Assembly (NCBI GenBank): GCA_009829735.1
Contig: CM020618.1
Span: 9,143,119 to 9,207,118, forward strand
Source of the DNA: Pyropia yezoensis
Lineage: Eukaryota; Rhodophyta; Bangiophyceae; Bangiales; Bangiaceae
Length of the DNA stretch: 64,000 bases
Direction: 5' to 3'
Both the position numbers and the translations under genes were made by a program. The notes beneath the pieces are model-generated. The model was not told the origin of the DNA. It worked only from the letters and a program-made list of their open reading frames with translations, and did not search any database. Positions 1 to 64,000 of the stretch are shown piece by piece (within the stretch, counting starts at the first letter, position 1; the number at the start of each line of letters is the position of its first letter).

Positions 1-636
1 CCCGCCCGCGCGGCGGCGGCGGCCGCAAAGAGGACCCACTGCAGGCGGGCGGTGACGACCGCCGGCTCCGTCGCGTTGCCCACCCACCCGTGGGCGGTCG
101 CCGCCGCCGACGCGGCCGTCTCCCCCGCGCCCACGGGCAGGGGCACCCCAAACGTCGTCACGCAGTCGGCGGCGTAGGCGGCGCCGTCGAGGCGCGCCAG
201 CGCCCACAAAAAGGCCACGTCGAGTGGGGGGACGGGCGGCGGGCCTGCCACCCCCCCCCCCCGCCTCGGCCGACAGCGCCACCCACGGCGCCCGCTCCTC
301 TGCGCTCTCCCGCCACCCCCGCTCGGCCACCACGGCCGTGGCAGTGTCGGCCTTCCGGCTGGCGGCGGCCGTGGCGGCGGCGACGAGGCCGTCGGCCGCC
401 GCCGCGCCCCCGGGGGTACCCGTCAGGATAATGACGCCCGGCGCCGCCAGGTGCGCCGCGTACATGGGGAGGACGACGGTCTTGTAGCGGAGGAGCGCCG
501 CCTCCAGGCCGACACCCGACCACAGGGCGCCCATCGTGCCGTCGACGCGGATGAGGAGGGTGCGGAGGGCGGCCGCGGCGGTGGGGAGGCCCACCGCCCA
601 GGGAGGGAGGGGGTCGAGGGGGGAGGGGAGCTTCAT
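1..636 (-). CDS. Partial hypothetical protein, runs off the left edge
   Basis: A minus-strand frame opens at an ATG at 634-636 and has no stop down to position 1, so the C-terminus lies outside the window. The first ~120 codons are Ala/Gly/Leu rich with a believable mix of charged and hydrophobic residues. A run of twelve C at 251-262 marks a frame switch: left of it the better protein-like frame is a different one, containing a stretch beginning LDVAFLWALARLDGAAYAAD and a WVGNATEP segment with an N-glycosylation-type NAT. The switch sits exactly on the homopolymer, so a sequencing length error or a real frameshift are both possible. I recognise no family. The extreme GC and long homopolymers make gene calling here unsafe. 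Confidence 0.4.
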   Translation of the reverse strand, partial: MKLPSPLDPLPPWAVGLPTAAAALRTLLIRVDGTMGALWSGVGLEAALLRYKTVVLPMYAAHLAAPGVIILTGTPGGAAAADGLVAAATAAASRKADTATAVVAERGWRESAEERAPWVALSAEAGGGGGRPAARPPTRRGLFVGAGAPRRRRLRRRLRDDVWGAPARGRGGDGRVGGGDRPRVGGQRDGAGGRHRPPAVGPLCGRRRRAGG

Positions 637-1362
637 GGCGGTTTGGGGGGGGGGGGGGGGGGATGGCGGGGTGCCTCGGCCGCGCGCGGCTGCGGGCCGG
701 CGGGGGTCGAAAAGCGCGGGCGGAGCGACGGGGGGGGGGGGGTGCGGGACGACCCAGCGCCCGCGCGGGGCAGCCGCCGCGTGGGCGCCTTGGCAGCGCA
801 GAGGTCGCGCAGGTGCCAGGCGCGGCGGCCAGCGGCGACGGCGGCAGCGGCGACGGCGGCCTGCCGGGGGTGTGGGGCGCGGGCGTCGGCGGCGGCGGCG
901 GGGGCCGCGCCGGTGCACCCGTGCGCACGTCACGTGCCGCACGCGCGGTGGGGGCCCCAGCGTGCGCGCGGGCGAGCCCTGCCGGCGGCCCCGCCCGCGC
1001 GTGGGTGGACGAGTGGGAGAAGGTCAGGCCCGGCGCTCACCCCCAGCACGGGTCGGAGCACTTGTGCCCCGCGCCCATCTGCTTGACGCACGTCGTCGCG
1101 CCCCGGCTGTTGCGCGTACACACCTCAGCGACAGATACCTCAGCAGGTGCCCAACCGCCGCCCGCCGGGCCGGGGTGGACCCCCTGAACCACATGGCGTC
1201 GAGCGCCAGCGCGGTCGCCCCGCGAGGGACGCGTCGCACCTCCACAAATGACCCTCACCGCCCTTCCCATCCCTGCCCACCGGCTCTTGTGTCGCAGCAG
1301 CCCTGGGACGTGCACCAACAGACATCCAAACCCCACCTACACCTCCCCACCCCCTCCCCACC
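637..1362. other. GC-extreme intergenic stretch, no supported gene
   Basis: Opens with a G homopolymer of about twenty (645-662) upstream of the ATG of the left-edge gene, followed by CGG/GGC-rich sequence. Open frames exist on both strands, but they are the kind that GC-rich DNA gives by chance. I see no motif or gene here. Confidence 0.4.
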
Positions 1363-1647
1363 CTACCCGCACTACCACCACAAAGAAGATGAGAAAAAAG
1401 ACGAGCACCCGGCGTGCAGAGGCGCACCAGCCTCACCCCGCACAACCCCCCACGCTACCCGCACTACCACCACAGAGAAGATGAGAAAAAAGACGAGCAC
1501 CCGGCGTGCAGAGGCGCACCAGCCTCACCCCGCACAACCCCCCACGCTACCCGCACTACCACCACAAAGAAGACGAGAAAAAAGACGAGCACCCGGCGTG
1601 CAGAGGCGCACCAGCCTCACCCCGCACAACCCCCCACGCTACCCGCC
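1363..1647. repeat. 92-bp minisatellite, three full copies plus a stub
   Basis: Copies start at 1363, 1455 and 1547, each with CTACCCGCACTACCACCACA, and a truncated fourth starts at 1639. The period is exactly 92 bp. Each unit holds an A-rich island (GAAAAAAGACGAGCACC) in a C-rich background. Because 92 is not divisible by three, the repeat rotates through frames and is not a protein repeat. Copies differ at only a few positions, so expansion looks recent. Confidence 0.9.
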
Positions 1648-3348
1648 ACCACCCCCTCTCCCCTATCCCAGACGTCTCCATACTAGCTCATGCAGCTCCG
1701 TGAAGCGCTGGGTGTGGGCGTCGATGGAGCGGGGCCGGTGGGGAGGCGTGTCAGGGTGCTAAACGGAGACGGGGACTGTGACCCAACACTTGCGTTTCGC
1801 ACGACGACCCGAGCCCACCTGGACGACCGGCCGCACTGACTTGGGTGGTGGCGGTGGTGACCCAAAGCGTATGCACGCGACCACCCAGTCAAAAGTGACC
1901 CAAAGGCAATGCAGGCGACGACCCGGCTGGTGGGCCGATCCCTACGATCGTTGGACGCCTGCCAGTCGGTCGACAGCTGGAGTCCTCTGGCGGATCTGGA
2001 GCAGTCGTGACACAGAAGCATATTTATCACCGAAATGATACCCACGTACGGATTTCGCTCGGAAGAGACATGCGCTACAAGGGGCTCTGGGGGGGGTTCG
2101 TCCTTCCCATTGATCATTGGCACTTCTTTCCGCGTGGGGCATCTGGTTTGGCGGTGGTGGTGTGGTGGGTCCCCGGAACCGCCGCGCTGGTGGTGGGCTC
2201 CTGGTCAGACGCCCTCGCCATCGACACGCTGGTCGTAATGGTCCATGTAGGAATCGATATCCGACATCACCCGCTGGAAAAGCAGAGGGGGATACCCGTT
2301 CTGGCCCCTCAGCGCCCCTCACCAAACGCGCCTCGGGCCCTGCGCTCCCTGGAATTCCGACCGTAAACTGAAGATATGCCCCGTACCGGAGGCGTGTGTG
2401 ACTGAATGCACGTGCTCGGCCAAAGGGCAGGGGAGAGGGCGTCGGAACCGGCCATCCTCCACTACACCCGTGCGTTGGATGCATGGGCGCGGGGCCTGCC
2501 TAGCGGGGCGGCAGCCGGGGGGTGGTGCGGGGGGGGTGACCCTCCACGGCGGCCGCGGCCGTGCCGTCGACGCAGCCTCCCCGCGCGCTCCGCCGCCGCT
2601 GCCGCCGTCGTTGGTCGTGCCGCCCGCCGGCCGGCCAGCCGCCGCGGCGGCCGCCTCCACCACAGCCGCCGTGGCCGCCGCGGCCAGCAGCATTGTGGTG
2701 GTCACGGCCAGTGGCAGGGTCCGGCCTCGTTGGCATAGCCTACGGCTGCAGTCATGGGGGGATGTCCTCGACGGTGCCCCTCCGAGTCTGCCGCATCTTC
2801 TGAACGCGGGTGGGTCGTCAGGGGCGGCCTTGCCGGCCGTGTTGACGTCGCCTATTCACTCTTCCTCTAGCGCAGGTCGCTGCTTTTGGCGGCAGTGGAC
2901 AGTGACAGGCGTCTGGGGTGCTGTCGGGGGCGGTGGCCCTTTGCGCCTGGCGCTTTTGTCTGGTGGGGGTGGGGGTTGCCGCTGGTGTTTATCACCACTG
3001 TGGCGGTGGGCAGGCACAGGCCAGTGGCTTCCATTCTTATGCATCCACCCCGACGAATAGTGCGACCACCCCTGGAAGCCAGCCAGCCCCCTGTCTGAAG
3101 CGACAGCAGTGTGAACCTGGGGGGCCAACGCGTGGATCCGCACATCACCATGTTGGCAGTGTCAGCAGGCCCCCCCCCCATGGTTGAGCAATGTCAGCGT
3201 CAAGAGCAACGGCGCATTCTTCGTCGCTTTCCCGTACGTGAACGCGGGGGCATCCACTGGCGGCCATCGTCCCCCCCCCCCCGTCCCCTCCAGTTCATCC
3301 CCCCACGGACATCTGGCCATTGGAGCGGCGCCGCCCCCGTCTCGCCCG
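1648..3348. other. Gene-poor GC-rich stretch
   Basis: No gene can be supported. A minus-strand frame at 2319-2705 begins with a hydrophobic Ala-rich stretch (MTTTMLLAAAATAAVVEAA) that could be a signal peptide, but it is followed only by low-complexity Gly/Pro/Arg sequence. Homopolymer C and G tracts recur, for example around 3170 and 3275. Confidence 0.35.
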
Positions 3349-4461
3349 TCAGCGGTCGACCGGGGGAGTGACGTCAGCGCCGCTCGGCGGCGTCGGTACC
3401 TCCCAGTTGTACAGCAGGCCCGGCGGTATGGACGGCGGGACGCCCGCCTTGTCCCCAGGCGGCCCCGCACGAACCACCGCCACCTCTGCGGAAATGGGCG
3501 ACGACGGGGGCAGGGGATAGGGCGGCGGGGGCGTCCCGCCGCCAATCCCGGTGGGGGGGGGCGCGGTCGTTGCCACCGACGACCGTCGGGAGGGTGGCCC
3601 CGGCGGCCACGTGGGCGGCCCGGCCCAGAGACCCCGTGACGGGACGCCGCCACCGCCGCCACCGCCGTCGCCACCGCCACCGCCGCCGCCCCGCGTGGCG
3701 GCCCACCGGCGGTAGCCGAGGGCCACCGCTGCCGCCGCCGCCGCCCCTACCACAGCCGCCCCCACAGCAATGCCTGCCACGGGACCAGCAGAGAGGCCGC
3801 CGGCGAGGTCCGACCCACGTCCACCCCCCTCCGGCAGCGACCTGTCCTCGCCGGGCACCGCCGCTGCCGGTGTCGGTCTGGGCCCCCGCAGGATACACAG
3901 CAAGTAGATGCCCTCGACAATCATGACGTGGGGGCGGCCGTCCTCGATTTCCAACACGGGACCGTCGTTTTCATAATCGACGAACCACCCGTCGTTTCCA
4001 AACAGCAGGACGGTGGTGTTGCTCCACTGGAGCTTGTTGCCACACTTCAGGCTGCCCATGCCGATGCCAACCGAGTCGGACCACTCGATGTCCGTGGTGA
4101 CGTTGAAGAGCGCAAACTCTTCTTCCAGGCCGTGGTCCGCGCGGAACTTCTCGTTGACGAGCCCCAGCGTGCGGATGACCTCCAGATTGCCCTTGTCGCA
4201 CACGGCCCCGTCTTGGGAGATGGTCCCATCGAGGTAGTCGACCATCCATACGGGGTCCTCGTCCGTCCTCCGCCGTGCCACGCCCAGCGCCAGCGAATCG
4301 GGGCACTTGGCCTCCCCATCTCTCTGGTTTCCATAGAGGGTGTACGTGCCGCTTACATCGTTGGGCCTCAGCCGTCGCGCGACAACGGTAGGGACGGCAG
4401 CGCCAAGGATCCCTACCACCGCGGCAGCCGCGACCAGCCACCGGCACCGGAGTGGCCCCAT
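3349..4461 (-). CDS. Putative type I single-pass membrane protein
   Basis: This is the most convincing host gene in the window. The frame runs from an ATG at 4513-4515 (388 aa). I favour the second ATG at 4459-4461 (codon 19), because it puts a classic signal peptide at the N-terminus: a short basic region (PLRCRW), then a hydrophobic core (LVAAAAVVGILGAAVPTVVA). In the 388-aa numbering, residues ~48-242 form a mixed-composition ectodomain with four Cys (71, 106, 158, 207) and two N-glycosylation sequons (NVT at 138, NTT at 166). Residues ~243-268 are a strongly hydrophobic Ala/Val/Gly transmembrane segment followed by RR. The rest is a Gly-rich then Pro-rich cytoplasmic tail. The topology is inferred from composition. 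I do not recognise the ectodomain family. No neighbour clearly belongs with it. Introns cannot be excluded, but none is needed. Confidence 0.6.
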   Translation of the reverse strand: MGPLRCRWLVAAAAVVGILGAAVPTVVARRLRPNDVSGTYTLYGNQRDGEAKCPDSLALGVARRRTDEDPVWMVDYLDGTISQDGAVCDKGNLEVIRTLGLVNEKFRADHGLEEEFALFNVTTDIEWSDSVGIGMGSLKCGNKLQWSNTTVLLFGNDGWFVDYENDGPVLEIEDGRPHVMIVEGIYLLCILRGPRPTPAAAVPGEDRSLPEGGGRGSDLAGGLSAGPVAGIAVGAAVVGAAAAAAVALGYRRWAATRGGGGGGGDGGGGGGGVPSRGLWAGPPTWPPGPPSRRSSVATTAPPPTGIGGGTPPPPYPLPPSSPISAEVAVVRAGPPGDKAGVPPSIPPGLLYNWEVPTPPSGADVTPPVDR

Positions 4462-4515
4462 GGGGGGGCGGCAGGGTACCTCAGCGGCCACCCGGCGGCG
4501 GCGCACCGTCGACAA

Positions 4516-5090
4516 CGCCTAGGGGTGGAGGCGGGCTCGGCGGGTGTCGTGGAGGCGAGTAATGGGTACGCGCCCCGAGGGCAAGGGGGGGGATCGGAGG
4601 CAGTAGAGGGGAAGAAGGTAAGAGGACAGGGCGCCGAGAGCTTCGCGAAAAGCAACGGTGGCAACCCGCCAAGTGCGTCGCGCTTGACGACGGGCTAACT
4701 CCCCCACCTTGTGCGACGGTGCTCCCCCCCTGGACCGTGCGGGGGCGGACTCCCCTGCGCAGGTTCTCCGCTGGGGCGCGGCGGAGAGGGTGGCCGTTTT
4801 CTCTTCGCGCGCGGCTGGCTCGCCGCGGCGGTTGGTGGCCTCACGCCGGGCGCGTGCGCACTGGCACCGGTCGAAGGGCGAGAGGCGGCCCCGCGCGCAA
4901 CCCCCGTGTCGGTGGGCGGCTTGGCAGGAAGCCGGCCCGTCGACGAACACGGGGGGTGCGCGCTGGACTGCCGCGAGACGGCTGGCAAGCCGCTCTGCCC
5001 CTGCGAGGGGGGGAGTGACCCATGCTTGCTCGCATGACTGGGGACGGTTATAGGGGGGGCGGTGGTCCGCAGATTCTTCAGCGAACGCAG
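4516..5090. promoter_or_regulatory. Upstream region of the membrane-protein gene, no clear motif
   Basis: This stretch lies 5' of the minus-strand membrane-protein gene and should hold its promoter. I find no convincing TATA box or repeated operator. Several overlapping Arg/Pro-rich frames on both strands look like GC-driven chance frames. Confidence 0.25.
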
Positions 5091-5173
5091 CCCGCTGCCG
5101 CCGTCCAGCTTGGCACGGGCACCAGCACAGCCCCCACCCTTTGGCTGGGCGCATCACCACGGCCCGCAGCGTA
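5091..5173. repeat. Direct repeat, copy 1
   Basis: About 83 bp from CCCGCTGCCGCCGTCCAGCT to CCCGCAGCGTA. It recurs at 5233-5319 with small substitutions and a few extra bases. The two copies are separated by a 59-bp A/T-richer linker containing ATGTATGTACATACTGTATG. Confidence 0.8.
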
Positions 5174-5232
5174 ATGCATGTATGTACATACTGTATGCCC
5201 TCGCCGGACCGTTTTAAACGTACAAAGCCTCG

Positions 5233-5319
5233 CCCGCTGCCGCCGTCCAGCTTGGCACGGGCGCCAGCACAGCCCCCACTCTGCCCCTGGCTGGGCGCGC
5301 AGCCACGGCCCGCAGCGTA
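5233..5319. repeat. Direct repeat, copy 2
   Basis: Second copy of the repeat at 5091-5173. Both begin CCCGCTGCCGCCGTCCAGCT and end GGCCCGCAGCGTA, and both are followed by ATG/TATGTAC-type sequence. Spacing between copy starts is 142 bp. Confidence 0.8.
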
Positions 5320-5609
5320 TGTACTGTACCAAGGGTTGTCAAGCGTACGGCCATGAAACGTATTACGCGCGTCTCTTCAACAGCGTTTGTCCATTGTTGA
5401 CCCAAGATGGGGAGGCGGGGAAGCGGGGGGGGGGTGCGAGAGGCTTGACGGGCGATCTAAGACGCGCCACATTCATGTGGCGCAGCGAGTGTGTCTGTGG
5501 CGTGGCAGTTTCATCGCCACCTGCCGTCGGTCGAGATGTGGAAACCACAGCATCGCCGATCTCCCACTTCCTTCGCAAGAGCTCGCGGAGGTACAGGTCA
5601 TGACCTGGT

Positions 5610-6064
5610 TATTGCAGTTATCTGAATTTTGTCCCATGTGGACAAGAGCAAGAGCAAGTGTACAAGAGCAAGGGCCAATCGCATGCTCGCAGCAGAGGGC
5701 TGTCCCATGGCGTGCTGCAACACGTCTGTCGGAAGAACCTGATGATTGGCTATGGCCACAACTGCTCTCGCAACGAACGCTGGTTGGTCAAAACACTCTT
5801 GTTTCTTCATCGGATCTCGCCGGTCGGCCCTTTATCTCAGGTCATCTCTGTCAAGAACAGTCCGAAGCACTCAGCCGGTGCTTGTTCTGCCCTCGAAGTG
5901 GTCAGCAATCCCGAGAGAACCCCCGAACACACTGTTCGTACAACAACGGACCCTCATGCAGAGCAGTCATTGGCCAGAGAGGCAGCATCTGAGTCATATC
6001 ATTGGTCAAACACAGTTTGCTCTTGCTCTTGTCCACATGGGACAAAATTGGGAGAACTGCAATA
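5610..6064. mobile_element. MITE-like element A with 48-bp terminal inverted repeats
   Basis: The left end (5610-5657, starting TATTGCAGTT) is the reverse complement of the right end (6017-6064) with about three mismatches in 48 bp. Both contain GTCCCATGTGGACAAGAGCA. The outermost TA on each side fits a TA target duplication, as in Tc1/mariner-type elements. The 455-bp length and absence of a transposase frame make it non-autonomous. A one-ended relative lies at 62668-62712. Confidence 0.75.
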
Positions 6065-6079
6065 TATGACTCCCAGTTA

Positions 6080-6312
6080 TACAGTGCGACCCCTCACTTG
6101 CCCTGGGGTAGACCAAGGAGGTGGCCCCCCTTCCAGTGTCCGACAGTTGTCCTGAGATGTTCAGATTTCAGCGATCTGGACGGTATGAGCCAATCAGCAC
6201 CCGTCAATCGCCCGAATATGAGCCGCCCGGCCGGGCCACTTCACGCGTACCCCCCCCTCAGTTGTGCCGATCGGCACAACTGCGGGGCGGCCAAGTGAGG
6301 GGTCGCACTGTA
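6080..6312. mobile_element. MITE-like element B with 21-bp perfect terminal inverted repeats
   Basis: The left end 6080-6100 (TACAGTGCGACCCCTCACTT...) and the right end 6292-6312 are exact reverse complements. The outer TA may be the target duplication, leaving CAGTG-type termini such as those of pogo/Tigger-like elements. It is 233 bp with no coding capacity, and it starts only 15 bp after element A ends, so the two may be a nested or paired insertion. Confidence 0.75.
6259..6282. repeat. 24-bp perfect palindrome inside MITE B
   Basis: A perfect self-complementary sequence whose half-site is CAGTTGTGCCGA, near the right end of element B. It could extrude as a hairpin or bind a dimeric protein; neither is shown here. 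Confidence 0.8.
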
Positions 6313-6417
6313 TGGCACCCTGCCATATAAGTGGGAGTATCGTTGCGGCCGTTCTCGCAGTAGTCGATCGCCTCTCCTAACGATCGTTCGTCATACAGCG
6401 CAATTTCAGGTAATTAG

Positions 6418-6750
6418 AATACTAGAAGAGCATCGCGGTATGATTGGGGGGACCATAATGGGCTTCCCGGGCGCTTCTCCGCCCACCTGCGCCACCCGCA
6501 CTGGCGCCATTCAGCGGTTTACGATCCCTCACGGCAGTTACAAGCGAATGTTCTGCGGTATCTCTTTGAGCAAGCGTCTGGGGACACCCCAGTGTCCACA
6601 AGGGAGCTGGCTGTGGAGGGCTCGCTGACGAGTGAGGACGACGCGGGGGTGAGGGCGGCGACGATAGACACGATTGTGTTTGAGAGTAGTAGGAGGGGTG
6701 TCGAGGGTGGCAGTGACGGTGGTGCATCGTCCGGCAGCGACAATGAGTGA
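6418..6750 (+). CDS. ATG-less open frame, possible 3' exon
   Basis: A plus-strand frame opens after an in-frame TAG at 6415-6417 and runs 110 codons to a TGA at 6748-6750 without any methionine. The translation looks protein-like and not GC noise: it contains HPHWRHSAVYDPSRQLQANV followed by a Leu/Phe/Glu stretch and an acidic Ser/Gly tail ending SGSDNE. AG dinucleotides at 6416-6417 and 6424-6425 could be 3' splice sites. It may therefore be the last exon of a spliced gene whose upstream part was displaced by the MITEs, or a relic. I recognise no family. Confidence 0.3.
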   Translation, partial: NTRRASRYDWGDHNGLPGRFSAHLRHPHWRHSAVYDPSRQLQANVLRYLFEQASGDTPVSTRELAVEGSLTSEDDAGVRAATIDTIVFESSRRGVEGGSDGGASSGSDNE

Positions 6751-8150
6751 CTCATTTCTTATCTTATTGCCGCTTCCCTCGTGCGTGTGTACACGAGTCC
6801 CAGCTGCCAAGAAGGCCCAGCAACAGAGGGGTCCAGAATGACAAGATGCTGCACCGCATGGGCAGGTGGAGCGTGGGTGCTCCCCATCGTTCAATGCTCG
6901 AGTTGCCGGACGGTTCTGCTAAGACTGCGTTGAGGTCGACGTCCCGGCCCTGCTGCGACTGTGTATCAAGTCTGGAATTGGATACGTCTCCGTGCGGTCG
7001 ACCGAAAATATACAGTCCGGTCCGCGTCAGATTCACGCGGTCGACAGTGATCTGAGCTCTGGATCCCCCGTGATCGCCGTCGAAGCGAGAACGATCGCCA
7101 GCCAGACGGCGACACACCGCGTTTCCTGGGCCCCGGCGCAAGGACTCTGTATCGCTGGAAGGGGGGCTACAGTCAGTATTGAGTATTGTTTGACTGGGAA
7201 TTGTCACGGGCGGCGCGAGCGTTCGTCGGGACGGTGGGCGGCGGCGGCGGTGGCGAGGGTTAAGGAGGGGCAGACTGTTTATGAAGGGACCTGGGGCGGT
7301 CAGACCACGTGCCCGGTCGGAGTCGAGGCCGGTCGAGAGGTGGGGCAGACGACGTGCGCGGTCAGAGTCGGGGCCGGTCGCGCGCGTGTGAGTGCGAGGT
7401 CAGGCGATCGACCCGGGCCGGTGGCGCGCTCTCGCCTGAGCTAGGGATCGTGATTGGCCCAGGGCATCGCACATTCTATGCAACTGTAACTGGGCCCGGC
7501 AATGCGATTTGTCAACAGCGTTGGCCTTTCAACCTCGATCAGGTCGTCGCTCGAATTGAAGGAGTCTCCCACATGCGTGGGCGTGGCGAGAGCAACCAAG
7601 ACTGCTGCCATCCCGCGTGACAATACCCAATACTCACTGTACATAGTGCGCAAGGGTGCCATATAACCGGGTCGTGACTGTAGTGTGCGGATTCGCGAAG
7701 GTACATCAGCCAATGGGATGTGTGCTCAAGAGGTGTCTATTGAGGGTACTTTTGGAAAAAGAGATGTGTCTGTGATTGAGCCCCGGTTCTTCGTATGCTA
7801 TGAGTCGCCACCGCCGTCGCCGCCACCTCTGTGAATATTTCTGTGTGACTCATTGCCCCTTGGTGCGTGCGTCGGTGCATGAGCGCTAGACCTGGCTTAG
7901 TGGTTGGCACATGTTTTGGAATATCACAACCTCCAACCCCCCCCCCGGCGCACTTTATACCTAGTTTATTTTTGTGGGCCAATTCCAGTCTCCACAGTCC
8001 CCCGCAAGCCACCTCCGCGCTGCAGCATGCGGTTCCAGCTTCCCTGCGCTGCATATGCACCTCTCCCTTACCCCTCGTAGTAGCTGCACACTCGCCTCTG
8101 TTGTTTCCGGATGCACAATCCGCGCGGCGCCAAGAACTCTGGTCGTGGAA
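6751..8150. other. Intergenic stretch with a short tandem duplication
   Basis: No supported gene. Around 7297-7385 two imperfect ~45-bp units sit in tandem, each with a CAGAC(C/G)ACGTGC core followed by a GGTC(G/A)GAGTCG motif. The other open frames here are short and overlap on both strands. Confidence 0.4.
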
Positions 8151-8318
8151 GACCGTAGCCAGGCGGGCCGAAGAGGACCGCCAGAAAGACCGTAGCCAGG
8201 CGGCCTGGATAGGCGCTGCCGCGCCGGAGCAGTTTAATAATAAATGATCTTTATTCTGATCACCGGTCCCGCCGTAGCCAGGCGGGCCTGAAGGTCCTGG
8301 AAGACCGTAGCCAGGCGG
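8151..8318 (-). repeat. Four copies of a 16-bp motif encoding PPGYG on the minus strand
   Basis: GACCGTAGCCAGGCGG or a close variant occurs at 8151-8166, 8188-8203, 8270-8285 and 8303-8318. Read on the minus strand it encodes Pro-Pro-Gly-Tyr-Gly, and the 8303 and 8270 copies are in one frame (33 bp apart). The 8188 and 8151 copies are 37 bp apart and fall out of that frame. Between the two pairs lies an A/T-rich patch with AATAAA on both strands (8239-8244 plus, 8250-8255 minus). This could be the end of a Gly/Tyr-rich protein gene entering from about 8426, or a decayed copy of one. Confidence 0.45.
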
Positions 8319-8564
8319 AAAGAAGGCGACGGGGGCGGAGCAGATGACGAATGGAGGAGTCGGAACGAAGCTGGGGAGGGGGGCCTTGGGGGGGCAGCAG
8401 TACGCGAGCATTGGCGGCGACCTCACCCTGCTGGCCAGCAGACGCTGACGACACGATACCAGGAGGTTGTATCGGAAAGGGGCGGGGACAGAGACCAGGC
8501 GCTGGGCTGCCCATTCGCGGCATCAAGTACATATTGTGGCATAACGAAGAAGCAGATATCGAAG

Positions 8565-8640
8565 AGTCGGATTCGAATCCGGGCCCTTGGGAGGTAAGCG
8601 GAATGGCGCGCTCAAACCACTAGGCGACCGGGCGAAATCC
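8565..8640 (-). other. tRNA-like or tRNA-derived SINE-like patch (weak)
   Basis: Read on the minus strand, the segment has a box-A-like CGCCTAGTGGTTTGAGCGC and, about 30 bp on, a box-B-like GGATTCGAATCC. Box B carries one extra base relative to the usual GGTTCGANNCC, and I cannot fold a clean acceptor stem, so a working tRNA is unlikely. A decayed tRNA or a tRNA-headed SINE fragment is the better reading. Confidence 0.3.
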
Positions 8641-11120
8641 CTGACACTTCGGGCCAGATTTGGGGTGTTGTCCCCATCTCATTACGAGTACAGGGGGGGC
8701 ATGGAGAATGGTGTTCGGAAACAACGTACGGTGCACCGACTCTGTCTTTTGTAGTGTTCAAATGATTTTGTTGACCAGCGTGTTGTTCTCTGGGAGATAT
8801 CGTGTGCATGACCAAGAGGCGGAGTGCTACCGAACTCGCACACGGGAGTCATACAATCTTCCTTCATCCTCCTAGTCAGCTGCAAGACTCCTCCAGCACG
8901 GATATCACGCTTGGTAACGACATGTTGAAAACGACCCATGGAGGACAAGCAACGAAGCACGGTACCGCACGTATTTTCTCCATAGACAGGATTCCGGCCC
9001 TCATGGCCCTGTTTCAGCACGTGCACATGGCAGAAGAGGCCTCTCATGCACACTGGGGGACCCTGCAGCACCACTGCGTAGTATGTGTGCAGAAAAAGCG
9101 ATCCTGTCTTACCCTTACGAAGTCCCAGGGGTGACGGAAAAGTGTTGTTCAGAGGCCCCAAGTTGGGTCGCTTCCATATTTCTGTCCCCCCCCTGTACCT
9201 TCCTTTTCGGTAAGCCGATCGTTGATTATGTGTTATGCTACACATACGTACTAGGCGGAGAAAACAATACATAATTTCAGATCCACACAATTTGCCTGCG
9301 GCCTCGCCAGGCTGCGGTTCCTTCACGAACGCTCACGAAGCTGTGGCTTCCCTGGTTGGTCGGGCAGTATGAGAGGCCTTCCAAGACACGGTTGCGAGTT
9401 TGTGGCGCGAGTTTGTGGCGTCACCAACTCGGCGCCACACAGGATCTAGCAGTCCAAGACACCTTAGTTTATGGCGCGGTGGTTGTTAAGACTTCTTTCC
9501 ATTGACTATTACACATGCCCCCACTCCCCCACCAAAGAGCCCTGCCCACAGTGTCTCCAGGTCCACCCGCCCTCACCGTGACGCTCCCCATGCCACCCCC
9601 TCCCTACAACCCCTCCGACCACCACAGGGGCTCCCCCCCCATCCGCCGAGACACGCCCCCCCCCCACCGCATCCCAGCGCGCGCCCCCCCCCCCGACCGC
9701 TGGAGAATCTGTCCTGCAACCCGCCCAGATGCCCCCCCCCCCAGTCCGTTCAGATCCTCGCCCGGCGACCCCCAGGCAACCCGAGCACCTCTCCCCCTCC
9801 ACCGCAGGAACCCCATTCTACGGTACTGCTTCGCGCAAAAGACAACCTCCCCTGGCGTAGTGGACGGAGACCGAGGGACACAGCGGACGGTGGGACAGGG
9901 CTAAAGGTCAGCGGTGGGAAAAGACTAGGGGAGCCCGACGGTTCAAAATCTCGCGCCAGACGGCGACCGTGGCGGCGGCAGGTGACGATCCAGGTCCGTC
10001 AGTAACAATTCGTTCCAACGGGAGATCCTTTAACGCAGAAACTCTACGGTGTGGAGCACACTTGAGGGGAGGACGGCGCAGCGGGGCTTTAACCGTGTAC
10101 CTTTCAGACGGCCGATTTCATGTGCAACGGCGTGCGCGACCCGTTGCACGTGCACTGCACCGTGGCGACAAGGGCCCTGGAACGCCCTTTTACTCGTTCA
10201 TGCACTGCACGTTTGCCCCGCTACGGACCCCCCAAGAAGCAGAAGCCCCGGCAAGATCCCATTTCATGTTAGGAGCATGAGAATAACCTTGTCGAGGTGT
10301 GTGTGAAGAGTTTTTTTCTCGCCGGCGCATCCCGAGCCAATTATTGACTTTTGTCATCTGGACAACGTCATTAAAAACGTGCGATTGTGCGCGCACTGTT
10401 GCGCGATTCGTGGCCATCTGTTTCATAGAAACGGAAAACGTGTTAGCAATATACACCCCCCGGCACCAGATTGCATGCCATCTTGCATGACCATGCATCG
10501 CATATGCTTGCAGACCTGTGCAACAGCATTTGTTCTGTAGCACGACGTGATTCTTGAGGGCAACCCGCGCGCCCGATCGGTAGTGCGTACTCAGTAGCTT
10601 GCCTCTACACGCTTCTCCAGGTGAGTGACTCTCTTTTTTTCCACGAGTTGAGTGATCTACGCTACACTGTCAGAGCACGAACGTGCACGCAGCATGCAGG
10701 CTTCACGCAGCATCCACCGTGTCGGCGCTGCATTTTTCGTAGCAGCTTGCCGCGAATCGTGCACGCCAAGAGGTTAAACTTGCCCCCAATGTACGAATTC
10801 GGGCCCCGGGCACGCCCGTGCGCGGCCGTGCCAGCACGTGCTAACATGTTCAAACACGAAAAATCAGCTCGCGCAAGGGACACGGCTTAAGCCCCGCTGC
10901 GCGGTTGCTACATGCCTCCGCATCACACACGACACATGGCTCGGCCCCTTTTTCTTAAAGACGGCCCCCCAGTTTACATCACTGGTTGTGACGCAGGGGC
11001 AAGGCACGTGGCAAGCAGCAGCCAACCAAATCATGCCACGAGATGCCACGAGCACATGCCACAAACTCGCCACACGTCTTGGAACGCCTCTTAGACCGGC
11101 CGTGATTGAGCGGGTGGGTC
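8641..11120. other. Gene-poor stretch, low-complexity C tracts
   Basis: No gene I can support. 9495-9830 is dominated by C homopolymers. A plus-strand frame at 9969-10280 (103 aa, MAAAGDDPGPSVTIRSNGRS at its start) is the least noise-like, but it matches nothing I know. A consensus-type splice donor, CAG/GTGAGT, sits at 10618-10626 just after a pyrimidine-rich stretch, with no exon I can attach to it. Confidence 0.35.
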
Positions 11121-11240
11121 TATTGAAGCCGGCTTCATTTCATTGATACGGCTGCAGTGATGCTCCATTGAAGCTGGCTTCATCGACGCGTTTTGGAAGC
11201 CGGCTTTATTCCATTGATCCGGCTTCATTGATGCTTCAGT
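11121..11240. repeat. Cluster of GAAGCCGGCTTC-type repeats
   Basis: Variants of ATTGAAGCCGGCTTCATT recur about five times in 120 bp, several of them palindromic around GCCGGC. Two more copies sit at 11767-11793, after a 530-bp gap, so the pair of clusters may bracket a small unit. I see no gene between them. Confidence 0.6.
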
Positions 11241-11766
11241 AGAGACCTTCAGCAGGAGCAGATCCCGTTAAGAATGCGGTACATCCCTGACACGAATGCC
11301 ACGTATGGCCGTCATACCGAGATCTGGTAAAGGGCAGTCCCTTATATCGCCGACCATAGCTGAGTGGACTCCGGCTGGGAAAATGCGACACGTTGTGTGG
11401 CCGGTCGCAGTTGACCTTGCTTCCATCCAGGAATGACGGCTCGAGGCACGAGTGCCTGCCACACCGCTCGCCTACCAGCAAGCGCTGACCGGCTCTGCGA
11501 CCTGCAGCTGGCGTCACCGCCCACCGTCCCCATACCCCCCCCGGCTGCCCCGGTGCGCCTGCACCCATCAGCGGCAAAGAACGCCGACACCCCACCACGC
11601 GTCCATTAATTACTGTGGACTGCGGGTCGACCATTCCGTAGCGAGGTTTGTTACCTGCTGAAGGCCCCTGCTCTAAAGGCTCGGGAAGGGAATCCTGATG
11701 CCACGTTTCCAAGAAAATACCGAGATCTGGAACGAGATCTGTACCTTCTGAAAGTATGTACTCAAC

Positions 11767-11793
11767 CCGGCTTCATTGATCCGGCTTCATTAG
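11767..11793. repeat. Second cluster of CCGGCTTCATTGAT repeats
   Basis: Two back-to-back copies of the CCGGCTTCATT(GAT) motif found at 11121-11240. Confidence 0.6.
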
Positions 11794-12049
11794 AGAGCTT
11801 CGGCATGTCAAACGTGGGTGGACGGCGTGGGTCGCGGACACGTTTCTGCCGCGTAAGGCCTTCGACCCACATCAGAAGACCCATAAATGGCTATCCACCC
11901 CTCCGTACCCACGTCAGATACCGGTCGGAGAGGGCTTCCCGCGTGCGCTTCGTGTCAGAATATGACACAGTTGTTTTAAGGGAGCGAGCGGACACGCTGA
12001 TACTTGCGAGCCCACAGCAGCATGCGAGCGGCCCTTGTGCCGCCTGCCA

Positions 12050-12245
12050 ACACACGGCGTGTGGGCCGGCCTGCAGAAGCACAGCGGGCTGCTGCCGACG
12101 CACGGCGGTCTGCCTGCCGACGCACGGTGTTCTGGATGCCGACGCACGGCGGTCTGCCTGCGGACGCACGGCATGTTTGTAGGCCTGCACGCCAACGCGC
12201 GGGAATACCCGTTGCTTGCCGACACGCGGCGTGCCCGGCTGCAGC
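12050..12245. repeat. Degenerate ~22-bp minisatellite
   Basis: A GCCGACGCACGGCGGTCTGC-type unit recurs at least five times, most regularly at 12094-12175, with decaying copies on both sides. Frames on both strands run through it as Arg/Pro/Ala-rich noise. Confidence 0.65.
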
Positions 12246-12497
12246 CGACACACTGTGTGTATGTTATGAGCTGAGTGCGGTCCACCGCTTTTCCGCCCTC
12301 TGTGCCCCTGCCGCCGGGGTTTTCTCTCTGCTATTGATCCTAGGTCACGCCCGCCCTCGCGTCTACTAATTTCACTCCCCCTGTGCCTCCCCCTGCTTTC
12401 CCCCGACCTCCTGCGTTCCCACCCCCGCCTCCCCGTCCTTCTCCCACCTGCCGACTCGGGATTCGCATTTCCAGCGCCTCCTGCTACAGCAGCGGCC

Positions 12498-12974
12498 ATG
12501 CTCACGCCGGCGCAGGGTGGGGTCTCGCCATCTGGGGCGAATGGCGCATCCCATGAATCTTGCGGTGCGCCCCTTCCTGTCTCCCCCGGCCTGGGATCGG
12601 GCACTGGCGCACCCTCTCTCGACGGGCCTTCGGCTGAGCTGGTATGCAGCCACCACATGAAGCACAGCCACGCAGCACCCAAGGAGCGCCTCACTCGCTC
12701 CACGGGAACAGCCGCGAGTATCCACTTCGGACAGCCCGAGGAGCACCCGGCAGCCACCAAAGAGATCGCCGGACCCGTGCCGCACGAACACCTACGGGTC
12801 ACGCGGGGCGTGCAAGAGCGGAACCACACGGACGATCCCAAGCAGTCCCTCGCACGGCGCTTCCCGCTGACCTTCAAGCTTCCTCTGCATGCCCAGGTGC
12901 ACGGGAACTGCGCCCTGTGTCCCTCTGTCAGTCGCATTCACCCACTACCAGGGGTTAAAACAGGGACCCAATGA
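12498..12974 (+). pseudogene. Open frame with a piggyBac-tail-like Cys motif (tentative)
   Basis: A 158-codon frame. The last 45 codons carry RRFPLTFKLPLHAQVHGNCA followed by LC and, 16 residues later, KTGTQ and a stop. A basic segment, then CxxC, then a Lys-Thr stretch resembles the start of the C-terminal Cys-rich domain of piggyBac-type transposases. The second Cys pair that family would need is absent from this frame. The N-terminal two thirds is low-complexity and unlike a transposase core. If the resemblance is real this is a decayed fragment; it could equally be chance. Confidence 0.25.
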
Positions 12975-14591
12975 GTGTGAACTTCCCAGTCAGGGCGCGT
13001 CTTGACCACACAGCGTTTTGCGACCGCGTCGGGGAAACTTAGATTGACCAGTTTGGAAGAGTTCTAAGAAAATATCTTGGACATTCTTTTGGCCGATCCC
13101 AGGATCGTCTCAGGAACTTTCCAAAAAGTCATGGTGACAGATGTTGCAAACCGATCTTGTCAACGCTCGCTACTGCTTTCCGATATAATGCAAAAAGGTA
13201 CTTCCTGGAGCGCTGAGGACTCTTTCAAAATTTCAGGCGTCGCAAGAGATATTGTAAGAAACGCTGCTGGACCTCGCGAACGTTCAGGAACGATTTCTGA
13301 GAAGCTTCAGAGTTCGGCCCTCGATAGGCATCTCGGATATTGCTGCGGATCCGATGACGATGCCGACACCGTCAGTCTCTGCTACAGTCAGGACGATCTC
13401 AGGAACAGTTTGAGTCGCGACATGTCCAGTTGACAAAATAAAGCACCCTTCAGTGGTTGAGCAAGCGCTTCACTTGTCTTCTTGACCCAGATCTTATCGC
13501 CATCTCCGGCGAGTGTGCAATGCGGCCCCGCCTCGGTGGCCACTGGGCTGCACACCTCGCCGACCTTCCCCAACACCGGCACGCCGGCACTCCCAACAGC
13601 AGTGCACTGTATATCGCCAAAAGGTGTGCACTTGATTGTGGCGAGCGGCGTCCGCGGCCCCTCCACCCCGTTGATAGGGGGGCGGGCGGGAGGGGCCTTG
13701 AGCGCGCGTCCCTCTCGTGCTACCCGCCCCCCCGCGTCCACGGAGTGTTCGGCAGCCGGCTACCTGTGACCACGCGGCTCCTATCCTCCGGTCCCACGCC
13801 CAGTAAGACGCTCCTGAAGCGGGCACTAGGATTCTCGGCCGTTCATTGGCCAGAGTGGTAGCTGTCAATAAGGTGTGACTGGCTTGTGTGCGAGTGAACG
13901 TGAAATTGATCTTTTGACCGACGTGTCACAGCTCCTGTGAGTTGCCACACGCATGGTCGCTCTGTCGCACCTGACGAGGCCTTTCTCTCCACGTGTGTTG
14001 CGAAAGCACACGAAGAAAGTGCGACGGTTGGCAAAATAGGATACTATTCTCTTAGCGACGTCGGGGACCTGGCACGCCGCTGCACCTCGGAATACCCGGC
14101 GCTCTTCTCCCACTACGCATGTCCGCAGTCCTTCGGCTACAGCGCCGTACCTTCTCGGCGCTGCACGTATCTATTCAATGGGCCGAGGCAGACTGCCGCG
14201 CGCGTATTGCTCCATCTGCAGAACCACACCTACTGGGTACCGTGCCTGACCGTGCCGGGTAGGTCTTGTCAGGAGAAGATGCCTTTCGGCGCGCAGGCGT
14301 CAAAGTGACACCACACGTGCATGTCAAAAAAGGGCAGAGTAACGGTGGAGTGGCGATCTCTTTGTGCCACGGAACACAGGCACTACGCCGAAGCTCTTGC
14401 TCTCTCTCAAAGCGAACGTTTTATATGTACATAGCTGTCACAGTGAAAGCGCCTACTTTATGGCAAGTGAGTTAAACCTTCCAGCTTTCTCATCATGGGA
14501 TTATGGACTTTCATGTGCAAGCACACAGACCCTGTATGGACCGTGACAGCTCCCTGTCCCGCTGCATTGGTGCAACAAACGAGCGACATCT
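12975..14591. other. Unassigned stretch between the Cys-motif frame and the transposase-like pseudogene
   Basis: Holds several mid-sized frames I cannot assign. 13077-13433 (+) is 118 aa starting MDILLADPRIVSGTFQKVMV. 13388-13741 (-) is 117 aa, with a central TPLATIKCTPFGDIQCTAVG that looks more protein-like than its surroundings. 13937-14308 (+) is 123 aa. None has a motif I recognise, and the first two overlap. Confidence 0.3.
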
Positions 14592-15215
14592 TCAGTTCGT
14601 CCACTCCTGAAGCAGGGCTTCCAGACATGTGGCCTCAGCTATATGCAGCCGCTCCTCATTATATGCGGCCGTATCCATGCCTGCGGCAGACGTGGCGGCA
14701 GCCGGTCCAGTCGCCTATGCAGGCCAATCCCGGTCAGCTGAGATTTTCGTGACCGCAGCCAGATGCGCACTAACTGACCACTTGGCGGTGTTTGCGATCG
14801 CGGACGCCATGCAAACCGCCGACGGACGGGCCTCAAGACCGGCAGCCTCCCGGTCCCGCGCAGTGCGCAGGTCTCCAGGGCGCTTCGCACATCGAGCATT
14901 TGACGCCGCTGAGGCCCGACGCTTCCCGCGGTTGAAGGCGGCGCCGCCCGTGCCCCTGCTGACAGCCGACCGCTGCACCAGGCGCACAATGCTTTCCAAG
15001 AACGATCCAGCTGCGTAGGCGATAGCAAACTGTTTCAAATACCCGTGCCAAGCCTCCAGCCCTTGTTCGGCAAATAGGCCCAGTGACCCGAAGCGGTCCA
15101 GCCAATCAGCCGCATCGCACGCGAGGATGTGCAATTTAGGACTGACGCTTGTCGACTCGAATGCAGCCCGCACGAGGTCGACGATTTCAGCTGCTTGACG
15201 ACGGAATGCGGCGCG
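14592..15215 (-). pseudogene. Transposase-like pseudogene, 3' part, split by E1
   Basis: Minus-strand frame continuing from the E1 insertion site. It contains the segment PKLHILACDAADWLDRFGSL, then GLFAEQGLEAWHGYLKQ. The order lysine-histidine, a GSLGL turn, then EQGLEAWH recalls, from memory, a family of uncharacterised transposase-like proteins of animals and protists with a conserved EQG-E-H signature; this is not checked. One TAG interrupts the frame near 14715, after which it stays open to a TGA at 14592-14594 (ending ALLQEWTN). Its upstream part lies on the far side of E1, starting at 24871: the bases on both sides of the element and its GCGCG duplication continue each other in the same frame. 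This shows that E1 landed inside a coding region. In E1 the first residues of this frame appear fused to an LTR-derived start, which is an accident of the insertion. Confidence 0.5.
15211..15215. repeat. Target-site duplication of E1, left copy (GCGCG)
   Basis: GCGCG directly abuts the left LTR of E1 and is repeated directly after the right LTR at 24871-24875. Five base pairs is the usual size for Ty3/gypsy integrases. Confidence 0.9.
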
Positions 15216-15786
15216 TGTGGTATAAAACTCGATCCTCTCAGACACGTGTCAATATCCCTCGGGGGAAAGGGACAGGTAACACAGAAAGGGGAACTACGAG
15301 AATGGTATGCCTGTTGCCTCACGTGCCTGCTCGCAGAGCAAACAGATACGCACGGTAGTGCACACGGGGAAGAGGAAAGCAAACGCGCAGTTGTCTTTTT
15401 CCTGAGGGCGCGGGCCAAGGGCGCCTCGCTGTCCCTCTTAACGTGCATCTGGGGGAGCCTCGGCACGTTGGCCAGGTAGCCCCCCCATAACCCCGAGTGG
15501 CCCCGACCCGAGTCTAACCTCGTCAGGTCGGGGGCCACTATCACTACTAATTCTATTCCCACTCACTAATCTCACACTCAATTTCTCTCAAATCAAGTCC
15601 CTCACAAGTATGCAAAAACCCATCAGAAATCCCTCTCTCACGTGTGGATAGCGTAGTCCACCGCATCCCAGTGCCGGGCACGGGCCACGACCGCCAACCA
15701 TCACCACACGGCGGGCGTGTTCTGGCACCTGGTGCCCTCTGGTTGTAGTCCCGGGTCGGCGCCAAGTCAGGGCCAGGGATGCTACA
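15216..15786 (-). repeat. E1 left LTR (3' LTR in element orientation)
   Basis: 571 bp, nearly identical to the other twelve LTR copies in the window. On the plus strand it starts TGTGGTATAAAACTCGATCC and ends GGCCAGGGATGCTACA. It contains a central GC-rich inverted repeat and an E-box-like palindrome GACACGTGTC near the left end. Confidence 0.95.
15221..15227 (+). promoter_or_regulatory. TATAAAA at the LTR edge, facing the antisense frame
   Basis: TATAAAA lies five bases inside the left end of the LTR and points along the plus strand, toward the antisense frame that starts 750 bp away. The same motif is present in every LTR copy of the array and in E2 (50278-50284). It could be a TATA box for plus-strand transcription. 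In element orientation it sits at the very end of the LTR, where a promoter for gag-pol would not be expected. Confidence 0.4.
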
Positions 15787-15801
15787 TAGCTCCCTCCCTA
15801 G
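15787..15801 (-). other. E1 polypurine tract
   Basis: Read on the minus strand, CTAGGGAGGGAGCTA ends directly at the 3' LTR. The purine run AGGGAGGGAG is in the place expected for the plus-strand primer of an LTR element. It is identical in E2 (50845-50859). Confidence 0.75.
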
Positions 15802-15974
15802 TCCGGCACGTCCTCGGGCCGAACCAGGTGCCACCGTGCACAGCCTCGAGCACGTCCACACCGGTGCCGAGGTCGAGCGTCTTCACCCCGGTCACGATCA
15901 CCTGCTCCGATTCTGTCCGCCCCCCCCCTTTCTCGTTCACCTTGGCCCTCTCGTTCCCCCGGAGTCTGGACGTC

Positions 15975-18092
15975 ATGTCCAGTTCCGAGATCCAAGCTGG
16001 GCCCGTGGTTCCGGCGGCGAGTGTTCCGGAGGAGAACTCGGGTAGTCGCGCCCCTCTCCTGCCTCCGGTTCCTCGGGTGTCGGTGTCGGCGCCGGTTGCC
16101 ACGGCGGGGACGGATCGGGTTCCCCCGGCTTCTGCGTTGCACCCGGTCGAGACCCCCCCGGTGGGTCTCCCGGAGATGCTTCTTGGGCAGGATCCTCTGG
16201 CGGGCCGGCGCTACTCCATGGTGGTCGGCAACGCCAGCGCGGCCCAGTGCCAACAGGATTGCTTGGACATCTGGCGCATGGAACTCCAGCGCGGGGTCTT
16301 GACCGAGATGGACAAGACTCGTCTTCATACGGCGGACCAGATGCGCCTGGCACAAGACCGCTCCCAGAGCTTCTCGAGTTCCTCTTGGGTTGCTCGCCTG
16401 GAGGATCTTCCCTTCGCGCTGGTGCTGGATCTACCCTTGACCGAGCTTCGCGTGTCCGCATCCGTTCTCCGGTGGCCAGAGGAGGAAGGGTACGTCCACC
16501 GGGCGCTCAAGGTCTGGGACGAGGCGCTCAAGGGGTCGGGGAGCCTGAACTGCGATCCCCGTCCGAGCATGGTCGCCCTGGAGCCGCCTTTCCTGACCCG
16601 GAAATACTCCAAGTTGTCGCCGGCACGGGAGCAAGGCGAGCGACGCGGCCGTCAGCGTGACTTCCTCGTGAGGTGCAACCATCAGGAGTTCTGGAAGCTG
16701 GACAAGGCTGACCGGGCGGCGTACTACCCCAAGGTCATCCCGCAGCAGCAGGAAATCGAAATCCTGGTCGGGTTTGCTCCATCCAGCATCCCCTTCACCT
16801 GGTACGTCTTGGACGCCTTGACTCAGGCGTCGATCAAGGGCTTCTTCCACTCGATCCCGTACATGATGTACACCTCCGAGATGACGGTCTTGGCGGCCAA
16901 CCACTGGCTCCACGAGGTCTTGGTGTCCAACCGTCTTTGGTTTCTCCCCGACCTCCTGATGGTCTGGATCGTCGACAAGTTGACCGTCGACTTCCTGTGC
17001 AGCCAGGACGACGAGTACAAGGAGCTCTTCCAGGCGATGATTGACTTCCAGCGTCGGCTGCCGGTGCATGACCGGAGCTTCTTGAACGCGATCGCCGACC
17101 AGAAAAGCCCGCGTCGGGATGGCTCCGGTTGGGTGCAGGTGGTCTACTAGTCTTCTCCGGCCAAGGTGCAGCTAGCGACACCGCTTCCGGCGTGGCCGCA
17201 GCTAGGCAGCTTTCCTGCTCCGGTCGCCCTCGATCTTCTGCCAACTGGGCCGCCGGTGCAAGAGTCGGGATGGGCCGCGGCGGTCGGTCGGGCGTCTGCG
17301 GCGGTTCCGCTTGCTCCTTTTGCACCTGTCGTCCCGGTGGCTTCGCCTGGACCGTCGCCGGCGCGTTTGCGTTCCGCTCCGTCTGTGCCGGTGCTTCAAG
17401 CGCCTCCGGCACCGCGCTTGTCTGCAGCGAGTCTGGGGGTGGCCGTGCGGTCGCCGACTACTCCGGCCGTTCTATCTCGGGCGCCTTCTTCAAACGTCGG
17501 CGGCCCTGTGCCTCCGCTGGAGTTGGGGACTCCGGTCTCTGGGGCTGTTGTGGACCGTCCGGTAGTGGCATCCTCGGGGCGGTTCGAGATCCCGGCGCCG
17601 ACTCTGCGCCTTACCCCCTTCCGGTTGCCTGACTGGTACCTGAACCAAGGTGGCCCGACATGCGACCAGTACGACGTCGGTATGATTGAAGACCAGCTGG
17701 GTCGTCTTCCGGTGCAGGTTGAAGGCGTCGGGTCTTCCCTGGTGCTGTGTACTTACGCCAGCGTCTTGAACAACGTGGTTGACCGGGTGTTTGCTTGCGC
17801 GGACGGCGGCCAGATGTCGGACAGCCCGGTGGTTGGCGAACTTCTGGCGACTTTGACGCGGCATGGATTGGCCCAGCAGTGGTCAGAAACCTTCACTGGC
17901 TTCCAGGGGCGCCGACAGGCATATCTGGATGAGCAAGAGCGCCCGGCAACTACCGGTACTACTCCGATGGCGTCATACCTGGATGCGCCGCGCCCACCGC
18001 ACTACGTCATCCCGCCTTCCTCCGGTCCCCGTCGTGCCGCGGAGGCAGTGCTGGAGGACGCTCCCGCGGCACAGCGTCCGCGCCGGGAGTAG
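15975..18092 (+). pseudogene. E1 antisense frame (aORF), one break
   Basis: Plus-strand frame lying between the polypurine tract and the 3' end of pol, opposite in strand to gag-pol. The frame is open upstream into the LTR; I chose the ATG at 15975 (MSSSEIQAGPVVPAA) because it is the first one outside the LTR and is kept in E2. It is the same size and layout as the E2 copy (51033-53150), and the two are clearly homologous over their whole length, but this copy has about one break. It ends 145 bp before the end of the convergent pol frame. I recognise no domain. Antisense extra frames downstream of pol are known in a few plant Ty3/gypsy lineages such as Grande and Retand; any relationship to those is unproven. 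Confidence 0.7.
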
Positions 18093-18237
18093 TACTTGGA
18101 GGCAAGGAGGGTGAGGGTCTTGGGAGAAGGGAGGAGGGAAGAGGCGGTGAGAAGGGTTGCTCGAGCGGGTGCTTGTTTTTCTTGACTGTTAAATGCTTGC
18201 ATTGCGTGTTTTCCTTGATATACCCGTTCCCTTCTTC

Positions 18238-21200
18238 TCAATCCTCTTGTTCCGCATCCGTTGCGGGTGAGCTCGGCTCGTCCTGAGGGTCTTGATCAGT
18301 CCCGTCCTCCTGGTCCTCCTCCGAGTCCGACTCCAGGATCTTGCCGGCTCTGGCCACCGGAGTGCCCTCAATCCCGTTCCGTCGCGTGTAGGCGCAGACG
18401 TCCGCGATGGGTAGCCGGTTTGAGGGTTCCCAGGTATCATCTGCCGGGTTAAAACCGAACCAGCGTACTCGCAGGTACAAGCGCCCGTCTCTCCAGGCAT
18501 GGTCGACAAACTTGACGTAGACATATTCCCGGCCTTCTTGTTGGGATAGCCAGGGTACTGCGGCCGGCTTGCGCCGGGTCAAATCCCGTTTGCTTGGCGG
18601 TGGAGCTCGGGTGACATGGTCGCTGCTCACCCGGTACGGGGAGCCATCCACGTCTAGAAGGAAGGTCCAGCCATCCGTATTCAGGATCTCATAAGGACCA
18701 TCCGTCTTAGAGTCCAGGTTCCCCCGGGTCTTGCTATGGTTGTCCACAAAAACCCAGTCGCCACCACCCAGTTCCTTGTTCTTTTCCCGGACTCCCTTGT
18801 CATAGTCCCGCTTGTATCGCTCCTGGGTCTTTGAGATTGACTCCTTGACTCTGGGGAGCAGGAGCTTCAGTTGTTCCAGGAACTCATCCTTGGCCTTGGG
18901 ACCTGACTTCAATGCAGGCTGGAGACCATCTGGTATTCTTTCCAGGGAGAAGTTGGTCAGCCGCCTTGGGGTGACAAAGTCGAGTGGAGCGACCCCCGTT
19001 GTCCGGTGAACTCGGGAGTTGTAGGCTAGAGTGAGGACAGCCAGGAGCTCATCCCAGTCTTCTTGGTGCTCCTCCACGTATTGCCGTAGCATATCCACTA
19101 GGGTCCGGTTGAATCGTTCCACCTGGCCGTTCGTTTGCGGGTGGTACGTCGTGGTGAACAAGTTCTTGATGCCCATCAGGTCACAGACTCCTTGGAAGAA
19201 CAGGGATGCAAACTGGGGACCGTTGTCGGTTAAGACGGAGTCTGGAGGGCCGTAGGCAGCTATCTAGTACTCGCAGAAGGCTGACGTGACATCCAGAGCC
19301 GTAATGGTCCTCAGCGGGATTGCTCGAGTGAACTTGGAGAACCGGGCACAAATGATGAGCAGGTATATGTTGCCACTGGATGTTTCACGTAGGGGCCCCA
19401 GGATGTCCATGCTTAAGCTTGCAAAGGGCTCCGCCGCAGGGAATAGGCGTAGCTTAGAAGTCTTCTTCCTCTGGGACAACCGGTTCCTTGCACAAGAAAC
19501 ACAAGCCTCCAGGTGCTTATGGACGTCGCTGGCCATGGGTTCCCAGAAGTAATGTCGTCGCATTGAAGCATACATCCGATTGATGCCAGGATGTCCAGCC
19601 TGGGGAGACGAGTGTTCCAGGCGTAGGATGTCAGCTCGCAGACTTCGGGGTACGTAGACTTGAGTTGCCCCATCGAAGGGTGACACCCGTACCAGGAGTC
19701 CATCTGTAGACTCGGAGAAACGACTGTTCCGGTTCAGGTCCATTTGGTGGCGAAGCTCCAAGCATTGAGGATCCGTCAGTTGTGCCTCCAGCATCCGGTG
19801 AATGGTCACCGGTTGATGAGCTTCAGGTGTCTCATACAGGGGAGCATGCCAGCCACATCCAACATTCGGGAGGATGAAGCAAGGTATTTCCTCCGGAATA
19901 GGACCGGTGTCGGCTGCAGGAGTCTCCAGCCGGGACATGGTGTCGGCGCAGTGGTGCTCCCTCCCTGCTCTGGTGCACACCTTGTACTTGAGCTCCGAAA
20001 GGCGTAAGCGCCACCGGGCGACCCTTCCTTGGCTGCTGTCAATACATAGCAGCCACCTTAGGCTGGCGTGGTCCGTCCGGATGAGGAACTCTTGTCCTTC
20101 AAGATATGGACGTAACAGGAAGCAATCCCACACGACCGCCAAGCACTCGCGCTCCGTCGTGGAATAATTCTTCTCGGCTGGAGTCAGGACGCGACTGTAC
20201 TAGCCTATCGGGAGGAAGTGCCCATCAGGCTGCTCCTGGAGTAGTGAGCACCCCACCTGGACGCCACAGGCATCAGTCTCCAGAACAAACTGGCCCTCCC
20301 GCTTGGGTAACGCCAGTACTGGAGTGGTGGTCAGGCGCTTCTTGAGCTCTTCGAAGGCCGCGGTCTGCTTCTCGTCGAACACTGGGAGCTGTGCGGGAAG
20401 CTTCTTGCTGGTGAGCTTGGTCAATGGCCGGGCAATCAGAGCATAGTCCCGTACGAACCGGCGGTAGACGTTGCACATACCGAGGAAGCTCTTGAGTTCC
20501 GTCTGGGTTTTGGGTTGCCGTGCCTGTCGGAGGGCCTTGATGTTCTTCTCATTGACTCGGAGCTCCCCCGGACTCAGCACATGCCCCAGGTACTCCACCT
20601 CAGTCTCAAACAGGTGGCACTTCTCGGCCTTGAGGGTAACTCCAGCCTTGGACAGGAGGGCCAGGACCTCTTGAAAGTGCTCCAGGTGTTCCGCTCGGGT
20701 CTTGGAGAAAACGATAATGTCGTCCAGGTAGACCAAACATGTTCTCCACCTTAGCCCCGACAGGATGATGTCGGTGGCTCTTTGGAAGATGGCCGGAGCA
20801 TTGGTGAGACCAAAAGGAAGACGCTTGCACCGGAATAGTCCCAGGTGGCACGTGAAGGTGGTCTTGTCCTTGTCCTCGTCAGCCAGAGGGATCTGCCAGT
20901 AACCGGCATTACAATCCAGCGTCGAGAAGAGGGTGGCATCACCAAGAAAGTCAATGCAATCATCCATCCGGGGTATCGGGTATACATCCTTGACGGTCAT
21001 CTCGTTCAGGCGCCTGTAGTCAAGGCAGAAACGGAAGTGACCGCCAGGTTTCGGGACGAATATGACCGGGAGGGCCCACTCGCCATCAGACGGCTCGATA
21101 ACATCCATCTTGAGCATCTTGTTAACCTGCTTCTCAATCTCATCCCGGCGATGAGGTCCAGCCCGGTATGGTTGCAGGTGTACTGGCTTAGCTTCCGGCT

Positions 21201-22197
21201 TGAGTTGAATCCGGTGTAGAGTGGCGTCCATCTTGCCCAGCTCTCCCGACCACAGGTGCCGATATTCCTGCAGAAGCTTCTCCAGTGCCTCCTTCAAGTC
21301 GGGAGGGACATTTTCTTGCTTGACCTTCGGCATCCCGAGTGGTGCTTGTTCGGGCTTCGGAGTAGCGCTGCCAGCCTGCTCTTGTTTCGGAGGTACGTCT
21401 AAGGCCGTCAAGTTGGATGCCAGTTCCTGTTGCAGGTTCAAGAGGTCTTCCTTGCTCATAGCACGGGCGGACCCCCGGTAAGACTCTGCTGTACCAACTC
21501 GGGTGCCCTTGGCGAGGTTTATTGGCTTCCGGCTCACGTTGACGATCAGCACCGAGAACGGGGTGTGCCTTTCTACCTTCTTGTGATGTCCGTGGGCCAA
21601 GTATAACCGGTGTTTCGCCAGAAATTCCTTACGTCCGTAGATCAGGCATTGACCTGCAATCCGGGTCGTTACTTGAACCTTGGTCTCCGAGCGAGGAGGT
21701 AGGAGCACCGGTTTGAAGAGAGTCAAGGTAGAGGGTGGGATGCGTTCCCTCTTTCTCTTGGCTACACGAACCTTGGCGTCCAGATGTTCCAATACCGGTG
21801 ACACAAACCCATAGTTGAACTGCACCTTCCCTTCTCCGGGTAGGATGCTCTTGACATGCTGCTTCTGGAAGTCCCAGCCTAGGATAAGGGGGACTGATAG
21901 GGTCTTGACTACTAGAAAGGGGAAAAGCATTGGTTCATTGTTGACATAGATGGCGACAGGAAGACGGCCAAGTGGTCGTAGGGTTTGACCTGAAGCGTCG
22001 ACAATTTGGGTTCTGGTAGGCGCTCTCCAGGCATGTCGGCGCCAGCCCGGAGGTAACAGGTTCTCAGTGATGACGCTTGGTCCGGCTCCCGTGTCAACCA
22101 CCGGCGAAACAGCTTGGGGAAGGCTATCCTCCACACGCATACGAGCATTAGTCTTGAGGTTTTCCTTACGCAGGACAAGCAAGGTCCCCTTGAACAA
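18238..22197 (-). pseudogene. pol: E1 pol: protease, RT, RNase H, integrase, chromodomain; about two breaks
   Basis: Homologous end to end to the E2 pol (53296-57255). In order it shows the aspartic protease motif DTGAGPS, the RT core with YLDDIIVFSKT and the PFGLTNAP motif, RNase H with ETDACG, an integrase HHCC finger and core with LTDNGPQF, and a C-terminal chromodomain-like segment (VKFVDHAWRDGRLYLRVRW...DDTWEP). The RT-RNase H-integrase order places it in Ty3/gypsy (Metaviridae), and the C-terminal chromodomain suggests a chromovirus. Chromodomains of this group are thought to direct integration to heterochromatin. About two breaks make this copy a fossil. Confidence 0.9.
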
Positions 22198-22325
22198 GCA
22201 GGGTGTCCAGGCGGCTACCAGTTGAGCAGGTAACTGCCGTCCTTTCTTTCGGTACGCAAGGGGAGAACGGGTAGAAGTACCCTGCCGTCGGAAGTTCGGG
22301 AAGACACTTGGGGAGAGCGCCTGCC

Positions 22326-24086
22326 CTACTCGTTTCCCGGGTCCGAGGAGTCCTTAGAGGTTTCGGTCTCCAGGTCAAAGTCCGTAGGAGCTTCCCTTGC
22401 CAGAGCCTCCGTGATGCTCTGTAAGGTTGCCACTCGGATTGCGTGTACCTGTGCCTGGTCCATCTTGGAGGGTGCTCGCCGGTCAGCCCAGTTGACCGCC
22501 TTTGCAAACACCAGTCCTTGACGCTTGAGTTTCTCCTGGAGATCCTTGGGAATGGTCGGGCACTGGTAGGACATGTGGTCCTCCTTCTGGCACAGCCAGC
22601 AAGACCGGAACCGCTGGTTCTTGACCTGCTTGGGGGCGACCAGGGAAGGTTGCTCCTTAGAAACGAAGCCGCCCCACTTGTCCCCTGACCCCACGGGTGA
22701 GGCCTCGCCAACTGCGAGTACCGGTACAGGGCTATCACCTCCCTTATACTTGTCGGGTCCGGGACGAACTCGCGACAACGGCTTGGGAGTTGATACCATG
22801 GGAGCTTGGAGGGTCTTGGCTTGCCGGTACTTGCCCTGGGTGAAGGCCATCAACTGCTGGAAGGTATGTTCTTGATGATCCTGGTTGTAGTTCTCCGCAT
22901 CCACTTGAAGATATTCAGGAAGCCCTTCCGAGAAGATCATCTTGAGCCTGTCCTCAGGGTAAACGTTGCCACAAGCCTCGCTCATCTCCCGGACACGACG
23001 GGCGAAGGCCTCTGGAGTCTCTTGTCTCTCCATGGTTGCCCAGTTCAGCCTGCCGACTGCTTTACGCAGGGAGTCCGCGTCAGCGTAGTTGGACAGGAGC
23101 CAGTTGACCGCCTCCGAATAACTCCCAACGGTACGCCCGACAATGTGTCCGGCAGAGTCTGGTAGAACCTGTGTAAACCGCTGATCCGCTTCTCCGGTCA
23201 TGAATTTAACCAGGAGGTAGAGAGCCTTGCCCTCGGACACATCGTTGTCATTGCATGCCTTCACCAACCGGCGCAGGAAGGCAAAGATAACCGCCGGTCT
23301 CTTCCCGGAAAACTTAGGATGTCCCCCGAAGCTCGGCTGCATTCGCCGGTTCAGGGATGCCATCTTCTTGGCCATCTTCCGGGTGTAACTTTGGTCTTGG
23401 TTCTCCAGCCGGTAGTTACCCCAATACGTGACCTTGTTCAGGGTGGCATCTCCCACTTGGTGGGCAGGGAAGTCAAACTCGACTAGCCTGCGCCGGGTGG
23501 GACCGGGAGATGCATCCCAGTCATATCCCTCCTCAGAGCTGGAGGAACTGGTCTCGCTGGTGCTAGAGCGACGGCGATGACGCCGACGCCTTCGGCTGCT
23601 CCGGTTACCGGTCTTGGGGCTCCCCGCCCCATAGGATGCAAGGGGAGGAAAAGCTTGGCCGGTCCCAGGAGTCGAGGTCTCAGGGAGACCCGTAGAACCA
23701 GTCACAACGGTGCCTCTGGCATCGCTAGTGCCCACAGGAAGAGGTGTATACACCCAGCTGCCATGTGTGGGTCCAGGAGTAAACACACCAGGGGCTATCC
23801 CTGGAGGTTGAGGAGTGGAACCGACAGGAGGGAGACGTTTGCTGCGAGCGGACTCAAACGCCGTTGACCCCGGGGTGGCTCCCACAGGAGGAACAGCCGG
23901 AGGAACGGGATCAGGAGGTGCTTTGCCGCCTGTAGACTCCAGTCCGCTACCGGATGTCACACCCAGGTCTGCTTCACTCGTAGGGAGAACGCCGGGTTGG
24001 GCACCATCCCCCGCGGTGACCAGTGATGCGTCAAGGGACGCGGGGTCTACCCCTTCGGGCACCGTCGTGCCAGGGAGGGTAGCCAT
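22326..24086 (-). CDS. gag: E1 gag, appears whole
   Basis: The frame is open from 24209; I take the ATG at codon 42 (24086, MATLPGTTVPEG) as the likelier start because it opens the conserved part. It has an N-terminal Pro/Gly/Thr-rich region, then a Ser/Arg-rich patch (SSRRRRRHRRRSS). A capsid-like helical region follows (FLRRLVKACNDNDVSEGKAL...), and near the C-terminus a single CCHC zinc knuckle CWLCQKEDHMSYQC (CX2CX4HX4C) for RNA binding. Pol follows in another frame about 130 bp downstream; the family commonly bridges gag and pol by frameshift or read-through. Product: structural protein of the cytoplasmic particle. Confidence 0.85.
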   Translation of the reverse strand: MATLPGTTVPEGVDPASLDASLVTAGDGAQPGVLPTSEADLGVTSGSGLESTGGKAPPDPVPPAVPPVGATPGSTAFESARSKRLPPVGSTPQPPGIAPGVFTPGPTHGSWVYTPLPVGTSDARGTVVTGSTGLPETSTPGTGQAFPPLASYGAGSPKTGNRSSRRRRRHRRRSSTSETSSSSSEEGYDWDASPGPTRRRLVEFDFPAHQVGDATLNKVTYWGNYRLENQDQSYTRKMAKKMASLNRRMQPSFGGHPKFSGKRPAVIFAFLRRLVKACNDNDVSEGKALYLLVKFMTGEADQRFTQVLPDSAGHIVGRTVGSYSEAVNWLLSNYADADSLRKAVGRLNWATMERQETPEAFARRVREMSEACGNVYPEDRLKMIFSEGLPEYLQVDAENYNQDHQEHTFQQLMAFTQGKYRQAKTLQAPMVSTPKPLSRVRPGPDKYKGGDSPVPVLAVGEASPVGSGDKWGGFVSKEQPSLVAPKQVKNQRFRSCWLCQKEDHMSYQCPTIPKDLQEKLKRQGLVFAKAVNWADRRAPSKMDQAQVHAIRVATLQSITEALAREAPTDFDLETETSKDSSDPGNE

Positions 24087-24277
24087 GTTGGTCTCTTGAC
24101 AGCCACAGTCCAGTTGCCTGCGTGTCCAAAGATCGCAAGACCACAAGAGAGGGGTTGGAGAGCATGGAATGGGATTCCCGTGAACGGGTGCAAATAATTC
24201 CCAAACCACAGAAAAAGACAGAACAGGAACAACCCAACTGCTGCTCCAAAATGTCTCTTCTCAAACACTCCAATCAT

Positions 24278-24294
24278 CCCCTGCTGCTCCACCA
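24278..24294 (-). other. E1 primer-binding site
   Basis: Read on the minus strand, four bases (TATT) after the 5' LTR comes TGGTGGAGCAGCAGGGG, complementary to a tRNA 3' end ...CUGCUCCACCA. The TGG start matches the CCA tail of a tRNA. I cannot name the tRNA. E2 has the same 17 bases at 59336-59352. Confidence 0.75.
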
Positions 24295-24298
24295 AATA

Positions 24299-24870
24299 AG
24301 TGGTATAAAACTCGATCCTCTCAGACACGTGTCAATATCCCTCGGGGGAAAGGGACAGGTAACACAGAAAGGGGAACTACGAGAATGGTATGCCTGTTGC
24401 CTCACGTGCCTGCTCGCAGAGCAAACAGATACGCACGGTAGTGCACACGGGGAAGAGGAAAGCAAACGCGCAGTTGTCTTTTTCCTGAGGGCGCGGGCCA
24501 AGGGCGCCTCGCTGTCCCTCTTAACGTGCATCTGGGGGAGCCTCGGCACGTTGGCCAGGTAGCCCCCCCCATAACCCCGAGTGGCCCCGACCCGAGTCTA
24601 ACCTCGTCAGGTCGGGGGCCACTTTCACTACTAATTCTATTCCCACTCACTAATCTCACACTCAATTTCTCTCAAATCAAGTCCCTCACAAATATGCAAA
24701 AACCCATCAGAAATCCCTCTCTCACGTGTGGATAGCGTAGTCCACCGCATCCCAGTGCCGGGCACGGGCCACGGCCGCCAACCATCACCACACGGCGGGC
24801 GTGTTCTGGCACCTGGTGCCCTCTGGTTGTAGTCCCGGGTCGGCGCCAAGTCGGGGCCAGGGATGCTACA
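24299..24870 (-). repeat. E1 right LTR (5' LTR in element orientation)
   Basis: 572 bp and about 1% different from the left LTR. It is the first LTR of the tandem array: the sequence after it (GCGCGGACGGGG) is the same as after each of the nine solo LTRs. The right copy of the GCGCG duplication follows at 24871-24875. Confidence 0.95.
24581..24622. repeat. Central inverted repeat of the LTR
   Basis: GTGGCCCCGACC and GGTCGGGGGCCAC pair with one bulge around a 17-base loop, forming a strong GC hairpin on either strand. It is kept in all thirteen LTR copies. It could act in RNA folding or 3' end formation of the element transcript, but nothing in the sequence proves this. Confidence 0.6.
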
Positions 24871-26702
24871 GCGCGGACGGGGGCCGTAACAGTATCAGCC
24901 CGGTTCAAGACAAGCAGCAATTCCGCCCAGAGGACGTATGCCCGACGGTAAGCAGCGGCACGAGACGGGCAAACGTAGCGGTCCAGCACGTCGCACACGG
25001 CTGCAACGCGCAGTCCGATCTTGTGGCACGCCCTGACTGCGAATGTACCCCGCTAGTAGGGAGCCGGGGTCACGCCGACGTCGACACGGAGGGCCCGAGC
25101 CATTGCGATGGCGTACTCCTTTGCCTGCTCTGCTCCAAAATCGAATGTTACCGCTCCAATCCCCAGCGACAACAACCACGGGCTGACACCAAGGGTGATG
25201 TGCAAGGGCATGGGCACGATATTGTCCGGTGAGAAGTGCATTAGCGGTCGCTTTTCGAATGACAGGGCAGTCGAGACCGCGGGGGGCGTTGCCAGCGTCG
25301 TCAGAGGTCCGTTTGCATACAAGATCGCAGTCGCCGACTTGTGGTTGAGTGTGCGTGGCACGCGCGCAGCGCTGCTACCATCGTAGAGGGTGCCGTGAAT
25401 CTCCCAATCAGGAAGTAGCGTATTACTTGCGCTTGTCTCTCGCGCGAGAGAGCAGCAGTACGTTCAAGGAAATCGGCAGGCTGGCCCGGCGTGGCCGGCA
25501 AAGCATGTTGTGAATGAGAAGTTCCCCATGAACCTCATGTGCACCGGTCGCGTGACACCAGCCACAGTGACTCCGTTGGTCCGCAGGTCCTCAATATCTG
25601 GCACGTACAGCTCCGCCATGACGGCCAGTGACAAGTAGTTGTCCTTCTGGCATGGGAACATTCCAAAGAGAGTCGTGTTGTACCTGCTGCACGAATGTCG
25701 CTGGTTGATGCACGCTAGCATTGCCTTGCATGAGCTTTGATGTCCGCTTTTGTCGAGGCGAAACGGAAGAAGATCTTTACCGGATGGCCGGGCCGCGACG
25801 GGGCGCTAGATAGACTGGTTCCTGGCCAGGAGATCCTCCAACAGCGCATCAAATGCTGCCCTAAAGCTAACCAGAGTGGCACCACCGGTTGAAGGTTGCA
25901 CTAGATTGCGCTCTTCTGCGTAGGCCGCTAGACCATCAGCGCGCATGACCGGGGTGCTGGCCAGGCCGCTCTGCGACCCGCCGATTAGGCCGCGGATCCG
26001 CTGCCACGTCACATGCGATACGCTCTTTGCCACGATGAACTGCGTCCGCAGCCTCACGGGAATAGCGGAGAGTGCTGTGAGCGACACAACGGCCATAATC
26101 CCCGGCTCCGTGGCCCGCCGGCAGACATCCTTCAGGACGACCTCCGTAGCAGTATCATCTTCACGGCACAATCTTTCCATCGAAAAATATGCACCAAGGG
26201 ACAGCCGCAGAGCTTGTCTGCGACCGACGTCAACCTTACACGGCACGGTCTAGCGGGTGTACAGCAAGTCACGCCTGATGCCCGACCTTGGCCTTCACTT
26301 AAGTAGCTTTTCAGCCGCAAGGTGCATGCCGACGATGGCCCCGACAGACCGCCGCTGGGTCTCGTCGAGCGTGACATACGAGCCAATGACCGTCGCGATG
26401 GCCGAATCGGCGCTAGGATTGAACCCGAGCGCTGGCACGCCCGAGGCACTCTCATTGGTCACGGTGGGCGCGCGGACCGCCGCACAGCTCACCGGAGCAC
26501 ACAGAGCGGTCGCGTCGACGGCGCCGCAAGATGGCCCTCCGGGGACCCCTATAAGGACTTCCCCCTAATCCCATGCCTCATACCTAAGGGATATTATCTG
26601 GGACCACTCCTTACAGATCCTGCCGAACCAGCGCCTGGCAACATCGATCAAGTCCTTGTATTGTGGGGCATGACGCGGTGTTCCTTCCAGACTTAAGATA
26701 AG
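24871..26702 (-). pseudogene. Transposase-like pseudogene, 5' part, spacer copy 1
   Basis: One minus-strand frame stays open, apart from in-frame stops, from 26702 to the E1 junction at 24871 and then continues past E1 at 15215. There are about six internal stops (TAG and TGA, no TAA) and no frameshift in ~1830 bp. Recognisable stretches are QYKDLIDVARRWFGRICKEW, then TVIGSYVTLDETQRRSVGAI. A Cys-containing stretch follows (FAGHAGPACRFP), then SPDNIVPMPLHITLGV, and near the junction AYRRAYVLWAELLLVLN. The order of a G-H-x-G-C segment, a P-LH-LG motif and a later EQGLEAWH recalls a family of uncharacterised transposase-like proteins; this rests on memory only. Smaller frames on both strands of this spacer are shadows. 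All ten spacers carry the same stops, so the gene was dead before amplification. Confidence 0.5.
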
Positions 26703-26896
26703 TCAGCCGCTGTCTGACGGTGTGTGCCAGCCGGACGACAACAGCTATCGACAGCCCATCATGGCCTGTCGAAAGGCGCCACCGTCAGCAACCATGACGA
26801 TGCACATCTGCCACAGCTGGCTAGTCCGTAAGAATGTCCTCGCTGGAGCATTGCAGCCATATGACTGGCTAGCCGGCCGGCCATTTCGGTCGACTC
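26703..26896. other. Spacer segment upstream of the pseudogene frame
   Basis: The last ~190 bp of each spacer, between the open frame and the next LTR. A minus-strand frame in a different register (MAGRLASHMAAMLQRGHSYG...) reads through here and is continuous with the sequence right of E2, so an upstream exon is possible. GACTC at the end (26892-26896) is the E2 target-site sequence. Confidence 0.35.
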
Positions 26897-27468
26897 TGTG
26901 GTATAAAACTCGATCCTCTCAGACACGTGTCAATATCCCTCGGGGGAAAGGGACAGGTAACACAGAAAGGGGAACTACGAGAATGGTATGCCTGTTGCCT
27001 CACGTGCCTGCTCGCAGAGCAAACAGATACGCACGGTAGTGCACACGGGGAAGAGGAAAGCAAACGCGCAGTTGTCTTTTTCCTGAGGGCGCGGGCCAAG
27101 GGCGCCTCGCTGTCCCTCTTAACGTGCATCTGGGGGAGCCTCGGCACGTTGGCCAGGTAGCCCCCCTCATAACCCCGAGTGGCCCCGACCCGAGTCTAAC
27201 CTCGTCAGGTCGGGGGCCACTTTCACTACTAATTCTATTCCCACTCACTAATCTCACACTCAATTTCTCTCAAATCAAGTCCCTCACAAGTATGCAAAAA
27301 CCCATCAGAAATCCCTCTCTCACGTGTGGATAGCGTAGTCCACCGCATCCCAGTGCCGGGCACGGGCCACGGCCGCCAACCATCACCACACGGCGGGCGT
27401 GTTCTGGCACCTGGTGCCCTCTGGTTGTAGTCCCGGGTCGGCGCCAAGTCGGGGCCAGGGATGCTACA
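26897..27468 (-). mobile_element. Solo LTR 1 of the array
   Basis: 572 bp with intact TG...CA ends, flanked by GACTC on the left and GCGCG on the right, so it is a recombinant LTR. It has a private base in the central C tract (CCCCCCTCATAACC). Confidence 0.95.
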
Positions 27469-29494
27469 GCGCGGACGGGGGCCGTAACAGTATCAGCCCG
27501 GTTCAAGACAAGCAGCAATTCCGCCCAGAGGACGTATGCCCGACGGTAAGCAGCGGCACGAGACGGGCAAACGTAGCGGTCCAGCACGTCGCACACGGCT
27601 GCAACGCGCAGTCCGATCTTGTGGCACGCCCTGACTGCGAATGTACCCCGCTAGTAGGGAGCCGGGGTCACGCCGACGTCGACACGGAGGGCCCGAGCCA
27701 TTGCGATGGCGTACTCCTTTGCCTGCTCTGCTCCAAAATCGAATGTTACCGCTCCAATCCCCAGCGACAACAACCACGGGCTGACACCAAGGGTGATGTG
27801 CAAGGGCATGGGCACGATATTGTCCGGTGAGAAGTGCATTAGCGGTCGCTTTTCGAATGACAGGGCAGTCGAGACCGCGGGGGGCGTTGCCAGCGTCGTC
27901 AGAGGTCCGTTTGCATACAAGATCGCAGTCGCCGACTTGTGGTTGAGTGTGCGTGGCACGCGCGCAGCGCTGCTACCATCGTAGAGGGTGCCGTGAATCT
28001 CCCAATCAGGAAGTAGCGTATTACTTGCGCTTGTCTCTCGCGCGAGAGAGCAGCAGTACGTTCAAGGAAATCGGCAGGCTGGCCCGGCGTGGCCGGCAAA
28101 GCATGTTGTGAATGAGAAGTTCCCCATGAACCTCATGTGCACCGGTCGCGTGACACCAGCCACAGTGACTCCGTTGGTCCGCAGGTCCTCAATATCTGGC
28201 ACGTACAGCTCCGCCATGACGGCCAGTGACAAGTAGTTGTCCTTCTGGCATGGGAACATTCCAAAGAGAGTCGTGTTGTACCTGCTGCACGAATGTCGCT
28301 GGTTGATGCACGCTAGCATTGCCTTGCATGAGCTTTGATGTCCGCTTTTGTCGAGGCGAAACGGAAGAAGATCTTTACCGGATGGCCGGGCCGCGACGGG
28401 GCGCTAGATAGACTGGTTCCTGGCCAGGAGATCCTCCAACAGCGCATCAAATGCTGCCCTAAAGCTAACCAGAGTGGCACCACCGGTTGAAGGTTGCACT
28501 AGATTGCGCTCTTCTGCGTAGGCCGCTAGACCATCAGCGCGCATGACCGGGGTGCTGGCCAGGCCGCTCTGCGACCCGCCGATTAGGCCGCGGATCCGCT
28601 GCCACGTCACATGCGATACGCTCTTTGCCACGATGAACTGCGTCCGCAGCCTCACGGGAATAGCGGAGAGTGCTGTGAGCGACACAACGGCCATAATCCC
28701 CGGCTCCGTGGCCCGCCGGCAGACATCCTTCAGGACGACCTCCGTAGCAGTATCATCTTCACGGCACAATCTTTCCATCGAAAAATATGCACCAAGGGAC
28801 AGCCGCAGAGCTTGTCTGCGACCGACGTCAACCTTACACGGCACGGTCTAGCGGGTGTACAGCAAGTCACGCCTGATGCCCGACCTTGGCCTTCACTTAA
28901 GTAGCTTTTCAGCCGCAAGGTGCATGCCGACGATGGCCCCGACAGACCGCCGCTGGGTCTCGTCGAGCGTGACATACGAGCCAATGACCGTCGCGATGGC
29001 CGAATCGGCGCTAGGATTGAACCCGAGCGCTGGCACGCCCGAGGCACTCTCATTGGTCACGGTGGGCGCGCGGACCGCCGCACAGCTCACCGGAGCACAC
29101 AGAGCGGTCGCGTCGACGGCGCCGCAAGATGGCCCTCCGGGGACCCCTATAAGGACTTCCCCCTAATCCCATGCCTCATACCTAAGGGATATTATCTGGG
29201 ACCACTCCTTACAGATCCTGCCGAACCAGCGCCTGGCAACATCGATCAAGTCCTTGTATTGTGGGGCATGACGCGGTGTTCCTTCCAGACTTAAGATAAG
29301 TCAGCCGCTGTCTGACGGTGTGTGCCAGCCGGACGACAACAGCTATCGACAGCCCATCATGGCCTGTCGAAAGGCGCCACCGTCAGCAACCATGACGATG
29401 CACATCTGCCACAGCTGGCTAGTCCGTAAGAATGTCCTCGCTGGAGCATTGCAGCCATATGACTGGCTAGCCGGCCGGCCATTTCGGTCGACTC
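27469..29494. repeat. Spacer copy 2 (transposase-like pseudogene)
   Basis: 2026 bp, matching spacer 1 base for base at every variable site used here (CACGGGCTGAC, CTTCACGGCAC, GAGGTCCGTTTG). Confidence 0.93.
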
Positions 29495-30065
29495 TGTGGT
29501 ATAAAACTCGATCCTCTCAGACACGTGTCAATATCCCTCGGGGGAAAGGGACAGGTAACACAGAAAGGGGAACTACGAGAATGGTATGCCTGTTGCCTCA
29601 CGTGCCTGCTCGCAGAGCAAACAGATACGCACGGTAGTGCACACGGGGAAGAGGAAAGCAAACGCGCAGTTGTCTTTTTCCTGAGGGCGCGGGCCAAGGG
29701 CGCCTCGCTGTCCCTCTTAACGTGCATCTGGGGGAGCCTCGGCACGTTGGCCAGGTAGCCCCCCCATAACCCCGAGTGGCCCCGACCCGAGTCTAACCTC
29801 GTCAGGTCGGGGGCCACTTTCACTACTAATTCTATTCCCACTCACTAATCTCACACTCAATTTCTCTCAAATCAAGTCCCTCACAAGTATGCAAAAACCC
29901 ATCAGAAATCCCTCTCTCACGTGTGGATAGCGTAGTCCACCGCATCCCAGTGCCGGGCACGGGCCACGGCCGCCAACCATCACCACACGGCGGGCGTGTT
30001 CTGGCACCTGGTGCCCTCTGGTTGTAGTCCCGGGTCGGCGCCAAGTCGGGGCCAGGGATGCTACA
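29495..30065 (-). mobile_element. Solo LTR 2 of the array
   Basis: 571 bp with the shorter (7-C) form of the central C tract; flanks GACTC / GCGCG. Confidence 0.95.
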
Positions 30066-32090
30066 GCGCGGACGGGGGCCGTAACAGTATCAGCCCGGTT
30101 CAAGACAAGCAGCAATTCCGCCCAGAGGACGTATGCCCGACGGTAAGCAGCGGCACGAGACGGGCAAACGTAGCGGTCCAGCACGTCGCACACGGCTGCA
30201 ACGCGCAGTCCGATCTTGTGGCACGCCCTGACTGCGAATGTACCCCGCTAGTAGGGAGCCGGGGTCACGCCGACGTCGACACGGAGGGCCCGAGCCATTG
30301 CGATGGCGTACTCCTTTGCCTGCTCTGCTCCAAAATCGAATGTTACCGCTCCAATCCCCAGCGACAACAACCACGGCTGACACCAAGGGTGATGTGCAAG
30401 GGCATGGGCACGATATTGTCCGGTGAGAAGTGCATTAGCGGTCGCTTTTCGAATGACAGGGCAGTCGAGACCGCGGGGGGCGTTGCCAGCGTCGTCAGAG
30501 GTCCGTTTGCATACAAGATCGCAGTCGCCGACTTGTGGTTGAGTGTGCGTGGCACGCGCGCAGCGCTGCTACCATCGTAGAGGGTGCCGTGAATCTCCCA
30601 ATCAGGAAGTAGCGTATTACTTGCGCTTGTCTCTCGCGCGAGAGAGCAGCAGTACGTTCAAGGAAATCGGCAGGCTGGCCCGGCGTGGCCGGCAAAGCAT
30701 GTTGTGAATGAGAAGTTCCCCATGAACCTCATGTGCACCGGTCGCGTGACACCAGCCACAGTGACTCCGTTGGTCCGCAGGTCCTCAATATCTGGCACGT
30801 ACAGCTCCGCCATGACGGCCAGTGACAAGTAGTTGTCCTTCTGGCATGGGAACATTCCAAAGAGAGTCGTGTTGTACCTGCTGCACGAATGTCGCTGGTT
30901 GATGCACGCTAGCATTGCCTTGCATGAGCTTTGATGTCCGCTTTTGTCGAGGCGAAACGGAAGAAGATCTTTACCGGATGGCCGGGCCGCGACGGGGCGC
31001 TAGATAGACTGGTTCCTGGCCAGGAGATCCTCCAACAGCGCATCAAATGCTGCCCTAAAGCTAACCAGAGTGGCACCACCGGTTGAAGGTTGCACTAGAT
31101 TGCGCTCTTCTGCGTAGGCCGCTAGACCATCAGCGCGCATGACCGGGGTGCTGGCCAGGCCGCTCTGCGACCCGCCGATTAGGCCGCGGATCCGCTGCCA
31201 CGTCACATGCGATACGCTCTTTGCCACGATGAACTGCGTCCGCAGCCTCACGGGAATAGCGGAGAGTGCTGTGAGCGACACAACGGCCATAATCCCCGGC
31301 TCCGTGGCCCGCCGGCAGACATCCTTCAGGACGACCTCCGTAGCAGTATCATCTTCACGGCACAATCTTTCCATCGAAAAATATGCACCAAGGGACAGCC
31401 GCAGAGCTTGTCTGCGACCGACGTCAACCTTACACGGCACGGTCTAGCGGGTGTACAGCAAGTCACGCCTGATGCCCGACCTTGGCCTTCACTTAAGTAG
31501 CTTTTCAGCCGCAAGGTGCATGCCGACGATGGCCCCGACAGACCGCCGCTGGGTCTCGTCGAGCGTGACATACGAGCCAATGACCGTCGCGATGGCCGAA
31601 TCGGCGCTAGGATTGAACCCGAGCGCTGGCACGCCCGAGGCACTCTCATTGGTCACGGTGGGCGCGCGGACCGCCGCACAGCTCACCGGAGCACACAGAG
31701 CGGTCGCGTCGACGGCGCCGCAAGATGGCCCTCCGGGGACCCCTATAAGGACTTCCCCCTAATCCCATGCCTCATACCTAAGGGATATTATCTGGGACCA
31801 CTCCTTACAGATCCTGCCGAACCAGCGCCTGGCAACATCGATCAAGTCCTTGTATTGTGGGGCATGACGCGGTGTTCCTTCCAGACTTAAGATAAGTCAG
31901 CCGCTGTCTGACGGTGTGTGCCAGCCGGACGACAACAGCTATCGACAGCCCATCATGGCCTGTCGAAAGGCGCCACCGTCAGCAACCATGACGATGCACA
32001 TCTGCCACAGCTGGCTAGTCCGTAAGAATGTCCTCGCTGGAGCATTGCAGCCATATGACTGGCTAGCCGGCCGGCCATTTCGGTCGACTC
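30066..32090. repeat. Spacer copy 3 (transposase-like pseudogene)
   Basis: 2025 bp. One G fewer than copies 1-2 at the CACGGCTGAC site; otherwise the left-side variant set (CTTCACGGCAC). Confidence 0.93.
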
Positions 32091-32662
32091 TGTGGTATAA
32101 AACTCGATCCTCTCAGACACGTGTCAATATCCCTCGGGGGAAAGGGACAGGTAACACAGAAAGGGGAACTACGAGAATGGTATGCCTGTTGCCTCACGTG
32201 CCTGCTCGCAGAGCAAACAGATACGCACGGTAGTGCACACGGGGAAGAGGAAAGCAAACGCGCAGTTGTCTTTTTCCTGAGGGCGCGGGCCAAGGGCGCC
32301 TCGCTGTCCCTCTTAACGTGCATCTGGGGGAGCCTCGGCACGTTGGCCAGGTAGCCCCCCCCATAACCCCGAGTGGCCCCGACCCGAGTCTAACCTCGTC
32401 AGGTCGGGGGCCACTTTCACTACTAATTCTATTCCCACTCACTAATCTCACACTCAATTTCTCTCAAATCAAGTCCCTCACAAGTATGCAAAAACCCATC
32501 AGAAATCCCTCTCTCACGTGTGGATAGCGTAGTCCACCGCATCCCAGTGCCGGGCACGGGCCACGGCCGCCAACCATCACCACACGGCGGGCGTGTTCTG
32601 GCACCTGGTGCCCTCTGGTTGTAGTCCCGGGTCGGCGCCAAGTCGGGGCCAGGGATGCTACA
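32091..32662 (-). mobile_element. Solo LTR 3 of the array
   Basis: 572 bp, 8-C form; flanks GACTC / GCGCG. Confidence 0.95.
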
Positions 32663-34687
32663 GCGCGGACGGGGGCCGTAACAGTATCAGCCCGGTTCAA
32701 GACAAGCAGCAATTCCGCCCAGAGGACGTATGCCCGACGGTAAGCAGCGGCACGAGACGGGCAAACGTAGCGGTCCAGCACGTCGCACACGGCTGCAACG
32801 CGCAGTCCGATCTTGTGGCACGCCCTGACTGCGAATGTACCCCGCTAGTAGGGAGCCGGGGTCACGCCGACGTCGACACGGAGGGCCCGAGCCATTGCGA
32901 TGGCGTACTCCTTTGCCTGCTCTGCTCCAAAATCGAATGTTACCGCTCCAATCCCAGCGACAACAACCACGAGCTGACACCAAGGGTGATGTGCAAGGGC
33001 ATGGGCACGATATTGTCCGGTGAGAAGTGCATTAGCGGTCGCTTTTCGAATGACAGGGCAGTCGAGACCGCGGGGGGCGTTGCCAGCGTCGTCAGAGGTC
33101 CGTTTGCATACAAGATCGCAGTCGCCGACTTGTGGTTGAGTGTGCGTGGCACGCGCGCAGCGCTGCTACCATCGTAGAGGGTGCCGTGAATCTCCCAATC
33201 AGGAAGTAGCGTATTACTTGCGCTTGTCTCTCGCGCGAGAGAGCAGCAGTACGTTCAAGGAAATCGGCAGGCTGGCCCGGCGTGGCCGGCAAAGCATGTT
33301 GTGAATGAGAAGTTCCCCATGAACCTCATGTGCACCGGTCGCGTGACACCAGCCACAGTGACTCCGTTGGTCCGCAGGTCCTCAATATCTGGCACGTACA
33401 GCTCCGCCATGACGGCCAGTGACAAGTAGTTGTCCTTCTGGCATGGGAACATTCCAAAGAGAGTCGTGTTGTACCTGCTGCACGAATGTCGCTGGTTGAT
33501 GCACGCTAGCATTGCCTTGCATGAGCTTTGATGTCCGCTTTTGTCGAGGCGAAACGGAAGAAGATCTTTACCGGATGGCCGGGCCGCGACGGGGCGCTAG
33601 ATAGACTGGTTCCTGGCCAGGAGATCCTCCAACAGCGCATCAAATGCTGCCCTAAAGCTAACCAGAGTGGCACCACCGGTTGAAGGTTGCACTAGATTGC
33701 GCTCTTCTGCGTAGGCCGCTAGACCATCAGCGCGCATGACCGGGGTGCTGGCCAGGCCGCTCTGCGACCCGCCGATTAGGCCGCGGATCCGCTGCCACGT
33801 CACATGCGATACGCTCTTTGCCACGATGAACTGCGTCCGCAGCCTCACGGGAATAGCGGAGAGTGCTGTGAGCGACACAACGGCCATAATCCCCGGCTCC
33901 GTGGCCCGCCGGCAGACATCCTTCAGGACGACCTCCGTAGCAGTATCATCTTCACGGCACAATCTTTCCATCGAAAAATATGCACCAAGGGACAGCCGCA
34001 GAGCTTGTCTGCGACCGACGTCAACCTTACACGGCACGGTCTAGCGGGTGTACAGCAAGTCACGCCTGATGCCCGACCTTGGCCTTCACTTAAGTAGCTT
34101 TTCAGCCGCAAGGTGCATGCCGACGATGGCCCCGACAGACCGCCGCTGGGTCTCGTCGAGCGTGACATACGAGCCAATGACCGTCGCGATGGCCGAATCG
34201 GCGCTAGGATTGAACCCGAGCGCTGGCACGCCCGAGGCACTCTCATTGGTCACGGTGGGCGCGCGGACCGCCGCACAGCTCACCGGAGCACACAGAGCGG
34301 TCGCGTCGACGGCGCCGCAAGATGGCCCTCCGGGGACCCCTATAAGGACTTCCCCCTAATCCCATGCCTCATACCTAAGGGATATTATCTGGGACCACTC
34401 CTTACAGATCCTGCCGAACCAGCGCCTGGCAACATCGATCAAGTCCTTGTATTGTGGGGCATGACGCGGTGTTCCTTCCAGACTTAAGATAAGTCAGCCG
34501 CTGTCTGACGGTGTGTGCCAGCCGGACGACAACAGCTATCGACAGCCCATCATGGCCTGTCGAAAGGCGCCACCGTCAGCAACCATGACGATGCACATCT
34601 GCCACAGCTGGCTAGTCCGTAAGAATGTCCTCGCTGGAGCATTGCAGCCATATGACTGGCTAGCCGGCCGGCCATTTCGGTCGACTC
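32663..34687. repeat. Spacer copy 4 (transposase-like pseudogene)
   Basis: 2025 bp. First copy with CACGAGCTGAC, and one C fewer at AATCCCAGCG. It still has the left-side CTTCACGGCAC, so it is a mosaic of left and right variant sets. Confidence 0.93.
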
Positions 34688-35259
34688 TGTGGTATAAAAC
34701 TCGATCCTCTCAGACACGTGTCAATATCCCTCGGGGGAAAGGGACAGGTAACACAGAAAGGGGAACTACGAGAATGGTATGCCTGTTTCCTCACGTGCCT
34801 GCTCGCAGAGCAAACAGATACGCACGGTAGTGCACACGGGGAAGAGGAAAGCAAACGCGCAGTTGTCTTTTTCCTGAGGGCGCGGGCCAAGGGCGCCTCG
34901 CTGTCCCTCTTAACGTGCATCTGGGGGAGCCTCGGCACGTTGGCCAGGTAGCCCCCCCCATAACCCCGAGTGGCCCCGACCCGAGTCTAACCTCGTCAGG
35001 TCGGGGGCCACTTTCACTACTAATTCTATTCCCACTCACTAATCTCACACTCAATTTCTCTCAAATCAAGTCCCTCACAAGTATGCAAAAACCCATCAGA
35101 AATCCCTCTCTCACGTGTGGATAGCGTAGTCCACCGCATCCCAGTGCCGGGCACGGGCCACGGCCGCCAACCATCACCACACGGCGGGCGTGTTCTGGCA
35201 CCTGGTGCCCTCTGGTTGTAGTCCCGGGTCGGCGCCAAGTCGGGGCCAGGGATGCTACA
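34688..35259 (-). mobile_element. Solo LTR 4 of the array
   Basis: 572 bp with a private T in CCTGTTTCCTCACG; flanks GACTC / GCGCG. Confidence 0.95.
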
Positions 35260-37285
35260 GCGCGGACGGGGGCCGTAACAGTATCAGCCCGGTTCAAGAC
35301 AAGCAGCAATTCCGCCCAGAGGACGTATGCCCGACGGTAAGCAGCGGCACGAGACGGGCAAACGTAGCGGTCCAGCACGTCGCACACGGCTGCAACGCGC
35401 AGTCCGATCTTGTGGCACGCCCTGACTGCGAATGTACCCCGCTAGTAGGGAGCCGGGGTCACGCCGACGTCGACACGGAGGGCCCGAGCCATTGCGATGG
35501 CGTACTCCTTTGCCTGCTCTGCTCCAAAATCGAATGTTACCGCTCCAATCCCCAGCGACAACAACCACGAGCTGACACCAAGGGTGATGTGCAAGGGCAT
35601 GGGCACGATATTGTCCGGTGAGAAGTGCATTAGCGGTCGCTTTTCGAATGACAGGGCAGTCGAGACCGCGGGGGGCGTTGCCAGCGTCGTCAGAGGTCCG
35701 TTTGCATACAAGATCGCAGTCGCCGACTTGTGGTTGAGTGTGCGTGGCACGCGCGCAGCGCTGCTACCATCGTAGAGGGTGCCGTGAATCTCCCAATCAG
35801 GAAGTAGCGTATTACTTGCGCTTGTCTCTCGCGCGAGAGAGCAGCAGTACGTTCAAGGAAATCGGCAGGCTGGCCCGGCGTGGCCGGCAAAGCATGTTGT
35901 GAATGAGAAGTTCCCCATGAACCTCATGTGCACCGGTCGCGTGACACCAGCCACAGTGACTCCGTTGGTCCGCAGGTCCTCAATATCTGGCACGTACAGC
36001 TCCGCCATGACGGCCAGTGACAAGTAGTTGTCCTTCTGGCATGGGAACATTCCAAAGAGAGTCGTGTTGTACCTGCTGCACGAATGTCGCTGGTTGATGC
36101 ACGCTAGCATTGCCTTGCATGAGCTTTGATGTCCGCTTTTGTCGAGGCGAAACGGAAGAAGATCTTTACCGGATGGCCGGGCCGCGACGGGGCGCTAGAT
36201 AGACTGGTTCCTGGCCAGGAGATCCTCCAACAGCGCATCAAATGCTGCCCTAAAGCTAACCAGAGTGGCACCACCGGTTGAAGGTTGCACTAGATTGCGC
36301 TCTTCTGCGTAGGCCGCTAGACCATCAGCGCGCATGACCGGGGTGCTGGCCAGGCCGCTCTGCGACCCGCCGATTAGGCCGCGGATCCGCTGCCACGTCA
36401 CATGCGATACGCTCTTTGCCACGATGAACTGCGTCCGCAGCCTCACGGGAATAGCGGAGAGTGCTGTGAGCGACACAACGGCCATAATCCCCGGCTCCGT
36501 GGCCCGCCGGCAGACATCCTTCAGGACGACCTCCGTAGCAGTATCATCTTCGCGGCACAATCTTTCCATCGAAAAATATGCACCAAGGGACAGCCGCAGA
36601 GCTTGTCTGCGACCGACGTCAACCTTACACGGCACGGTCTAGCGGGTGTACAGCAAGTCACGCCTGATGCCCGACCTTGGCCTTCACTTAAGTAGCTTTT
36701 CAGCCGCAAGGTGCATGCCGACGATGGCCCCGACAGACCGCCGCTGGGTCTCGTCGAGCGTGACATACGAGCCAATGACCGTCGCGATGGCCGAATCGGC
36801 GCTAGGATTGAACCCGAGCGCTGGCACGCCCGAGGCACTCTCATTGGTCACGGTGGGCGCGCGGACCGCCGCACAGCTCACCGGAGCACACAGAGCGGTC
36901 GCGTCGACGGCGCCGCAAGATGGCCCTCCGGGGACCCCTATAAGGACTTCCCCCTAATCCCATGCCTCATACCTAAGGGATATTATCTGGGACCACTCCT
37001 TACAGATCCTGCCGAACCAGCGCCTGGCAACATCGATCAAGTCCTTGTATTGTGGGGCATGACGCGGTGTTCCTTCCAGACTTAAGATAAGTCAGCCGCT
37101 GTCTGACGGTGTGTGCCAGCCGGACGACAACAGCTATCGACAGCCCATCATGGCCTGTCGAAAGGCGCCACCGTCAGCAACCATGACGATGCACATCTGC
37201 CACAGCTGGCTAGTCCGTAAGAATGTCCTCGCTGGAGCATTGCAGCCATATGACTGGCTAGCCGGCCGGCCATTTCGGTCGACTC
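35260..37285. repeat. Spacer copy 5 (transposase-like pseudogene)
   Basis: 2026 bp. First copy with the right-side variant CTTCGCGGCAC, which all later copies share; CACGAGCTGAC. Confidence 0.93.
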
Positions 37286-37857
37286 TGTGGTATAAAACTC
37301 GATCCTCTCAGACACGTGTCAATATCCCTCGGGGGAAAGGGACAGGTAACACAGAAAGGGGAACTACGAGAATGGTATGCCTGTTGCCTCACGTGCCTGC
37401 TCGCAGAGCAAACAGATACGCACGGTAGTGCACACGGGGAAGAGGAAAGCAAACGCGCAGTTGTCTTTTTCCTGAGGGCGCGGGCCAAGGGCGCCTCGCT
37501 GTCCCTCTTAACGTGCATCTGGGGGAGCCTCGGCACGTTGGCCAGGTAGCCCCCCCCATAACCCCGAGTGGCCCCGACCCGAGTCTAACCTCGTCAGGTC
37601 GGGGGCCACTTTCACTACTAATTCTATTCCCACTCACTAATCTCACACTCAATTTCTCTCAAATCAAGTCCCTCACAAGTATGCAAAAACCCATCAGAAA
37701 TCCCTCTCTCACGTGTGGATAGCGTAGTCCACCGCATCCCAGTGCCGGGCACGGGCCACGGCCGCCAACCATCACCACACGGCGGGCGTGTTCTGGCACC
37801 TGGTGCCCTCTGGTTGTAGTCCCGGGTCGGCGCCAAGTCGGGGCCAGGGATGCTACA
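37286..37857 (-). mobile_element. Solo LTR 5 of the array
   Basis: 572 bp, 8-C form, no private variant noticed; flanks GACTC / GCGCG. Confidence 0.95.
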
Positions 37858-39882
37858 GCGCGGACGGGGGCCGTAACAGTATCAGCCCGGTTCAAGACAA
37901 GCAGCAATTCCGCCCAGAGGACGTATGCCCGACGGTAAGCAGCGGCACGAGACGGGCAAACGTAGCGGTCCAGCACGTCGCACACGGCTGCAACGCGCAG
38001 TCCGATCTTGTGGCACGCCCTGACTGCGAATGTACCCCGCTAGTAGGGAGCCGGGGTCACGCCGACGTCGACACGGAGGGCCCGAGCCATTGCGATGGCG
38101 TACTCCTTTGCCTGCTCTGCTCCAAAATCGAATGTTACCGCTCCAATCCCAGCGACAACAACCACGAGCTGACACCAAGGGTGATGTGCAAGGGCATGGG
38201 CACGATATTGTCCGGTGAGAAGTGCATTAGCGGTCGCTTTTCGAATGACAGGGCAGTCGAGACCGCGGGGGGCGTTGCCAGCGTCGTCAGAGGTCCGTTT
38301 GCATACAAGATCGCAGTCGCCGACTTGTGGTTGAGTGTGCGTGGCACGCGCGCAGCGCTGCTACCATCGTAGAGGGTGCCGTGAATCTCCCAATCAGGAA
38401 GTAGCGTATTACTTGCGCTTGTCTCTCGCGCGAGAGAGCAGCAGTACGTTCAAGGAAATCGGCAGGCTGGCCCGGCGTGGCCGGCAAAGCATGTTGTGAA
38501 TGAGAAGTTCCCCATGAACCTCATGTGCACCGGTCGCGTGACACCAGCCACAGTGACTCCGTTGGTCCGCAGGTCCTCAATATCTGGCACGTACAGCTCC
38601 GCCATGACGGCCAGTGACAAGTAGTTGTCCTTCTGGCATGGGAACATTCCAAAGAGAGTCGTGTTGTACCTGCTGCACGAATGTCGCTGGTTGATGCACG
38701 CTAGCATTGCCTTGCATGAGCTTTGATGTCCGCTTTTGTCGAGGCGAAACGGAAGAAGATCTTTACCGGATGGCCGGGCCGCGACGGGGCGCTAGATAGA
38801 CTGGTTCCTGGCCAGGAGATCCTCCAACAGCGCATCAAATGCTGCCCTAAAGCTAACCAGAGTGGCACCACCGGTTGAAGGTTGCACTAGATTGCGCTCT
38901 TCTGCGTAGGCCGCTAGACCATCAGCGCGCATGACCGGGGTGCTGGCCAGGCCGCTCTGCGACCCGCCGATTAGGCCGCGGATCCGCTGCCACGTCACAT
39001 GCGATACGCTCTTTGCCACGATGAACTGCGTCCGCAGCCTCACGGGAATAGCGGAGAGTGCTGTGAGCGACACAACGGCCATAATCCCCGGCTCCGTGGC
39101 CCGCCGGCAGACATCCTTCAGGACGACCTCCGTAGCAGTATCATCTTCGCGGCACAATCTTTCCATCGAAAAATATGCACCAAGGGACAGCCGCAGAGCT
39201 TGTCTGCGACCGACGTCAACCTTACACGGCACGGTCTAGCGGGTGTACAGCAAGTCACGCCTGATGCCCGACCTTGGCCTTCACTTAAGTAGCTTTTCAG
39301 CCGCAAGGTGCATGCCGACGATGGCCCCGACAGACCGCCGCTGGGTCTCGTCGAGCGTGACATACGAGCCAATGACCGTCGCGATGGCCGAATCGGCGCT
39401 AGGATTGAACCCGAGCGCTGGCACGCCCGAGGCACTCTCATTGGTCACGGTGGGCGCGCGGACCGCCGCACAGCTCACCGGAGCACACAGAGCGGTCGCG
39501 TCGACGGCGCCGCAAGATGGCCCTCCGGGGACCCCTATAAGGACTTCCCCCTAATCCCATGCCTCATACCTAAGGGATATTATCTGGGACCACTCCTTAC
39601 AGATCCTGCCGAACCAGCGCCTGGCAACATCGATCAAGTCCTTGTATTGTGGGGCATGACGCGGTGTTCCTTCCAGACTTAAGATAAGTCAGCCGCTGTC
39701 TGACGGTGTGTGCCAGCCGGACGACAACAGCTATCGACAGCCCATCATGGCCTGTCGAAAGGCGCCACCGTCAGCAACCATGACGATGCACATCTGCCAC
39801 AGCTGGCTAGTCCGTAAGAATGTCCTCGCTGGAGCATTGCAGCCATATGACTGGCTAGCCGGCCGGCCATTTCGGTCGACTC
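37858..39882. repeat. Spacer copy 6 (transposase-like pseudogene)
   Basis: 2025 bp. Shares the AATCCCAGCG length variant with copy 4 but has the right-side CTTCGCGGCAC, so copies 4 and 6 are linked by exchange or duplication. Confidence 0.93.
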
Positions 39883-40454
39883 TGTGGTATAAAACTCGAT
39901 CCTCTCAGACACGTGTCAATATCCCTCGGGGGAAAGGGACAGGTAACACAGAAAGGGGAACTACGAGAATGGTATGCCTGTTGCCTCACGTGCCTGCTCG
40001 CAGAGCAAACAGATACGCACGGTAGTGCACACGGGGAAGAGGAAAGCAAACGCGCAGTTGTCTTTTTCCTGAGGGCGCGGGCCAAGGGCGCCTCGCTGTC
40101 CCTCTTAACGTGCATCTGGGGGAGCCTCGGCACGTTGGCCAGGTAGCCCCCCCCATAACCCCGAGTGGCCCCGACCCGAGTCTAACCTCGTCAGGTCGGG
40201 GGCCACTTTCACTACTAATTCTATTCCCACTCACTAATCTCACACTCAATTTCTCTCAAATCAAGTCCCTCACAAGTATGCAAAAACCCATCAGAAATCC
40301 CTCTCTCACGTGTGGATAGCGTAGTCCACCGCATCCCAGTGCCGGGCACGGGCCACGGCCGCCAACCATCACCACACGGCGGGCGTGTTCTGGCACCTGG
40401 TGCCCTCTGGTTGTAGTCCCGGGTCGGCGCCAAGTCGGGGCCAGGGATGCTACA
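39883..40454 (-). mobile_element. Solo LTR 6 of the array
   Basis: 572 bp, 8-C form; flanks GACTC / GCGCG. Confidence 0.95.
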
Positions 40455-42479
40455 GCGCGGACGGGGGCCGTAACAGTATCAGCCCGGTTCAAGACAAGCA
40501 GCAATTCCGCCCAGAGGACGTATGCCCGACGGTAAGCAGCGGCACGAGACGGGCAAACGTAGCGGTCCAGCACGTCGCACACGGCTGCAACGCGCAGTCC
40601 GATCTTGTGGCACGCCCTGACTGCGAATGTACCCCGCTAGTAGGGAGCCGGGGTCACGCCGACGTCGACACGGAGGGCCCGAGCCATTGCGATGGCGTAC
40701 TCCTTTGCCTGCTCTGCTCCAAAATCGAATGTTACCGCTCCAATCCCCAGCGACAACAACCACGAGCTGACACCAAGGGTGATGTGCAAGGGCATGGGCA
40801 CGATATTGTCCGGTGAGAAGTGCATTAGCGGTCGCTTATCGAATGACAGGGCAGTCGAGACCGCGGGGGGCGTTGCCAGCGTCGTCAGAGGCCGTTTGCA
40901 TACAAGATCGCAGTCGCCGACTTGTGGTTGAGTGTGCGTGGCACGCGCGCAGCGCTGCTACCATCGTAGAGGGTGCCGTGAATCTCCCAATCAGGAAGTA
41001 GCGTATTACTTGCGCTTGTCTCTCGCGCGAGAGAGCAGCAGTACGTTCAAGGAAATCGGCAGGCTGGCCCGGCGTGGCCGGCAAAGCATGTTGTGAATGA
41101 GAAGTTCCCCATGAACCTCATGTGCACCGGTCGCGTGACACCAGCCACAGTGACTCCGTTGGTCCGCAGGTCCTCAATATCTGGCACGTACAGCTCCGCC
41201 ATGACGGCCAGTGACAAGTAGTTGTCCTTCTGGCATGGGAACATTCCAAAGAGAGTCGTGTTGTACCTGCTGCACGAATGTCGCTGGTTGATGCACGCTA
41301 GCATTGCCTTGCATGAGCTTTGATGTCCGCTTTTGTCGAGGCGAAACGGAAGAAGATCTTTACCGGATGGCCGGGCCGCGACGGGGCGCTAGATAGACTG
41401 GTTCCTGGCCAGGAGATCCTCCAACAGCGCATCAAATGCTGCCCTAAAGCTAACCAGAGTGGCACCACCGGTTGAAGGTTGCACTAGATTGCGCTCTTCT
41501 GCGTAGGCCGCTAGACCATCAGCGCGCATGACCGGGGTGCTGGCCAGGCCGCTCTGCGACCCGCCGATTAGGCCGCGGATCCGCTGCCACGTCACATGCG
41601 ATACGCTCTTTGCCACGATGAACTGCGTCCGCAGCCTCACGGGAATAGCGGAGAGTGCTGTGAGCGACACAACGGCCATAATCCCCGGCTCCGTGGCCCG
41701 CCGGCAGACATCCTTCAGGACGACCTCCGTAGCAGTATCATCTTCGCGGCACAATCTTTCCATCGAAAAATATGCACCAAGGGACAGCCGCAGAGCTTGT
41801 CTGCGACCGACGTCAACCTTACACGGCACGGTCTAGCGGGTGTACAGCAAGTCACGCCTGATGCCCGACCTTGGCCTTCACTTAAGTAGCTTTTCAGCCG
41901 CAAGGTGCATGCCGACGATGGCCCCGACAGACCGCCGCTGGGTCTCGTCGAGCGTGACATACGAGCCAATGACCGTCGCGATGGCCGAATCGGCGCTAGG
42001 ATTGAACCCGAGCGCTGGCACGCCCGAGGCACTCTCATTGGTCACGGTGGGCGCGCGGACCGCCGCACAGCTCACCGGAGCACACAGAGCGGTCGCGTCG
42101 ACGGCGCCGCAAGATGGCCCTCCGGGGACCCCTATAAGGACTTCCCCCTAATCCCATGCCTCATACCTAAGGGATATTATCTGGGACCACTCCTTACAGA
42201 TCCTGCCGAACCAGCGCCTGGCAACATCGATCAAGTCCTTGTATTGTGGGGCATGACGCGGTGTTCCTTCCAGACTTAAGATAAGTCAGCCGCTGTCTGA
42301 CGGTGTGTGCCAGCCGGACGACAACAGCTATCGACAGCCCATCATGGCCTGTCGAAAGGCGCCACCGTCAGCAACCATGACGATGCACATCTGCCACAGC
42401 TGGCTAGTCCGTAAGAATGTCCTCGCTGGAGCATTGCAGCCATATGACTGGCTAGCCGGCCGGCCATTTCGGTCGACTC
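40455..42479. repeat. Spacer copy 7 (transposase-like pseudogene)
   Basis: 2025 bp. Has GCTTATCGAATG (shared only with copy 8) and a 1-bp shorter GAGGCCGTTTG. Confidence 0.93.
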
Positions 42480-43051
42480 TGTGGTATAAAACTCGATCCT
42501 CTCAGACACGTGTCAATATCCCTCGGGGGAAAGGGACAGGTAACACAGAAAGGGGAACTACGAGAATGGTATGCCTGTTGCCTCACGTGCCTGCTCGCAG
42601 AGCAAACAGATACGCACGGTAGTGCACACGGGGAAGAGGAAAGCAAACGCGCAGTTGTCTTTTTCCTGAGGGCGCGGGCCAAGGGCGCCTCGCTGTCCCT
42701 CTTAACGTGCATCTGGGGGAGCCTCGGCACGTTGGCCAGGTAGCCCCCCCCATAACCCCGAGTGGCCCCGACCCGAGTCTAACCTCGTCAGGTCGGGGGC
42801 CACTTTCACTACTAATTCTATTCCCACTCACTAATCTCACACTCAATTTCTCTCAAATCAAGTCCCTCACAAGTATGCAAAAACCCATCAGAAATCCCTC
42901 TCTCACGTGTGGATAGCGTAGTCCACCGCATCCCAGTGCCGGGCACGGGCCACGGCCGCCAACCATCACCACACGGCGGGCGTGTTCTGGCACCTGGTGC
43001 CCTCTGGTTGTAGTCCCGGGTCGGCGCCAAGTCGGGGCCAGGGATGCTACA
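42480..43051 (-). mobile_element. Solo LTR 7 of the array
   Basis: 572 bp, 8-C form; flanks GACTC / GCGCG. Confidence 0.95.
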
Positions 43052-45077
43052 GCGCGGACGGGGGCCGTAACAGTATCAGCCCGGTTCAAGACAAGCAGCA
43101 ATTCCGCCCAGAGGACGTATGCCCGACGGTAAGCAGCGGCACGAGACGGGCAAACGTAGCGGTCCAGCACGTCGCACACGGCTGCAACGCGCAGTCCGAT
43201 CTTGTGGCACGCCCTGACTGCGAATGTACCCCGCTAGTAGGGAGCCGGGGTCACGCCGACGTCGACACGGAGGGCCCGAGCCATTGCGATGGCGTACTCC
43301 TTTGCCTGCTCTGCTCCAAAATCGAATGTTACCGCTCCAATCCCCAGCGACAACAACCACGAGCTGACACCAAGGGTGATGTGCAAGGGCATGGGCACGA
43401 TATTGTCCGGTGAGAAGTGCATTAGCGGTCGCTTATCGAATGACAGGGCAGTCGAGACCGCGGGGGGCGTTGCCAGCGTCGTCAGAGGCCCGTTTGCATA
43501 CAAGATCGCAGTCGCCGACTTGTGGTTGAGTGTGCGTGGCACGCGCGCAGCGCTGCTACCATCGTAGAGGGTGCCGTGAATCTCCCAATCAGGAAGTAGC
43601 GTATTACTTGCGCTTGTCTCTCGCGCGAGAGAGCAGCAGTACGTTCAAGGAAATCGGCAGGCTGGCCCGGCGTGGCCGGCAAAGCATGTTGTGAATGAGA
43701 AGTTCCCCATGAACCTCATGTGCACCGGTCGCGTGACACCAGCCACAGTGACTCCGTTGGTCCGCAGGTCCTCAATATCTGGCACGTACAGCTCCGCCAT
43801 GACGGCCAGTGACAAGTAGTTGTCCTTCTGGCATGGGAACATTCCAAAGAGAGTCGTGTTGTACCTGCTGCACGAATGTCGCTGGTTGATGCACGCTAGC
43901 ATTGCCTTGCATGAGCTTTGATGTCCGCTTTTGTCGAGGCGAAACGGAAGAAGATCTTTACCGGATGGCCGGGCCGCGACGGGGCGCTAGATAGACTGGT
44001 TCCTGGCCAGGAGATCCTCCAACAGCGCATCAAATGCTGCCCTAAAGCTAACCAGAGTGGCACCACCGGTTGAAGGTTGCACTAGATTGCGCTCTTCTGC
44101 GTAGGCCGCTAGACCATCAGCGCGCATGACCGGGGTGCTGGCCAGGCCGCTCTGCGACCCGCCGATTAGGCCGCGGATCCGCTGCCACGTCACATGCGAT
44201 ACGCTCTTTGCCACGATGAACTGCGTCCGCAGCCTCACGGGAATAGCGGAGAGTGCTGTGAGCGACACAACGGCCATAATCCCCGGCTCCGTGGCCCGCC
44301 GGCAGACATCCTTCAGGACGACCTCCGTAGCAGTATCATCTTCGCGGCACAATCTTTCCATCGAAAAATATGCACCAAGGGACAGCCGCAGAGCTTGTCT
44401 GCGACCGACGTCAACCTTACACGGCACGGTCTAGCGGGTGTACAGCAAGTCACGCCTGATGCCCGACCTTGGCCTTCACTTAAGTAGCTTTTCAGCCGCA
44501 AGGTGCATGCCGACGATGGCCCCGACAGACCGCCGCTGGGTCTCGTCGAGCGTGACATACGAGCCAATGACCGTCGCGATGGCCGAATCGGCGCTAGGAT
44601 TGAACCCGAGCGCTGGCACGCCCGAGGCACTCTCATTGGTCACGGTGGGCGCGCGGACCGCCGCACAGCTCACCGGAGCACACAGAGCGGTCGCGTCGAC
44701 GGCGCCGCAAGATGGCCCTCCGGGGACCCCTATAAGGACTTCCCCCTAATCCCATGCCTCATACCTAAGGGATATTATCTGGGACCACTCCTTACAGATC
44801 CTGCCGAACCAGCGCCTGGCAACATCGATCAAGTCCTTGTATTGTGGGGCATGACGCGGTGTTCCTTCCAGACTTAAGATAAGTCAGCCGCTGTCTGACG
44901 GTGTGTGCCAGCCGGACGACAACAGCTATCGACAGCCCATCATGGCCTGTCGAAAGGCGCCACCGTCAGCAACCATGACGATGCACATCTGCCACAGCTG
45001 GCTAGTCCGTAAGAATGTCCTCGCTGGAGCATTGCAGCCATATGACTGGCTAGCCGGCCGGCCATTTCGGTCGACTC
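43052..45077. repeat. Spacer copy 8 (transposase-like pseudogene)
   Basis: 2026 bp. GCTTATCGAATG as in copy 7, with GAGGCCCGTTTG as in copy 10. Confidence 0.93.
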
Positions 45078-45649
45078 TGTGGTATAAAACTCGATCCTCT
45101 CAGACACGTGTCAATATCCCTCGGGGGAAAGGGACAGGTAACACAGAAAGGGGAACTACGAGAATGGTATGCCTGTTGCCTCACGTGCCTGCTCGCAGAG
45201 CAAACAGATACGCACGGTAGTGCACACGGGGAAGAGGAAAGCAAACGCGCAGTTGTCTTTTTCCTGAGGGCGCGGGCCAAGGGCGCCTCGCTGTCCCTCT
45301 TAACGTGCATCTGGGGGAGCCTCGGCACGTTGGCCAGGTAGCCCCCCCCATAACCCCGAGTGGCCCCGACCCGAGTCTAACCTCGTCAGGTCGGGGGCCA
45401 CTTTCACTACTAATTCTATTCCCACTCACTAATCTCACACTCAATTTCTCTCAAATCAAGTCCCTCACAAGTATGCAAAAACCCATCAGAAATCCCTCTC
45501 TCACGTGTGGATAGCGTAGTCCACCGCATCCCAGTGCCGGGCACGGGCCACGGCCGCCAACCATCACCACACGGCGGGCGTGTTCTGGCACCTGGTGCCC
45601 TCTGGTTGTAGTCCCGGGTCGGCGCCAAGTCGGGGCCAGGGATGCTACA
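45078..45649 (-). mobile_element. Solo LTR 8 of the array
   Basis: 572 bp, 8-C form; flanks GACTC / GCGCG. Confidence 0.95.
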
Positions 45650-47675
45650 GCGCGGACGGGGGCCGTAACAGTATCAGCCCGGTTCAAGACAAGCAGCAAT
45701 TCCGCCCAGAGGACGTATGCCCGACGGTAAGCAGCGGCACGAGACGGGCAAACGTAGCGGTCCAGCACGTCGCACACGGCTGCAACGCGCAGTCCGATCT
45801 TGTGGCACGCCCTGACTGCGAATGTACCCCGCTAGTAGGGAGCCGGGGTCACGCCGACGTCGACACGGAGGGCCCGAGCCATTGCGATGGCGTACTCCTT
45901 TGCCTGCTCTGCTCCAAAATCGAATGTTACCGCTCCAATCCCCAGCGACAACAACCACGAGCTGACACCAAGGGTGATGTGCAAGGGCATGGGCACGATA
46001 TTGTCCGGTGAGAAGTGCATTAGCGGTCGCTTTTCGAATGACAGGGCAGTCGAGACCGCGGGGGGCGTTGCCAGCGTCGTCAGAGGTCCGTTTGCATACA
46101 AGATCGCAGTCGCCGACTTGTGGTTGAGTGTGCGTGGCACGCGCGCAGCGCTGCTACCATCGTAGAGGGTGCCGTGAATCTCCCAATCAGGAAGTAGCGT
46201 ATTACTTGCGCTTGTCTCTCGCGCGAGAGAGCAGCAGTACGTTCAAGGAAATCGGCAGGCTGGCCCGGCGTGGCCGGCAAAGCATGTTGTGAATGAGAAG
46301 TTCCCCATGAACCTCATGTGCACCGGTCGCGTGACACCAGCCACAGTGACTCCGTTGGTCCGCAGGTCCTCAATATCTGGCACGTACAGCTCCGCCATGA
46401 CGGCCAGTGACAAGTAGTTGTCCTTCTGGCATGGGAACATTCCAAAGAGAGTCGTGTTGTACCTGCTGCACGAATGTCGCTGGTTGATGCACGCTAGCAT
46501 TGCCTTGCATGAGCTTTGATGTCCGCTTTTGTCGAGGCGAAACGGAAGAAGATCTTTACCGGATGGCCGGGCCGCGACGGGGCGCTAGATAGACTGGTTC
46601 CTGGCCAGGAGATCCTCCAACAGCGCATCAAATGCTGCCCTAAAGCTAACCAGAGTGGCACCACCGGTTGAAGGTTGCACTAGATTGCGCTCTTCTGCGT
46701 AGGCCGCTAGACCATCAGCGCGCATGACCGGGGTGCTGGCCAGGCCGCTCTGCGACCCGCCGATTAGGCCGCGGATCCGCTGCCACGTCACATGCGATAC
46801 GCTCTTTGCCACGATGAACTGCGTCCGCAGCCTCACGGGAATAGCGGAGAGTGCTGTGAGCGACACAACGGCCATAATCCCCGGCTCCGTGGCCCGCCGG
46901 CAGACATCCTTCAGGACGACCTCCGTAGCAGTATCATCTTCGCGGCACAATCTTTCCATCGAAAAATATGCACCAAGGGACAGCCGCAGAGCTTGTCTGC
47001 GACCGACGTCAACCTTACACGGCACGGTCTAGCGGGTGTACAGCAAGTCACGCCTGATGCCCGACCTTGGCCTTCACTTAAGTAGCTTTTCAGCCGCAAG
47101 GTGCATGCCGACGATGGCCCCGACAGACCGCCGCTGGGTCTCGTCGAGCGTGACATACGAGCCAATGACCGTCGCGATGGCCGAATCGGCGCTAGGATTG
47201 AACCCGAGCGCTGGCACGCCCGAGGCACTCTCATTGGTCACGGTGGGCGCGCGGACCGCCGCACAGCTCACCGGAGCACACAGAGCGGTCGCGTCGACGG
47301 CGCCGCAAGATGGCCCTCCGGGGACCCCTATAAGGACTTCCCCCTAATCCCATGCCTCATACCTAAGGGATATTATCTGGGACCACTCCTTACAGATCCT
47401 GCCGAACCAGCGCCTGGCAACATCGATCAAGTCCTTGTATTGTGGGGCATGACGCGGTGTTCCTTCCAGACTTAAGATAAGTCAGCCGCTGTCTGACGGT
47501 GTGTGCCAGCCGGACGACAACAGCTATCGACAGCCCATCATGGCCTGTCGAAAGGCGCCACCGTCAGCAACCATGACGATGCACATCTGCCACAGCTGGC
47601 TAGTCCGTAAGAATGTCCTCGCTGGAGCATTGCAGCCATATGACTGGCTAGCCGGCCGGCCATTTCGGTCGACTC
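45650..47675. repeat. Spacer copy 9 (transposase-like pseudogene)
   Basis: 2026 bp. Back to GAGGTCCGTTTG and GCTTTTCGAATG, as in copy 5, between two copies with GAGGCCCGTTTG. Confidence 0.93.
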
Positions 47676-48246
47676 TGTGGTATAAAACTCGATCCTCTCA
47701 GACACGTGTCAATATCCCTCGGGGGAAAGGGACAGGTAACACAGAAAGGGGAACTACGAGAATGGTATGCCTGTTGCCTCACGTGCCTGCTCGCAGAGCA
47801 AACAGATACGCACGGTAGTGCACACGGGGAAGAGGAAAGCAAACGCGCAGTTGTCTTTTTCCTGAGGGCGCGGGCCAAGGGCGCCTCGCTGTCCCTCTTA
47901 ACGTGCATCTGGGGGAGCCTCGGCACGTTGGCCAGGTAGCCCCCCCATAACCCCGAGTGGCCCCGACCCGAGTCTAACCTCGTCAGGTCGGGGGCCACTA
48001 TCACTACTAATTCTATTCCCACTCACTAATCTCACACTCAATTTCTCTCAAATCAAGTCCCTCACAAGTATGCAAAAACCCATCAGCAATCCCTCTCTCA
48101 CGTGTGGATAGCGTAGTCCACCGCATCCCAGTGCCGGGCACGGGCCACGGCCGCCAACCATCACCACACGGCGGGCGTGTTCTGGCACCTGGTGCCCTCT
48201 GGTTGTAGTCCCGGGTCGGCGCCAAGTCGGGGCCAGGGATGCTACA
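47676..48246 (-). mobile_element. Solo LTR 9 of the array, E2-right-LTR type
   Basis: 571 bp. It carries the 7-C tract, CCACTATCACTAC and CATCAGCAATCCC, a combination otherwise seen only in the right LTR of E2 (59357-59927) and not in E2's left LTR next door. It therefore derives from exchange involving E2's right LTR. Confidence 0.95.
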
Positions 48247-50272
48247 GCGCGGACGGGGGCCGTAACAGTATCAGCCCGGTTCAAGACAAGCAGCAATTCC
48301 GCCCAGAGGACGTATGCCCGACGGTAAGCAGCGGCACGAGACGGGCAAACGTAGCGGTCCAGCACGTCGCACACGGCTGCAACGCGCAGTCCGATCTTGT
48401 GGCACGCCCTGACTGCGAATGTACCCCGCTAGTAGGGAGCCGGGGTCACGCCGACGTCGACACGGAGGGCCCGAGCCATTGCGATGGCGTACTCCTTTGC
48501 CTGCTCTGCTCCAAAATCGAATGTTACCGCTCCAATCCCCAGCGACAACAACCACGAGCTGACACCAAGGGTGATGTGCAAGGGCATGGGCACGATATTG
48601 TCCGGTGAGAAGTGCATTAGCGGTCGCTTTTCGAATGACAGGGCAGTCGAGACCGCGGGGGGCGTTGCCAGCGTCGTCAGAGGCCCGTTTGCATACAAGA
48701 TCGCAGTCGCCGACTTGTGGTTGAGTGTGCGTGGCACGCGCGCAGCGCTGCTACCATCGTAGAGGGTGCCGTGAATCTCCCAATCAGGAAGTAGCGTATT
48801 ACTTGCGCTTGTCTCTCGCGCGAGAGAGCAGCAGTACGTTCAAGGAAATCGGCAGGCTGGCCCGGCGTGGCCGGCAAAGCATGTTGTGAATGAGAAGTTC
48901 CCCATGAACCTCATGTGCACCGGTCGCGTGACACCAGCCACAGTGACTCCGTTGGTCCGCAGGTCCTCAATATCTGGCACGTACAGCTCCGCCATGACGG
49001 CCAGTGACAAGTAGTTGTCCTTCTGGCATGGGAACATTCCAAAGAGAGTCGTGTTGTACCTGCTGCACGAATGTCGCTGGTTGATGCACGCTAGCATTGC
49101 CTTGCATGAGCTTTGATGTCCGCTTTTGTCGAGGCGAAACGGAAGAAGATCTTTACCGGATGGCCGGGCCGCGACGGGGCGCTAGATAGACTGGTTCCTG
49201 GCCAGGAGATCCTCCAACAGCGCATCAAATGCTGCCCTAAAGCTAACCAGAGTGGCACCACCGGTTGAAGGTTGCACTAGATTGCGCTCTTCTGCGTAGG
49301 CCGCTAGACCATCAGCGCGCATGACCGGGGTGCTGGCCAGGCCGCTCTGCGACCCGCCGATTAGGCCGCGGATCCGCTGCCACGTCACATGCGATACGCT
49401 CTTTGCCACGATGAACTGCGTCCGCAGCCTCACGGGAGTAGCGGAGAGTGCTGTGAGCGACACAACGGCCATAATCCCCGGCTCCGTGGCCCGCCGGCAG
49501 ACATCCTTCAGGACGACCTCCGTAGCAGTATCATCTTCGCGGCACAATCTTTCCATCGAAAAATATGCACCAAGGGACAGCCGCAGAGCTTGTCTGCGAC
49601 CGACGTCAACCTTACACGGCACGGTCTAGCGGGTGTACAGCAAGTCACGCCTGATGCCCGACCTTGGCCTTCACTTAAGTAGCTTTTCAGCCGCAAGGTG
49701 CATGCCGACGATGGCCCCGACAGACCGCCGCTGGGTCTCGTCGAGCGTGACATACGAGCCAATGACCGTCGCGATGGCCGAATCGGCGCTAGGATTGAAC
49801 CCGAGCGCTGGCACGCCCGAGGCACTCTCATTGGTCACGGTGGGCGCGCGGACCGCCGCACAGCTCACCGGAGCACACAGAGCGGTCGCGTCGACGGCGC
49901 CGCAAGATGGCCCTCCGGGGACCCCTATAAGGACTTCCCCCTAATCCCATGCCTCATACCTAAGGGATATTATCTGGGACCACTCCTTACAGATCCTGCC
50001 GAACCAGCGCCTGGCAACATCGATCAAGTCCTTGTATTGTGGGGCATGACGCGGTGTTCCTTCCAGACTTAAGATAAGTCAGCCGCTGTCTGACGGTGTG
50101 TGCCAGCCGGACGACAACAGCTATCGACAGCCCATCATGGCCTGTCGAAAGGCGCCACCGTCAGCAACCATGACGATGCACATCTGCCACAGCTGGCTAG
50201 TCCGTAAGAATGTCCTCGCTGGAGCATTGCAGCCATATGACTGGCTAGCCGGCCGGCCATTTCGGTCGACTC
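48247..50272. repeat. Spacer copy 10 (transposase-like pseudogene)
   Basis: 2026 bp. Private G in CACGGGAGTAGCGG; GAGGCCCGTTTG. It ends in GACTC (50268-50272), the left target duplication of E2. Confidence 0.93.
50268..50272. repeat. E2 target-site duplication, left copy (GACTC)
   Basis: GACTC before the left LTR and again directly after the right LTR at 59928-59932. The same five bases precede every solo LTR of the array. Confidence 0.9.
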
Positions 50273-50844
50273 TGTGGTATAAAACTCGATCCTCTCAGAC
50301 ACGTGTCAATATCCCTCGGGGGAAAGGGACAGGTAACACAGAAAGGGGAACTACGAGAATGGTATGCCTGTTGCCTCACGTGCCTGCTCGCAGAGCAAAC
50401 AGATACGCACGGTAGTGCACACGGGGAAGAGGAAAGCAAACGCGCAGTTGTCTTTTTCCTGAGGGCGCGGGCCAAGGGCGCCTCGCTGTCCCTCTTAACG
50501 TGCATCTGGGGGAGCCTCGGCACGTTGGCCAGGTAGCCCCCCCCATAACCCCGAGTGGCCCCGACCCGAGTCTAACCTCGTCAGGTCGGGGGCCACTTTC
50601 ACTACTAATTCTATTCCCACTCACTAATCTCACACTCAATTTCTCTCAAATCAAGTCCCTCACAAGTATGCAAAAACCCATCAGAAATCCCTCTCTCACG
50701 TGTGGATAGCGTAGTCCACCGCATCCCAGTGCCGTGCACGGGCCACGGCCGCCAACCATCACCACACGGCGGGCGTGTTCTGGCACCTGGTGCCCTCTGG
50801 TTGTAGTCCCGGGTCGGCGCCAAGTCGGGGCCAGGGATGCTACA
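50273..50844 (-). repeat. E2 left LTR (3' LTR in element orientation), last LTR of the array
   Basis: 572 bp, 8-C form with a private T in GTGCCGTGCACGGG. It ends GATGCTACA and is followed by the E2 polypurine tract instead of GCGCG. Confidence 0.95.
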
Positions 50845-50859
50845 TAGCTCCCTCCCTAG
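50845..50859 (-). other. E2 polypurine tract
   Basis: CTAGGGAGGGAGCTA on the minus strand, directly upstream of the 3' LTR, as in E1. Confidence 0.75.
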
Positions 50860-51032
50860 TCCGGCACGTCCTCGGGCCGAACCAGGTGCCACCGTGCACA
50901 GCCTCGAGCACGTCCACACCGGTGCCGAGGTCGAGCGTCTTCACCCCGGTCACGATCACCTGCTCCGATTCTGTCCGCCCCCCCCCTTTCTCGTTCACCT
51001 TGGCCCTCTCGTTCCCCCGGAGTCTGGACGTC

Positions 51033-53150
51033 ATGTCCAGTTCCGAGATCCAAGCTGGGCCCGTGGTTCCGGCGGCGAGTGTTGCGGAGGAGAACTCGGG
51101 TAGTCGCGCCCCTCTCCTGCCTCCGGTTCCTCGGGTGTCGATGTCGGCGCCGGTCGACACGGCGGGGACGGATCGCGTTCCCCCGGCTTCTGTGATGCAC
51201 CCGGTCGAGACCCCCCCGGTGGGTCTCACGGAGATGCTTCTTGGGCAGGACCCTCTGGCGGCCCGGCGTTACTCCACGGTGGTCGGCAACGCCGGCGCGG
51301 CCCTGTGCCAGCAGGATTGCTTGGACCTCTGGCGCAAGGAACTCCAGCGCGGGGTCTTGACAGAGATGGATAAGGTTCGTCTTCACACGGCGGACCAGAT
51401 GCGCCTGGCACAAGACCGCTCCCAGAGCTTCTCGGGTTCCTCTTGGGTTGCTCGTCTGGAGGATCTCCCCTTCGCGCTGGTGCTGGATCTGCCCTTGACC
51501 GAGCGTCGCGTGTCCGCGTCCGTTCTCCGGTGGCCGGAGGAAGAAGGGTACGTCCACCGGGCGCTCAAGGTCTGGGACGAGGCGCTCAAGGGGTTGGGGA
51601 GCCTGAACTGCGACCCCCGTCCGAGCATGGTCGCTCTGGAGCCGCCTTTCCTGACCCGGAAATACTCCAAGTTGTCGCCGGCACGGGAGCAAGGCGAGCG
51701 ACGCGGCCGTCAGCGTGACTTTTTCGTGAGCTGCAACCATCAGGAGTTTTGGAAGCTGGACAAGGCTGACCGGGCGGCGTACTACCCCAAGGTCATCCCG
51801 CAGCAGCAGGAAATCGAAATCCTGGTCGGGTTTGCTCCATCCAGCATCCCCTTCACCTGGTACTTCTTGGACGCCTTGACTCAGGCGTCGATCAAGGGCT
51901 TCTTCCACTCGATCCCGTACATGATGTACACGTCCGAGATGACAGTCTTGGCGGCCAACCACTGGCTTCACGAGGTCTTGGTGTCCAACCGGCTTTGGTT
52001 TCTCCCTGACCTCCTGATGGTCTGGATCGTCGACAAGTTGACCGTCGACTTCCTGTGCAGCCAGGACGACGAGTACAAGGAGCTCTTCCAGGCGATGATT
52101 GACTTCCAGCGTCTGGTGCCGGTGCATGACCGGAACTTTTTGAACGCGATTGCCGACCAGAACCGCCCGCGTCGGGATGGCTTCGGTTGGGCGCAGGTGG
52201 TCCACCAGTCCTCTCCGGCCAAGGTGCAGCTGGCGACGCCGCTTCCGGCGTGGCCGCAGCTAGGTAGCTTTCCTGCCCCGGCCGACCTTTATCTTCTGCC
52301 AGTTGGGCCGCCGGTGCAGGAGTCGGGATGGGCCGCGGCGGTCGGTCAGGCGTCTGCGGCGGCTCCGCTTCCTCCTGTTGCACCTGTCGCCCCGGTGGCC
52401 TCGCCTGAACCGTCGCCGGCGCGTTCACGCCCTGTTCCGGCTGTGCCGGTACTTCAAGCTCCTCCGGCACCGCGCCTGTCCGCGGCGAGTCTGGGGGTGA
52501 CCGTGCGGTCGCCTACCACTCCGGCCGCTCCGCCTCGGACGCCTTCTTCCAACGCCGGCGGCGCTGTGCCTCCGCTGGAGTTGGGTACTCCGGTTTCGGG
52601 GGCCGTTGTGTACCGTCCGGTGGTGTCATCCTCGGGGCGGTTCGAGATTCCGGCGCCGACTCTGCGCCTTACCCGCTTCCGGGTGCCTGACTGGTACCTG
52701 ATCCAAGGTGGTCCGACATGCGACCAGTACGACGTCGGTATGATTGAAGACCAGCTGGGTCGTCTTCCGGTGCAGGTTGAAGGCGTTGGGTCCTCCCTGG
52801 TGCTGGGTACTTACGCCAGCGTCTTGAACAACGTGGTTGACCGGGTGTTTGCTTGCGCGGACAGCGGCCAGATGTCGAACAGCCCGGTGGTTGGCGAACT
52901 TCTGGCGACCTTGACGCGGCATGGCTTGGCCCAGCAGTGGTCAGAAACCTTCACTGGCTTCCAGGGGCGCCGACGGGCATATCTGGATGAGCGGGAGCCC
53001 CCGGCAACAACCGGTACTACTCCGATGGCGTCATACCGGGATGCACCGCGTCCACCGCACTACGTCATCCCGTCTTCCTCCGGTTCCCGTCGTGCCGCGG
53101 AGGCAGCGCTGGAGGACACTCCCGCGGCTCAGCGTCCGCGCCGGGAGTAG
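51033..53150 (+). CDS. E2 antisense frame (aORF), 705 codons, unknown function
   Basis: A long, intact plus-strand frame opposite in sense to gag-pol and ending 145 bp from the convergent pol end. I chose the ATG at 51033, the first outside the LTR; the frame is open upstream to an in-LTR ATG at 50775. Residues 1-70 are Pro/Ala/Ser rich. ~70-390 look globular, with aromatic- and Leu-rich stretches (SIPFTWYFLDALTQASIKGF; HEVLVSNRLWFLPDLLMVWI). ~390-540 is a Pro/Ala/Val linker. ~540-655 is a second globular region (RVPDWYLIQGGPTCDQYDVG; LGTYASVLNNVVDRVF). The end is a basic AAQRPRRE. There is no transmembrane segment, zinc knuckle or catalytic motif that I recognise. Maintenance of such length in two copies argues for coding. 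It is not a mere mirror of pol, because it lies outside the pol region. Possible roles (regulator, particle protein, chromatin factor) are guesses. Confidence 0.8.
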   Translation: MSSSEIQAGPVVPAASVAEENSGSRAPLLPPVPRVSMSAPVDTAGTDRVPPASVMHPVETPPVGLTEMLLGQDPLAARRYSTVVGNAGAALCQQDCLDLWRKELQRGVLTEMDKVRLHTADQMRLAQDRSQSFSGSSWVARLEDLPFALVLDLPLTERRVSASVLRWPEEEGYVHRALKVWDEALKGLGSLNCDPRPSMVALEPPFLTRKYSKLSPAREQGERRGRQRDFFVSCNHQEFWKLDKADRAAYYPKVIPQQQEIEILVGFAPSSIPFTWYFLDALTQASIKGFFHSIPYMMYTSEMTVLAANHWLHEVLVSNRLWFLPDLLMVWIVDKLTVDFLCSQDDEYKELFQAMIDFQRLVPVHDRNFLNAIADQNRPRRDGFGWAQVVHQSSPAKVQLATPLPAWPQLGSFPAPADLYLLPVGPPVQESGWAAAVGQASAAAPLPPVAPVAPVASPEPSPARSRPVPAVPVLQAPPAPRLSAASLGVTVRSPTTPAAPPRTPSSNAGGAVPPLELGTPVSGAVVYRPVVSSSGRFEIPAPTLRLTRFRVPDWYLIQGGPTCDQYDVGMIEDQLGRLPVQVEGVGSSLVLGTYASVLNNVVDRVFACADSGQMSNSPVVGELLATLTRHGLAQQWSETFTGFQGRRRAYLDEREPPATTGTTPMASYRDAPRPPHYVIPSSSGSRRAAEAALEDTPAAQRPRRE

Positions 53151-53295
53151 TAGTTGGAGGCAAGGAGGGTAAGGGTCTTGGGAGGAGCGAGGAGGGAAGA
53201 GGCGGAGAGAAGGGTTGCCCGAGCGGGTGCTTGTTTTCCTTGATTGTTCCATGCATGTATTGCGTGTTCTCCTTGATATACCCGTTCCCTTCTTC

Positions 53296-56200
53296 TCAAT
53301 CCTCTTGTTCCGCATCCGTTGCGGATGAACTCGGCTCGTCCCGAGGGTCTTGGTTGGCCCCATCCTCTTGGTCCTCCTCCGAGTCCGACTCCAGAATCTT
53401 GCCGGCTCTGGCCACTGGAGTGCCCTCTATCCCGTTCCGTCGCGTGTAGGCACAGACATCCGCGATGGGTAGCCGGTTTGAGGGTTCCCAGGTATCATCT
53501 GCCGGGTTAAAACCGAACCAGCGTACTCGCAGGCACAGGCGTCCATCTCTCCAGGCATGGTCCACAAACTTGACGTAGACATATTCCCGACCTTCTTCTT
53601 GGGATAGCCAGGGTACTGCGGCCCGCTTGCGCCGGGTCAAGTCCCGTTGGCTTGGCGGTGGAGCTCGGGTGACATGGTCGCTGCTCACGCGGTACGGGGA
53701 GCCATCCACGTTTAGAAGAAAGGTCCAACCGTCCGTATTCAGGATCTCATAAGGTCCATCCGTCTTCGAGTCCAGCTTCCCCCGGGTCTTGCTATGGTTG
53801 TCCACAAAAACCCAGTCGCCACCACCCAGTTCCTTGTTCTTTTCCCGAACGCCCTTGTCATAGCCCCGCTTGTATCGCTCCTGGGTCTTCGAGATTGACT
53901 CCTTGACTCTGGGGAGCAGGAGCTTCAGTTGTTCCAGGAACTCATCCTTGGCCTTGGGACCTGACTTCAGTGCAGGCTGGAGACCATCTGGTATTCTTTC
54001 CAGGGAGAAGTTGGTCAGCCGCCTTGGGGTGACAAAGTCGAGTGGAGCGACTCCCGTTGTCCGGTGAACTCGGGAGTTGTAGGCTAGAGTGAGGACAGCC
54101 AGGAGCTCGTCCCAGTCTTCTTGGTGCACCTCCACGTAGTGCCGTAGCATGTCTACTAGGGTCCGGTTGAATCGTTCCACCTGGCCGTTCGTTTGAGGGT
54201 GGTACGTCGTAGTGTACAAGTTCTTGATGCCCATCAGGTCACAGACTCCTTGGAAGAACAGGGATGCAAACTGGGGACCGTTGTCGGTTAAGACGGAGTC
54301 TGGAGGGCCGTAGGCAGCTATCCAGTACTCGCAAAAGGCTGACGTGACATCCAGAGCCGTGATGGTCCTCAGCGGGATTCCTCGAGTGAACTTGGAGAAC
54401 CGGGCACAAATGATGAGCAGGTATATGTTGCCACTGGATGTTTCACGTAGGGGCCCCAGGATGTCCATGCTTAAGCTTGCAAAGGGCTCCGCCGCAGGGA
54501 ATAGGCGTAGCTTAGAAGTCTTCTTCCTCTGGGACAACCGGTTCCTTGCACACGAAACACAAGCCTCCAGGTACTTATGGACGTCACTGGCCTTGGTTTC
54601 CCAGTAATAGTGTCGTCTCATGGAAGCATACATCCGATTGATACCAGGATGTTCGGCCTGGGGAAACGAGTGCTCCGGGCGTAGGATGTCAGCTCGTAGG
54701 CCCCGGGGTACGTAGACTTGAGTGGCCCCATCGAAGGGTGACACCCGTACTAGGAGTCCGTCCGTAGACTCGGAGAAACGACTGTTCCGGTTCAGGTCCA
54801 TTTGGTGGCGAAGCTCCAAGCATTGAGGCTCCGTCAGTTGTGCCTCCAGCATCCGGTGAATGGTCACCGGTTGATGAGCTTCAGGTGTCTCATACAGGGG
54901 AGCGTGCCAGCCACGTCCGACATTCGGGAGGATGAAGCAAGGTATTTCCTCCGGAATAGGACCGGTGTCGGCTGCAGGAGTCTCCAACCGGGACATGGTG
55001 TCGGCGCAGTGGTGCTCCCTCCCTGCTCTGGTGCACACCTTGTACTTGAACTCCGAAAGGCGTAGGCGCCACCGGGCGACCCTTCCTTGACTGCTGTCCA
55101 TGCATAGCAGCCACCTTAGACTGGCGTGATCCGTCCGGATGAGGAACTCTTGTCCTTCAAGATATGCCCGTAACAGGAAGCAAGCCCAGACGACTGCCAA
55201 GCACTCGCGCTCGGTCGTGGAATAGTTCTTCTCAGCTGGAGTCAAGACGCGACTGTAGTAGCCTATCGGGAGAAAGTGCCCATCAGGTTGCTGCTGGAGT
55301 AGTGAGCACCCCACCTCGACGCCACAGGCATCAGTCTCCAGAACAAACTGGCCCTCCCGCTTGGGTAACGCCAGTACTGGAGTGGTGGTCAGGCGCTTCT
55401 TGAGCTCTTCGAAGGCCGCGGTCTGCTTCTCGTCGAACACCGGGAGTTGTGCGGGAAGCTTCTTGCTGGTCAGCTTGGTCAGTGGCCGGGCAATCAGAGC
55501 ATAGTCCCGTACGAACCAGCGATAGACGTTGCACATACCGAGGAAGCTCTTGAGTTCCGTCTGGGTTTTGGGTTGCCGTGCCTGTCGAAGGGCCTTGATG
55601 TTCTTCTCATTGACTCGGAGCTCCCCCGGACTCAGCACATGCCCCAGGTACTCCACCTCAGTCTCAAACAGGTGGCACTTCTCGGCCTTGAGGGTAACTC
55701 CAGCCTTGGACAGGAGGGCCAGGACCTCTCGAAAGTGCTCCAGGTGTTCCGCTCGGGTCTTGGAGAAAACGATAATGTCGTCCAGGTAGACCAAACATGT
55801 TCTCCACCTTAGCCCGGACAGGATGATGTCGATGGCTCTTTGGAAGGTCGCCGGAGCATTGGTGAGACCAAAAGGAAGACGCTTGCACCGGAATAGTCCC
55901 AGGTGGCACGTGAAGGTGGTCTTGTCCTTGTCCTCGTCAGCCAGAGGGATCTGCCAGTAACCGGCATTACAATCCAGCGTCGAGAAGAGGGTGGCATCAC
56001 GAAGAAAGTCGAGGCAATCATCCATCCGGGGGATCGGGTATACGTCCTTGACTGTCATCTCGTTCAGGCGCCGGTAGTCAACGCAGAAACGGAAGTGACC
56101 GCCGGTTTCCGGGACGACTACCACCGGGAAAGCCCACTCGCCATCAGACGGCTCGATAACATCCATCTTGAGCATCTTGTTAACCTGCTTCTCAATCTCA

Positions 56201-57255
56201 TCCCGGCGATGAGGTCCAGCCCGGTATGGTTGCAGGTGTACTGGCTTAGCTTCCGGCTTGAGTTGAATCCGGTGTAGAATGGCGTCCATCTTGCCCAGCT
56301 CTCCCGACCACAGGTGCCGATATTCCTGGAGAAGCTTCTCCAGCGCCTCCTTCAAGTCGGGAGGGACATTTTCTTGCTTGACCTTCGGCATCCCGGGTGG
56401 TGCTTGTTCGGGTTTCGGAGTAGCGCTGCCAGCCTGCTCTTGTTTCGGAGGTACGTCTAAGGCCGTCAAGTTGGATGCCAGTTCTTGTTGCAGGTTCAGG
56501 AGGTCTTCCTTGCTCATAGCACGGGCGGATCCCTGGTAAGGCTCTGCTGTACCAACTCGGGTGCCCTTGGCGAGGGTTATTGGCTTCCGGCTCACGTTGA
56601 CGATTAGCACCGAGAACGGGGTGTGCCTTTCTACCTTCTTGTGATGTCCGTGGGCCAAGTATAACCGGTGTTTCGCCAGAAATTCCTTACGTTCGTAGAT
56701 CAGGCATTGACCTGCAATCCGGGTCGTTACTTGAACCTTGGTCTCCGAGCGAGGAGGTAGGAGCACCGGTTTAAAGAGAGTCAAGGTAGAGGGTGGGATG
56801 CGCTCCCTCTTGCTCTTGGCTACACGAACCTTGGCGTCCAGATGTTCCAATACCGGTGACACAAACCCATGGTTGAACTGCACCTTCCCTTCTCCGGGTA
56901 GGATGCTCTTGACATGCTGCTTCTGGAAGTCCCAGCCTAGGATAAGGGGGACTGATAGGGTCTTGACTACTAGAAAGGGAAAAAGCATTGGTTCATTGTT
57001 GACATAGATGGCGACAGGAAGACGGCCAAGCGGTCGTAGGGTTTGACCCGAAGCGTCGACGATATGGGTCCGGGTAGGCGCTCTCCAGTCATGTCGACGC
57101 CAGCCCGGAGGTAACAGGTTCTCAGTGATGACGCTTGGTCCGGCTCCCGTGTCAACCACCGGCGTAACAGCTTGGGGGAGACTATCCCCCACACGCATAC
57201 GAGCATTAATCTTGAGGTTTTCTTTACGCAGGACGAGCAATGTGCCCTTGAACAA
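53296..57255 (-). CDS. pol: E2 pol polyprotein, 1319 aa, appears whole
   Basis: Single frame with the full Ty3/gypsy order. Protease DTGA is at residues 35-38. RT shows the FCVDYRRLNEMT and PFGLTNAP motifs and the catalytic YLDD near 490. RNase H has ETDACG near 640 and RTDHASLRWLL. The integrase has an HHCC finger near 860-905 (H...H...CVSC) and a core with LSMDILGPL and LTDNGPQFAS near 988 and YHPQTNGQVERFNRT. The C-terminal chromodomain-like segment spans ~1220-1270 (VRWFGFNPADDTWEP), ending in an acidic tail. It makes the enzymes for reverse transcription and integration in the element's particle and nucleus. It is in a different frame from gag, 128 bp downstream of the gag end. Confidence 0.93.
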   Translation of the reverse strand: MFKGTLLVLRKENLKINARMRVGDSLPQAVTPVVDTGAGPSVITENLLPPGWRRHDWRAPTRTHIVDASGQTLRPLGRLPVAIYVNNEPMLFPFLVVKTLSVPLILGWDFQKQHVKSILPGEGKVQFNHGFVSPVLEHLDAKVRVAKSKRERIPPSTLTLFKPVLLPPRSETKVQVTTRIAGQCLIYERKEFLAKHRLYLAHGHHKKVERHTPFSVLIVNVSRKPITLAKGTRVGTAEPYQGSARAMSKEDLLNLQQELASNLTALDVPPKQEQAGSATPKPEQAPPGMPKVKQENVPPDLKEALEKLLQEYRHLWSGELGKMDAILHRIQLKPEAKPVHLQPYRAGPHRRDEIEKQVNKMLKMDVIEPSDGEWAFPVVVVPETGGHFRFCVDYRRLNEMTVKDVYPIPRMDDCLDFLRDATLFSTLDCNAGYWQIPLADEDKDKTTFTCHLGLFRCKRLPFGLTNAPATFQRAIDIILSGLRWRTCLVYLDDIIVFSKTRAEHLEHFREVLALLSKAGVTLKAEKCHLFETEVEYLGHVLSPGELRVNEKNIKALRQARQPKTQTELKSFLGMCNVYRWFVRDYALIARPLTKLTSKKLPAQLPVFDEKQTAAFEELKKRLTTTPVLALPKREGQFVLETDACGVEVGCSLLQQQPDGHFLPIGYYSRVLTPAEKNYSTTERECLAVVWACFLLRAYLEGQEFLIRTDHASLRWLLCMDSSQGRVARWRLRLSEFKYKVCTRAGREHHCADTMSRLETPAADTGPIPEEIPCFILPNVGRGWHAPLYETPEAHQPVTIHRMLEAQLTEPQCLELRHQMDLNRNSRFSESTDGLLVRVSPFDGATQVYVPRGLRADILRPEHSFPQAEHPGINRMYASMRRHYYWETKASDVHKYLEACVSCARNRLSQRKKTSKLRLFPAAEPFASLSMDILGPLRETSSGNIYLLIICARFSKFTRGIPLRTITALDVTSAFCEYWIAAYGPPDSVLTDNGPQFASLFFQGVCDLMGIKNLYTTTYHPQTNGQVERFNRTLVDMLRHYVEVHQEDWDELLAVLTLAYNSRVHRTTGVAPLDFVTPRRLTNFSLERIPDGLQPALKSGPKAKDEFLEQLKLLLPRVKESISKTQERYKRGYDKGVREKNKELGGGDWVFVDNHSKTRGKLDSKTDGPYEILNTDGWTFLLNVDGSPYRVSSDHVTRAPPPSQRDLTRRKRAAVPWLSQEEGREYVYVKFVDHAWRDGRLCLRVRWFGFNPADDTWEPSNRLPIADVCAYTRRNGIEGTPVARAGKILESDSEEDQEDGANQDPRDEPSSSATDAEQED

Positions 57256-57383
57256 ACAGGGTGTCCAGGCGGCTACCGGTTGAGCGGGTAACTGCCGTCC
57301 TTTCTCCCGGCACGCAAGGGGAGACCAGGTAGAAGTACCCTGCCGTCGGAAGTTCGGGAAGACACTTGGGGAGAGCGCCTGCC

Positions 57384-59144
57384 CTACTCGTTTCCCGGGT
57401 CCGAGGAGTCCTTAGAGGTTTCGGTCTCCAGGTCAAAGTCCGTAGGAGCTTCCCTTGCCAGAGCCTCCGTGATGCTCTGTAAGGTTGCCACTCGGATTGC
57501 GTGTACCTGTGCCTGGTCCATCTTGGAGGGTGCTCGCCGGTCAGCCCAGTTGACCGCCTTTACAAACACCAGTCCTTGACGCTTGAGTTTCTCCTGGAGG
57601 TCCTTGGGAATGGTCGGGCCCTGGTAGGACATGTGGTCCTCCTTCTGGCACAGCCAACAAGACCGGAACCGCTGGTTCTTGACTTGCTTGGGGGCGACCA
57701 GGGATGGTTGCTCCTTGGAAACGAAGCCGCCCCACTTGTCCCCTGACCCCATGGGTGAGGCCTCGCCAACTGCGAGTACCGGTACAGGGCTATCACCTCC
57801 CTTATACTTGTCGGGTCCGGGACGAACTCGCGACAACGGCTTGGGAGTTGATACCATGGGAGCTTGGAGGGCCCTGGCTTGCCGGTACTTGCCCTGGGTG
57901 TAGGCCATCAACTGCTGGAAGGTATGTTCTTGATGATCCTTGTTGTAGTTCTCCGCATCCACTTGAAGATATTCAGGAAGCCCTTCCGAGAAGATCATCT
58001 TGAGCCTGTCCTCAGGGTAAACGTTGCCACAAGCATCGCTCATCTCCCGGACACGACGGGCGAACGCCTCTGGAGTCTCTTGTCTTTCCATGGTTGCCCG
58101 GTTCAGCCTGCCGACTGCTTTACGCAGAGAGTCCGCGTCAGCGTAGTTGGACAGGGGCCAGTTGACCGCCTCCGGATAACTCCCAACGGTACGCCCGACA
58201 ATGTGTCCGGCAGAGTCTGGTAGAACCTGTGTAAACCGCTGATCCGCTTCTCCGGTCATGAATTTAACCAGGAGGTAGAGAGCCTTGCCCTCGGACACAT
58301 CGTTGTCATTGCATGCCTTCACCAACCGGCGCAGGAAGGCAAAGATAACCGCCGGTCTCTTCCCGGAAAACTTAGGATGTCCCCCGAAGCTCGGCTGCAT
58401 TCGCCGGTTCAGGGATGCCATCTTCTTGGCCATCTTCCGGGTGTAACTTTGGTCTTGGTTCTCCAGCCGGTAGTTACCCCAATACGTGACCTTGTTCAGG
58501 GTGGCATCTCCCACTTGGTGGGCAGGGAAGTCAAACTCGACTAGCCTGCGCCGGGTGGGACCGGGAGATGCATCCCAATCATATCCCTCCTCAGAGCTGG
58601 AGGAACTGGTCTCGCTGGTGCTAGAGCGACGGCGATGACGCCGACGCCTTCGGCTGCTCCGGTTACCGGTCTTGGGGCTCCCCGCCCCATAGGATGCAAG
58701 GGGAGGAAAAGCTTGGCCGGTCCCAGGAGTCGAGGTCTCAGGGAGACCCGTAGAACCAGTCACAACGGTGCCTCTGGCATCGCTAGTGCCCACAGGAAGA
58801 GGTGTATACACCCAGCTGCCATGTGTGGGTCCAGGAGTAAACACACCAGGGGCTATCCCTGGAGGTTGAGGAGTGGAACCGACAGGAGGGAGACGTCTGC
58901 TGCGAGCGGACTCAAACGCCGTTGACCCCGGGGTGGCTCCCACAGGAGGAACAGCCGGAGGAACGGGAGCAGGTGGTGCTTGGCCGCCTGTGGACTCCAG
59001 TCCGCTACCGGATGTCACGCCCAGGTCTGCTTCACCCGTAGGGAGAACGCCGGGTTGGGCACCGTCCCCCGCGGTGACCAGGGATGCATCAAGGGACGCG
59101 GGGTCTACCCCTTCGGGCACCGTCGTGCCAGGGAGGGTAGCCAT
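57384..59144 (-). CDS. gag: E2 gag, appears whole
   Basis: Same layout as the E1 gag: the frame is open from 59267 and the likely start is the ATG at 59144 (MATLPGTTVPEG). It has a Pro/Gly/Thr-rich N-terminus, a basic Ser/Arg patch, a capsid-like helical region and a nucleocapsid-like region near the C-terminus. The protein differs from E1 gag at about 2-3% of residues, less than the antisense frame does. It forms the particle core; pol lies downstream in another frame. Confidence 0.87.
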   Translation of the reverse strand: MATLPGTTVPEGVDPASLDASLVTAGDGAQPGVLPTGEADLGVTSGSGLESTGGQAPPAPVPPAVPPVGATPGSTAFESARSRRLPPVGSTPQPPGIAPGVFTPGPTHGSWVYTPLPVGTSDARGTVVTGSTGLPETSTPGTGQAFPPLASYGAGSPKTGNRSSRRRRRHRRRSSTSETSSSSSEEGYDWDASPGPTRRRLVEFDFPAHQVGDATLNKVTYWGNYRLENQDQSYTRKMAKKMASLNRRMQPSFGGHPKFSGKRPAVIFAFLRRLVKACNDNDVSEGKALYLLVKFMTGEADQRFTQVLPDSAGHIVGRTVGSYPEAVNWPLSNYADADSLRKAVGRLNRATMERQETPEAFARRVREMSDACGNVYPEDRLKMIFSEGLPEYLQVDAENYNKDHQEHTFQQLMAYTQGKYRQARALQAPMVSTPKPLSRVRPGPDKYKGGDSPVPVLAVGEASPMGSGDKWGGFVSKEQPSLVAPKQVKNQRFRSCWLCQKEDHMSYQGPTIPKDLQEKLKRQGLVFVKAVNWADRRAPSKMDQAQVHAIRVATLQSITEALAREAPTDFDLETETSKDSSDPGNE

Positions 59145-59335
59145 GTTGGTCTCTTGACAGCCACAGTCCAGTTGCCTGCGTGTCCAAAGATCGCAAGACC
59201 ACAAGAGAGGGGTTGGAGAGCCAGGAATGGGATTCCCGTGAACGGGTGCAAATAATTCCCAAACCACAGAAAAAGACAGAACAGGAACAACCCAACTGCT
59301 GCTCCCAAATGTCTCTTCTCAAACACTCCAATCAT

Positions 59336-59352
59336 CCCCTGCTGCTCCACCA
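59336..59352 (-). other. E2 primer-binding site
   Basis: TGGTGGAGCAGCAGGGG on the minus strand, four bases from the 5' LTR, identical to E1. Confidence 0.75.
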
Positions 59353-59356
59353 AATA

Positions 59357-59927
59357 TGTGGTATAAAACTCGATCCTCTCAGACACGTGTCAATATCCCT
59401 CGGGGGAAAGGGACAGGTAACACAGAAAGGGGAACTACGAGAATGGTATGCCTGTTGCCTCACGTGCCTGCTCGCAGAGCAAACAGATACGCACGGTAGT
59501 GCACACGGGGAAGAGGAAAGCAAACGCGCAGTTGTCTTTTTCCTGAGGGCGCGGGCCAAGGGCGCCTCGCTGTCCCTCTTAACGTGCATCTGGGGGAGCC
59601 TCGGCACGTTGGCCAGGTAGCCCCCCCATAACCCCGAGTGGCCCCGACCCGAGTCTAACCTCGTCAGGTCGGGGGCCACTATCACTACTAATTCTATTCC
59701 CACTCACTAATCTCACACTCAATTTCTCTCAAATCAAGTCCCTCACAAGTATGCAAAAACCCATCAGCAATCCCTCTCTCACGTGTGGATAGCGTAGTCC
59801 ACCGCATCCCAGTGCCGGGCACGGGCCACGGCCGCCAACCATCACCACACGGCGGGCGTGTTCTGGCACCTGGTGCCCTCTGGTTGTAGTCCCGGGTCGG
59901 CGCCAAGTCGGGGCCAGGGATGCTGCA
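59357..59927 (-). repeat. E2 right LTR (5' LTR in element orientation)
   Basis: 571 bp, 7-C form, with CCACTATCACTAC and CATCAGCAATCCC, and ending GATGCTGCA. Shares its internal variants with solo LTR 9. GACTC follows. Confidence 0.95.
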
Positions 59928-60763
59928 GACTCGATTGAACCGTGCTTACACGCCTCTCGGACCTTGGGACTGCCTGGCGTCTGAGGCCGGCTGGTACGGC
60001 GCACTAGGCGCTGCACGCCGGAATCCTTCGTTTGGGGCAAACTGGGGCTGCACACCTTTAGTGCGCACGCCCGCCCATGCTTTGTTCTGAGAGCCATGCT
60101 TTGTTTTTGGGCCGTTTTGTGCCTACCGGCGGCGCGACGAGGAAACGCATGATCTGGGGCGCGTCGGGTGCCCCGACGTGAGTATATAGTGCGTGGGTGT
60201 CGGCGCCACTGGGAGAGACCGGAGGGGCCATCACAGACACAGACCAAAGACAACCTTAACCCTTTGAACCCCCCTCGATCACCACCGACGTCGCGTCGTC
60301 TTCTTCCCCAGACCCACCACCGTCACCATGTCCATCCTCTCCCACGCACCCTGTCGCCCTATTGGCTGGCGCGGTTCGCTGACACCATCACGAGTACGTT
60401 GAGGGCTGCCCAAAAGTGGGTGGTTCCTCACAGGTGTCCCCCCTCAACCGCCCCCGCGCAACACGGGCGTTCCACAGCCTCTCCGGCTCACTCGAGATGG
60501 CCTCGCCCTCCACCAGACACCTGGTGGCGGATCCGCTTGCACCGCCCCCCGGCGAGGTCGTGAACCTAAGCCCGCATCCAGAAATGGAACGGTCCAGAAA
60601 ACGGATCGACTGTGAGCCACACAAGGGGGCCCCCCCCTCATCCGACCCCGGAACGGGGTGGCGACAGTGAAAGGGCGCAAAGCCCCGCACGACTGGTAAA
60701 CGGTCGCGCGACACGTGTTCAGTCGGAAAGCCGAGTGCAGATCGACCCGAGAACGGGCCGAAT
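59928..60763. other. Right flank: E2 target site then partial second LTR-element interior
   Basis: Begins with the GACTC duplication and should continue the pre-insertion target that also forms the right end of each spacer. Minus-strand reading across GACTC joins this flank to the spacer end in an open frame. A TATATA-type motif (GAGTATATAGTG, 60180-60191) is followed by a pyrimidine-rich stretch and an ATG at 60328. I see no convincing gene. The part nearest 60763 is probably the 3' interior of another LTR element. Confidence 0.35.
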
Positions 60764-60777
60764 TTAAGGGGGGGATA
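60764..60777 (+). other. Polypurine tract of a second LTR family
   Basis: TTTAAGGGGGGGATA-type sequence ends directly at a TGTAGCAATATGG LTR start. A G-rich purine run abutting a TG end is what a plus-oriented 3' LTR needs. Confidence 0.5.
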
Positions 60778-61169
60778 TGTAGCAATATGGATGACCGTAT
60801 TGCGACCCAAACTTAGGGGGACTACTTCTAATTCTTGAAATTCTTAAGAAGGGACTACTTCCAATCCTTAACTGTCAAGTTGGGAGTTCACTTTGGTTAC
60901 GGTATCTACGAGTTACGTATAACCAGAGGGACTTGCATCTTGGGGTGGAGGGTAGTAAGTGGCGTCTCCGAAGGTTTATAACGAGGGGGCCGGCGGCGAA
61001 TCCACCGCCGGCTATGGTAGAACAAACCCCGCCCACTTGGGCTCCCATCTTGGACCCGAGGCTTGCGCTCCAAGGACAGCAACCTTGGCCTCCCGGTGAC
61101 AATGATACCAATCCCCCCTGGTGAGTGTTCGCTGAGAGTGGACGAGCAACGGATCCCTATTCTGCTACA
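60778..61169 (+). mobile_element. Putative 392-bp 3' LTR of a second Ty3/gypsy-like family
   Basis: Starts TGTAGCAATATGG and ends TATTCTGCTACA. The ends form a 7-bp inverted repeat (TGTAGCA / TGCTACA) of the TG...CA type, and a polypurine tract precedes the start. No second LTR copy lies in the window and no matching target duplication is seen, so this is the 3' end of a truncated or otherwise broken element. Its sequence is unrelated to the E1/E2 LTR apart from the end motif. Confidence 0.5.
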
Positions 61170-62667
61170 CACTTGCACCTCGGCAAGTGTGGGCAATTGT
61201 CCCGAGACAGGCGGCGCTTATCGAGGCGCGCCGGCAGACCCGTCTGGGCTGTACTGATGGCTGTTGATATTTTGGTGTGGGTGACGTGTGTGATGGGGGA
61301 AGGGTAGAAACGAGGGGGCTTACGCCGGGGGAGGCTGGGGGTGGTGTGAGGGGGGGGTTGGGGCGGGGAGGAAAGGCGAAGGGAGGGGTGGGGAGGGCGT
61401 GGGTCGGGGAGGCCTCACGAGACGCGCGGGCGACCGGGCGGGATGCGCACGAGACCATCACACGCCGCCACAAGTCCAACCGGAAGGGATCAGCCCGCCT
61501 CGCGATCACTGGTCAGAATTGCACCTTGAAACAAACTACACAAGATTTTTCGAGGGTTTCCTGGCCGGGTGGGCTCCTCGAAGCCCCCCTCATATGGAAA
61601 ACGAGTTTTTCAAAACTGGTGCCATCGCCCAAAGGAGGGTAGCTTTTTTATCAGCTAATGGAAGGTCGCCTGCAGACACGGACAAGACGTCCAAGGTCGT
61701 GAGGTGCTACGAAGGCGGCTTGTATTTTTTTCTGAGAAAAAGGATCCCTGCGACCTTGTCTTATGCAGATGTTGCCAAAAACTGGTGTCAGACGGATTTT
61801 TATTGTGCTTCCCGTAAATAGTGCACTTGTACGGGTCGTGCAGTGGGTGTTTATTGGTCCAGTGGCCAATATTGGACATTATCACGACAGGTGCACGTCC
61901 ACTTTTGGCTAGGCGCGCTTTATATGGGCGCTCCCCCTGAGGGCCCCCGAGTCGTGCCCCCACGAGGGGGGGACCAACGCTTTGAACACAATCGAACCTT
62001 GATTTTCACACTTGAGACCTGCTGGGAACGCCGCATGTTATGGAGAATAGCTAGTCCGTTTGCAATGTCGTCCACTGTCGAAAATGTTGACCACTCCAGG
62101 GTCTCCTGGAGGCCCCCAGGAGGCAGACTCGTGACCGAAGTATTTTCTCTTCTCCTTGTCCGCAACTTCCAAGTCAAGAAAAAGAGAAGCACTCATGGCC
62201 TGGGCATCAGGTCTTCCATCAATGGATACACATAGAGGTTGTTGGTTTTCTTGTCATGCATCAAGACCTGAGCGTCAACTCTCTTTTTGCTGTGCTATTT
62301 TCTCTGCTACAGAGTGTATTATTCTCGGAGACATACGGCACCCTTCTGGCACCAAAGGGGTGGTCGGATCACACTCAGCAAGAATGATTCGCTTGCAGCG
62401 CTCCGCAGCCCGCGAAGGTGAGCAGATCGGGTGCCCCGATTGGCCCCAAGACGTGGTTGACATCAGTGAGCAGATAACTGACAGTACTTTTGCCTTCTCT
62501 CCTCATAGCTCAGAGAGAACAATAGCTCTCAGACTTAAAAAAAACCATCTGACTCCCCTCAGTCTCCTCTACAAAGCGGTATGTTGTGCATCTCACACAG
62601 TACTCAGAGACCAAGAATCTCAGCGAGAATGTTCGACATTAGGTCCACACTCGCTATGTATACATAA
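61170..62667. other. Unassigned flank with lower GC
   Basis: G-rich at 61270-61420, then A/T-richer than the rest of the window from ~61510. A plus-strand frame at 61399-61821 (140 aa) covers part of it, but its translation is not convincing. I see CCAAT-type motifs around 61855-61870 but no gene to attach them to. Confidence 0.3.
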
Positions 62668-62712
62668 TATTGCAGTTTCCCGAAATTTGTCTCATGGAGA
62701 CAAGAGCAACAG
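62668..62712 (+). mobile_element. One-ended relative of MITE A
   Basis: TATTGCAGTTTCCCGAAATT followed by GTCTCATGGAGACAAGAGCAAC closely matches the left terminal repeat of the element at 5610. A second shared stretch, GAACGCTGGTTGGTCA, occurs inside both (5775-5790 and 62833-62848). The matching right end is not visible, so the copy is truncated or diverged. Confidence 0.55.
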
Positions 62713-64000
62713 CGTGACAACAAGGCCATGAACCAACCGCGTGCTAGGAGCTCGCAGCGGACCAATAGCGTGCAGTGGTACTTTTCTTTTGATTAGGCGA
62801 TGATTGGCTGCAGTCTCGGCGGATCTGGTACCGAACGCTGGTTGGTCAGATAGCTGTTGTTATCTCTCACGATCTGGGCGGATTTACCTCGATCTCGGCC
62901 CGATCCACTCAAGAGCACTGGGAGAGGTCGCAGCTGGTTCCTGGGATGCCTGGTTCCTCTTCGATGTGGGCAGAAATCTCTAGGAAGTCTTAAATCGCAC
63001 TGCTTCCGCACTAACACGGAGCACTCATTGGGCACACGCCTAGTTAAGGTGTACAGCCTGGGCTTCTTTACGCCAGCCTTTCCAAACAAACTTGCAGCCC
63101 TGTGAGTGGCTGAAAAGAAAATTGGGGATTTCTCATGACCCCAATTTTCACCCCACGCCACAGAGGCCGTGAGGGACGGTCGGGCGCAGCCCCGGTGACG
63201 CGGCCATCCGGATCTTGCGCATGAGTGTGTCCCCGCGATTGAATCTACCCCACCCCGTGCACGACATTTCCACCCCTCCCCCCCCTCCTCCCGTCGCCTT
63301 GCCGCCTCCCCCTTTAATCCCCCCCCCGCCGGGGTCTGAAGGTGACAGCCCTTCCCCCATCACTAACTCCCCCGGGCATTCTCAGACATCTCTGAGATGC
63401 CCCGGGGAAGCGTCTGCAGGTGTGCTATGAGGGTCGAAAAGCCTCCGAGATGCAGAGGACCGTACATCCGCCTCAGGTGGTAGAGTCACAGTCATGGGGG
63501 GACCGCACCTCCCCCGAGACGTGAAGAGACGACCCCTGCGCCGGGCCCACCCCTGTTTGACCTCGCCAACCCCGGGTGTGACGGGTAGTGAGCCCTTGGA
63601 GGGTGCGCCGAGCGAGGGTGGGGGCCTTTGGGCGCTGTGCGAGGGGATTAGGTGGGGTGGGTGGCACTTCACCAAGGTGTGATGATTCGTCCCGTCAGCC
63701 GTTCTTTGAAGAACGGTTGACTCTCCACTGTGCATTCTTTTCCATTCTTTTCTATTCTCACCTGCCCCACACGGCCGCGACAACGGGTGCTGGTGAACAC
63801 GTGTACATTCTTCAACTTCCTGTGGCCCAAAGGAAGAAAAGGACCTGACACCTCGCTCTTGAGCCGATGCGGTGACAGAATGGCCCCTCAGAGCGATCGA
63901 ATTGATCTTCGTCGGCCAATGAGGAGACGAGGGAGCCCGTGAAACCCAGGCTGCATAAGAAACGCCCTATTGACTAGGCGTGGGCAGTGGTGCGCCATCT
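62713..64000. other. Right-end stretch, no supported gene
   Basis: Contains the interior of the MITE A relative, a perfect 10-bp-stem inverted repeat (AAAATTGGGG / CCCCAATTTT, 63118-63148), a short palindrome CCGTTCTTTGAAGAACGG-like (63699-63716), and C-rich low-complexity sequence at 63270-63340. Open frames here are short and overlapping. Confidence 0.35.

What the first reader, a model, noticed from the sequence alone, without database searches (positions are those of the whole stretch)
24299..50844. A 2-kb segment amplified tenfold between two retrotransposons, with LTRs as the exchange points
Ten near-identical spacers alternate with nine solo LTRs, bracketed by two complete elements of the same family and orientation. 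A gene segment flanked by two insertions becomes a tandem array if E1's right LTR and E2's left LTR recombine unequally: each event adds one LTR-plus-spacer unit. The window preserves founders, junctions and products together, which makes the route readable.
Basis: partly seen in the sequence, partly recalled or inferred. Interest (0 to 1): 0.9.

Follow-up and report, generated by a model that had tools for sequence, protein, structure and literature searches.

The report
Tenfold array from retrotransposon-end recombination
In what is probably a red seaweed genome, two copies of the same mobile element landed about 2,000 bases apart at the remains of a dead gene, and the DNA between them now appears ten times over, most likely because the elements' near-identical ends recombined out of register; this is a known kind of event, preserved unusually completely.

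Summary
Two complete Ty3/gypsy-type elements in the same orientation (E1 15216-24870, E2 50273-59927) bracket ten 2025-2026-bp spacers and nine lone 571-572-bp LTRs.

The flanks show the route. E1 has its own 5-bp target duplication (GCGCG), E2 its own (GACTC). All nine inner LTRs carry E2's on the left and E1's on the right, so none is an ordinary solo LTR; 3 of 3 true solo LTRs elsewhere have matching duplications.

Both founder sites are independently confirmed: E1 interrupts a decayed gene relic, E2 a dispersed repeat. Each unit holds the piece between them. The LTRs mix E1-right and E2-left variants. No further full spacer copy was found.

Corrections: the 'gene segment' is a stop-bearing relic of a multicopy family, and unit number and order in this assembly are not secure. 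A crossover inside the elements, then loss of the interior, would leave the same products. The mechanism is known; this is a very clean new case, inferred to be in Pyropia yezoensis.

The parts
15211..15215 (.). E1 target-site duplication, left copy (GCGCG)
15216..24870 (-). E1: complete Ty3/gypsy-type element (LTRs 15216-15786 and 24299-24870); pol frame interrupted
24871..24875 (.). E1 target-site duplication, right copy (GCGCG); also starts each of the ten spacers
14604..15215 (-). C-terminal part of the decayed gene relic (residues 792-992 of relative L033) left of E1; not in the units
24871..26896 (.). Spacer S1 (2026 bp), unit 1
24897..26450 (-). Middle part of the same relic (residues 270-784 of L033, 46% identity, 5 in-frame stops), repeated in all ten units
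26541..26896 (.). Left half of a dispersed repeat (about 90% identical copies elsewhere), cut by E2; repeated in all ten units
26897..27468 (-). Junction LTR J1, flanks GACTC / GCGCG
27469..29494 (.). Spacer S2
29495..30065 (-). Junction LTR J2, flanks GACTC / GCGCG
30066..32090 (.). Spacer S3
32091..32662 (-). Junction LTR J3, flanks GACTC / GCGCG
32663..34687 (.). Spacer S4
34688..35259 (-). Junction LTR J4, flanks GACTC / GCGCG
35260..37285 (.). Spacer S5
37286..37857 (-). Junction LTR J5, flanks GACTC / GCGCG
37858..39882 (.). Spacer S6
39883..40454 (-). Junction LTR J6, flanks GACTC / GCGCG
40455..42479 (.). Spacer S7
42480..43051 (-). Junction LTR J7, flanks GACTC / GCGCG
43052..45077 (.). 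Spacer S8
45078..45649 (-). Junction LTR J8, flanks GACTC / GCGCG
45650..47675 (.). Spacer S9
47676..48246 (-). Junction LTR J9, flanks GACTC / GCGCG; keeps the E2-type variants behind an E1 flank
48247..50272 (.). Spacer S10 (ends with the left E2 target duplication GACTC, 50268-50272)
50273..59927 (-). E2: complete Ty3/gypsy-type element (LTRs 50273-50844 and 59357-59927); open pol frame 53296-57255
59928..59932 (.). E2 target-site duplication, right copy (GACTC)
59933..60432 (.). Right half of the dispersed repeat cut by E2; not in the units

Best explanation
One element, E1, inserted into a decayed gene relic (target GCGCG). A second copy of the same family, E2, inserted about 2 kb away in the same orientation, in a dispersed repeat next to the relic (target GACTC). 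The right LTR of E1 and the left LTR of E2, almost identical and in direct orientation, then paired out of register and exchanged (unequal homologous recombination between sister chromatids or homologues), giving E1-spacer-LTR-spacer-E2. Once one extra unit existed, LTR and spacer together were a 2.6-kb direct repeat, so further unequal exchanges and conversions raised the number to ten in this assembly and spread variants along the array. Shown: both insertions, their sites, the hybrid flanks of each of nine junctions, and LTR variants shared between E1R, the inner LTRs and E2L. Inferred: that the first exchange fell in the LTRs, that growth was stepwise, the order of the two insertions, and that the true unit number is ten.
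For: Flanks: E1 GCGCG on both sides, E2 GACTC on both sides, and 9 of 9 inner LTRs GACTC on the left and GCGCG on the right. Genome-wide, GACTC plus the first 20 LTR bases occurs exactly 11 times, 10 of them here (nine inner LTRs and E2L). Controls, chosen by me from the listings: 7 of 8 complete elements (one, L016, with the low-complexity GGGGG) and 3 of 3 true solo LTRs have identical flanking 5-mers. E1 site: with E1 and one duplication left out, the relic reads in a single frame across the site over 729 aligned residues at 49% identity to an ORF elsewhere in the genome. E2 site: 5 of 5 fetched copies of the dispersed repeat align across it without an insert. The relic's other part lies left of E1 and the repeat's other half right of E2, outside the units. 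LTR variants: T at LTR column 326, in its exact 24-base context, occurs 12 times in the genome, 10 of them in E1R, J1-J8 and E2L; E1L, E2R and J9 have A. C at column 413, a common family variant (184 places), is here in E2R and J9 only, so J9 has E2's LTR type behind an E1 flank while E2L now has the E1R/array type. Neighbouring spacers are more alike than in shuffled orders (6 against a mean of 15.4 substitutions, p = 0.0006).
Against: No reads were available. Two of the three deletion columns among spacers coincide with substitution columns (probability 1.5e-5), which looks like consensus calling on mixed reads, so unit order and number are uncertain. Only two robust LTR variants (columns 326 and 413) separate the E1R type from the E2 type; J2's separate class rests on a C-run length. 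E1R's own variants at columns 1 and 394 and E2L's at 463 are in none of the inner LTRs, so they must be later changes or the inner LTRs are not simple copies of today's E1R and E2L. The markers show sharing among E1R, inner LTRs and E2L but not its direction. A crossover inside the elements followed by LTR-LTR loss gives identical products.
Confidence: 0.8

Rival explanations
1. Two-step route: the unequal crossover fell somewhere in the 8.5-kb interiors of E1 and E2, leaving a full hybrid element between two spacers; its interior was later lost by recombination between its two LTRs. Further growth as in the best explanation.
For: The interiors are a longer target (8512 bp, 345 substitutions, no gaps). 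Interior loss leaving lone LTRs occurs in this genome (3 true solo LTRs among 7 single LTRs fetched). The hybrid flanks and LTR mixtures would be the same.
Against: Needs an extra step, and no hybrid full-length element remains in the array. The LTRs are more alike than the interiors (E1R against E2L: 3 substitutions in 572 columns), though they may have become so through the exchanges.
Confidence: 0.12
2. Circle route: E1R and E2L recombined within one chromatid to release a circle of one LTR plus one spacer; the circle was copied by rolling-circle replication and went back into the locus through the LTR, adding many units at once.
For: The circle's unit is exactly the array unit, and LTR-flanked loci are held to form such circles in yeast (GAP1; passages of PMC10667340).
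Against: A single burst would give units alike at first, without the ordered change along the array seen (p = 0.0006). That evidence is weak, since it rests on five substitution columns in an assembly whose unit order is uncertain.
Confidence: 0.1
3. Assembly artefact in unit number (compatible with the best explanation for the existence of the array): the real locus has fewer or more units, and the assembler placed near-identical reads arbitrarily.
For: Deletions at two columns that are also substitution columns; the published P. yezoensis assembly is PacBio long reads with contig N50 340.8 kb, joined by BioNano and Hi-C (passages of PMC7423979), and the 26.5-kb array may exceed most reads (inference).
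Against: Junctions with hybrid flanks and unit-specific variants are hard to get from a single-copy spacer, so at least a few units should exist; the window has no N.
Confidence: 0.25
4. The array is a run of small non-autonomous retroelements (TRIM/Cassandra-like) in which the spacer is the internal region and neighbours share an LTR.
For: The same LTR-spacer-LTR look; Cassandra arrays reach at least 12 units (passages of PMC7215508).
Against: The spacer ends are the two target duplications and interrupted host sequence, not the sequences that border the LTRs inside E1 and E2.
Confidence: 0.01

Closest known systems
Ectopic unequal crossover between LTRs causing segmental duplication, as stated in a paper on maize P1-wr (PMC2686159, passages seen)
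   Same: The paper states that unequal crossovers between LTRs at different positions duplicate or delete segments and leave an LTR whose two flanking duplications differ, the criterion met here in 9 of 9.
   Different: In that paper the one solo LTR of the cluster had identical flanks (intra-element loss), and the eleven 12-kb P1-wr repeats are gene copies. Here both founder elements survive and every unit boundary is an LTR.
Yeast GAP1 locus between two delta LTRs (PMC10667340, passages seen)
   Same: A segment between two LTRs is thought to recombine through them and change copy number (that the circle keeps one LTR is recalled).
   Different: GAP1 is a selected working gene and is discussed there as an extrachromosomal circle. 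Here the units are chromosomal and hold a relic.
Tandem retroelements and satellites from recombination between LTRs of two elements (review PMC12628747, passages seen)
   Same: The review lists recombination between LTRs of two different elements as a source of tandem repeats.
   Different: There the repeated unit is the element sharing one LTR; here it is the host sequence between two elements.
Cassandra TRIM tandem arrays (PMC7215508, passages seen)
   Same: LTR and non-LTR segment alternate in long arrays.
   Different: Their spacer is the element's own internal domain; here it is not.
Recombinant K222/K111 retroviruses in human pericentromeres (PMC4425911, passages seen)
   Same: Differing target duplications are used to recognise recombination between two insertions.
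   Different: Proviruses in centromeric repeats, not a lone-LTR unit array.

Membership tests
Tandem amplification by unequal recombination between LTRs of two neighbouring elements | Two elements of one family in direct orientation, each with its own target duplication | tested here: met
   GCGCG for E1, GACTC for E2; same orientation, pol frames on the minus strand
Tandem amplification by unequal recombination between LTRs of two neighbouring elements | Each inner LTR flanked by E2's duplication on the left and E1's on the right | tested here: met
   9 of 9; 10 of 11 exact genomic occurrences of GACTC before an LTR start are here, the tenth being E2L
Tandem amplification by unequal recombination between LTRs of two neighbouring elements | Inner LTRs are mosaics, E2L type on the left and E1R type on the right | tested here: inconclusive
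   J9 is E2 type at columns 265, 326 and 413; J2 fits the expected polarity only through a C-run length at 265; J1 and J3-J8 are E1R type at all three; E1R's variants at columns 1 and 394 are in no inner LTR (markers)
Tandem amplification by unequal recombination between LTRs of two neighbouring elements | Unit boundaries coincide with the two insertion sites | tested here: met
   Relic interrupted at E1; repeat interrupted at E2
Tandem amplification by unequal recombination between LTRs of two neighbouring elements | Copy number differs between individuals; LTR-plus-spacer circles | not testable with these tools
   No reads or other strains held
Ordinary solo LTR (intra-element recombination) | Identical target duplications on both sides | tested here: not met
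   0 of 9 inner LTRs; 3 of 3 control solo LTRs meet it
Ty3/gypsy LTR retrotransposon (E1, E2) | LTRs, 5-bp target duplication, pol with RT-RNase H-integrase order, purine tract | tested here: met
   E2 pol: Pfam RVT_1, RT_RNaseH, Integrase_H2C2, rve in that order; LTR ends, 5-bp duplications and a purine-rich stretch next to the left LTR on the minus strand. The upstream (gag-position) frame has no Pfam match; E1R's first base is changed
Chromovirus branch of Ty3/gypsy | Chromodomain at the end of pol | tested here: inconclusive
   Chromo match below Pfam's cut-off (16.8 against 25.1 bits); PF00385 is precomputed for many of the 120 listed relatives
Tandem TRIM / Cassandra-type array | Spacer begins and ends with the element's purine tract and priming site | tested here: not met
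   Spacer ends are GCGCG... and ...GACTC, unlike the interiors of E1 and E2 next to their LTRs; no priming tRNA was identified
Satellite DNA | Long tandem array of a homogeneous unit | tested here: inconclusive
   Homogeneous, but ten 2.6-kb units at one site; chromatin and cytology not tested

The most novel reading that the evidence does not exclude
The locus is a satellite family caught at birth: two chance retrotransposon landings fixed the unit, and ongoing LTR-LTR exchange is still changing unit number and homogenising the array, so the alga's strains should differ in unit number and release LTR-plus-spacer circles. Because each unit carries a complete LTR, the array may also be transcribed unit by unit from its LTR promoters.
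Probability: 0.3. Interest if true: 0.6.

Novelty: new member of a known kind. Interest (0 to 1): 0.42.

Why it matters
LTR-LTR exchange is invoked for segmental duplications and for the birth of satellites, but founders, insertion sites, junctions and products are, in my recollection, rarely all present. Here each can be read: two target duplications, two independently interrupted sequences, nine hybrid junctions and mixed LTR variants. As the repeated piece is a dead relic, the case also suggests that such amplification needs no selection on the cargo (inference). Unit-number change becomes directly testable, with one PCR or long-read assay, in what is probably a cultivated seaweed with a haploid stage.

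Tried and rejected
Rejected: nine independent LTR insertions or ordinary solo LTRs (flanks mismatch in 9 of 9). TRIM-like array (spacer ends unlike the element's inner ends). Working gene under amplification: no Pfam match for ten spacer ORFs of 85-146 aa that I chose, except one insignificant one (E 0.21); five in-frame stops in each of ten units. Spacer elsewhere without LTRs: none in full length among the 40 scored of 406 candidates.

Led nowhere: Rfam and tRNA scans of the window gave nothing. Protein searches with two spacer ORF pieces found one distinct relative (P0002, 57% over 56% of the query) and entries 96-100% identical to the window (P0001, P0123). The RT search gave 4304 relatives, 120 listed, without naming the organism. 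Paper searches listed no paper that by title or abstract start describes this locus; one listed 12 of 28 and 59 listed 10 of 112, so this is weak evidence of absence. One search did not reach the P. yezoensis genome paper, one search did. The look for similar arrays elsewhere was limited: 100 LTR starts were listed of 1194 (up to 3 mismatches) in the genome (C1, 1-13.1 Mb), and of these only this window shows same-strand spacing under 7.6 kb; the rest of the genome was not examined for arrays.

Dropped rows: of 7 single LTRs fetched as solo controls, 4 (L018, L020, L022, L023) proved to be ends of larger elements and were not counted. One of 8 complete elements (L012) had mismatched flanks and is counted as a miss.
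Full report
WHAT IS THERE. The window contains 13 LTRs of one family in one orientation: two belong to a complete element E1 (15216-24870), two to a complete element E2 (50273-59927), and nine stand alone between them, separated by ten spacers of 2025-2026 bp. E1 and E2 are minus-strand Ty3/gypsy-type elements: E2's long frame matches reverse transcriptase, RNase H, integrase zinc-binding and integrase core in that order, and a purine-rich stretch borders the left LTR on the minus strand. The interiors of E1 and E2 differ at 345 of 8512 positions without a gap, so they are distinct copies, and each has its own target duplication.

WHERE IT IS. The window is C1:9143119-9207118 of a 107.5-Mb assembly of 11 contigs. 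Its three large contigs measure 43.59, 34.33 and 29.39 Mb. The published Pyropia yezoensis assembly has three scaffolds of 43.6, 34.3 and 29.4 Mbp, 65% GC, PacBio reads with BioNano and Hi-C, and LTR retrotransposons as its predominant repeats (passages of PMC7423979). I infer that species; no tool named it. One point does not match: the paper counts 524 further small contigs, the assembly here has 11 contigs in all.

THE DECISIVE TEST. If the array grew by exchange between E1's right LTR and E2's left LTR, each inner LTR must have E2's duplication on its left and E1's on its right. E1 is flanked by GCGCG on both sides, E2 by GACTC on both sides, and 9 of 9 inner LTRs are flanked by GACTC and GCGCG. 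GACTC directly before an LTR start (exact 25 bases) occurs 11 times in the genome, 10 of them here. As controls, 7 of 8 complete elements and 3 of 3 true solo LTRs elsewhere, chosen from the listings, have identical flanks. The reasoning is established: PMC2686159 states that LTRs left by ectopic unequal crossover have differing flanks while intra-element solo LTRs have identical ones (passage).

BOTH FOUNDER SITES ARE INDEPENDENTLY SHOWN. The spacer's minus strand matches residues 270-784 of a 992-residue ORF elsewhere in the genome (L033; 46% identity, five in-frame stops), and the sequence left of E1 matches residues 792-992. With E1 and one duplication left out, the match is one uninterrupted frame of 729 aligned residues: E1 landed inside this relic. 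Three other relatives (L034-L036) give the same picture. The last 350 or so bases of the spacer are the left half of a dispersed repeat; 5 of 5 fetched copies of it (of 35 matches outside the array listed) continue across the E2 site into the sequence right of E2 at about 90% identity. So each unit contains what lay between two known insertion points, and the outer parts of both interrupted sequences lie outside the array.

WHAT THE UNIT CARRIES. The relic belongs to a multicopy family: its 146-residue piece has 76 further matches in the genome, many in open frames of 600-1072 codons. Pfam gives only sub-threshold matches (DUF1280, 2 of 3 relatives scanned); copy number and shape suggest a transposon-encoded protein (inference). 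All ten units carry five in-frame stops, and four of them (S3, S4, S6, S7) a one-base gap as well.

LTR MIXTURE. At insertion the two LTRs of an element are identical (established). E1R now has T at column 326, E1L and E2R have A; in its exact 24-base context T is nearly private to this locus (12 genomic places: E1R, J1-J8, E2L and two on C3 not examined further). E2R has C at column 413, a common family variant (184 places), shared here only by J9. So J9 has E2's LTR type followed by E1's flank, J1-J8 are E1R type at these sites, and E2L itself has the array type. J2 may be a third class, but only by the length of a C run. E1R's variants at columns 1 and 394 and E2L's at 463 are in no inner LTR and must be younger if the model holds. 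The pattern fits repeated exchange within LTRs, but the markers are few and do not give its direction.

TIMING AND GROWTH. E1L and E1R differ by 5 substitutions, J9 and E2R by one, and spacers on average by 0.084%. Amplification after both insertions is demanded by the unit structure; the numbers are consistent with that but too small to date it. Neighbouring spacers are more alike than in shuffled orders (6 against a mean of 15.4, p = 0.0006), which favours stepwise growth over a single burst, on only five substitution columns.

LIMITS. Two of three deletion columns among spacers fall exactly on substitution columns (S3 at 311, S7 at 438; probability 1.5e-5). I read this as consensus calling on a mixture of reads from near-identical units. 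It supports real multiplicity but makes the number and order of units uncertain. The direct LTR-LTR route and the two-step route (crossover inside the elements, then interior loss) leave the same products; I prefer the direct one for economy. Whether the exchanges were reciprocal, conversion-like or by circles cannot be told.

COMPARISON AND NOVELTY. It works like known LTR-mediated copy-number change: the yeast GAP1 locus (passages of PMC10667340) and LTR-LTR exchange as a source of tandem repeats (review PMC12628747, passages). It is not a TRIM/Cassandra array (PMC7215508, passages), because the spacer is host sequence. Searches listed nothing that by title or abstract start describes this locus or a closely matching array, in an open-access library and from capped lists. 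I rate it a new, very clean member of a known kind.

Noticed in passing
50775-53150 (+), inside E2; split in E1 at 15717-17150 and 17166-18092: Long open frame (791 aa) on the strand opposite pol, between the left LTR and the end of pol. Differences between E1 and E2 fall at codon positions 34/32/62 (p = 0.0014), and 7 of 10 copies examined have a stop-free plus-strand stretch of 710-811 codons in that part (that it is the same frame in each was not checked): perhaps a real antisense gene of this element family. No Pfam match.
   Followed up: partly
L012 (C1:4352820-4362700): A complete element of the family with mismatched flanking 5-mers (GTGGG / GACGG) and LTRs of unequal similarity to E2R (99.5% and 98.3%): likely a product of recombination between two insertions.
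   Followed up: no
L033-L036 and about 72 further matches in the genome: A large, uncharacterised multicopy protein family (841-1060 aa in four copies read) whose decayed member is the array's cargo; only sub-threshold DUF1280 matches.
   Followed up: partly
S3 column 311 (about 30375) and S7 column 438 (about 40891): Single-base deletions exactly at sites that are substitutions between other units: a likely mark of consensus calling on mixed long reads, possibly useful for spotting poorly resolved arrays.
   Followed up: partly
E1 interior against other copies: E1's left LTR is close to E2R (4 substitutions in 571) but its interior is up to 7.4% different from E2 in 1-kb stretches and nearer to L012 or L013 there: possible mosaic between subfamilies.
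   Followed up: no
1356-1653: A 92-bp unit repeated 3.3 times at 97% matches, unrelated to the array.
   Followed up: no
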